Both the position numbers and the translations under genes were made by a program. Of a stretch of DNA of 38,658 bases, positions 1 through 38,658 are shown piece after piece. The notes under the pieces were generated by a model. That model saw nothing but the letters and a program-made list of their open reading frames with translations, was not told where the DNA came from and made no database searches. Origin of the DNA: Westiellopsis prolifica IICB1 (lineage in GTDB: Bacteria; Cyanobacteriota; Cyanobacteriia; Cyanobacteriales; Nostocaceae); the NCBI RefSeq assembly GCF_004323185.1, contig NZ_NAPS01000003.1:341747-380404 (forward strand), read 5' to 3'. Numbering within the stretch: the stretch's first letter is position 1; every line of letters begins with the position of its first letter.

Positions 1-944
1 CTAGGGATGGAACACAAGTCATTGTCTCTTGAAGGGGTGCTGATGTACAGTCCCCCCTTTTATTCGCGAGAAACAATCGCGAATATTTTCCCCTTCTCCC
101 CATCTCTTTGCAAAATTGGGATGCTCCCAATTTGGTTTGAAGAAAATCCCAAGGCATCTGACACTAAACTGGAAGAAAATATTCTAAATTTAGTCACAGC
201 AAGAACTTTACTTTTATTAGATAGAGGGTTTTATCACTTTAACTTTTGGCATCAATTAATTGAGAAAAAAGTTGATTTTATTACGAGAATAAAAAAAGGA
301 GCAGTAATCAAGGTAGAACAGGTATTTACAGATAGCTATGGACTTAGGGATAGAAAGATATGTCTGGGTTCTGGCACAAAAAAGACTCCATTCATCACTT
401 TACGTTTGATTGAAGTGCGGTCAGGAAAAACATGGCATTCTTATTTAACTAGTGTCCTAGAACCTCAGATTTTACCTCCTTATGTGGTAGCAGATTTATA
501 TCGGCAAAGATGGCGCATTGAAGATGCTTTTAATACAGTAAAAAGACTCTTGGGGTTAAGTTATTTATGGACGGGTTCAATTAATGGAATTAAGTTACAG
601 ATTTGGGCAACTTGGCTATTTTATGCGGTTGCGCGTAGATTTAGGTGATGCTGTAGCCGATGAACTTTCTCTCCCTTTTGACGATATTTCATTAGAAATG
701 ATTTATCGCGGTCTTTATCATTTTACAATGGCTGCTCAAAAAGGTCAGTCCACAGACCCTGTTGAGTATTTTGCTGACCCTCAAAATCGAGATTTAGGTA
801 TTATCAAACAGAAGCGAAAACCAAACGTTAAGTTAATTGTCGCTCCTTTCCCTGATCTCCAACGAGGGTCTGACCAGTTTTTTTTCAACAATTCTCTCAA
901 AGCCTCTTGACAAAAGACTTACAGCCTTAACTTGTCACCAATGA
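1..944 (+). pseudogene. IS4-family transposase remnant (5' end off-window, frameshifted)
   Basis: Readable transposase sequence runs in one frame to 648, continues in a second frame from about 625 to 910, and a third frame restores a plausible C-terminus ending in a stop at 942-944. The first part carries LLLLDRGFYHF (second catalytic Asp, about residue 72 counted from position 7) and the IS4-type Y-(2)-R-(3)-E-(6)-K signature in YRQRWRIEDAFNTVK (Y165, R168, E172, K179). The second part begins DLGDAVADELSLPFDD, the expected continuation. The switch from frame 1 to 2 lies near 625-645; the switch to frame 3 probably lies at the run of eight T at about 877-884. The first Asp of the DDE triad is off the left edge or lost. 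The first ~35 codons after position 7 contain two hairpins and do not look like transposase. Inactive as it stands; the frameshifts are inferred from protein continuity. Confidence 0.8.
61..133. repeat. two perfect 9-bp hairpins inside the transposase remnant
   Basis: TATTCGCGA at 61-69 is answered by TCGCGAATA at 77-85 (7-nt loop). AAATTGGGA at 113-121 is answered by TCCCAATTT at 125-133 (3-nt loop). They sit just before the point where recognisable transposase (WFEENPKASDTK) begins, so they may belong to a small palindromic repeat inserted in the transposase or to a rearrangement junction. No target duplication can be defined because the left side is cut by the window edge. Confidence 0.6.
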
Positions 945-1046
945 AATGGATCTGATTGTGATCACAGCGACTCAAAACCTTCCCAGGCAAGCCTTTTTAG
1001 TACAAATACACGGGGTAACTTCAGGTTAGTGAAACATTTACCAGTT

Positions 1047-4000
1047 TCACATAGCTGCTTGCGAAGGCTGTTTTTCTGCAACAATTGCCCCCAAAACTTT
1101 CAGATCCGCAATAGTCGCCATAGTTAAATCTATAACTCCCATAATGTTCATCCGCTCATAGGGTTTCTCTGCTTTCAAAATTTTTAAGCATTTACCTGTT
1201 GTAATATCCCACAGTCTAATTGTCTCATCTTCACCGCTGCTTGCCAAAGTTTGATTATCCGGACAAAAGGTAACTGACCTGATCCAACCCCCTTCATGTC
1301 CTTCCAAGACTTTGAAGCATTTACCAGTCCTAACATCCCACAATCGAACTGTATGATCTTGACAACTACTCGCTAGTATTTGGTTGTCTGGACTAAAGGC
1401 AACTGAGAGTAACCACCCCGTATCTACCTGCAAAAGTCTAAGACATTCACCAGTGCTGATACTCCATAACCTTAACGTTCTATCTGTACTGCTACTCGCT
1501 AACAGATCACCATCTGGACTAAAAGCAATTGACCAAACCCAATTCGTATGCCCCTCTAGGGTCTTAAGGCACTCACCAGTGTTGACATCCCACAACCTGA
1601 TTGTTTCTTCCAATGCGCTACTTGCTAGCATCATCCCTTTAGAACTAAAGGCAACTGACCAAACCTGATTTCTATGTCCTTGGCAAGTTCTCAAAGCTTT
1701 ACCCGTGTTGACATCCCATAACCTAATAGTTCGATCTTCACTACCACTTGCTAGAATCTGACCGTCAGGACTAAAGGCAACTGACCGAATCGCAGCACGA
1801 TGTCCTTGGAAAGTTTGCAAGGCTTGGCCCGTACTGACATCCCACAACTTCACTGTTCGATCTTCACTGCCACTTGCTAAGGTGTGACCATTAGGACTAA
1901 AGGCTACTGACTGGATCGCAGCACAATGTCCTTGGAACGTTTTCAGACATTGACCTGTGCCGACATACCACAATCTCACTGAAGAATCGTGACTGCCACT
2001 TGCCAATGTCTGCCCATCCAGACTGAAGGCGACTGAAAGCGCCTGATGAGTATACCCCTGGAGAGTTTTGAGGCATTCACCAGTGCTAACACTCCACAGT
2101 CGTACCGTCTGATCGTAACTGCCACTAGCCACTAGATCCCCTCGCGGACTAAAGACAACCGAATATACCCAACTGAAATGTCCATAGAATATTTTGAGAC
2201 ATTCACCAGTGCTAATGCTCCATAGCCTCACTGTCTGGTCAAAACTGCCACTGGCTAAAATATCACCTTGTGGATTGAAGGTAATTGAGTATACTTCACT
2301 GCAATGTCCTTGCAAAGTTTTAAAGCATTCACCAGTACTGACATTCCATAACTTTATTGTCTGGTCTTCACTGCCACTCGCCAGCATTTGACCGTCAGGA
2401 CTGACGGTAATTGCCCGTATCCCATCATGGTGTCCACGTAAAATTTTGAGGCACTCACCACTACTGACATCCCAAACCCCGACTGTATGGTCATCACTGC
2501 CACTAAAAAGCGTTTGCCCATCTGCACTAAAAGCAACTGAACATACCCAGCTTGTGTGTTTTTGAAACGTTTTGAAACATTGACCAGTACAAACACTCCA
2601 TAACTTTATTGTCTGGTCATCACTGCTACTTGCTAGCATTTGTCCGTCAGGACTAAAAGTAACTGACCAAACCTCATCATTATGTCCTTGCAAGTCTTGC
2701 AGACATTGACCTGTACTGATATGCCATAGCTTCAGAGTACAGTCAATACTCCCGCTAGCAAGAGTTTCCCGATCAGGACTAAAGGCTACTGATGTTACCC
2801 AATTACTATGACCTTTAAAGACGAGGACTTGTTTCCAATCCGAAACTTGGTACAAGCGAATCTCACCATTCGTATCACCCAAAGCCAAAAGTTTACCATC
2901 AGGGCTAAAGGCTACCGATATCACACCACCGAAGGTTTCAGCAAAAACAGACTTAGCTAAATTAGCATTTTGGAAATTCACATCGTGTAATTTCACATTC
3001 CGCAAATCCGCTTGCCAAACACTCAAATTAGAAAAATCATAGCCGGTTAAATCTACTTGTAGTTGACGAAGCAAATTGAGAATATTCCCAGCCGTATATG
3101 CTGGTTCTAGTGGAGATTCTTTTCGCTGTCTTTCTATAATTTGAGTTAATTGATTTATGAGGTTTTTTTCACTTCTAAAAACTGTGGTCAGGGCGTTAAT
3201 TAGTGGTTTGACAATCAGGCGAATTTGACTTTCCATGACGTAGTCTTTCGCTGTCGCCTTCATTAAAGCATGGCATCTGAAAAGATCGATATTCCCAGTT
3301 TCTATTTCTTCACAAACCTGATCTATCAATCGATTAGTTACATACTCCATAACTACAGGTTGTAGCGTAAATAGAGGTGTACTTTTTTCAGCAATTGTAG
3401 GTATGGCTTTTTCGATGAGAGATCGTCGTGCTAAAGATTCGAGTGCTTCTAGTAATTTTTTTGACGGGATTGACGAAACAATATCTGCTTGCAATTCTGA
3501 GCGCGAAACTGGCTCACGATTAATTGCCAGCCAATACATGATATCTATTTCTAAATTTGATAAACGCTCAAATTGCTGCTCTAAAAGATCGTTAATGTCA
3601 CCAAAAACGGCTGCTTCTTGTTGCAAAAATTCTGTAACATTACCATCAAATAAATCTTTAATAGATGTAGCTACTACTTTCAAAGCTAAAACATTACCTG
3701 CATAACGTTCGATGAGTTTTTTGAATTCTAACTCAGAAGCAGATATTCCTTTGACTTTAAAAATTTCTTCGCCATCTACCGATTGTAAACCTCTGACTAC
3801 GAATGAGCGGACTGGTAATGCTTCTCCTTCTAATGAGACGATATCTTTAGGTTTCTCTCTACTTGTCACCATCAAGCAGCTTTGATGAGCTGTTTCTCCC
3901 ACCCGTTTAAGCAGCTCCCCATACCCCTCGTATCCTTCTCGATAAATTCCAGCTCGACGACCACTGCACAAAACCGACTCCATATTATCTAGTATCAGCA

Positions 4001-4628
4001 AACAGCGCTGCTGACGTAGATAATCAATCAACCGCGATATTTTGTCGCCTACAGTTTCTGGTAAATAGGCTTCCGTTTCTTGACCGTCGGATAAAAACCC
4101 GATCAAGTTAGCCAGAATAGCGTTTGTAGGTGGAGCTTCTCGGAGCGATCGCCAAATGATATACTCGAAGTGATCTTTAATCTTTTCTGCAAATTTTACA
4201 GATAAGGCAGTTTTACCAATGCCTCCCATTCCCAATACTGCCACTAATCGACAGTTTTCTTCAAGTACTAATTGCTCTAAGGTAGCAATTTCTTCTGTAC
4301 GTCCATAGAAAGCTGATACACAAACTGCTTCTCCCCAATCTTGGCGCTGGGATGGATCTGAATTTGTATAGCAAGTTTTATCAAGTTCTATGTTGAAAGC
4401 CTGGAAAAAAAGCTCAAGTGTTCGTTTATCAACCCCTCCTTCTCGACCTAGAACTTTGGAAATTGTAGCAGTGTTTATTCCAATCCGTTCACTTAAGTCT
4501 TCAAGGGTGTACCTATTTCCGAAATTATCGTTTGACTCAGACGCAAGCTTGGCACATTGGAGCTTTTGTAATCCCTCTGGAGTCAGGATAAGACCGCGTT
4601 TACGTTTCTGCTTTGGTTGTTTGATCAC
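1047..4628 (-). CDS. HTH / NB-ARC ATPase / WD40 repeat STAND protein
   Basis: 1193 aa. Residues ~41-75 form a helix-turn-helix-like segment (TLEDLSERIGINTATISKVL). An NB-ARC nucleotide-binding domain follows: Walker A GMGGIGKT (133-140), Walker B LLILDN (210-215), and a sensor-like MVTSREKP (253-260). A helical linker and a short pentapeptide-like stretch (QADLRNVKLHDVNFQNANL, ~539-557) precede 14 WD40 units of about 42 residues from ~568 to ~1150, enough for two seven-bladed propellers. Units 9 and 10 are nearly identical, showing recent duplication or homogenisation. This is the classical STAND layout: the propeller senses a ligand, the ATPase switches and oligomerises. No nuclease, protease or TIR effector domain is visible, so the output is unknown; the N-terminal HTH could be the effector or an adaptor. 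The gene stands alone, beside a dead transposase. Regulatory, signalling and anti-phage roles are all possible. Confidence 0.9.
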   Translation of the reverse strand: MIKQPKQKRKRGLILTPEGLQKLQCAKLASESNDNFGNRYTLEDLSERIGINTATISKVLGREGGVDKRTLELFFQAFNIELDKTCYTNSDPSQRQDWGEAVCVSAFYGRTEEIATLEQLVLEENCRLVAVLGMGGIGKTALSVKFAEKIKDHFEYIIWRSLREAPPTNAILANLIGFLSDGQETEAYLPETVGDKISRLIDYLRQQRCLLILDNMESVLCSGRRAGIYREGYEGYGELLKRVGETAHQSCLMVTSREKPKDIVSLEGEALPVRSFVVRGLQSVDGEEIFKVKGISASELEFKKLIERYAGNVLALKVVATSIKDLFDGNVTEFLQQEAAVFGDINDLLEQQFERLSNLEIDIMYWLAINREPVSRSELQADIVSSIPSKKLLEALESLARRSLIEKAIPTIAEKSTPLFTLQPVVMEYVTNRLIDQVCEEIETGNIDLFRCHALMKATAKDYVMESQIRLIVKPLINALTTVFRSEKNLINQLTQIIERQRKESPLEPAYTAGNILNLLRQLQVDLTGYDFSNLSVWQADLRNVKLHDVNFQNANLAKSVFAETFGGVISVAFSPDGKLLALGDTNGEIRLYQVSDWKQVLVFKGHSNWVTSVAFSPDRETLASGSIDCTLKLWHISTGQCLQDLQGHNDEVWSVTFSPDGQMLASSSDDQTIKLWSVCTGQCFKTFQKHTSWVCSVAFSADGQTLFSGSDDHTVGVWDVSSGECLKILRGHHDGIRAITVSPDGQMLASGSEDQTIKLWNVSTGECFKTLQGHCSEVYSITFNPQGDILASGSFDQTVRLWSISTGECLKIFYGHFSWVYSVVFSPRGDLVASGSYDQTVRLWSVSTGECLKTLQGYTHQALSVAFSLDGQTLASGSHDSSVRLWYVGTGQCLKTFQGHCAAIQSVAFSPNGHTLASGSEDRTVKLWDVSTGQALQTFQGHRAAIRSVAFSPDGQILASGSEDRTIRLWDVNTGKALRTCQGHRNQVWSVAFSSKGMMLASSALEETIRLWDVNTGECLKTLEGHTNWVWSIAFSPDGDLLASSSTDRTLRLWSISTGECLRLLQVDTGWLLSVAFSPDNQILASSCQDHTVRLWDVRTGKCFKVLEGHEGGWIRSVTFCPDNQTLASSGEDETIRLWDITTGKCLKILKAEKPYERMNIMGVIDLTMATIADLKVLGAIVAEKQPSQAAM

Positions 4629-5677
4629 AATTACCTACTTTTTAGATGTAATTTTCACTACTGCAAATATCATAAGTAAAACTTATAATCCTTAGTTTTC
4701 AATACATCTAAGGAGTAATTCTAAAATCTCAAAAGTTAGTTTGTATTTGAAGCAACACCAAATAGGACACAAGTAAGTCAGCAACAATTGTAGAGACATG
4801 CCATGGCACGTCTGGTACTATCACCAGAGAACTCTGAGTATTTTCCTATATATAAATGAATTTGCTATGCTTTTTAATTAAGTATCAATATTTTGCAAAA
4901 TATTATGGTATCATTGTAACATAAAAAGTCTCTAGTCACCGAGGTACTCGATTTTGTTGTAAAAGAAGCTTAATAATTTTGTATCGATTTTACCAAGTTA
5001 AGAGGAAAAACACTGTATACTCATTCAATAAGTGTAGCAAAAATAGCTATATTAATCATTTTAATTCCGCAATATTATCTATTTATCTGATGCAAAAATA
5101 ATGGTATAAGTAATTATTGGGAGAGTAGAAAATACAATCATTGATAGATTCAAAATCAACAAAGTAATAAAACAGTACTGTGTAGTTGGCAAACATATTT
5201 GTAAATCGTGATTTATTAATGATAACTATGTTTATGACTGCATGAATCATAAAAATATAGATAAGTTATGATGTTAACAAGAATTGTGCAGTTGTGTCAG
5301 CTAAATATAATTTAGCTCACGGACTTGACCCAATTTTAAAGAGTTAGTTACTGAATTTGTAATGTAACTAATGTAACTCAAAGTCAATCTTTAATGCTCC
5401 CAGACCAAGTTTCTGGGGATTATTTATAGAGTATTGTGTTTAATCCAAAAATTGGTGAGTGCTGCGTTTTTTAGAAGTAACGCAAAGGTTGAATATTTTA
5501 TTACTAAGACGGGCTTATGAAGACAACACAATTAGCGCAGCTTCTCTAAAAGAAAATCTTTAACTTAGAAATAGTGTTTTCTAACTCGATGTCGGCAAAA
5601 TTATTGAGACAATATTACTTATTGATCAAAAATAAAATGCTTATGATATTAAACATTTATGCTTTTCCAAAAATCAT
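4629..5677. other. 1 kb AT-rich spacer without a convincing gene
   Basis: No open frame of useful length with a ribosome site. Visible structure: a solo end of the AAGTAAGTCGGCACA-type repeat at 4771 running into a degenerate GTAGAGAC palindrome (4790-4818), and a perfect AGCTAAAT-ATA-ATTTAGCT palindrome at 5299-5317. The promoter of the 1047-4628 gene must lie near 4629-4750, but I see no unambiguous -10/-35 pair. Confidence 0.6.
4771..4818 (+). repeat. solo end of AAGTAAG-type repeat plus GTAGAGAC palindrome
   Basis: AAGTAAGTCAGCA at 4771 followed directly by an imperfect palindrome (4790-4818) repeats, in the same order, the inverted right end of the element at 10579-10714. No partner end of opposite orientation was found in the next kilobase, so this copy appears truncated. 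Confidence 0.55.
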
Positions 5678-6022
5678 TTAAATTCTACATCTAGATTGTT
5701 GTAAGACTGTCTCTACCCATTCCTGGATGAGTGCATACAAAACAAAGCGTATTTTGAGCCGTTTGTGTGTGCAAAGAATCTTAAACCTAAGCTTTAGGGA
5801 TTTCGGAATATATCCCTTAACATCCTCTGATTCTTCGTCAAGCAAATCATCATAAAATTCAGGAACAGGCGCACCTGCTTGTATCCATTGTCTGATCAAA
5901 TCTTCCAGTACGGTACTCATTTGTAATTCTTTTTGTACGCAAAGAACTTTAAACTGAAGCTTGAGAGTTTTTGGAATGGCTCCTTTAACAACAGAAAGTT
6001 CCTTATTATTTTTATTATTCAC
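5678..6022 (-). CDS. tandem ribbon-helix-helix (CopG/ParG-like) DNA-binding protein
   Basis: 114 aa, starting at a GTG codon (6020-6022). The protein is an internal duplication: residues ~12-48 (VKGAIPKTLKLQFKVLC...LIRQWIQ) and ~68-104 (VKGYIPKSLKLRFKILC...LIQEWVE) align end to end with a spacing of 56. Each has the pattern of a ribbon-helix-helix unit: a basic strand (IPKxLKLxFKxLC) followed by two helices. RHH proteins normally dimerise through the strand, so one chain here may fold as a covalent pseudo-dimer. The acidic linker (EFYDDLLDEESED) separates the units. No toxin gene is adjacent, which argues against a simple toxin-antitoxin pair. A 10-bp inverted repeat lies upstream and could be an operator. 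The RHH assignment rests on pattern and duplication only. Confidence 0.65.
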   Translation of the reverse strand: MNNKNNKELSVVKGAIPKTLKLQFKVLCVQKELQMSTVLEDLIRQWIQAGAPVPEFYDDLLDEESEDVKGYIPKSLKLRFKILCTHKRLKIRFVLYALIQEWVETVLQQSRCRI

Positions 6023-6108
6023 AACTTCACAGACTTTCTTTTAAAAAGTTGATATATACACAAGCAAAGCAGCGTAGAATGCAAGTCTGACAAAACAGGA
6101 GAGCTTTT

Positions 6109-6152
6109 AAATGCTTATTGTACGTATTTACAACGGTAACTGATAAGCATTT
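6109..6152. promoter_or_regulatory. 10-bp inverted repeat upstream of the RHH gene
   Basis: AAATGCTTAT (6109-6118) is perfectly answered by ATAAGCATTT (6143-6152) with a 24-nt spacer, about 87-130 bp upstream of the GTG start. The position suits an operator bound by the RHH protein, but this is inference. Confidence 0.35.
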
Positions 6153-6174
6153 ACAACTAATTTACAACATCAAA

Positions 6175-6204
6175 GCCCTTGTCGTAATGGAATGACAAGA
6201 GGGC
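6175..6204 (-). terminator. stem-loop downstream of the MFS gene
   Basis: GCCCTTGTC (6175-6183) pairs with GACAAGAGGGC (6194-6204), with one bulged A. It lies ~95 bp beyond the stop of the MFS gene in its direction of transcription. The T tract after it is short, so it is a weak terminator candidate or just a stable hairpin. Confidence 0.35.
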
Positions 6205-6296
6205 TAAAATAAAAATACTGCTTATCCAATTGCTATTGATAATCTTGAAAAAGAATAATTGTTACCTAAGGAATATAAATTGCGGCATATTCGATA

Positions 6297-7487
6297 TTAA
6301 CGCCAGCGCCAAAATAGAACTAACACGGCTCCGGTTAAAATTAGCATTAATCCGGCAGCTAAACCATAGGTTGCACCAAGACCTACGAAATAACTGAGAG
6401 GTTGACTCAGCAGAGGTGACAAAAATTGTCCTAAAAAGAAAAACGTAGTAATACCACTGAGAACTCTGCCTCGAAAAGCGTCAGGAGTTACAGAAGTTAG
6501 GCAAAGATTCATATTAGGCATGAGTAGCCCTAATCCTAGACCCGCGATCGCTAACCCTATCAGTACTACAGTATAGTTAATCGCCCAGCTAATCAATGCA
6601 TAACCAAGGGCAATATTAGCAAAAGCAATACCGTAGATAGCATTAAACCCTAAACGAGCCTTGAATTGGCGATACATGATAGAGCTAATTGCTGAAAATA
6701 AAGTTGATACAGCGATCGCCAAACCACTTTGGGAAGGGCTTGCATTAACAATTTGCTTCAAATAAAACGGTAACTGGGTGGGAATGAGGTAGAAGACTAT
6801 CTGTGTGATTAAAGCAATACCGTAGGTAAGCACCACAAGATTCATGGGAAATTGCTGTGGTGTGTTGGTAGCATTGGTTGCTGCTTTGGAATCGTTCCGT
6901 TCTGGTTCTGGTATAAAAACGGCTGTGAAAGGTATAAAAACTAGCGCCATCAAGTAAATCAAAAATGGCGATCGCCAATTTTCATCAGCTAGAAAGCCAC
7001 CCACAGATAGGAATAAAACTCCTCCCAAACCCATGAATCCTGCTTGTAAACCCAGGAATTGTGCTCGTGCAGGTCCACTGTAATAGTCAGCAATTAAAGT
7101 GGTTGCTGTTGTCATAATTCCGGCAACACTAATACCCAAGAAGGCTCGACCGATCAAAATTGATTCCAGGTTACTAAGCAAAAATCCTGAACTCCCTGCA
7201 ATTCCGTAAAGAACTAATGCAAATAGAAGTAAAGGTTTACGTCCTAGTCGGTCAATTGCAATCCCAACAAAAGGAGCACCCAGAGCAATAAACAAAGCTG
7301 GAAGAGTCAGTGCCAATCTGACTAAGTAGTCTGCATTGGGAACTGCTGTAAAGTATTCCCGCATTGCTGGTAGAGACGGAGCAATCGTTGCTCCCGCCAT
7401 CACGGTAAGCGTACTAATCAATAGTAGAGTGAGCTTTACAGGTAACAAGTTTGTTTGTTCCTGAATTGTTTTTGTCAGTCTCACCAT
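6297..7487 (-). CDS. MFS transporter (drug:H+ antiporter-like)
   Basis: 396 aa, strongly hydrophobic with about 12 predicted membrane helices. It has the loop 2-3 signature GIAIDRLGRKPLLL (motif A of the major facilitator superfamily) and glycine-rich helices such as LQAGFMGLGGVLFLSVGGFLA. The layout, an N-terminal half, a charged central loop (EPERNDSKAATNATN) and a C-terminal half, is that of DHA1-type exporters in the inner membrane. The substrate cannot be read from sequence; sugar, drug or metabolite export are all possible. It follows the GH63 gene on the same strand, but a 360-bp gap holding a repeat element separates them, so co-transcription is doubtful. Confidence 0.85.
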   Translation of the reverse strand: MVRLTKTIQEQTNLLPVKLTLLLISTLTVMAGATIAPSLPAMREYFTAVPNADYLVRLALTLPALFIALGAPFVGIAIDRLGRKPLLLFALVLYGIAGSSGFLLSNLESILIGRAFLGISVAGIMTTATTLIADYYSGPARAQFLGLQAGFMGLGGVLFLSVGGFLADENWRSPFLIYLMALVFIPFTAVFIPEPERNDSKAATNATNTPQQFPMNLVVLTYGIALITQIVFYLIPTQLPFYLKQIVNASPSQSGLAIAVSTLFSAISSIMYRQFKARLGFNAIYGIAFANIALGYALISWAINYTVVLIGLAIAGLGLGLLMPNMNLCLTSVTPDAFRGRVLSGITTFFFLGQFLSPLLSQPLSYFVGLGATYGLAAGLMLILTGAVLVLFWRWR

Positions 7488-7600
7488 ATCTGAAGTCCTG
7501 ATGGATGATATAGGTTTATAGAGTATGATATAGTTCGAGAGTTTTGACCAGTAAAGTTATTCAAGTTAAGAGATAACTTACTGACATTTTTAGCAACTTA

Positions 7601-7853
7601 TAAGTAAGCCGTCAGGGATAAGTGTGGCTAAAAGCCTTGCTAATGACCAAATTTTAGATTTTAAATTTTAGAAAATGGAATTGAAGATTCAAAATCTAAA
7701 ATCCAAAATCTAAAATCCAAAATCTAAAATCCATAGACGCGTAAGCGGCTTCTTGTAGAGTAATCCAAAATTCAAAATTGTGTGACCAATGACGACCCCG
7801 ACTTGTACCAAACGCAAAATTTAGCCTCTGGTACATTTGTGTGGACTTACTTA
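7601..7853. repeat. MITE-like element with AAGTAAG/CTTACTT termini (copy A)
   Basis: Left end TAAGTAAGCCGTCAGG, right end GTGTGGACTTACTTA; the termini are inverted repeats and both begin or end with TA, as expected for a TA-targeting (IS630/Tc1-like) element. Length 253 bp. Inside lies a tandem heptamer tract at 7691-7732. The right end covers the last two sense codons and stop of the GH63 gene. Element status is inferred from two further copies in the window. Confidence 0.6.
7691..7732. repeat. STRR-type tandem heptamers (AAAATCT/AAAATCC, three 14-bp units)
   Basis: The 14-bp unit AAAATCTAAAATCC occurs three times without interruption. Heptanucleotide short tandemly repeated repeats are an established feature of heterocystous cyanobacterial genomes. 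The same heptamer in the other orientation abuts the start of the neighbouring GH63 gene. Confidence 0.85.
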
Positions 7854-10534
7854 TCTGCGCCATATTCTGCGTGCTGCTGAATGAGTTTGGCTACTAAGCC
7901 CGTCCAGCCGGTTTGATGGCTAGCACCAATTCCAGCACCGTTATCGCCATGAAAATACTCATTAAAAAGAATCAGACTGCGCCAATGAGAATTTGTTTGG
8001 AATATTTCTGTACCACCATAAACAGGTCGGCGACCAGATGGTTCTGGTAAGAAAATCTGAATTAGCCTTTGAGATAACTCAGCTGCTACTTGCCATAACG
8101 TCATCATTTGACCAGAACCAGTTGGACACTCGACTTTGAAATCGTCGCCCAAGTAATGGTGGAACTTTTGCAGAGACTCAATTATCAGATAATTTATAGG
8201 GAACCAAATTGGTCCACGCCAGTTAGAATTGCCACCAAATAAACTCGTGCTAGACTCAGCAGGCTCGTAATCCACCCGGTACTCTTGACCATCTATTGCA
8301 AGGATGTAAGGATGAGATGCATGAAATTTAGAAACAGCGCGGATACCATAGAGACTTAAGAATTCCGTCTCATCCAACATTTTCTCCAGTATACGGCGGA
8401 GTTTATCTTGATAAGCGATCGCTAGCAGTCTTCTAGCACCAACACCAGGTGTCTGCATACAAGCAACATTTCGGCTCAAATCAGGACGATTGCGAATAAA
8501 CCATTCCATCCGTCGTTTAAAGCCTGGAAACATCTGCAAATCTTCTGGTTCCAAGGTAGTAACAGCAAAAAGTGGAGATAACCCTACTACTGAGCGTACT
8601 TTCATGCGACAATGATGACCGTTGGGTAAATGCAGCGCATCGTAGTAAAAGCCATCAGCCTCATCCCACAAAGCGATTTCTTCTTTGCCAATGCCGTCGA
8701 TAGCATCAGCAATATATAGGAAATGTTCAAAAAACTTGCTGGCGATATCTTCATAGATTGAATTATCTTTTGCTAATTCTAGAGCGATCGTCAGCATATT
8801 CAGACAATACATCCCCATCCAACTGGTGCCATCTGCCTGATTAATGTGTCCGCCTGTCGGAAGTTCAGCACTTCTGTCAAAAACACCGATATTGTCTAAT
8901 CCCAAGAAGCCGCCCTGAAAAACATTCTTTCCTTCTACATCCTTTCTATTTACCCACCAAGTAAAATTGAGCAGCAACTTCTGAAACACACGCTCCAAAA
9001 ATTCTTTATCAGTGCGACCATATATTTTTCTCTCTATTTGATAAATACGCATAGCAGCCCAAGCGTGAACAGGTGGGTTGACATCGCCAAAAGCCCATTC
9101 ATACGCTGGAATTTGACCATTAGGATGCATGTACCATTCCCGCGTCAGTATATCCAATTGGTACTTGGCAAAATCTGGGTCAATCATTGCAAATGGAAGC
9201 AAATGAAATGCCAAATCCCAAGCTGCAAACCAGGGATATTCCCATTTGTCCGGCATAGAGAGAATATCATCGTTAAATAGATGAATCCACTCATGGTTTC
9301 TGCCACGTTTGCGTTCTAGTGGTGGTAACGGATTTTCTGGATCGCCCTTAAGCCATTCCTCAACTACGTAGTAATAAAACTGCTTGCTCCATAACATACC
9401 AGCAAATGCTTGCCGTTGCACGCTCCGCATATCTTCAGATAATTGGAAGGGACAGATGCGGTGATAAAATTCATCTGCTTGTGAGATCCGATTTTGAAAA
9501 ATTTCCTCAAACTCATTACCGAACGGTTCTACACCTTCTTCTTCATAAGGACGCGATGGAGAAATGTCGCTCAACCGCAATCGCACTGTTTTGGTTTCGC
9601 CTGCACCGATTGACAATTTGTAATAAGCTGAGGTTTTAGTACCGATCAGATTGGGATTGACGGCTTCTTTTTGACCATGTATTACATAGTCGTTAATTCC
9701 ATCTTTGACGTAGGGAGAAGCATTACTTACGCCAAATAATCTTTCATGATTAGTTTCATTTTCTGTGAAAAGCAATTGGGTTGTACCCTCACAGTACAGC
9801 CATCTGTCTCCTAGCGTTTGATGGGAAGCTTCTATAATGCTTAGGTCATTGTCAGATTTGAAAACTTTTAAGAAAGGCTTTGCTAGCTTGTCTTTATTGG
9901 GCTTCCAAGACCAGGTGTTGCGAAACCAGAGAGTTGGCAAAAAATCCAGTATTTTTGCTTCTGGTCCTCTATTAGTGATACTAACTTTAATTAAAATATC
10001 TTCAGGTGAATTTTTTGCGTACTCTACAATTATATCAAAGTAGCGATCATCAGCAAACACACCTGTGTCAAGCAATTCAAATTCTGGTTCATTGCGACTT
10101 CTGTTACGATTTTCTTTAATTAATTGGCTATAGGGAAAAGCAGCTTGGGGATATTTGTAAAGACATTTCATGTAGGAGTGCGTGGGAGTATTGTCTAGAT
10201 AGAAGTAGTATTCTTTGACATCTTCCCCATGATTGCCTTCTGTTCCAGTCAAACCAAACATTCTCTCTTTAAGAATAGTATCTTCACCATTCCAAAGAGC
10301 GATCGCAAAACAAAGTCGTTGATGATTATCCGAAATTCCAGCAATCCCATCTTCTCCCCATCGATAAGCACGGGAGCGAGCTTGATCATGGGTGAAGTAG
10401 TCCCAAGCTTCTCCAGTCGCACTGTAATCTTCTCTGACTGTTCCCCACTGACGTTCACTTAAATAAGGACCCCACCGCTTCCAGTATGCTGTGCGATCGC
10501 GTTGGGCTGCTAATCTTGCTTCTTCTTGAGTCAT
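7847..10534 (-). CDS. GH63 / MGH1-like glucosidase
   Basis: 895 aa, no signal peptide (starts [13 protein letters not shown]), so probably cytosolic. The N-terminal ~330 residues form a beta-rich domain; the C-terminal (alpha/alpha)6 part has aromatic motifs of the GH63/MGH1 group: [15 protein letters not shown] with a candidate catalytic Asp, the segment [37 protein letters not shown], and near the C-terminus [13 protein letters not shown] followed by [13 protein letters not shown], where the Glu is a candidate catalytic base. Family members cleave alpha-glucosides or glucosyl/mannosylglycerate; the exact substrate is unknown. No clear Shine-Dalgarno precedes the ATG, and a heptamer repeat begins four bases upstream. 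Repeat copies lie on both sides. In context it could release glucose for the downstream pentose-phosphate genes. Confidence 0.8.
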
Positions 10535-10537
10535 TCG

Positions 10538-10565
10538 ATTTTAGATTTTAGATTTTAGATTTTGG
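10538..10565. repeat. STRR heptamer tract (ATTTTAG x3, ATTTTGG)
   Basis: Four consecutive heptamers occupy the leader of the GH63 gene directly upstream of its ATG, where a ribosome site would normally lie. They are the complement of the heptamers at 7691-7732 on the other side of the gene. Confidence 0.8.
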
Positions 10566-10578
10566 AATTGACTACACT

Positions 10579-10714
10579 CAAGTAAGTCGTCAGGAATAAA
10601 CATAACTATGTGACAAAAAGTAAACATGCCTAAAAAACTTAGCAATGACAAATGACCATTTTCACCAGTAGAGACATGCGATAGCACGTCTCTACATTTG
10701 TGCCGACTTACTTA
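10579..10714. repeat. MITE-like element with AAGTAAG/CTTACTT termini (copy B)
   Basis: Left end AAGTAAGTCGTCAGGAATAA matches copy A (AAGTAAGCCGTCAGGGATAA). The right end, read inward, is AAGTAAGTCGGCACA. Length 136 bp, with a 28-nt GTAGAGAC...GTCTCTAC palindrome at 10668-10695 next to the right end. A further solo right end (GTAGCAACTTACTTA) follows at about 10731-10750. The element occupies most of the gap between the SDR and GH63 genes. Confidence 0.6.
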
Positions 10715-10795
10715 GATCATCTGGGAGGTTTATTTGTAGCAACTTACTTAATTTCTTATTTTACCTACTTCTGCACTAAAGAGAATGAAAACTGA

Positions 10796-11563
10796 TTACT
10801 GCTCCTGATAATTCCAAAGCAGTCCACCATCTACAAAGAAAGTTGCACCTGTCACATAATCAGCATCATTAGAAGCTAGAAAAGCGACTACAGAAGCCAC
10901 ATCTTGTGGCTGACCTAAGCGACCCAAGGGGATGTTCTTGAGTACGGCATTCAACTTCTGTGGGTCATTTAAAAGCTTAGTATTAATTGGGGTTTCAATA
11001 GCTCCTGGTGCAACAGAGTTGATCGTGATTCCCAAAGGCCCCAACTCAATTGCTAGGTTACGCGTCATCATTTTGACGCCACCTTTGCTAGCACAATAAG
11101 AAGTAAAATGTGGGAACGGGAGTTCTTCATGCACTGAACTGATGTTAATAATTTTTCCAGTCCGTTTAGTCTCAATCAAGTGCTGGACAAAGGCTTGAGT
11201 TGCAAAAAATACACCTTTGAGGTTGACATCAAGCACTGCATCATAATCTGCTTCTGATACTGACCAAAAATCAGCGTTCTTTTCAATACCAGCGTTATTA
11301 ACTAAAATATCTAGCTTACCGAAGTGTTGGATACCCGACTTAATCAAGTCATGGATTTCGCTAACTACACCTAAATCTGCCTTAATAATCAAGCCAGAGC
11401 TTCCTGTGGCTTGTACTTTGGTTAAGGTTTCCTCAGCACCTTCGCGATGGCTGCGGTAGTCAATCACGATATTTGCGCCTTCTTCAGCAAGACGCACTGC
11501 AATAGCTTGACCAATTCCTTGGCTGCTACCAGTTACCAAAGCTACTTTACCTTCAAGCTTCAT
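10796..11563 (-). CDS. short-chain dehydrogenase/reductase, glucose 1-dehydrogenase-like
   Basis: 255 aa from the ATG at 11561-11563, chosen because AAAAGGAA precedes it and the protein then starts MKLEGKVALVTG as SDRs do; the open frame extends 14 codons further upstream. Classical SDR motifs: TGSSQGIG (11-18), NNAG (89-92), Ser142/143, Tyr156 and Lys160 of the S-Y-K triad, and a C-terminal VTGATFFVDGG. The C-terminal GGLLWNYQEQ resembles bacterial glucose 1-dehydrogenases (glucose to gluconolactone with NAD(P)+), although SDR substrates are hard to assign from sequence. It ends the sugar-phosphate block, 138 bp after the WrbA-like gene, with a strong hairpin between them. Confidence 0.85.
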   Translation of the reverse strand: MKLEGKVALVTGSSQGIGQAIAVRLAEEGANIVIDYRSHREGAEETLTKVQATGSSGLIIKADLGVVSEIHDLIKSGIQHFGKLDILVNNAGIEKNADFWSVSEADYDAVLDVNLKGVFFATQAFVQHLIETKRTGKIINISSVHEELPFPHFTSYCASKGGVKMMTRNLAIELGPLGITINSVAPGAIETPINTKLLNDPQKLNAVLKNIPLGRLGQPQDVASVVAFLASNDADYVTGATFFVDGGLLWNYQEQ

Positions 11564-11610
11564 CTCTATTTTCCTTTTAAAACAAGGTGATGTCTGTTTA
11601 GACACTCAGC

Positions 11611-11644
11611 AAAAGAAGGTTATGTAAATCTATAACCTTCTTTT
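11611..11644. terminator. 13-bp stem-loop between the WrbA-like and SDR genes
   Basis: AAAAGAAGGTTAT (11611-11623) pairs perfectly with ATAACCTTCTTTT (11632-11644) around an 8-nt loop. On either strand the stem ends in a run of T, so it can act as a bidirectional intrinsic terminator. Because genes on both sides are co-directional, it would act as an internal terminator or attenuator that lowers SDR expression, or as an RNA-stabilising hairpin. Confidence 0.6.
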
Positions 11645-11701
11645 TGCTTTTAACGCTTTACATTGTTGATTGCAGTCACATCTTATTGCATTGTTCTCAA
11701 T

Positions 11702-12283
11702 TTAAACTGAAACTGGAATTGGCTTGGCAAACAAATCCTGACCTTTCAGAACAGAAGCGATTCTAGATACATTTGCTCCGTGGTATCTTGCTACTTCGAG
11801 TCTCTCTTCAGTTACACCTGTTTGCTCCATCTTCTCACCAGCGGATCGTCCATAAGGTCCCCACTGTAGTCCTGCTAAATGGTAGCCTGGGGTATTTTTC
11901 GGAAGAGGTACTATAACCATCCCCATCTGAACAAGGTTATTTAGCAGAGCCAACATGGTAAGTTCACAGCCACCTCCAGCATTTCCATAGCCTCCGCCGG
12001 TAGCAAATATTGCTCCAACTTTGCCAATCATGCTATCTTTCATCCAAACTCGACCGCACACTGTATCAATAAACTTTTTCACCCGCCAATCTGGACTTCC
12101 CATGTGAACAGGTGTTCCCACAATAAGTGCGTCACTGGCGGTTAAATCATTTGTTGTGACTTCTTCTGCTAATTTGATTGAGACTTGAGTTCCGGGAACT
12201 GACATGGCACCTGAAGCGATCGCTTCAGCCATCTTCTTTGTATTGCCGTAATCTGTTGCATATACTACTAATACATTAGTCAT
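11702..12283 (-). CDS. flavodoxin-fold NAD(P)H:quinone oxidoreductase (WrbA-like)
   Basis: 193 aa. The N-terminus VLVVYATDYGNTKKMAEAIASGA is the flavodoxin phosphate-binding loop, VGTPVHMGSPDWRVKKFID the second FMN loop, and FATGGGYGNAGGGCELTML the third, as in WrbA-type two-electron quinone reductases. Such enzymes reduce quinones with NAD(P)H without semiquinone release and are induced by oxidative or osmotic stress. AAGGAGA sits at good spacing before the ATG. It lies 35 bp downstream of the aldolase gene, so the two are probably co-transcribed. NADPH made by the upstream dehydrogenases could be its electron source (inference). Confidence 0.85.
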   Translation of the reverse strand: MTNVLVVYATDYGNTKKMAEAIASGAMSVPGTQVSIKLAEEVTTNDLTASDALIVGTPVHMGSPDWRVKKFIDTVCGRVWMKDSMIGKVGAIFATGGGYGNAGGGCELTMLALLNNLVQMGMVIVPLPKNTPGYHLAGLQWGPYGRSAGEKMEQTGVTEERLEVARYHGANVSRIASVLKGQDLFAKPIPVSV

Positions 12284-12318
12284 TTTTTTTCTCCTTAGTT
12301 TTGTTTAGAAGTGAAAAA

Positions 12319-13239
12319 TTAAGCAACTTCTTTATAAATCTCTGTGATGGCGTTGAGTAGCTGCAACGCATCAGACTTGGAGCGTTGAAAGGAGTTGCGT
12401 CCGATAATCGAGCCAAACCCACCACCATAGTGAATAGAGCGGATTTCATCAAGTATTACTTGATCGCTTTCTGTTGGACCACCAGAGAAGATGACAATAC
12501 GTCGGCCATTGAAAGTACACTGTACTACGTGACGCACTCGCTCAGTCAGTGTCCCAATCGGAATTTGCTCTTTTTCATAAACTTTGCGTGCTGCCTCTTG
12601 CTCGATATGTGCAGTCGGTAATTTGACTTTGATGATATGTGCGCCGAGTTGAGCAGCTATTTGTGCAGAATAACCAATGACATCAATAGCAGTTTCACCA
12701 TTTTTGCTCAAACCAGACCCACGAGCGTAAGCCCAAATCACCACTACCAAACCACAGCGCTTGGCTTCTTCAGCGTAGGCGCGGATTTGTTGATACATCT
12801 CCATTCGATGTGTTGAGCCAGGGTAGATAGTAAAGCCAATGCCGACGCACCCCAAGCGTAGTGCATCTGCCACACTGCCAGTCAGAGCCTGTTTAGGGTC
12901 TTGCTCATCGAGCAGAACATCATGGTCGTTGACTTTGAGAAGCAGGGGAATCTCGCCAGCAAACTCCCGCGCTCCTGCTTCCAAAAAACCCAGGGGAGCA
13001 GCATAGGCATTACAACCAGCCTCGATCGCTAGCTTAAAGTGATAGTGAGGATCATAAGCAAGTGGGTTAGGGCCAAAACTACGTGCTGGTCCATGCTCAA
13101 AGCCTTGATCCACAGGCAGAATAACCAGTTTGCCAGTACCCGCAAGTTTGCCGTGATTTAGCAGTCGGGACAGATTGGTTAAGGTTCCTGGATTATCACT
13201 ACCATACCAGTTCAGGATTTCTTGCACAGATTTGTTCAT
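12319..13239 (-). CDS. fbaB: class I fructose-bisphosphate aldolase (DhnA/FbaB type)
   Basis: 306 aa. Belongs to the DhnA/archaeal-type class I aldolases: LPVDQGFEHGP (41-51), LLKVNDHD (100-107), GFTIYPGS (135-142), and AHIIKVKLP, in which Lys204 is the predicted Schiff-base lysine by alignment with E. coli FbaB. C-terminal phosphate-binding glycines are in IVIFSGGPTESD and GGGFGSIIGRNSFQR. It interconverts fructose-1,6-bisphosphate with DHAP and GAP and needs no metal. Its ATG overlaps the stop of the HAD gene by one base (TAATG), so translation is coupled. Class I aldolases tolerate metal limitation and oxidative stress better than class II enzymes, which fits the rest of the island. Confidence 0.92.
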   Translation of the reverse strand: MNKSVQEILNWYGSDNPGTLTNLSRLLNHGKLAGTGKLVILPVDQGFEHGPARSFGPNPLAYDPHYHFKLAIEAGCNAYAAPLGFLEAGAREFAGEIPLLLKVNDHDVLLDEQDPKQALTGSVADALRLGCVGIGFTIYPGSTHRMEMYQQIRAYAEEAKRCGLVVVIWAYARGSGLSKNGETAIDVIGYSAQIAAQLGAHIIKVKLPTAHIEQEAARKVYEKEQIPIGTLTERVRHVVQCTFNGRRIVIFSGGPTESDQVILDEIRSIHYGGGFGSIIGRNSFQRSKSDALQLLNAITEIYKEVA

Positions 13240-14168
13240 TATGTTTCTGCTCCCATCTGATAGAGTTCTTTTGGCGTGTAAGTTGAACTCTGGCTGCTTA
13301 AGATATAACGTTCTACTGCGTTGGCGAAGCCTTCATCGTCATTAGAGGTCGTCACATATTTAGCAGCACGCTGCACTTCAAGACTGGCATTGCCCATGGC
13401 AATGCTCAGACCGCTTTTCGAGAACATTGGCACATCGTTAGGCATATCCCCGATAGTTGCAATCTCTTGAGTGGGAATTGCCAGCATCTGTGAAAGGCGC
13501 TCGATGACAAACCCTTTATTAGCACGTGGATGGGTTACGTCCAAATAATAAGGTTGCGAGCGAGCAGCAGAGACTTGCTCTGTAACATCTGAACTTGCAC
13601 CAGTTTCACAACACACCTGCTCTCTAAATTTTTGCTGGGTTTCAGCTTCACACCATGCTACTGCCTCTAGATCGTCGCTAACACCGACAATCTTTGCTAC
13701 GTTGTCAAGTAAATGATCAAATCTTGGTACTACCGTTGGTGGGAACTTGATCGTCCATGCTTCGCGGTCAACATGGGGGGCGTGGCGATCGCGCACAAAC
13801 CAGTCGCGATCGCTGTAGATCCAAACGTCTAGACCATGGGAATCAATAATCTCGACAACGCGCTTGGCGATCGGCGCACTTAGAAGATTTTGCTCAATAA
13901 TTGAGAAATCTGGTCGCAGAAAAATTGCACCATTGAAAGCAGCAATGGGTGCTGTCAAAACCAGATCGTCGATGAGTGTTTTCATACCCAAGGGCGGACG
14001 TCCGCTTGTGATTGTAAAGACGATATCCGCCACACGCAACTTAGATACCGCACTTCGAGCACCCTCGGTAAGCACTTTTTGCTTTGTGACCAGCGTGCCG
14101 TCTACGTCAGCAACTAACAGAGAAATTTTAGGTCTTATTAGCCATAAATCGTCATTTTTTGTACTCAT
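13239..14168 (-). CDS. HAD-superfamily (Cof/IIB) sugar-phosphate phosphatase
   Basis: 309 aa. Motif I ADVDGTLV has the nucleophile pair Asp21/Asp23; motif II is FTITSGRP; a C2-type cap domain follows; motif III/IV is ATIGDMPNDVPMF followed by GLSIAMGNA, typical of the Cof-like IIB subfamily. These enzymes dephosphorylate sugar phosphates or other small phosphoesters; the substrate here is unknown. It is translationally coupled to the aldolase and 60 bp downstream of zwf, suggesting a hexose- or pentose-phosphate substrate, perhaps as an overflow valve (inference). The cap contains a somewhat divergent stretch (about residues 180-200) rich in Cys, Thr and Ser. Confidence 0.85.
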   Translation of the reverse strand: MSTKNDDLWLIRPKISLLVADVDGTLVTKQKVLTEGARSAVSKLRVADIVFTITSGRPPLGMKTLIDDLVLTAPIAAFNGAIFLRPDFSIIEQNLLSAPIAKRVVEIIDSHGLDVWIYSDRDWFVRDRHAPHVDREAWTIKFPPTVVPRFDHLLDNVAKIVGVSDDLEAVAWCEAETQQKFREQVCCETGASSDVTEQVSAARSQPYYLDVTHPRANKGFVIERLSQMLAIPTQEIATIGDMPNDVPMFSKSGLSIAMGNASLEVQRAAKYVTTSNDDEGFANAVERYILSSQSSTYTPKELYQMGAET

Positions 14169-14228
14169 GAATGATTTTTTTACATCTGATAAATTTGTTG
14201 ATGTGACTACAATTATTTGCTACTAGAA

Positions 14229-15749
14229 TCATGGTTCAACCTTCCGCCACTGCCGACCGTCACGCTCTAACAAGTCGAAAGCTTCTTTAGGACCCCAAGT
14301 ACCTGCCGCATAATTTGGAAAACTACGAGGGGGTAGGGCTTTCCAGACATCCAAGATTGGTGTCACCACATTCCACCCAATTTCAACATTGTCAGCTCGC
14401 TGGAATAGGGTGGCGTCACCAATCATACAGTCGTAAAGCAGCGTCTCATAGCCGGTACTTGGCTGAGTGCCAAAGTAGTCAGCATATTCAAAATTCATCT
14501 CTACCGTACCCATACGTACACTAGGGCCAGGAACCTTAGCACCAAACTGCAAACTGATGCCTTCGTTGGGATGAATACGTAAAACTAGGAAATTGGGTGT
14601 TAGTTGCTCGATGGGTGTCTGACGAAACAGTAAAAACGGGACGTGCTTGAACTGAATTGCAATTTCAGTCACTCGTTCCGGTAGAGCTTTGCCTGTCCGC
14701 AGGTAAAAAGGTACATCAGCCCAGCGCCAATTGTCAAGCATTAGCTTCAGCGCAACAAAGGTTTCAGTGCTGGAGTTATAGGCAACGCGCGGTTCAGTAC
14801 GGTAAGCAGGCACTGACAAACCTTTCACCGTACCCGCACCATACTGTCCGCGTACTGTTTGGGTAAGAACTTCTTCCGGGCTAAGTGGTTGGATTGCGCG
14901 CAGCAACTTAGATTTTTCATCTCGTACTGCGTCAGCTTCAAACGAAAGTGGTGGCTCCATCGCCATGAGTGCCAGCAATTGGAACATATGGTTTTGCACC
15001 ATGTCCCGCAATGCACCCGCTCCTTCATAGTAACCGCCTCTGCCCTCTACACCAACACTCTCGGCAACCGTAATTTGCACGTGATCAATGTAACGGTGGT
15101 TCCAAACTGGCTCAAATAGACCATTACCAAATCGAAAAACCAAAATGTTCTGTACCGTTTCTTTGCCGAGATAGTGATCAATGCGGTAAACTTGGCTTTC
15201 TTGCAAGACACTACTGATATTTTTATTCAGAGCGCGAGCCGACTCAAAATCATGCCCAAAAGGCTTCTCAATAATTACTCGTCGCCAACTACCTTCTTCT
15301 TCACGAACTAGCCCACTAGTCCCTAGTTGCCACACAATATCGTTAAAGAAATTGGGTGCTGTCGCTAGATAGTATAGGTAATTACCGCGTGTACCGCATT
15401 CTTGATCTACAGTTGCTAGGAGTTCCTGTAACTGCTCGTAAGTGGTGGGGTCTTGAAAATCACCCGACAAATAATATAAATGCTTTTCAAACGAATCCCA
15501 AAGGTGTGTATCGACTGAACTAGTCGCAAACTCATGAATGTCCCGACTCATTTTCTGGCGGAATTCATCGGTACTCATCTGAGCACGAGCCACTCCTACG
15601 ACGGCAAACTCCTTTGGTAAGAGGTTGCTTTGTACTAAGTTGTACAGAGCTGGAATCAACTTACGCTTAGTCAGATCTCCAGCAGCACCGAAGATTACCA
15701 TGACGCAGGGATCACCAGGTCGATCTAGCCATTTATCAGTCATGTTCAT
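14229..15749 (-). CDS. zwf: glucose-6-phosphate 1-dehydrogenase
   Basis: 506 aa, normal length. N-terminal dinucleotide-binding motif [18 protein letters not shown] (from 21), EKPFG (161-165), and the active-site signature [13 protein letters not shown] with Asp191, His192 and Lys196. It oxidises glucose-6-phosphate to 6-phosphogluconolactone, making NADPH. An alternative start two codons in ([10 protein letters not shown]) is equally possible. The usual cyanobacterial zwf is grouped with fbp, tal and opcA; here no opcA or fbp is seen, and the partners are gnd, a tal-pgi fusion and aldolase, so this is probably a second, island-specific copy. A repeat element interrupts the 300-bp gap to gnd. 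Confidence 0.96.
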
Positions 15750-15871
15750 TGTTTTTGTGCCTTGTCATGATTTTCGGGAACTCCACAAAATAAATGATCC
15801 AACTCTTGGCTTTGTCTGTTGCAATTGAATATTTTTGACTTTAGGAGTCCCTAATTTCTCTAAATGCCTAA

Positions 15872-16021
15872 TGGTCTGGCAACCTAGCTTTGAGGGGTTA
15901 AATAAAAAACCGCAGAGGAAGCAGGCGATCAAAGCTTTTCAACACAGAGAACGCAGAGGAAGAGGAGGAGAGGATAAGATGAGAAACTTGGTTTACTCGG
16001 CAAAGATGACTTGTCAAACCA
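15872..16021. repeat. MITE-like element with TGGTYTGRCAA termini between gnd and zwf
   Basis: TGGTCTGGCAA (15872-15882) is mirrored by TTGTCAAACCA (16011-16021), followed inward by CTTTG/CAAAG on both sides, giving a 150-bp element with imperfect terminal inverted repeats. The interior has a purine-rich stretch (ACCGCAGAGG, AGAACGCAGAGG) that recurs inverted at about 23850-23885. A solo copy of the same terminus occurs at 31651-31673. It occupies half of the gnd-zwf gap. Confidence 0.5.
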
Positions 16022-16049
16022 CTATTGCTAACATGGTTTTTATGGGCCT

Positions 16050-17033
16050 TTATGCTCTTGCATTTTGCTCTATGTGTCCACCGAATTTGTATCGCATTGC
16101 TGACAGTAATTTCTCGGCAAAAGTATGCTCCTGTCGTGAGCGGAAGCGTGTATAAAGCGATGCCGATAGCACATCAGCAGGTACGGCTGACTCTATGGCT
16201 GCCATAATTGTCCACCGTCCTTCGCCAGAGTCTTGCACAAAACCTGTATACTCAGAAAGTGTTGGGTTTTCAACCAGAGCCATCGCCGCTAAATCTAGTA
16301 GCCACGAACCCACAACACTGCCTCGACGCCAAACTTCAGCAATCTCTGCTACATTAAGGTCATAACGATAAGCTTCAGATAGTTCTGGCGAGTTGGCATT
16401 ACGGAAGATATCAAAGCCTTCAGCATAGGCTTGCATCAGGGCATATTCGATACCGTTGTGAACCATTTTGACAAAATGTCCGGCGCCATTTGAGCCACAA
16501 TGCAAGTAGCCGTCTTCAGCTGTGCTGCTCAGTTTTTCACGTCCTGGTGTACGGGAAATGTCACCTCGTCCAGGAGCAATAGTTTTAAAAATTGGGTCTA
16601 GATGCTTAACAATCCCTTGTTCGCCGCCAATCATTAAGCAGTAGCCTCGCTCTAATCCCCACACTCCGCCACTAGTTCCTACATCTACGTAGTTGATGCC
16701 TAGATCTTGCAAAAGTTTAGCACGGCGTACATCGTCTTTGTAGTAGGAATTGCCACCGTCGATGATGATGTCACCTGGTGCCATTTTCTGTGCTAGTTCC
16801 ATGACCATCTGCTCTGTTGCCTCACCAGCTGGTACCATTACCCAAGCAACACGAGGTTGAGTCAATTGATTAACGAAATTGTCAAGGGAAGTGGTTCCTA
16901 TTGCCCCTTCACTTTCTAGCTGCTTGACTTTGTCGGGAGTCCGATTGTAGACGACACACTCGTGTCCATCTTTTAGCAGACGTCGGACGATATTTGCACC
17001 CATGCGTCCTAGACCAATCATGCCCAGTTGCAT
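16050..17033 (-). CDS. gnd: 6-phosphogluconate dehydrogenase, decarboxylating (short form)
   Basis: 327 aa, the short 6PGDH class (long enzymes are about 470 aa). Rossmann motif GLGRMG (7-12), DGGNS (92-96), [12 protein letters not shown] (120-131) with the substrate-contacting SGG, and [13 protein letters not shown] with catalytic Lys189 and His192/Asn193. It converts 6-phosphogluconate to ribulose-5-phosphate and CO2. Short-form enzymes are often NAD-dependent, but the residues at the end of strand 2 are Asn30-Arg31-Thr32, like NADP-binding enzymes, so NADP+ is a reasonable guess. It begins 24 bp after the tal-pgi stop. It provides Ru5P, the acceptor used by HPS elsewhere in the window. Confidence 0.93.
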
Positions 17034-17057
17034 ATGATTCTCCTTGAGTTTGCTGAT

Positions 17058-19913
17058 TCAGAACAAGATTTGTTTCATTGCAGTTTGCAGGGTGGTTAAA
17101 CCTGCTTGTACATCTGAACCTAGATGCACTCGCAAAGCTCGTCGCGATCGCTCTGCTAATACCTGAAAGTCACCCCGTGCTTGAGCAGCTTTGACTACAC
17201 CAAAGCTATACTTATGTCCAGGAACAGGTAAGTCAATACTCTCATCGCAGGTAATTTGTAAAAAGATACCGGTATTTGGTCCGCCTTTATAAGCTTGCCC
17301 CGTGGAGTGTAAGAAGCGCGGACCAAAGCCTAAACAAGTTGCTACCTGCTTGGCATCGCGAACAGCTTGCCGAATTGCTTGTAGTTGTGTTTGGTGCAAT
17401 TCGTTCATCTCAATATAAGCCAGTAGTGCAAAATAATCACCGACTTGGATGCGGTCTAGGTGCGCCCGCAGATAGCCAACCAAGGAGCGATCGCTTGTTG
17501 CTTCAAACAGTGCTGCCGCATTTTTCTGATCAGTGAACAACTGGATACGCTTTTCTGTTAATATTGGTGTCTCTGGTGGAAGCGTACCCGTTTGTTCATA
17601 CTTGGATGTCAATTGTCGCGTGGCAATTTTGCTTGCTTCCACATCCGGTTGATTAAAGGCGTTAATCCCAATAATTGAACCTGCAACGGCGGTGGCAAGT
17701 TCCCAACGGAAAAATTCCTGACCTAGTTGATAGGCATCTCGTATTAAGATGCGTACTACAGGTTGTCCTGCTTGTTCTAAAGCATCGACTATTGTATCTT
17801 GCTCTGGATTTGAGTTAGTCTCCAGCTTAATGTAGACAAATAGGCGATCGCTGCCGTACGTATCTGGTGTTCCCAAGGGTTCCTGGTCAATAGGAATCAA
17901 TCCTTTGCCGTCTTTACCTGTTGATTCAGCTAGCAACTGCTCTAGCCACGCACCTAAATCCGAAATAGCTGGTGAAATAATTAAGGTAACTTTATCTCGA
18001 CCTTGTTTGGCAAGCACCCCCAAAATTGTTCCTAATACTACACCAGGGTTATCTGTGGCTGGAACAGTCGCAGCACAAGAATGTACCATTTCTTCAGCAT
18101 AGTCCAGGAACTTTGCGACATCAACACCCATAATCGCCGCAGGTACCATACCAAAATTTGACAGAGCCGAGTATCTGCCACCGATACTGGGTAAGCCCAA
18201 GAAAATGTTACGGAAGCCGTCACTTTGTGCTACTTGCTGGAGTTTCGAGCCGGGGTCGGTGATCGCAATGAAGCGTCTACCTGCTTCTTTTGCCCCCAAA
18301 GCCTGCTGTACCCGCTCGAAGAAATATTGCTTAAATATGTTCGGCTCTAAAGTACCGCCTGACTTACTAGATACAATGAACAGAGTGTTTGTCAGATCTA
18401 CTTTATCTTCAACTGCTTTGATCTGGGCTGGATCTGTTGAATCCAACACGTGTAGTTCAGGGTAGCCCAGCACCTTACCAAAGGTAAGCTTCATCACTTC
18501 AGGACACAGGCTAGAGCCGCCCATTCCTAGTACGACTGCATCCTTAAAACCTCTACTCTTAACTTCTTCGGCAAGTTTTTTGAGGTGGTCAATGTGTGCT
18601 AATTGGTCTTCTGTGATCCCAAGCCAGCCTAGCCAACGGCTCTCATCCTCATTTGTCCAGAGCGACGCATCTCGCGCCCACAACCGTCGTACTTTGTGGT
18701 TGGTGAGCCAATCTTTAAGAGATGCTTCCACGCTTTTAGCTAGAGCATCTGGCAGATAGTAACTTTGCCGATCTAGGGCTGTACCTAGCACTGCTTCACG
18801 CTTTTTTTCCACAACACTTAACAATTTGTCAAATGCTTCAATGAATAACTGTACTCCCTCTGTCAATAGCTGTTGTGTGACCTCCTGTATTGAAATGTTG
18901 ACTCGAGAAAGGGTTTCTATTACATCATGCGCTTCTTCTAAATGCTCTTTCAAGCTATCACGACGTGGTTGTCCATGATCGCGAAATGCGTCAAATGTTG
19001 CTGGTGGAATGGTGTTTACTGTGTCTACACCGATGAGTTCCTCTACGTAAAGTACGTCGCGATACAAGGGATTCTTGGTGCTAGTACTAGCCCATAGGAG
19101 TCGTTGCGTTTGTGCGCCCTGATCGGCTAATGATTGCCACTGAGCGCTCTGATAGATTTCTTGGTAGCGTTGATAAGTCAGTTTAGCATTGGCAATAGCA
19201 ACTTTACCTATGAGGCTTTCCAAAGACGCCTGTTCACTCGAACTGGTAGCTGTCTTGATCCGATTGGTGGCGATCGCATCAATTGCAGTATCAATGCGAC
19301 TGATGAAGAAGCTGGCGACGCTGGCTACCTTAGTTACGTCTCCACCTTGGGCTGCAAAGGCTTCTAAACCATTGATATAAGCATCTGCAACTAAATTGTA
19401 AGTTTCTTGAGAAAATAGCAGTGTGACGTTAACGTTAATCCCCTCACTAATCAGTTGTTTGATTGCAGGGATACCAGCAGGAGTTGCAGGAACCTTAATC
19501 ATAACGTTCTCACGTCTAACTGCTTGCCAGAGTCGTTCTGCCTCGGCGATTGTGCCTTGTGTATCGTGAGCGAGGTAAGGTGATACTTCCAAACTAACGT
19601 AGCCGTCGCGCTTTTTCGTTTGCTTGTATACAGATTGCAAAATGTCAGCAGCATTTTGAATATCACTAATTGCCAATTGCTCGTAGAGCGACATGGCGTC
19701 CATATCTTTTTGCTGCTCAAGTGCCATCAGTGGATCATTGTAGTCATTGCTGCCAGCAATGGCTTTCTCGAAAATAGTGGGGTTAGATGTGACACCACAC
19801 AATCCATCCTCATCGACTAAGCGTTGCAGTTCACCACTGGTAATTAAGCTGCGTCGAATGTAGTCTAACCAGACAGACTGCCCGTAATTTCGCAGAGTTT
19901 GCAGAGAGTTCAT
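17058..19913 (-). CDS. tal-pgi: bifunctional transaldolase / glucose-6-phosphate isomerase fusion
   Basis: 951 aa from the ATG at 19911-19913; the open frame has an earlier ATG at 19952, but the later start has GGA at suitable distance and begins directly at the conserved N-terminus MNSLQTLRNYGQSVWLDYI. Residues 1-~365 are transaldolase: GVTSNPTIFEKAI and MIKVPATPAG, with Lys140 as Schiff-base lysine. From ~390 the chain is phosphoglucose isomerase: GMGGSS (463-468), SSKSGGT (515-521), then a GGRYSALSNFG segment. One protein therefore exchanges fructose-6-phosphate with both glucose-6-phosphate and the erythrose-4-P/sedoheptulose-7-P pool. It is the first gene of the sugar-phosphate block, leading into gnd and zwf. 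The fusion is a known architecture. Confidence 0.94.
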   Translation of the reverse strand: MNSLQTLRNYGQSVWLDYIRRSLITSGELQRLVDEDGLCGVTSNPTIFEKAIAGSNDYNDPLMALEQQKDMDAMSLYEQLAISDIQNAADILQSVYKQTKKRDGYVSLEVSPYLAHDTQGTIAEAERLWQAVRRENVMIKVPATPAGIPAIKQLISEGINVNVTLLFSQETYNLVADAYINGLEAFAAQGGDVTKVASVASFFISRIDTAIDAIATNRIKTATSSSEQASLESLIGKVAIANAKLTYQRYQEIYQSAQWQSLADQGAQTQRLLWASTSTKNPLYRDVLYVEELIGVDTVNTIPPATFDAFRDHGQPRRDSLKEHLEEAHDVIETLSRVNISIQEVTQQLLTEGVQLFIEAFDKLLSVVEKKREAVLGTALDRQSYYLPDALAKSVEASLKDWLTNHKVRRLWARDASLWTNEDESRWLGWLGITEDQLAHIDHLKKLAEEVKSRGFKDAVVLGMGGSSLCPEVMKLTFGKVLGYPELHVLDSTDPAQIKAVEDKVDLTNTLFIVSSKSGGTLEPNIFKQYFFERVQQALGAKEAGRRFIAITDPGSKLQQVAQSDGFRNIFLGLPSIGGRYSALSNFGMVPAAIMGVDVAKFLDYAEEMVHSCAATVPATDNPGVVLGTILGVLAKQGRDKVTLIISPAISDLGAWLEQLLAESTGKDGKGLIPIDQEPLGTPDTYGSDRLFVYIKLETNSNPEQDTIVDALEQAGQPVVRILIRDAYQLGQEFFRWELATAVAGSIIGINAFNQPDVEASKIATRQLTSKYEQTGTLPPETPILTEKRIQLFTDQKNAAALFEATSDRSLVGYLRAHLDRIQVGDYFALLAYIEMNELHQTQLQAIRQAVRDAKQVATCLGFGPRFLHSTGQAYKGGPNTGIFLQITCDESIDLPVPGHKYSFGVVKAAQARGDFQVLAERSRRALRVHLGSDVQAGLTTLQTAMKQILF

Positions 19914-20295
19914 AGTTGCGTTTCCAAAGGTCTTGGTTAACTTTACTTGCATTACAGGTTCTCAACAGGTTTTGCTAATTCCGTTGTCTTCCGCAGCAAC
20001 AATCTTCTGGGCGATGAAGCCAAAATTGTTCTGAGAAAGCTTCAGAGCCAATACTCGAAGGTATATATTCAAGACATGAACTATTGTTGTCGATATAGTC
20101 TCTCTAGCTAAAGGGTAAAAGCATTATTCAACACGGATCAGGGTGCTACTTGGGAGTAACACTCTGTACTAAAGTTTTCACTTAAAAAATTTTTTAACCA
20201 GTGAAGATCACTAAATTAAGAACAAACTTACTAAGAGATGGATAAGTAAGTCGGCACAAATAAATTAGCAGCGTAGACGCGCTTTGCGATCGCTA
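19914..20295. other. promoter region of the tal-pgi block with a repeat end
   Basis: 382 bp without a gene. It must hold the promoter for the minus-strand tal-pgi operon, although I see no unambiguous consensus. At 20243 an AAGTAAGTCGGCACA repeat end begins and continues toward a HIP1 site (GCGATCGC, 20286-20293). No opposite terminus was found nearby, so this copy is partial. Confidence 0.55.
20243..20267 (+). repeat. solo AAGTAAGTCGGCACA repeat end
   Basis: TAAGTAAGTCGGCACAAATA starts at 20243, preceded by GGA, giving the same GATAAGTAAGTC context as the end that overlaps the GH63 stop codon. It lies just downstream of the 348-aa protein gene. Confidence 0.6.
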
Positions 20296-21342
20296 CTAAC
20301 ACCAACAATTAGAGCCTGTTGAGACTCCATAGTTACAGACAGAGGTGAGTGTAACATTATCAACCAATAATCCAGAGTCAATAGTGTTATCTCCCACATC
20401 TACTACTCCGAGTCCCAAAGTGTATGTCCCGGTTGTTGGTATTGTAAAAGAAAAAGTTTCAAAGCCAGTCTCTGCAAAAAACTCTGTTGTGGAGGAAGTC
20501 ACTAATGATGATAACGTCGTATCAAGCAATTCTGAATCAGAACTGATTGATACGAAGGCAAAATCCTTATAAGGAAACACTTGTGCGCTCTCATTTGTCA
20601 GGAAATTCCAATCGAAAGTTAAAATGTCTCCAGCGTTTGCTGTGAATGTTTGTCGAATAACTGAACCTTCAGTAACATCCCCATTGCCAAAATTATCCAG
20701 GCTTCCAGTTTCCAAACCAAGGAATGTTTCTATAATTGCGTCAGAAAATGTGACTCCCCCAGTTGACAATAAAGCCTGAGAATTGCCCTCACTCGGACCA
20801 CTATTAAACGCTGCTGTTTCAATACTGGTTGCACCTAATGTTGTCCATCCAGTAAAATCACTGTTTTCAAAGCCACCGTTGATGACCGTTGGATTAGTAT
20901 AGGATTCGGGAAGAGTAAAGGTGTTGAATGACAGTGTATAGCAACCAGATTCAAAGTGATCAGCTACAAGGTCAGTGTCCCCCAAGCCAGTGACTACAAA
21001 ATTCAGAGTCCCATCAGTTGGTACTATTCCAGTTAGTACAGGTAGAACACTATCATCAGCTTGGTCATCATTGATTGCGAGGATATTACCGGAATTATCA
21101 ACTAATCCCAGAAGTGGATCAATAAACTCTGAAGTTATTTCTGCGGTAAACAAACTTCCAGGATTAAGGCCTGAGAAAGTTAAATAGTCAATGTCATAGC
21201 TATTATTGTCAAGTTGTGCATATACAGTACTAGTATCAGATGATAGAAATTGCCTGGTCTCGAAAGAGTTATTAGGTTCACTCTCAATTGCTATTGTTTG
21301 TTGAAGTTCTTCAAATTGAGACAAAGAGGAATTTTTTGTCAT
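20296..21342 (-). CDS. extracellular-type beta-sandwich protein with PPC-like domain
   Basis: 348 aa, acidic and rich in Ser, Thr, Gly and Asn. Residues ~18-145 resemble a bacterial pre-peptidase C-terminal (PPC) domain: ESEPNNSFETRQFL, a central DYLTFSGLNPGSLFTAEI and ending FVVTGLGDTD. The second half begins INGGFENSDFTGWTT, the usual start of carbohydrate-binding-like or choice-of-anchor beta-sandwich domains, and continues with IRQTFTANAGDILTFDWNF. No signal peptide is seen, as with many cyanobacterial proteins exported by non-Sec routes. The C-terminus carries three cysteines within its last 13 residues (CNYGVSTGSNCWC). It lies 64 bp after the multicopper oxidase and may be co-exported with it. 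Function unknown. Confidence 0.6.
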   Translation of the reverse strand: MTKNSSLSQFEELQQTIAIESEPNNSFETRQFLSSDTSTVYAQLDNNSYDIDYLTFSGLNPGSLFTAEITSEFIDPLLGLVDNSGNILAINDDQADDSVLPVLTGIVPTDGTLNFVVTGLGDTDLVADHFESGCYTLSFNTFTLPESYTNPTVINGGFENSDFTGWTTLGATSIETAAFNSGPSEGNSQALLSTGGVTFSDAIIETFLGLETGSLDNFGNGDVTEGSVIRQTFTANAGDILTFDWNFLTNESAQVFPYKDFAFVSISSDSELLDTTLSSLVTSSTTEFFAETGFETFSFTIPTTGTYTLGLGVVDVGDNTIDSGLLVDNVTLTSVCNYGVSTGSNCWC

Positions 21343-21406
21343 GAGAACACAATGAAGACTAAATATTTAATGATTTTTGTAGAAGCAACCTGGCTCTGAT
21401 ATGAAG

Positions 21407-23131
21407 CTACGATACTACCTCAAAGGGCAACATCATTTCGTTGTCCTCATGTTCAAGCATATGGCAGTGCCACACATAGCGCCCAGTGAAAGAGTTGCCG
21501 AAAGGTAGGTTCTCAGCAGCTTGAGCACCAAATGGGACAATAAGACGAGTAACCTCGCCCGGATTTACTAGCACAGTATCTTTCCATCCAGCCTCATTTG
21601 GTGCTGGCGGTCTGGCTGGACCAATCGCAAAGGGAGTCGGGTCGGGTGGTGGGTAGCCAGCTGGCACTGTTGGTCCACCAGGTGCATGGTGTGTAAGTAC
21701 TGTGCGAGGACCAGTAGCAAAGTATGCCTTCGTGTATTGGGTTGTGTTAATTTTCTGTCGATTAAGGATTTGGAAAAAGACCAGATGCAAGTGCATCGGG
21801 TGAGCGACAGGTTGAAGATTAATAATATTCCACTGTTCTACAGTGTCTACCTTTGGACGCTCCATCAGCATTTCAGGGTATTTCTCGGCTTCATCCCAGT
21901 ACACGTAGTTGAGCAACACTACAAGTGGTCCAGTTGGACTGGGGATCTCTACCAGTGTCAAAAATCGCTGTTGCACTGGCGTAGTAGCAATCGGTTTAAT
22001 GAGTGGTTTATGCAATCGCAGTGTCTGGGGAATGACTTTAGGAGCGGGAGCAACTGTATTGACGGTGAATTGCATAATTTCTGGTAATAGGAAATTACCT
22101 AGTACCATGTTGACTCTACCTTCAGGATACGGTGCGATCGCCTCATTTTCCAAAACGATTTTGTCTCCTGGCAGGTTTTTAGAGAAGTCGATTAGTACGT
22201 CAGCTCGTTCTCCAGAAGACAGGAGTAGTCTAGACAACGGCACTGGAGCATTTAGCAACCCTCCATCAGTACCGATTTGAATAATTGGCTGGTTCGACGA
22301 CAGCTTAAGATTGTAAGTTCGGGAGCTTGAGCCATTTATAATCCGAAATCGGTACAAAGTGCGGTCAACATTGAGGTTTGGCCAAGCCTTGCCGTTAACG
22401 GTAGCCACGTCACCAAGAAACTCCACTTCCCACAATTCGGGATGATATATTGATCCATCAGGATTGAATACTCGATCCTGCAACACCAGTGGGATCTCAT
22501 AAGGAGGCCCTGAAGGGAGACCAAGGGGTCCGTTGCCTCCAGCAGGATCGTCAATGTCCCTGATCAAATAGAACCCAGCGAGTCCAGCCATCACATTTTG
22601 ACCCGTAATACCAAGCGCATGGTCGTGATACCACAACGTCGCCGCTTCTTGATTGTTGTTGAAATTGTATACGTAAGACTGTCCTGGTGTGAATGTATCT
22701 GTTGGATAACCATCACTTTGTGGTTCTGTATTGCTGCCATGCAGATGCAACGATATCCGTGGACTGGTTTTGTCAGATTCCAGTACGCCGTGCAACCTTG
22801 TATCAATCGGCAACGGGTGAGGACCAAGTTCATTTTTTACAGTGAGTCTAAGCGGTACACCTCTTGTAACTTCGATAGTCGGTCCAAGATAATCAGCCCC
22901 GCCGTAGCCCCATGTAGGCCCTGCTCCTAAGTTTTTATGGAACGAATGCGAGCTAGATGCTACCGTCAAACTAGTAGGTGCTCCACTAGGAAAAGGTATA
23001 GGTAGAGTCTCTGTAAATTTCGATATCTGCGGCGAAGCTGCAATGGTTCTCTTCGCCTTAAACATTGCAGGAACGAGAAATGCTGCTCCCAATCCTGCAC
23101 TTGTCATCATAAATTGCCTTCTAGTAACCAT
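21407..23131 (-). CDS. multicopper oxidase (CotA/laccase-like), Tat-exported
   Basis: 574 aa. The N-terminus TRRQFMMTSAGLGAAFLVPAM is a twin-arginine signal, fitting export of a folded copper enzyme. Copper ligands are all present: SLHLHGS (His129, His131), LWYHDHA (His169, His171), MHLHLVFF in the C-terminal domain, and WHCHMLEHEDNEM (555-566) with His-Cys-His, His561 and axial Met566 for the type 1 site. Family members oxidise phenols, bilirubin or metal ions while reducing O2 to water. The axial Met suggests a moderate redox potential, as in CotA. It heads a two-gene unit with the beta-sandwich protein. A role in oxidation of phenolic sheath pigment, metals or phenolics is open. Confidence 0.93.
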   Translation of the reverse strand: MVTRRQFMMTSAGLGAAFLVPAMFKAKRTIAASPQISKFTETLPIPFPSGAPTSLTVASSSHSFHKNLGAGPTWGYGGADYLGPTIEVTRGVPLRLTVKNELGPHPLPIDTRLHGVLESDKTSPRISLHLHGSNTEPQSDGYPTDTFTPGQSYVYNFNNNQEAATLWYHDHALGITGQNVMAGLAGFYLIRDIDDPAGGNGPLGLPSGPPYEIPLVLQDRVFNPDGSIYHPELWEVEFLGDVATVNGKAWPNLNVDRTLYRFRIINGSSSRTYNLKLSSNQPIIQIGTDGGLLNAPVPLSRLLLSSGERADVLIDFSKNLPGDKIVLENEAIAPYPEGRVNMVLGNFLLPEIMQFTVNTVAPAPKVIPQTLRLHKPLIKPIATTPVQQRFLTLVEIPSPTGPLVVLLNYVYWDEAEKYPEMLMERPKVDTVEQWNIINLQPVAHPMHLHLVFFQILNRQKINTTQYTKAYFATGPRTVLTHHAPGGPTVPAGYPPPDPTPFAIGPARPPAPNEAGWKDTVLVNPGEVTRLIVPFGAQAAENLPFGNSFTGRYVWHCHMLEHEDNEMMLPFEVVS

Positions 23132-23684
23132 TCTTTTTCATTTATAAACGTGATAATAGGCTAGGTCACACAAGTGATTTTGAGCTTGATTGATGGTATT
23201 ACGGAATAAAATTTTACCAAAATTAAAACAATTCCACTGAGATATCCAAAGATATTGAATACATTTATAAGAGGTTTTGCAATATATTCAAACCAGTGCA
23301 ATCTGCTATAACTACTGAAAAATTGTTTTACTTCTTTAAAATATTATTTTTCTCCAAAATTATTATTTCTAAATCAATAATTGCGAAAATAAGAGAAAGT
23401 AGAAAAGATAAAAACTTGGTTTTTATCTTTTCTTTGGATTGTGGTAATGGTATTAAAGAATAGAGAAGGTATAGTTAATTATATTGACATATCAATCTAA
23501 TTTTGCTATTCAAGATATACATTTTAAGACAAAATTTAGTGCTATTGATAAGTTTTCAAAACAATAAAGCTTTAAATTATAACATAGTTTTTAAGATATG
23601 TAGATTTTTATCTATTTAAAATCGACAATTTAAGGAGAAAGTTAATTGCAATAAGAATTTGCTAAATCAACAAATTTATACGTA

Positions 23685-23967
23685 TAAGTAAGTTGGTGCT
23701 AATATTTATAGCTATGTTAAGAAATTTAAATGTAGGGTGCGTTATGCCGTAGGCTAACGCGCGGTCAAGAATTCAAGGTGCGTTGCGCTGCGCGACAACG
23801 CACCCTACTAGCGTGTCTAGACTAAAATGCTGCAATAAATCTCTTCTTCCTTCTCTGCGTTCTCTGCGCCTCTGCGGTTTATTAATGCACTATTTTAGCC
23901 TTGACACGCCACTACAGCTAATTTATATTTCTTCATATACATTGAATTTTTCCCGCCGACTTACTTA
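23685..23967. repeat. MITE-like element with AAGTAAG/CTTACTT termini (copy C)
   Basis: Starts TAAGTAAGTTGGTGCTAATA and ends CCCGCCGACTTACTTA, flanked by TA on both sides; 283 bp. Inside is a large stem, GTAGGGTGCGTT (23732-23743) with AACGCACCCTAC (23797-23808), a motif very common in cyanobacterial spacers, and then a TCTCTGCG-rich stretch that matches, inverted, the interior of the 15872-16021 element. It looks like a composite: several repeat families nested inside one TIR-bounded unit. Confidence 0.6.
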
Positions 23968-24179
23968 ATACCCATACAATAATTTTCACATCTACTTTAC
24001 GCTACTTTGTCATAGGTACTAACCAAGCGATAATTTACGATTGCTTATTGCTTGGATATATAAGGTATGACTTTGCTTTACCGTTGTTTATTTATGAAAA
24101 CACCTTTACGTTAAGTATCTCATTCATAAAATTCTGTATCCAATCCCTTAATATTGTTTTTATTAAAGGAAGCTTTTCA

Positions 24180-24284
24180 ATGAAAATTTTTAGGGTGTTA
24201 GTCCAAAACATAAACTCACACAAAGTAAGAGTTAACAGTTACGCATACCGAAATATGAAACTTCTCTTTCAAGAAATTAAATAA
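24180..24284 (+). CDS. possible 34-aa peptide
   Basis: ATG at 24180 preceded by AAAGGAAGC at good spacing; encodes a basic peptide beginning MKIFRVLVQNINSHKVRVN. The longer frame opening at 24048 has no ribosome site and reads as hydrophobic noise. No family recognised; it may be chance. Confidence 0.2.
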   Translation: MKIFRVLVQNINSHKVRVNSYAYRNMKLLFQEIK

Positions 24285-24762
24285 TGTATTTTTGGGTATT
24301 CATAGAACTTTTAGTGTATCGAAATTATAAAATTTGAGCTTAGGAATCATTCAAAACAAACCAAATTCTAACAAAACGGCTTATGTTGTTCCTTAACCTA
24401 AAGATATTCTCTGGCTAAAACTTTCCAGCCTTGAAAAACTAAAAGACGAAAAGTGTTTCATCTTTGACAAAGATGCAGTCAAAATAGGCTGATAAAAAAA
24501 TCTGCATCCTTCACCTGTGATATGAATCTATAGCAAATCTAATTTATTTGTGAGAATATACGTAGATATAAACCCTTATTTCACAGGTATTACAGACTTC
24601 TTTATCTATTCTCGCGTCTCATTTATAGTTGCTATAGATTAAGTTCGTTATCAAAGTTTTTAGGTTAACTACACAAGCAGAGTTCACTTAATAACTTTGT
24701 ATATTTCAAAACAATCTTCACAGTAGAATAGCAAAACTTATGTAATTAAGTGGAGAAAAACT

Positions 24763-25155
24763 ATGGATCAAAACGATTCTGTGACAATGGTTAAAGATTA
24801 TAAAGCAACAGCATACAAAAATGCTGTTTTAGATGATAAAAATCTTCAAAATGCTTTAAAAGGTATCAATTCTAAGTTTGGAGATTTTTGTACCCGCGTA
24901 GCAGGTGAAGCATGGGGTCTTCCATTAATTGACCAAAAAACCAAGGCTTTAATCACAATTGCTGTTGATGTTGTAAATCAGGATCAAACCGGAAATGGTA
25001 GTCCTTTTGCAGCACATGTAACAATGGCCATACAACAAGGAGCCACACGTGAAGAAATTGAAGAACTCCTTTTATTTATGTGCGTTTATGCGGGATTTAA
25101 TAAGGCAGCAGGATGTTTTGGTGTCCTTAATGATATTCTCGGTCCTTCAGCATGA
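24763..25155 (+). CDS. carboxymuconolactone decarboxylase / AhpD-like protein
   Basis: 130 aa, all-helical. ALITIAVDVVNQDQTG and PFAAHVTMAIQQGATREEIEE match the CMD family core, including the conserved His85 in the AAHV segment. It lacks the CxxC pair of AhpD-type peroxidase partners: its cysteines (43, 107, 118) are scattered. It is therefore closer to the decarboxylase branch or to an uncharacterised stress subgroup than to a disulfide reductase. GGAGA precedes the ATG. It is the first gene of the plus-strand island and sits 192 bp from the next. Substrate unknown. Confidence 0.8.
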   Translation: MDQNDSVTMVKDYKATAYKNAVLDDKNLQNALKGINSKFGDFCTRVAGEAWGLPLIDQKTKALITIAVDVVNQDQTGNGSPFAAHVTMAIQQGATREEIEELLLFMCVYAGFNKAAGCFGVLNDILGPSA

Positions 25156-25347
25156 TCTTCTACAAGATTGTCAAATTAATGAATAACAGAAAAATTTAGT
25201 GTAGAACTGTGGAACTAGGTGTGTTTGAATACCAATTTATGCTTTGTATTTAGTGATGAATTGTAACTCTGCACTACCCAACTACAGTCAATCAATAAAA
25301 TTTACAGCCGAGTACTGCAATTTTGACTACCATCACAGAGGTTTCAG

Positions 25348-25914
25348 ATGAAAAAGCAAACTAACTGCTACAAAGAATTGTCTGCAGATTATTCAAAACC
25401 AGGTCTAGTTGATAGTGTCTTAGCAAACAAATTAATCAACGATGCTGAGATATATGTTTCTCTTCGTGAAGAAACTTTACCTGAAATTACTCCTGAATAC
25501 AACTTAACGCAAATAGAAAAGGAAAATAGGGATTGGTGGCCAACTCACTGTGAAGCACTACGACAAGGAAGGGGAGATATTCTAGCAGGTGAATACACTA
25601 ATAACCTTGTCTATCTGTGCGTTGATGGGCCTTTTTACGGTAAAACTGCTGGAACAGAGAGAGAGGCTAATTGGTGGGCCATTATTGCTCAACCAGGTGT
25701 AACAATGACTTGGCCCATTGTTATGTTTCATGGTGAGGTCGTTTACTTTGAATGGAACTGTATGGATGACGATACGAATGAAGTAATTGCCAAAGGAAAC
25801 GTAACCTGGCTCCGACGCGGACATAGAGGTGCGTGTTATTTAAAATGCGAGCAACTCACCTTTTATCGCAATGTTTTTGCACCAGATGAATTGTTGCAGT
25901 TGATCAAGCGTTAA
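25348..25914 (+). CDS. SnoaL/NTF2-like protein of unknown function
   Basis: 188 aa. The core from about residue 70 has the pattern of a cone-shaped NTF2-like fold: LRQGRGDILAGEYTNNLVYL, a central GKTAGTEREANWWAII, WPIVMFHGEVVYFEWNCMDD, and an ending strand KGNVTWLRRGHRGACYLKCEQLTFYR. Such proteins bind small hydrophobic ligands or act as isomerases or hydrolases; no catalytic residue can be named. AGAGG precedes the ATG. Its stop overlaps the first possible ATG of the DJ-1 gene (TAATG), so the two are probably translated together. Confidence 0.6.
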   Translation: MKKQTNCYKELSADYSKPGLVDSVLANKLINDAEIYVSLREETLPEITPEYNLTQIEKENRDWWPTHCEALRQGRGDILAGEYTNNLVYLCVDGPFYGKTAGTEREANWWAIIAQPGVTMTWPIVMFHGEVVYFEWNCMDDDTNEVIAKGNVTWLRRGHRGACYLKCEQLTFYRNVFAPDELLQLIKR

Positions 25915-25982
25915 TGGGTAATGTAGTCAATTCCAAGGAGCAAACTGAAAATCTATTTAGCCACTATTGTGAGGTAGATAAC

Positions 25983-26612
25983 ATGGCAGCTACAACTTTT
26001 AAGAGTAAGGGAAAAATAGGTGTACTCATTGAGGAACACTTTGATGAAATAGAGTTTCGCGCATTTAACAAATTCTTCCCTGCAAATGGATATGAGCTAG
26101 AGTACATATCCCATCTTTGGAACCAAAAGGAATTAACCTTTAAGGGTATTGACTTAACGGAAGAAGTCACAGTTATAGTAGAAGTGAATGACATTGAACC
26201 GACTGATTATCAAGGTATCATTCTCATCGGTGCATATGCAATGGATCGTCTTCGTTATGAAGAGCATCATAAAGAAGGTCAACCCAATCAAGCTCCCGCC
26301 GTTAAATTTCTCCGAAAAGCTGTAAAAGCTATGGATACTGGCAGGTTAAAGATTGGAACAATCTGCCATAGTCTTTGGCTATTTTGTGCAGATCCAGAAC
26401 TCCTTAAGAATCGTGAGGTCACCTGTGCCCATAACATTATTTGTGATGTCCAAAACGCCGGAGGTATCGTTGTCTTCGATGGTAATGGAACCAAGAACTT
26501 ACATATTCATGGTAATTTAATCACAGCTAAGCATCCTAATGTTGTTGCGGAATTTATGGACATCTTTTTAAAGGTAATTAACGAGCAGCAATTGCAGATA
26601 GTGAACAAATAG
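25983..26612 (+). CDS. DJ-1/PfpI family protein
   Basis: 209 aa from the ATG at 25983, which has GAGG upstream and gives a normal family N-terminus (KGKIGVLIEEHFDEIEF). An in-frame ATG at 25914 overlapping the preceding stop would add 23 residues (232 aa) and cannot be excluded. The nucleophile elbow IGTICHSLWLF places Cys128 next to His129, and Glu17/Glu18 can supply the acidic partner, as in DJ-1, Hsp31 and PfpI. Activities in the family include glyoxalase III (methylglyoxal to lactate), deglycase, amidase and protease. With a strong sugar-catabolic neighbourhood, carbonyl (glyoxal or methylglyoxal) detoxification is the most natural guess. Confidence 0.88.
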   Translation: MAATTFKSKGKIGVLIEEHFDEIEFRAFNKFFPANGYELEYISHLWNQKELTFKGIDLTEEVTVIVEVNDIEPTDYQGIILIGAYAMDRLRYEEHHKEGQPNQAPAVKFLRKAVKAMDTGRLKIGTICHSLWLFCADPELLKNREVTCAHNIICDVQNAGGIVVFDGNGTKNLHIHGNLITAKHPNVVAEFMDIFLKVINEQQLQIVNK

Positions 26613-26744
26613 AAAATCACGACCAAGAAATAAAGCTTTTTAGGTGTGAAAAAAATTACTCCCTTGGTTTCACTTCAAAACCTGAGTTAACGATCTAATT
26701 CTAGAGTGGCTAATTAGCAGAAGATCAGGATAAAACCTGTAGTC

Positions 26745-26999
26745 ATGACTCAAATACTGAATTCTTTATCTTTCGGTCAGCCCAACAAAATTCTCTGCAG
26801 TTATACTAATGCCACTAGTCAGATTCAAATTGCTCGGATCGCGAACATTCCCAGTTGGTACTTTGAGCGAGTTATTTTTCCTAGACAACATCTTTTGTTT
26901 GAAGCGCCAGTGGATGGTCAACTGGAAATTCATACGGCTACGGAGATCTGTGCAATTTTATCAGATAGGATATTGTGCAAAGATCTATGCATCAACTAA
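26745..26999 (+). CDS. DUF1830 family protein
   Basis: 84 aa. It has the recognisable DUF1830 core, ILCSYTNATSQIQIARIAN then IPSWYFERVIFPRQHLLFEA and ELEIHT, a small family I know mainly from cyanobacteria. The predicted fold is a small beta-rich domain with no catalytic residues visible, and the function is unknown. It sits 132 bp after the DJ-1 gene and 224 bp before glgX on the same strand. No strong ribosome site precedes the ATG. Confidence 0.8.
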   Translation: MTQILNSLSFGQPNKILCSYTNATSQIQIARIANIPSWYFERVIFPRQHLLFEAPVDGQLEIHTATEICAILSDRILCKDLCIN

Positions 27000-27223
27000 G
27001 AGATTACTCTTTGACTCTTGTTTCGAGTAAAGAGTATCTAAACTGAATAAACGTAGGAGACAGAAGGAGGATACATAAATTCAGATAGATAATTTTATAG
27101 AAAGAAAGTAGTCGTTTCTCAAGGCTACTCATTCACAGAGAGTGTCACAAATAAATATTGGGTATCTTATAAATTCCCAATTATCTTTTGTTTCCAAAAT
27201 ACCTAGAGCTAAAAAAGAGTACA

Positions 27224-29344
27224 ATGACTGTAACACCAGCTAAATTACACATAGAACTAGCTACGAAAAAGTACGAAGTAGAAGTGGGACGCACACATCC
27301 GTTGGGTGCAACACCTTATAAAGATGGAGTAAATTTTTCCATCTTTTCAGAACATGCAACATCTATCGAACTCTTATTGTTTGAACAGCCTAATGATCCA
27401 AAACCAATCCAGACTATTAAATTAGACCCAAGGAAAAATAAAACTTTTCACTTTTGGCATATCTATGTAAAAGGGTTAAAACCTGGAACTGGTTACGCCT
27501 ATCGAGTTGATGGTCCTCAAGATTTACATCAAGTAGGACATCGTTTTAACAAAAATAAGGTATTACTTGATCCTTATTCTAGAGGAAATGCCAATGCTCT
27601 TTGGAACCGTATTGATGCTTTAGGTTCAAAAGACAATCTAAGCACCTCAATGCGTAGTGTAGTCATTGATACATCTGATTACGATTGGGAAGGCGATCGC
27701 CCTCTCAATCGCCCCATGAGTGATACTGTTATTTATGAGTTACATGTTGGCGGATTTACTAAGTCACCTTCCTCTGGCTGCCAATATAAAAATACTTTCT
27801 CTGGAGTCATTGAGAAGATTCCTTACTTGAAAAAACTAGGTATAACGGCTGTTGAACTTTTACCAATATTTGATTTTGATGAAAAGGAAGTTGTTCGAGA
27901 AGTTAACGGTATACCCTTGAAAGATTACTGGGGATACAATCCCCACAGTTTCTTTGCACCTGAAGTTTCTTATTGTTATTCTCCTGAGGAGAAAAACCCG
28001 ATTAACGAGTTTCGGGATATGGTTAAGGCATTGCATAAAGCTGGGATTGAGGTGATTTTGGATGTAGTCTTTAACCACACCAGTGAAGGTAACCATCAGG
28101 GTCCAACTATTAACTTCAAAGGTATCGCAAATAGTACTTACTATCACCTCGTAGCTTGGGATAAGCAGTATTACATGGATTACTCCGGGTGCGGAAATAC
28201 ATTCAACTGCAATCACCCAATTGCAGAAAAGTTAATTGTGGAGTGCCTGGAATTCTGGGTTAAAGAAATGCACGTGGATGGTTTTCGGTTTGATGAAGGG
28301 TCTATCTTATCCCGTGGGCAGGATGGAGTACCTATGATTCATCCACCGGTGGTTTGGCACATTGAAACATCTGCTACCTTAGCTGAAACCAAAATTATTG
28401 CTGAAGCTTGGGATGCTGGTGGACTGTATCAAATTGGTTACTTTCCTGGCTATCGTTGGGCAGAATGGAATGGGCGCTTCCGTGATGATATTCGGGGCTT
28501 TGTTAAAGGAGATCCAGGACTGGTTGGGGCAGTTGCTGCACGTATTGCTGGAAGTGCTGATCTGTATCAAGAAACAGGGCATTTACCGATTAATAGTATT
28601 AATTTTGTAACTTGTCATGATGGATTTACCCTTAATGATTTAGTTTCGTATAACGATAAACACAATGAAGCTAATGGTGAAAATAACCAAGATGGTATCA
28701 GTGACAATTTGAGTTGGAATTGTGGTGTTGAAGGAGAGACTAATGATCCAATCATTGACAGATTGCGACAGAAACAGATTAAGAACTTTGCAGCTATTCT
28801 TATGCTTTCTCAAGGCGTTCCAATGATATTAGCTGGTGACGAAGTCAGACGCACTCAAAAGGGAAACAATAACGCCTACTGCCAAGATAACGAGATTAGT
28901 TGGTTTGACTGGAATCTTGTAGAGAAGAACGCAGATATCTTCAGATTTTTCAAGTTGATGATTGACTTTCGTCAGTGCTACTGCCATCCTGGCTTACGTC
29001 GCAGTTATTTCTTCACTGGTGAAGTTAATGAACGTGGCCTAGCAGATATTTCTTGGCATGGTTGTAAGCTATTTAGCCCTGGTTGGAACGACCCTGATGC
29101 AAGAGTACTTGCATATACTCTAGGTGGGTTTGAAGGAAATGCAGATATTCACGTCATGTTTAATATGTACTGGGAAGATATGGAATTTGAAATTCCGTCT
29201 CTTGAAGATAGAAAATGGTACAAAGTGGTGGACACTGCTCTTGTTTCTCCTTTAGATATTGTGGAAAGAGGAAAAGAGGTTCTGGTGTCAAGTGATGTAT
29301 GTACTGTCACAAACCGTAGTATAGTCGTTCTCATTTCACAATAG
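27224..29344 (+). CDS. glgX: glycogen debranching enzyme (isoamylase-type, GH13)
   Basis: 706 aa from ATG 27224 (AAGAG upstream). The open frame begins 36 bp earlier at a TTG without ribosome site. An N-terminal CBM48-like domain (GATPYKDGVNFSIFSEHA) precedes the GH13 barrel with all four conserved regions: DVVFNHT, GFRFDEGS with nucleophile Asp357, IIAEAWDAGG with acid/base Glu394, and CHDGFTLNDL with Asp466. It hydrolyses alpha-1,6 branches of glycogen, releasing short chains that phosphorylase or maltodextrin enzymes can use. Cyanobacteria usually have another glgX, so this may be a stress-associated copy. It would supply glucose units to G6PDH encoded on the opposite strand. Confidence 0.93.
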   Translation: MTVTPAKLHIELATKKYEVEVGRTHPLGATPYKDGVNFSIFSEHATSIELLLFEQPNDPKPIQTIKLDPRKNKTFHFWHIYVKGLKPGTGYAYRVDGPQDLHQVGHRFNKNKVLLDPYSRGNANALWNRIDALGSKDNLSTSMRSVVIDTSDYDWEGDRPLNRPMSDTVIYELHVGGFTKSPSSGCQYKNTFSGVIEKIPYLKKLGITAVELLPIFDFDEKEVVREVNGIPLKDYWGYNPHSFFAPEVSYCYSPEEKNPINEFRDMVKALHKAGIEVILDVVFNHTSEGNHQGPTINFKGIANSTYYHLVAWDKQYYMDYSGCGNTFNCNHPIAEKLIVECLEFWVKEMHVDGFRFDEGSILSRGQDGVPMIHPPVVWHIETSATLAETKIIAEAWDAGGLYQIGYFPGYRWAEWNGRFRDDIRGFVKGDPGLVGAVAARIAGSADLYQETGHLPINSINFVTCHDGFTLNDLVSYNDKHNEANGENNQDGISDNLSWNCGVEGETNDPIIDRLRQKQIKNFAAILMLSQGVPMILAGDEVRRTQKGNNNAYCQDNEISWFDWNLVEKNADIFRFFKLMIDFRQCYCHPGLRRSYFFTGEVNERGLADISWHGCKLFSPGWNDPDARVLAYTLGGFEGNADIHVMFNMYWEDMEFEIPSLEDRKWYKVVDTALVSPLDIVERGKEVLVSSDVCTVTNRSIVVLISQ

Positions 29345-29455
29345 ACATCTGGTAAAAAAGACAATGAAAGCCTTGTGTAGTTAGGCTTGATACCTCATTT
29401 CTAGAGATATCTAAATAATTTCAATTAATTAGCTTCACTTTTAGGAGGAGATTTA

Positions 29456-31627
29456 ATGAACAATATAAATTTTTCATTTTCAGATATGATTGCTGGGTAT
29501 GTTACTGATTTTGACCCACATCAAGGAGCTTTTGGCACTTTTTCTCTTAAGACCTCAGATAGACGGCTCTTTGAAGTAGCATTGACTTCAACTACCTATG
29601 CCGAACTAATACGCAATCTAGGAGAACCTTACTACGATTGCACTAGCCAGATGAAAACAATGCTTGTCCCAGATCGGTATCTTTTTGCCTATGGCATTTT
29701 TTATCATGAAGCAGGCGAACATAAATTAGAAGCTAAACATATAGTTTTTCTAGGTAGAACAGAAAATGAGTATATTTTTGAGAAGCAAGATTGGTGGATT
29801 AATCAGATAGGAAGTCTTGCCAATTTTTACCTAAAAGCCCAGTTTGAAGATGGCGAAATTGATTATCGAAAATATCGTACTGGTATTGGCTTGGTTGGTT
29901 CTAAGGAAGACAGTAATCGCCAAGAAACTGATACTATTTCTCGCTTAGTTTATGGTTTTGCCACAGCTTATATGATGACCGGGGATGAACGCTACCTAGA
30001 AGCTGCGGAAAAAGGTACTGAATACCTGCGTCAACATATGCGTTTTCTGGATGAGGGTGAAGGAATTTGCTATTGGTATCATGCCATTGACGTAAAGCCT
30101 GATGGCAGCGAACAGAAAATATTTTCCTCAGAATTTGGAGATGATTACGATGCTATTCCAGCTTACGAGCAGATTTATGCCCTAGCTGGCCCTACTCAAA
30201 CCTATCGAATAACTGGCGATCCTCGTATCATGAACGATATTGAGTTGACCGTTAATCTTTTTAACAAGTATTTCCTGGATAAAACGGACAAAGGAGGATT
30301 TTTCTCCCATATTGACCCAATTACTCTTAGTCCTCATTCTCAGTCTTTAGGTCATAACCGCGCCAAAAAGAATTGGAATTCGGTAGGTGATCATGCACCG
30401 GCCTATTTGATCAACCTTTGGCTAGCAACTGGTGAAGAGAAATATGCTGACTTCCTTGAGTACACATTTGATACGATTGAAAAGCATTTTCCGGATTATG
30501 ACCATAGTCCATTTGTTCAAGAACGTTTTGATGAAAATTGGGGTCATGATACGACTTGGGGGTGGCAACAGAATCGAGCTGTTGTAGGTCACAACCTGAA
30601 AATTGCCTGGAACTTGATGCGGATGAACCACTTGAAACAAAAAGAAAAGTATGTTGCTCTGGCCGAAAAGATTGCAGAAATTATGCCGGCAGTTGGCAGC
30701 GACCAGCAGCGTGGTGGGTGGTACGACGTATTAGAGCGTGATTTAGAACCAGATCAGAAGATACACCGTTTTGTTTGGCATGATCGCAAAGCATGGTGGC
30801 AGCAGGAACAGGCTATTTTAGCCTATCTGATTTTGACTGGTTCACTTGAGAATCCTGAGTATCGACAGTTGGCACGTGAGTCATCGGCTTTCTATAATGC
30901 TTGGTTCCTTGACTACCAAGCTGGGGGTGTCTACTTTAATGTTTTGGCCAATGGACTTCCCTACTTACTGGGAACAGAGCGAGGCAAAGGCAGCCATTCC
31001 ATGAGTGGCTACCACTCTTTTGAATTAGCCTACTTAGCTACAGTTTATACAAACTTATTAATTACTAAGCAGCCAATGGATTTGTTCTTCAAGCCAAAAC
31101 CAGGTGGGTTTAAGGACAATGTTCTGCGGGTTGCACCAGATATTCTCCCGCCTGGTAGTGTACGTATTAGCGAAGTATGGATCAACGGACAAAAGCATTC
31201 TGATTTTGATGCTGAAAGTTTAGCAGTTAAACTACCATCTTCTCAAGACGAATTGAAAGTTCGAGTGAGACTTCTTCCCACACAGGTGTTCTTTGACGCA
31301 ACACAATTGGAAACTATTAATGGTATTGCCAAGATATCCTTAAGTGGATTACTGGATGCAGATGGTGTAAAACGTCTTCAGGAAGAGTTTGCTAAGGTAA
31401 CACAAAAGCCACTCAAACGTCTTGTCTTACTGGTACAAGATCTAGAATGTATAACTACTGCTGGTATGCGAGCGCTCATTTTCATCAAGCAAAAACTAGG
31501 TTCTGATGTGGAGTTGTATGTGGTTGGCGCACAAGTCCAGGTAGAGCATTTCCTAAGAATGAGTGCATTCTGTGAAGGTATAACACTGGTGAATGAGTAT
31601 GAAGCTATCGAACTAGCTAGCGTATAG
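29456..31627 (+). CDS. AGE-family (N-acylglucosamine 2-epimerase-like) protein fused to a STAS domain
   Basis: 723 aa with a strong GGAGGAG ribosome site. Residues 1-~120 form a beta-rich N-terminal domain of unknown type. Residues ~130-530 match the (alpha/alpha)6 barrel of AGE/cellobiose-epimerase-like proteins, with RFVWHDRKAWWQQEQAILAY carrying the typical H-x-x-K-x-W-W-x-x-x-E signature. A beta linker follows, and ~622-720 is a STAS (SpoIIAA-like) domain: LKRLVLLVQDLECITTAGM, then VELYVVGAQVQVEHFLRMS. At the site where anti-sigma antagonists are phosphorylated (DSSG) it has T667-T668-A-G, so Thr668 could replace the serine. The unusual fusion suggests that a sugar epimerase is either regulated by, or signals to, a partner-switching kinase. 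The sugar substrate is unknown. Confidence 0.8.
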   Translation: MNNINFSFSDMIAGYVTDFDPHQGAFGTFSLKTSDRRLFEVALTSTTYAELIRNLGEPYYDCTSQMKTMLVPDRYLFAYGIFYHEAGEHKLEAKHIVFLGRTENEYIFEKQDWWINQIGSLANFYLKAQFEDGEIDYRKYRTGIGLVGSKEDSNRQETDTISRLVYGFATAYMMTGDERYLEAAEKGTEYLRQHMRFLDEGEGICYWYHAIDVKPDGSEQKIFSSEFGDDYDAIPAYEQIYALAGPTQTYRITGDPRIMNDIELTVNLFNKYFLDKTDKGGFFSHIDPITLSPHSQSLGHNRAKKNWNSVGDHAPAYLINLWLATGEEKYADFLEYTFDTIEKHFPDYDHSPFVQERFDENWGHDTTWGWQQNRAVVGHNLKIAWNLMRMNHLKQKEKYVALAEKIAEIMPAVGSDQQRGGWYDVLERDLEPDQKIHRFVWHDRKAWWQQEQAILAYLILTGSLENPEYRQLARESSAFYNAWFLDYQAGGVYFNVLANGLPYLLGTERGKGSHSMSGYHSFELAYLATVYTNLLITKQPMDLFFKPKPGGFKDNVLRVAPDILPPGSVRISEVWINGQKHSDFDAESLAVKLPSSQDELKVRVRLLPTQVFFDATQLETINGIAKISLSGLLDADGVKRLQEEFAKVTQKPLKRLVLLVQDLECITTAGMRALIFIKQKLGSDVELYVVGAQVQVEHFLRMSAFCEGITLVNEYEAIELASV

Positions 31628-31650
31628 TTAATGTCCAAGTTGTGTTACCT

Positions 31651-31673
31651 AGCAAAGATGTCTTGCCAGACCA
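31651..31673 (-). repeat. solo TGGTCTGGCAA repeat terminus
   Basis: CAAAGATGTCTTGCCAGACCA matches, in the same orientation, the right end of the element at 15872-16021. No opposite terminus is seen in the 284-bp gap between the AGE-STAS and reductase genes, which otherwise holds only AT-rich sequence and the leader of the latter. Confidence 0.5.
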
Positions 31674-31911
31674 CTAGCTTAAAAATGGGTGTGGGGTGTG
31701 AGGGTGTAGAAAAAGTTATATTTTCATGCTCTCGTTGTGTGATTTATCACATAAACTTCTAGCTTAAAAACAGAGTAAAGGTAAAAGGGCAAAGGGAAGA
31801 ACTATTTTCATTCCCTCGTTGTGGGCGCGATCCTTCATAAGGACGAGCTACGCTAATGCCCCTGGGGTTCTATTTTGAAAATAGGGGAAAATTAACAAAT
31901 GAGGGAATATA

Positions 31912-33570
31912 ATGGCTAAACCTGTTCTAATTACAATAGATGACGACCCAGAAGTTTTACGGGCGATAGAGCGTGATTTACGCCGTGAATACGGCGAAAA
32001 CTTTCGGGTACTACGTGCTGAATCTGGTCAGATGGCTCTAGAGACACTGAGAAAACTGAAACTACGTAACCATCCAGTAGCTTTGTTGTTAGTGGATCAG
32101 CGGATGCCAAACATGACTGGTGTAGAATTTTTGGAACAGGCTATGGAAATCTTCCCAGATGCCAAACGTGCCTTACTTACGGCCTATGCTGACACTGATG
32201 AGGCTATCCGGGCTATCAATAAGGCTAAGATTGATTACTACTTGATGAAGCCGTGGACTCCTCCGGAACAAGGTTTGTTCCCGGTACTTAACGATTTACT
32301 TGAAATTTGGAAAAAAACCTTTCTCCCATCGTTTGAAGGTGTTCGGGTAATTGGCGATCGATGGTCACCCAAAACACACCAAGTGAAAGATTTTTTGGCA
32401 CGTAATCATATTCCTTACCAATGGTTGGACATTGAGTCAGAGGAAGGGCGCAAGTTGACTACAGACGTTTACTTAGGTGAACTAAAACTACCCTTGCTGC
32501 TCTTTCCTGACGGCTCACATCTTTTACAGCCAACAAACATCGAAATAGCTGAGAAAATTGGGCTGAAAATGCACGCCGAAATGCCATTTTATAATGTGAT
32601 TATTGTGGGTGGTGGTCCGGCTGGTTTAGCAGCAGCAGTGTATGCTGCTTCTGAAGGATTGCACACTGTCATGGTTGAAAAAGAAGCTCCAGGCGGACAG
32701 GCGGGAACTAGTTCCAGAATTGAGAATTATTTGGGTTTTCCGGTAGGATTATCTGGAGGGGATTTGGCTAGACGTGCTGTTGCACAAGCTCAGAAGTTTG
32801 GAGCAGAAATTCTTACACCACAGGAAGTAACTGGTCTTCGTATAGATGGTCAATATCGATATGTAACCCTAGCAGATGGCTCAGAACTAAGCAGTCATAC
32901 AGTAATTATTGCAACTGGTGTATCGTATCGCAGACTTAACGTGCCTGGTAGTGATATGCTAACCGGTGCTGGGGTATACTATGGAGCCGCAATGACCGAA
33001 ACGATGGCTTATCAAGGTGAAGACGTATTTATTGTTGGGGCAGGTAATTCGGCTGGACAGGCTGCTATGCATCTATCTAAATATGCCCGTTCAGTTACCC
33101 TTCTAGTACGTGGGGATTCACTCAAGAAAAGTATGTCTAAGTATCTAATCGATCAGATCGAAGAGACGAAGAACATTGTGGTAAAAGTGTTCACCGAAAT
33201 TACTCAAGTGTTCGGTAAAGATAAGCTTGAGGCAATAACTATTACCAATTCATTAACTCATGAGGTTGAAACTGTCTGTGCTTGCGCTCTTTTCACTTTT
33301 ATCGGTGCAACACCGCGTACAAGTTGGTTACAAGATATTGTAGAGAGAGATTCAAAGGGATACATTTTAACTGGTCCTGATGTTTTGCATGGTGAAACAT
33401 ATCCTAGAGGATGGACACTACCTCGATCGCCATATCTTCTTGAAACTAATATACCAGGAATTTTTGCAGTAGGTGATGTGCGCTACCAGTCAGTAAAGCG
33501 AGTTGCTTCAGCAGTGGGTGAAGGGTCGATCGCTATTCAATTCATACATCAATATCTCTCATCCTTGTAA
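31912..33570 (+). CDS. response-regulator receiver fused to thioredoxin-reductase-like flavoprotein
   Basis: 552 aa; GAGGGAA before the ATG. Residues 1-~125 are a receiver domain: acidic pocket Asp10-Asp12, phospho-acceptor Asp62 in LLLVDQRMPNMTG, and Lys113. Residues ~140-215 look like a thioredoxin/glutaredoxin-fold linker (VIGDRWSPKTHQVKDFLARN) without cysteines. From ~227 the chain is a low-Mr thioredoxin-reductase-type FAD/NADPH module: GGGPAG (233-238), GAGNSAG (376-382), and GIFAVGDVRYQS for FAD. At the redox-active CxxC site it reads GVYYGAAMTE; the only two cysteines of the whole protein are in TVCACA (~456). It therefore cannot reduce thioredoxin by the canonical route. It is 20 bp upstream of a histidine kinase, which presumably phosphorylates Asp62 and gates the flavoenzyme. 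Confidence 0.9.
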   Translation: MAKPVLITIDDDPEVLRAIERDLRREYGENFRVLRAESGQMALETLRKLKLRNHPVALLLVDQRMPNMTGVEFLEQAMEIFPDAKRALLTAYADTDEAIRAINKAKIDYYLMKPWTPPEQGLFPVLNDLLEIWKKTFLPSFEGVRVIGDRWSPKTHQVKDFLARNHIPYQWLDIESEEGRKLTTDVYLGELKLPLLLFPDGSHLLQPTNIEIAEKIGLKMHAEMPFYNVIIVGGGPAGLAAAVYAASEGLHTVMVEKEAPGGQAGTSSRIENYLGFPVGLSGGDLARRAVAQAQKFGAEILTPQEVTGLRIDGQYRYVTLADGSELSSHTVIIATGVSYRRLNVPGSDMLTGAGVYYGAAMTETMAYQGEDVFIVGAGNSAGQAAMHLSKYARSVTLLVRGDSLKKSMSKYLIDQIEETKNIVVKVFTEITQVFGKDKLEAITITNSLTHEVETVCACALFTFIGATPRTSWLQDIVERDSKGYILTGPDVLHGETYPRGWTLPRSPYLLETNIPGIFAVGDVRYQSVKRVASAVGEGSIAIQFIHQYLSSL

Positions 33571-33590
33571 AAACACTGTAGATTTTTGTC

Positions 33591-35015
33591 ATGCTTGATT
33601 TGTTACAAACAATACCCCTATTCAAAAACCTGACCGAAAATCAACTGATGTGTTTGATGAACGGCAGCAACATCCGGCTGAATCCAGGAGAATTACTATT
33701 TAAGCAAGGGGAACCTGCAAAATGCTTTTATGTGGTATTTGAAGGAGCAATCCGCCTAACACGAGAGATTAGTAATCAAGAAGTGATTTTAGCTACATAC
33801 GAAGCGGGTACATTTTTTGGTGAAGTTCCACTTCTTGCGGGTACACTTCATCTTGCAAGTGGACAAGCTGTGGGTCAGTGTCATATATATTGTTTGCACG
33901 AGGAAGAGTTCTGGCAGATGCTTATGTTCTGCCCGTCGGTGAGAAAAGCTGTTCTCGGTTTCATGGCAAGCCGAATGCAAGAGTTACAGATGTTATCTCA
34001 GCAACACGACAAACTCATTTCTTTAGGAACACTAGCAGCAGGTTTGGCTCATGAACTAGGTAATCCAACAGCAGCAGTACGTCGCGCAGCTGGACAGTTG
34101 CACGATATGGTGAACGTCTTACATAACCTCTCGCTTGAGTCTACCGAGCAACATCTCACTCCTGTTCAATTAGAGTACCTCCTGGATCTTAAGTGTAAAT
34201 CCATTGAACGGGTGATTCAAACCTGCGATTTTGATCCTTTAACTCAGCTCGATTTGGAAGATGAACTAACTGACTGGCTAGAATCATATGGTGTTGTTGA
34301 TGGGTGGAAATTTGTTCCTACCCTAGTTGCGGCAGGAATTAAGGCTCAACAGTTAGAAGTAATTGGCAAACATGTAAGTGTTAATACACTCAGTAGTGCA
34401 TTAACTTGGTTAGAAGCAACGCTGGCTATGGCAAGTGTATTAAATGTCCTCGACCAAGGCGTTACTCGCATCTCGGATCTTGTCAATGCTGTCAAAGCCT
34501 ACTCGTATATGGATCAGTCTCCACTCAAGGAGATAACTATTCATGAAGGGATAGAGAATACGCTGACTATTTTGAGCTACAAGCTCAGGAAGCATCGTAC
34601 CCAAGTGGTACGTGAGTATGAGCAAAATCTACCGACTATCGAAGCATATGGAAGCGCACTAAATCAAGTATGGACAAATTTGATTGACAATGCCATAGAC
34701 GCCTTGGGTGAAGGAGGAACAATCTGGATACGTACTTTTAGCGCTCAAGATTGCATTACGGTGGAAATTGCGGATAATGGGCCTGGTATTCCTCCTGAAA
34801 TTCAATCCCGAATTTTCGATCCGTTTTTCACAACTAAGAGTATTGGTGTAGGAACTGGACTAGGTCTAGAGATTGCTTATCGAATTGTAGTGGGTCAGCA
34901 TAACGGGCATATTCGCTGTTTCTCAAAGCCAGGTGACACACGTTTTCAAGTTAGTTTACCTCTCCACTCCTTCCAAGAAATAAACAGATTTAAAAGTGAA
35001 GCAATTCCTGCTTAA
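33591..35015 (+). CDS. soluble histidine kinase with cyclic-nucleotide-binding-like domain
   Basis: 474 aa, no membrane segment. Residues 1-~120 form a cNMP-binding fold with FFGEVPLLAG, but Leu88 stands where the phosphate-binding Arg of CAP-type domains belongs, so it likely senses something else or is a pure protein-protein module. The H-box LAAGLAHELGNPTAAV has His154. About 110 residues (~180-285, including DPLTQLDLEDELTDWLESYG) separate it from the second DHp helix (VTRISDLVNAVKAYSYMD), far more than in ordinary HisKA domains. The ATPase part is complete: N-box QVWTNLIDNAIDAL, ADNGPGIPPE (394-403), FFTTK, and GTGLGL (421-426). Its natural partner is the receiver-reductase encoded 20 bp upstream. 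Confidence 0.9.
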   Translation: MLDLLQTIPLFKNLTENQLMCLMNGSNIRLNPGELLFKQGEPAKCFYVVFEGAIRLTREISNQEVILATYEAGTFFGEVPLLAGTLHLASGQAVGQCHIYCLHEEEFWQMLMFCPSVRKAVLGFMASRMQELQMLSQQHDKLISLGTLAAGLAHELGNPTAAVRRAAGQLHDMVNVLHNLSLESTEQHLTPVQLEYLLDLKCKSIERVIQTCDFDPLTQLDLEDELTDWLESYGVVDGWKFVPTLVAAGIKAQQLEVIGKHVSVNTLSSALTWLEATLAMASVLNVLDQGVTRISDLVNAVKAYSYMDQSPLKEITIHEGIENTLTILSYKLRKHRTQVVREYEQNLPTIEAYGSALNQVWTNLIDNAIDALGEGGTIWIRTFSAQDCITVEIADNGPGIPPEIQSRIFDPFFTTKSIGVGTGLGLEIAYRIVVGQHNGHIRCFSKPGDTRFQVSLPLHSFQEINRFKSEAIPA

Positions 35016-35037
35016 AAGAAAACATAAAGGAGAATTA

Positions 35038-35325
35038 ATGACTATGGGGTATACAGATTTTAATCAGTTACAAGTAGTCAGACCCAGAGCTAATGGCTGC
35101 GAGGAATGCTTGGCAAGTGGAGACACCTGGGTACACTTGCGGGTTTGCCTCATATGTGGACATGTTGGTTGTTGTGATTCCTCTAAGAACAAGCACGCTA
35201 CAAAGCATTTCCACTGCACTGGTCATCCCTTGATAAAGTCCTTTGAACCTGGTGAGAACTGGGCTTGGTCTTATACCGACAAAACCTTTGTACATTTACC
35301 AGCAACTAATAAAGCTGATACTTGA
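35038..35325 (+). CDS. UBP-type zinc finger protein
   Basis: 95 aa from the ATG at 35038, which has AAGGAGA at ideal spacing; a longer frame begins inside the kinase gene. Almost the whole chain is a ZnF-UBP domain: CEECLASGD, VCLICGHVGCCD, then NKHATKHFHCTGHPLI, supplying the Cys/His ligands for three zinc ions as in eukaryotic deubiquitinases and HDAC6. There is no catalytic domain. In bacteria such small proteins recur next to soluble histidine kinases and thioredoxin-reductase-like proteins, so it is probably part of that signalling module. It starts 22 bp after the kinase stop. The ligand in a bacterium is unknown. Confidence 0.88.
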   Translation: MTMGYTDFNQLQVVRPRANGCEECLASGDTWVHLRVCLICGHVGCCDSSKNKHATKHFHCTGHPLIKSFEPGENWAWSYTDKTFVHLPATNKADT

Positions 35326-35511
35326 GTTTTATGTTATGTCTGCATCTAGATTCATACCGCAATTAAGCAATGTCAAAAAAATTAAGTTTTTCTATCCTTT
35401 CTCCTTAGTTTTTTACCCATAACTGAATAGTGTTGTTTCAAAAACTCAGTTCTTTCTCTTTTGTTGCTCTTAGTCAAGTTCCGTTATATACAAAAATATG
35501 AGGGCTTAGAC

Positions 35512-36675
35512 GTGAAAACCTGGTTTCAACCTCCTCGTCTACGCATTGATGCAGAAAGCGAAAAAAATGGTCATGCTACTTGGCTGGAACTTTTCTATGA
35601 TTTAGTATTTGTAGTTGCGGTATCACAAGTTGCCCACAATCTTAGTGAAGATATCTCTGTATCAGGATTTTTTAATTTTGTATTTCTGTTCATTCCAATT
35701 TGGTGGGCATGGATTGGCACCACATTTTATACCAATCGATTTGATATTGATGACATAGGTCATCGCTTGCTGATTGGTGGGCAAATGGTAGCGATCACTA
35801 CCTTAGCAGTAAATACACATTACGGCTTGGGAGAAAGTTCAATTGGCTTTGCTCTATCCTATGCTGTTGGAAGAGCTATGCTTGTTATTGAATATCTGCG
35901 TGCTGCAAGGCATATTCCTGTAGCGCGTCCACTAGCAATTCGTTACGCACAGGGTTTTGCGATCGCTGCTGCTCTTTGGCTGATCTCAGCATTTATACCC
36001 ATTCCATTTCGTTTTGGTTTTTGGGCATTGGGGCTAATTGTAGACTTCGCCACACCTCTAACAGCCAAACACTTACAGTTAGGACTAAGCCACCATGTCG
36101 AACACTTGCCGGAGCGTTTCGGGCTATTCACCATCATTGTTCTGGGGGAAGCAATTATAGGCGTGGTTGATGGTCTCTCTAATCAAAAGTGGGATGCTAA
36201 AAGCGCACTTGCTGCAATATTCGGTTTTAGTATCGCTTTTAGTTTGTGGTGGGTCTATTTTGAAAATATTGGTAACTCAGCTCTGCGTTCTGCTAATGCA
36301 ACTGGTCAAATAGGCATTTATCAAATTTGGCTATACGGGCATTTACCATTGGTTATTGGACTCACTGCTACTGGAGTTGGCGTCAAACACATTATATTAA
36401 GTGATCCTAATGTAGCACTGGCTACACCAGAGCGCGTGGTTCTCTGTGGCACGGTAGCATTATGCTTGCTAGCTCTAGCTCTTTTGCATCGTACTGGAGT
36501 TATACGCTATTGTAAAATTCGTTCTAGGTTTCGCCTTCGTTCTGCAATTATCCTTCTCATACTTGCCATAGCTGGCAAAGGTTTGTTACCTGTTGTGGTA
36601 ATCGGGCTTGTAGCTATAATCTGTGCTGTTCAAGTCATTCAAGATTTGTACCAAAGCCGTCTCTTAGTCTTTTAA
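35512..36675 (+). CDS. ltrA: low temperature requirement protein A (LtrA) family membrane protein
   Basis: 387 aa from the GTG at 35512, preceded by GAGGG; the frame also extends to a TTG at 35461. The N-terminus HATWLELFYDLVFVVAVSQVAHNL is the signature of the LtrA family, and around ten hydrophobic helices follow, with HHVEHLPERFGLFTIIVLGEAIIGVV as the second conserved block. Inner-membrane protein; the molecular function of the family is unknown (cold growth in Listeria gave the name). It sits between the redox signalling module and the RuMP genes, with 186 bp upstream. Confidence 0.88.
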   Translation: MKTWFQPPRLRIDAESEKNGHATWLELFYDLVFVVAVSQVAHNLSEDISVSGFFNFVFLFIPIWWAWIGTTFYTNRFDIDDIGHRLLIGGQMVAITTLAVNTHYGLGESSIGFALSYAVGRAMLVIEYLRAARHIPVARPLAIRYAQGFAIAAALWLISAFIPIPFRFGFWALGLIVDFATPLTAKHLQLGLSHHVEHLPERFGLFTIIVLGEAIIGVVDGLSNQKWDAKSALAAIFGFSIAFSLWWVYFENIGNSALRSANATGQIGIYQIWLYGHLPLVIGLTATGVGVKHIILSDPNVALATPERVVLCGTVALCLLALALLHRTGVIRYCKIRSRFRLRSAIILLILAIAGKGLLPVVVIGLVAIICAVQVIQDLYQSRLLVF

Positions 36676-36735
36676 GAAGTACCGTGTAAATCTCACTTGA
36701 AGTTTTACATTAGTATTAGAAAGGAAATAATTATC

Positions 36736-37332
36736 ATGGCCAATGTTTCTCAAAATCTTATTGATAGAGACATTAATACCGAGTTTAGTAAAGTCGTTGA
36801 ATTGGTGTTAATCGAAAACAAACAGGTTTTAGAAAAGGTCAATTATTCATCAGTTATCCAACTTGGGCAAGCAATTCTAAATACCCAAAGAATCTTTGTG
36901 GCTGGTGAAGGTCGTAGTGGCTTAGTGATTCGTATGTTTGCTATGCGGCTGATGCATTTAGGACGACAGGTCTATGTTGTGGGTGAAACCATTACTCCAG
37001 CAATTCAACAAAGTGATTTACTAATAGATTTTTCCGGTTCAGGTACCACTGAACATGTTTTAGAGATTGCGTGTAAAGCAAAAGAAATCGGTGCATATAT
37101 TGCTAGTGTCACAACTCAAATCGATTCCCCATTAGCCAAAATAGCTAATTTTTTAATTCACATAGAAGCTGCGGCTAAACAAGATCATAGTCATCAATAT
37201 TCACAACAATTTAGTGGTTCTTTATTTGAGCAATCTTCTTTGTTAATATTTGATGCTTTGTTTCATTTTTTATCTCATAGTATCAATAAAAATGCTGAAA
37301 CTCTTTGGGCTTTGCACGCTAATCTTGAATAA
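36736..37332 (+). CDS. hxlB: 6-phospho-3-hexuloisomerase (SIS domain)
   Basis: 198 aa from ATG 36736 (AAGGAAAT upstream); a longer frame from a TTG at 36697 lacks a ribosome site. Single SIS domain: FVAGEGRSGLVIRMFAMRLMHLG with GRSG (59-62), YVVGETITPAI and DFSGSGTT (98-105). The combination and the C-terminal ALHANLE ending are typical of PHI rather than other SIS isomerases. It converts D-arabino-3-hexulose-6-phosphate to fructose-6-phosphate, the second step of formaldehyde fixation in the RuMP pathway. It is encoded upstream of its partner HPS, with 301 bp between the two genes. Confidence 0.9.
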   Translation: MANVSQNLIDRDINTEFSKVVELVLIENKQVLEKVNYSSVIQLGQAILNTQRIFVAGEGRSGLVIRMFAMRLMHLGRQVYVVGETITPAIQQSDLLIDFSGSGTTEHVLEIACKAKEIGAYIASVTTQIDSPLAKIANFLIHIEAAAKQDHSHQYSQQFSGSLFEQSSLLIFDALFHFLSHSINKNAETLWALHANLE

Positions 37333-37633
37333 TTGATACTGGTGGTCTACCACACAAAATTTGCGGAGTTTGTAATCAGGTATAAAGCCCTTAAAATAGT
37401 TATAAAAGAGGACTAAAGTCCTCACTACAAACACTTCAAAATTAGGTGAAAGACTACTAGTAATACCATTTCACGTTAATCGCGATATATATAAATAATG
37501 TAGAGACACGATATATCGCGTCTCTACAGGGTCTGTATTTGTATCAGGCTTTTCGTGAAATCGTATAAGTAATTTTCAAGCATAACTAATACAAGATCAG
37601 AGCAAATTATTTGAACAAAAAAGAGGTTGTTTA
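37333..37633. other. 301-bp spacer between hxlB and hxlA with palindromic repeats
   Basis: Contains GAGGAC-TAAA-GTCCTC (37408-37423), a hairpin that could attenuate hxlA, and a 28-nt palindrome at 37500-37527 of the GTAGAGAC...GTCTCTAC type with CGATATATCG at its core. AAAAAGAGGTT precedes the hxlA start. No gene is seen. The repeats may uncouple hxlA from hxlB. Confidence 0.6.
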
Positions 37634-38275
37634 ATGAAATTACAAGTTTCTGTAGATTTATTGTCATTAGAGCAAGCAATTAAATTGCTTAAAGATGTTG
37701 TTGATTATGTAGATATCATCGAAGCTGGTACTCCTTTGATTAAGCAAGAGGGATTGAAGGTTGTCGAAACTTTTAAACAATCTTTTCCAGATAAACTCAT
37801 TTTTGCAGATATGAAGACGATGGATGCTGGAGGCCTAGAAGCTGAAATGGCATTCAAAGCAGGAGCAGACTTCACTACAATTCTAGCTGTATCAAATGAC
37901 AGTACTATTAAAGGAGCTGTGACAGCTGCTCGTAAGTATGGGAGATATGTTACTGCTGATATGATTTCCGTTTCAGATCGTGTACAACGTGCGCGCGATT
38001 TAGAAAAGCTAGGAGTTAATTACTTGGAACTGCACTGCGGATTAGATGAGCAAGCTAATCATTTGTGTGCTTCAACTGCAAACGAACTTGCAGTTCTACG
38101 AGGTGCGGTTTCAATATCTCTCTCTGCTGCGGGGGGTATCAATGAGAATACAATTCAGGAAGTAGAAGCAGCAGGAGCTGATGTCGCAGCAGTTGGTGCT
38201 GCTATTTACAATGCTAAGTCTCCTGTTGAATCTGCACGTCGTTTACGGGAGAAGATTAATTCAAAACCTCTATAG
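37634..38275 (+). CDS. hxlA: 3-hexulose-6-phosphate synthase
   Basis: 213 aa, the normal length for free-standing HPS. The OMP-decarboxylase-superfamily barrel has Asp8 (VSVDLL), Glu30 followed by AGTPLI (31-36), and the signature ADMKTMDAGG with Asp59, Lys61 and Asp64, then ELHCGLDEQ and SAAGGIN. The TMDAG part and AGTPLI distinguish HPS from KGPDC/UlaD relatives, though a related decarboxylase cannot be wholly excluded. It condenses formaldehyde with ribulose-5-phosphate to 3-hexulose-6-phosphate, or runs backward to make Ru5P. With hxlB it completes a RuMP module; Ru5P would come from the gnd product encoded in the opposite-strand block. Confidence 0.92.
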   Translation: MKLQVSVDLLSLEQAIKLLKDVVDYVDIIEAGTPLIKQEGLKVVETFKQSFPDKLIFADMKTMDAGGLEAEMAFKAGADFTTILAVSNDSTIKGAVTAARKYGRYVTADMISVSDRVQRARDLEKLGVNYLELHCGLDEQANHLCASTANELAVLRGAVSISLSAAGGINENTIQEVEAAGADVAAVGAAIYNAKSPVESARRLREKINSKPL

Positions 38276-38409
38276 GCTATCTACTCTGTTTTAAACTCAT
38301 AACTGAGTTACCAGCAAAGACAAATTTTTAGTTCTGAGTCTAAAGTTAAGTTGGTAATTAAACTCAGAGTTAAAGCAGATAAATACTAAAAATCCCTGAT
38401 TTTAATCCC

Positions 38410-38544
38410 ACTCTTTTTACAATACGGTTCGGATAAGACAAATCGATTGACATCTAAACCTTGTAGAGACGTTATAGTGCAACGTCTCTACATGCCCAAA
38501 ATTATGAGGAAAAATTTTTAACCGAACCGTATTGACTCTTTTTA
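38410..38544. mobile_element. 115-bp MITE with 13-bp perfect TIRs and 10-bp target duplication
   Basis: CAATACGGTTCGG (38420-38432) is perfectly mirrored by CCGAACCGTATTG (38522-38534). The element (38420-38534) is flanked on both sides by the direct repeat ACTCTTTTTA (38410-38419 and 38535-38544). It encodes nothing and contains a GTAGAGACGTT/AACGTCTCTAC hairpin (38463-38491). Perfect TIRs plus perfect duplication show transposition in trans, and recently. A 10-bp duplication is compatible with an IS4-like transposase, but the mobilising enzyme is not known. Confidence 0.82.
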
Positions 38545-38658
38545 GGGTGGGTTACCAAGAAAGGCAGAAGTACGAAGGCAGAGGGCAGAAGGTTATATGT
38601 ATTAACAAAAACTTCAGTTGTGGGTATAAAGCCCACTTAAAAGTAAGAATTATACCGA
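38545..38658. other. window end, no gene seen
   Basis: AT-rich sequence with a purine-rich AAGGCAGAAG stretch common in cyanobacterial spacers; no coding frame or RNA gene is visible before the window ends. Confidence 0.5.

Follow-up and report, generated by a model that had tools for sequence, protein, structure and literature searches.

Known systems and comparison with the locus

The dissimilatory (oxidative) RuMP cycle is known from methylotrophs, as described in passages of PMC5023230 and PMC11136667. Compared with the cycle as given in those passages, the locus of Westiellopsis prolifica IICB1 reported here encodes the same five enzymes, 3-hexulose-6-phosphate synthase (HPS), 6-phospho-3-hexuloisomerase (PHI), phosphoglucose isomerase (PGI), glucose-6-phosphate dehydrogenase (G6PDH), and 6-phosphogluconate dehydrogenase (6PGDH), and is predicted to run the same net reaction, in which formaldehyde is oxidised to CO2 and cofactor is reduced. 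Unlike in the methylotroph cycle, PGI is fused to transaldolase, and the genes form two groups on opposite strands that are separable in relatives. Judged from its place in the cyanobacteria, the host is a photoautotroph, unlike the methylotrophs.

HPS-PHI in a cyanobacterium is already published. The genes hxlA and hxlB were found in Chroococcidiopsis sp. CCMEE 029 by KEGG module reconstruction and were read as a potential for formaldehyde assimilation (PMC13308351). In the passages of that account RuMP pathway genes are placed in a cyanobacterium, as in the present locus, and neither gene neighbours nor the oxidative branch are mentioned there. The housekeeping G6PDH-OpcA system of cyanobacteria gives NADPH via the oxidative pentose pathway, according to passages of PMC13071761, PMC9025218, and PMC13214033, and the island set would resemble it in this respect.

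Gene content of the locus

The window, i.e., the whole stretch of 38,658 nt analysed, lies on contig C12, which is 568 kb long. As proposed by a sequence-only reading, the enzyme set of the dissimilatory RuMP cycle is complete in it, and all five ORFs are open, full length, and above curated NCBIfam cut-offs (Table 1). The transaldolase and class I aldolase named in the same reading were likewise found, the former as the NF007080/TAL_FSA half of the fusion and the latter as a separate NF006704 match. The longest ORF of the fusion begins at 19952, while 19913 is the second ATG and gives 951 aa. The 6PGDH also passes NF007161 (472 bits, cut-off 271).

Table 1. Predicted genes of the window with positions, strands, and the basis of their assignment
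Feature	Position	Strand	Basis and remarks
Glucosidase-like glycoside hydrolase (MGH1-like domain)	7847..10534	-	PF22422 80 bits
SDR dehydrogenase	10796..11605	-	Pfam adh_short_C2
WrbA-like flavodoxin, possibly NAD(P)H:quinone oxidoreductase	11702..12283	-	NF002999 108 bits, below cut-off 141
Class I fructose-bisphosphate aldolase	12319..13239	-	NF006704 508 bits, cut-off 277; near operon in relatives
Cof-type HAD hydrolase	13239..14168	-	TIGR00099 161 bits, cut-off 137; near operon in relatives
Second G6PDH (island type)	14229..15749	-	TIGR00871 665 bits, cut-off 400.6
Short-type 6PGDH, N-R-T motif	16050..17033	-	TIGR00872 405 bits, cut-off 297.2
Transaldolase-PGI fusion, 964 aa	17058..19952	-	NF007080 1525 bits, cut-off 712; Pfam TAL_FSA + PGI
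Carboxymuconolactone decarboxylase-like protein (CMD)	24763..25155	+	PF02627
188 aa protein without assigned family	25348..25914	+	Also in G018, G050
DJ-1/PfpI protein, possible glyoxalase or deglycase	25914..26612	+	PF01965 51 bits; below NCBIfam cut-offs
Glycogen debranching enzyme GlgX	27188..29344	+	TIGR02100 709 bits, cut-off 641
N-acylglucosamine 2-epimerase-like domain with STAS tail	29456..31627	+	PF07221, PF01740
Response regulator fused to thioredoxin-reductase-like flavoprotein	31912..33570	+	Pfam Response_reg, Pyr_redox_2
Cyclic-nucleotide-binding histidine kinase	33591..35015	+	PF00027, PF02518
UBP-type zinc finger protein	34996..35325	+	PF02148
LtrA membrane protein, directly 5' of PHI	35461..36675	+	PF06772 332 bits
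PHI, 198 aa from ATG	36736..37332	+	TIGR03127 229 bits, cut-off 160 (scored from the TTG start at 36697)
HPS, 213 aa	37634..38275	+	TIGR03128 240 bits, cut-off 200

Several accompanying genes recur in related genomes. The WrbA-like flavodoxin is present also in G109 and G018, G109, G018, G111, G112, and G076 each have an SDR copy of at least 74% identity close to the operon, and a relative of the glucosidase-like hydrolase is annotated as glucosidase on a plasmid of Nostoc edaphicum. The second-block genes for the CMD-like, 188 aa, and DJ-1/PfpI proteins recur together in G018 and G050, and the response regulator-flavoprotein fusion was matched in 15 of 16 genomes searched. The 188 aa protein, provisionally labelled MOAF, gave no match in Pfam and NCBIfam scans.

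HPS is encoded by one copy in the genome. Its nearest solved chain is HPS 3ajx (195 bits), and the decarboxylase KGPDC 1kv8 follows with 82 bits. Assignment as an ascorbate-pathway decarboxylase was rejected because model scores and solved-structure matches agree: the HPS model gives 240 bits vs. 120 and 102 bits for two KGPDC-type models, both under their own cut-offs. When aligned with KGPDC chains 1xbx and 1xby, presumably mutants and without the wild type among them, window HPS has D, L, and A in the columns of E112, R139, and T169, which we take to be KGPDC positions, and 3ajx has the same residues. By these comparisons the predicted protein is more similar to solved HPS than to KGPDC. 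PHI matches the solved chains 1m3s, 1vim, and 1jeo. Its start is either the TTG at 36697 or, more likely, the ATG at 36736, which comes shortly after AAAGGAAA. Among the best 80 of 159 relatives, PHI shares the HPS locus in 78 of 80 loci.

Second oxidative pentose set

Elsewhere in the genome, ordinary zwf and tal genes lie on contig C8 and a full-length gnd on C1, which makes the island enzymes second copies. The whole-genome search also found a 6-phosphogluconolactonase (TIGR01198, 276 bits, cut-off 124) at G000:C1:1652014, and the genome's matches to this enzyme sit on contig C1, outside the window. Together with a lactonase encoded outside the window, the five predicted enzymes would chemically suffice for the dissimilatory RuMP cycle.

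Unlike the G6PDH of the housekeeping OpcA system, the island G6PDH, which shares about 50% identity with the housekeeping copy, is devoid of three cysteines typically conserved in the housekeeping form (in an alignment whose 19 housekeeping rows include shortened ones, with 10 to 19 letters per column). None of the scanned window genes was recognised as opcA. The 13 island rows in the motif and cysteine alignment comprise 12 from cyanobacteria and one from Sphingomonas. An NADP-type N-R-T/S motif is present in all 12 cyanobacterial island 6PGDHs, and the Sphingomonas copy has D-R-N where the cyanobacterial ones have N-R-T. This motif and the missing cysteines are new features of the island enzymes.

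Distribution in relatives of the same family

Among 145 same-family genomes, HPS is over the cut-off in six, the full-length fusion is present in ten, and both occur in three. Seven of the ten fusion genomes are without HPS over the cut-off and three of the six HPS genomes without the full-length fusion. The count of ten leaves out G050, whose match is the PGI half only and with which 11 are over the cut-off. Counted per genome, co-occurrence of HPS and fusion exceeds expectation (3 seen vs. 0.41 expected, P=0.004), but counted per genus it is not significant (2 vs. 0.71, P=0.14). Across 388 sampled genomes of the order, HPS was found at E 1e-30 only in G000, the window's genome, and G080. In the HPS tree, computed without five of 81 rows (L094, L100, L102, L106, and L148) that have a stop in the translated match, the eight cyanobacterial rows share one side of a branch supported at 100/100.

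The genes gnd, zwf, HAD, and aldolase accompany the fusion in all ten full-length-fusion genomes (the window and nine relatives), with island zwf and HAD shortened in G109, which is one of the three genomes holding both HPS and fusion, and with a partial aldolase match in G112. Most of the two-block window island, 84–92% identical, is found in G018 without PHI-HPS in it. In G050 the two blocks adjoin and an HPS match is absent. Where fusion and PHI are on one contig (the window and G078), they are about 16–17 kb apart, and the two genomes are differently arranged. In the window, G109, and G080, the second block has PHI-HPS close to its end. In G044, G115, and Stenomitos the pair has different surroundings, and neither zwf nor gnd is matched within roughly 9–10 kb of it. 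Glyoxalase, SnoaL, and EthD proteins are encoded close to PHI-HPS in G080, and the same three together with HbpS in Nostoc sp. WHI; the window is without the glyoxalase, HbpS, and EthD neighbours that adjoin the pair in these relatives. Some relatives' islands have also transketolase or lactonase, and the related clusters L158 and L160 each hold a gene of the 6-phosphogluconolactonase Pfam family.

None of the scanned genes was recognised as encoding an enzyme that makes formaldehyde. Unlike in the methylotroph cycle, a PQQ alcohol dehydrogenase over the cut-off is present in none of the six HPS genomes; G109 has a single weak match of 84 bits. Glutathione-dependent formaldehyde dehydrogenase is over the cut-off in all six, so HPS is not the sole formaldehyde sink. 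In a low-power test with simple letter shuffles of related sequences, no promoter word shared by the upstream regions of fusion (11 sequences) and PHI (nine sequences) was found beyond the shuffles: the best 8-mer occurred in five sequences vs. a mean shuffle maximum of 4.3 (top 6), and the best 9-, 10-, and 11-mers were never above the top shuffle.

Other phyla and the question of one module

Among the best 80 of 159 relatives, two of nine Bacteroidota loci, L088 (Epilithonimonas) and L116 (Pontibacter), have gnd, zwf, and a lactonase-type gene after PHI-HPS. As in the window, HPS-PHI is physically tied there to oxidative pentose enzymes; unlike in the window, the genes form one run on one strand, gnd encodes 472 aa, and no tal/pgi match is in the locus. 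Among the same 80 loci, zwf is within 10 kb of HPS in 16 of 54 from Actinomycetota, and zwf or gnd in none of seven from cyanobacteria.

The sequence-only reading had taken the locus for a formaldehyde-clearing, NADPH-making module. The enzymes were confirmed, and the NADPH part gains support from the N-R-T/S motif of the island 6PGDH, but the five as one evolved module is a weak claim. One selected five-enzyme dissimilatory RuMP module that clears formaldehyde and makes NADPH is unlikely: the spacing on a single contig in the window and G078, the per-genome co-occurrence, the runs in L088 and L116, and the Actinomycetota loci with zwf nearby argue for it, but the per-genus counts, the seven fusion genomes without HPS and three HPS genomes without fusion, the island kept mostly without PHI-HPS in G018, the shortened zwf in G109, the opposite strands of the two parts in the window, and the seven cyanobacterial loci without nearby zwf or gnd argue against.

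Plasmids and other settings

A further point against one module is a run of tkt-tal/pgi-gnd-zwf near Hsp20 genes on a plasmid of Sphingomonas sanxanigenens. Its tal/pgi fusion, short gnd, and zwf are ordered as in the window; the stretch differs in that HPS-PHI is absent from it, transketolase is upstream, and Hsp20 and HdeD are nearby. Fusion and tkt are annotated in seven Sphingomonas/Sphingobium plasmid records, and on a Fischerella plasmid tkt-tal/pgi-gnd-zwf is downstream of cytochrome oxidase genes. At the DNA level no plasmid matched HPS, and the protein search gave 150 plasmid records, all below 60% identity. Beside the window island, a plasmid-type ParAB, not noted before, lies 6 kb past HPS. 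From this one ParAB pair, the island is perhaps plasmid-borne.

It is decidedly unlikely that PHI-HPS is mobile cargo placed by chance beside a sugar-burning operon and clears formaldehyde via the housekeeping enzymes, having no particular tie to its neighbours. The ordinary zwf, gnd, tal, and pgl of the genome, the other settings of the pair in G044, G115, and Stenomitos, and the nearby ParAB are consistent with such cargo, but close spacing in the differently arranged window and G078 is hardly accidental unless islands gather such genes. The HPS-PHI reactions are reversible, and archaea run them in reverse for ribulose 5-phosphate; such use here, from fructose 6-phosphate, is highly improbable and was rejected as the main reading because the genome also has ordinary zwf and gnd, which with the island G6PDH and 6PGDH are already able to make ribulose 5-phosphate, and formaldehyde would be released.

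Proposed role

The observed gene content, families, arrangement, and distribution probably reflect a stress-like island in which a second oxidative pentose set makes NADPH from sugar, and PHI-HPS is an optional trap through which formaldehyde enters these same enzymes. The stress label is drawn from the neighbour genes, by which the island looks like a stress island; the activities, cofactor, flux direction, inducing stress, and joint working of the two parts we infer from sequence. The fusion, 6PGDH, G6PDH, HAD hydrolase, and aldolase would constitute the second oxidative pentose phosphate set and, with the sugar-polymer genes, may use stored or external sugar to make NADPH. The other block appears to be of carbonyl or redox type (DJ-1, CMD, thioredoxin-reductase-like regulator, and kinase), and PHI-HPS would be an optional pair at the island edge. 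HPS would join formaldehyde to ribulose 5-phosphate, PHI would give fructose 6-phosphate, and PGI, G6PDH, and 6PGDH, with lactonase from elsewhere, would return it to ribulose 5-phosphate with CO2 and NADPH.

A light-proof shunt is quite unlikely as a further step from this NADPH-making island. In it, G6PDH would escape the OpcA-thioredoxin light switch, 6PGDH would have moved from NAD to NADP, and PHI-HPS would add formaldehyde burning, so that a drying cell would make NADPH in the light and clear carbonyls.

If the two parts work together, the host would be a photosynthetic bacterium with a complete route from formaldehyde to CO2 of the kind associated with methylotrophs, and the CO2 could be re-fixed. 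Even without joint working, the second G6PDH/6PGDH set may escape the known light-off switch and would allow a direct test of whether the oxidative pentose pathway operates in the light in some cyanobacteria under stress.

Enzymes of the RuMP cycle in the window and the genome

The window lies in a genome of 7.3 Mb, designated G000. The presence of all five enzymes named in the sequence-only reading was borne out, with open reading frames and scores above the curated NCBIfam cut-offs: 3-hexulose-6-phosphate synthase (HPS), 6-phospho-3-hexuloisomerase (PHI), phosphoglucose isomerase (PGI) as half of a transaldolase-PGI (tal/pgi) fusion, G6PDH (zwf), and 6PGDH (gnd). HPS, with one copy in the genome, scored 240 bits against its own NCBIfam model versus 120 and 102 bits against two related decarboxylase models, both below their cut-offs. 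Its best solved-structure match is HPS 3ajx (195 bits), while 1kv8, the related ascorbate-pathway decarboxylase KGPDC, reached 82 bits. In the alignment, HPS has D, L, and A, as does 3ajx, at KGPDC positions E112, R139, and T169, which we take to be those distinguishing the two enzymes. The gap between PHI and HPS is 301 bases (about 10-65 bases in relatives); the nearly perfect 15+15 palindrome it contains resembles an inserted repeat.

Ordinary zwf, tal, gnd, and lactonase genes are encoded elsewhere in the genome, so the cycle could close without the island operon (fusion, gnd, zwf, HAD hydrolase, and aldolase). Neither of the two lactonase-model matches in the genome is within the window, and the lactonase step must therefore come from the ordinary enzyme. 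With this enzyme supplied from contig C1, the RuMP cycle is chemically complete at genome level.

Coordinates of features in the window, its genome, and related genomes
Feature	Location	Strand	Remark
Window	C12:341747-380404		
Transposase (DDE_Tnp_1)	window 7-910		left edge
G6PDH (zwf)	window 14229-15749		island
6PGDH (gnd)	window 16050-17033		island, short type
tal/pgi fusion	window 17058-19952	-	island
Regulatory gene row	window 31912-35325		
PHI	window 36736-37332	+	
PHI-HPS gap	window 37333-37633		
HPS	window 37634-38275	+	
NRPS-like protein	L201:615-4526		just beyond HPS
ParA-ParB pair	L201:5911-7667		on C12, about 6 kb past HPS
Second zwf	C8:2459068		
tal match	C8:2460887		adjoins second zwf
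gnd, full length	C1:763733		outside window
Lactonase, over cut-off	C1:1652014		outside window
Shortened zwf and HAD genes	L156:6928-8222		genome G109, where they join
PHI of G018	L159:11018-11617		
PGI half at island site	L167:10468-12186		genome G050

Distribution in the family

Matches over the NCBIfam cut-offs were counted in a sample of 145 genomes from the same family. HPS was found in six (G000, G109, G044, G078, G080, and G115), PHI in seven (these six and G018), and full-length fusion in ten (G000, G109, G078, G111, G116, G018, G112, G033, G007, and G076). G050 is over the fusion cut-off but was left out, as its island match is the PGI half only; separate neighbouring tal and pgi frames are present elsewhere in that genome. 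In G111, the HPS-like match is weak (54 bits), contains two stops, and is below the cut-off. In an order-level sample, HPS was found in 2 of 388 genomes.

The observation of the sequence-only reading stands, but its claim that the five enzymes form one dissimilatory, formaldehyde-clearing and NADPH-making module is weakened by the evidence from relatives. HPS and fusion occur together in 3/145 genomes (G000, G109, and G078) against 0.41 expected (P=0.004); counted per genus, 2 were observed and 0.71 expected (P=0.14). G000 and G109 belong to one genus, whose remaining sampled members, G004 and G057, have neither HPS nor fusion over cut-off.

Arrangement in relatives

The five operon genes are clustered in all ten full-length-fusion genomes, although zwf and HAD are shortened in G109 and the aldolase match is partial in G112. 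The zwf match of G109 is in two pieces (41% and 12% of the protein; ORF of 268 aa), and the shortening may reflect either a deletion or an error of assembly. Fusion and PHI are about 16.8 kb apart on opposite strands in the window and about 15.6 kb apart (fusion end to PHI start) on the same strand in G078. In G109 the two halves are on separate short contigs, with ends compatible with the window order.

Both window blocks are present in G018 with 84-92% identity. The first listed there comprises LtrA, zinc finger, kinase, reductase, epimerase, GlgX, DJ-1, 188 aa protein, and CMD, and the next glucosidase, SDR, WrbA, aldolase, HAD, zwf, gnd, and fusion. An EthD-domain protein adjoins LtrA at the position of the window's PHI-HPS. 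No HPS match was found in G018, and its sole over-cut-off PHI is 5 Mb from the island, flanked by two DJ-1 genes. The two blocks are adjacent to each other in G050, also with no HPS match. In G080, PHI-HPS follows GlgX, epimerase, reductase, and kinase, and no fusion was found. PHI-HPS thus appears to be an addition to an island that also occurs on its own.

A response regulator/thioredoxin-reductase-like fusion, a cNMP-binding histidine kinase, and a UBP zinc finger stand in a row in the window, and likewise in G109 and G018. Of 16 genomes searched for the first protein by itself, 15 gave a match.

Further occurrences of the two gene groups

The order tal/pgi-gnd-zwf was also found on two plasmids, one from Fischerella and one from Sphingomonas. 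Both have transketolase upstream of it; the Fischerella plasmid has cytochrome oxidase genes there as well, and on the Sphingomonas plasmid Hsp20 genes lie downstream. In G116, G112, and (by sequence cluster) G111, transketolase likewise lies 5' of the fusion. A lactonase-family gene lies within the G018 and G111 clusters.

With the window proteins as queries, 80 HPS loci were listed of 159 relatives, some ending early; PHI shares the locus with HPS in 78 of these 80. Among the loci listed, zwf lies within 10 kb in 16/54 from Actinomycetota, 2/9 from Bacteroidota, 0/10 from Acidobacteriota, and 0/7 from cyanobacteria; for gnd the counts are 4/54, 2/9, 0/10, and 0/7, respectively. Loci L088 and L116 have a run of PHI, HPS, gnd, zwf, and a lactonase-family gene (the last scanned in L088 and assigned by cluster in L116). 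In the HPS tree, a branch with support 100/100 has the eight cyanobacterial rows all on the same side. Among these eight, Calothrix NIES-4105 has a long branch and odd letter composition.

Probable plasmid origin of the contig

When the ParA-ParB pair was compared with plasmid records, 48 matched; in seven, the match spans at least 80% of the pair length. These seven best matches (75.5-76.8% identity) are all cyanobacterial plasmids of 215-235 kb, and the comparison makes a plasmid origin probable for C12, which is 568 kb. The NRPS-like protein is single-module, with AMP-binding, carrier, and thioesterase domains. An ORF overlapping the left-edge transposase in a different frame had no Pfam match.

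Cofactor and control of the island dehydrogenases

Island 6PGDH is labelled NAD-dependent by TIGR00872 and NADP by NF007161. After the second strand, the cyanobacterial island enzymes have N-R-T (11/12) or N-R-S (1/12), and housekeeping 6PGDH has N-R-S; N-R-T/S is presumably a mark of NADP use. Two alphaproteobacterial short-type enzymes have D-R-N and D-Q-N there. This difference hints that the cyanobacterial island enzyme has switched its cofactor from NAD to NADP.

G6PDH was aligned in 19 housekeeping rows, some shortened, and 13 island rows (12 cyanobacterial and one Sphingomonas). Three cysteines of the housekeeping enzyme (19/19, 19/19, and 17/19 rows) are absent from the island enzyme (0/13, 0/13, and 0/12). 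A fourth is common to both (10/10 and 12/13), and the island enzyme has frequent cysteines of its own, e.g., window residue 15 in 10/13. Cysteine loss alone is not proof of escape from control, since redox switching is attributed chiefly to OpcA in the literature (PMC13071761, PMC9025218, PMC13214033); G6PDH itself is also among the in vitro thioredoxin targets in PMC9025218. With about 50% identity between island and housekeeping G6PDH, loss of OpcA binding is possible.

Relation to formaldehyde

HPS-PHI of a cyanobacterium has already been published (PMC13308351). A literature search, mostly short of full text, found no paper connecting it with the tal/pgi-gnd-zwf operon. PQQ alcohol dehydrogenase was over cut-off in none of the six HPS genomes (one weak match of 84 bits in G109), so by that test they would not be classical methylotrophs. 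Glutathione-dependent formaldehyde dehydrogenase was over cut-off in all six; for formaldehyde coming from the surroundings or from metabolism, HPS would serve as a second sink.
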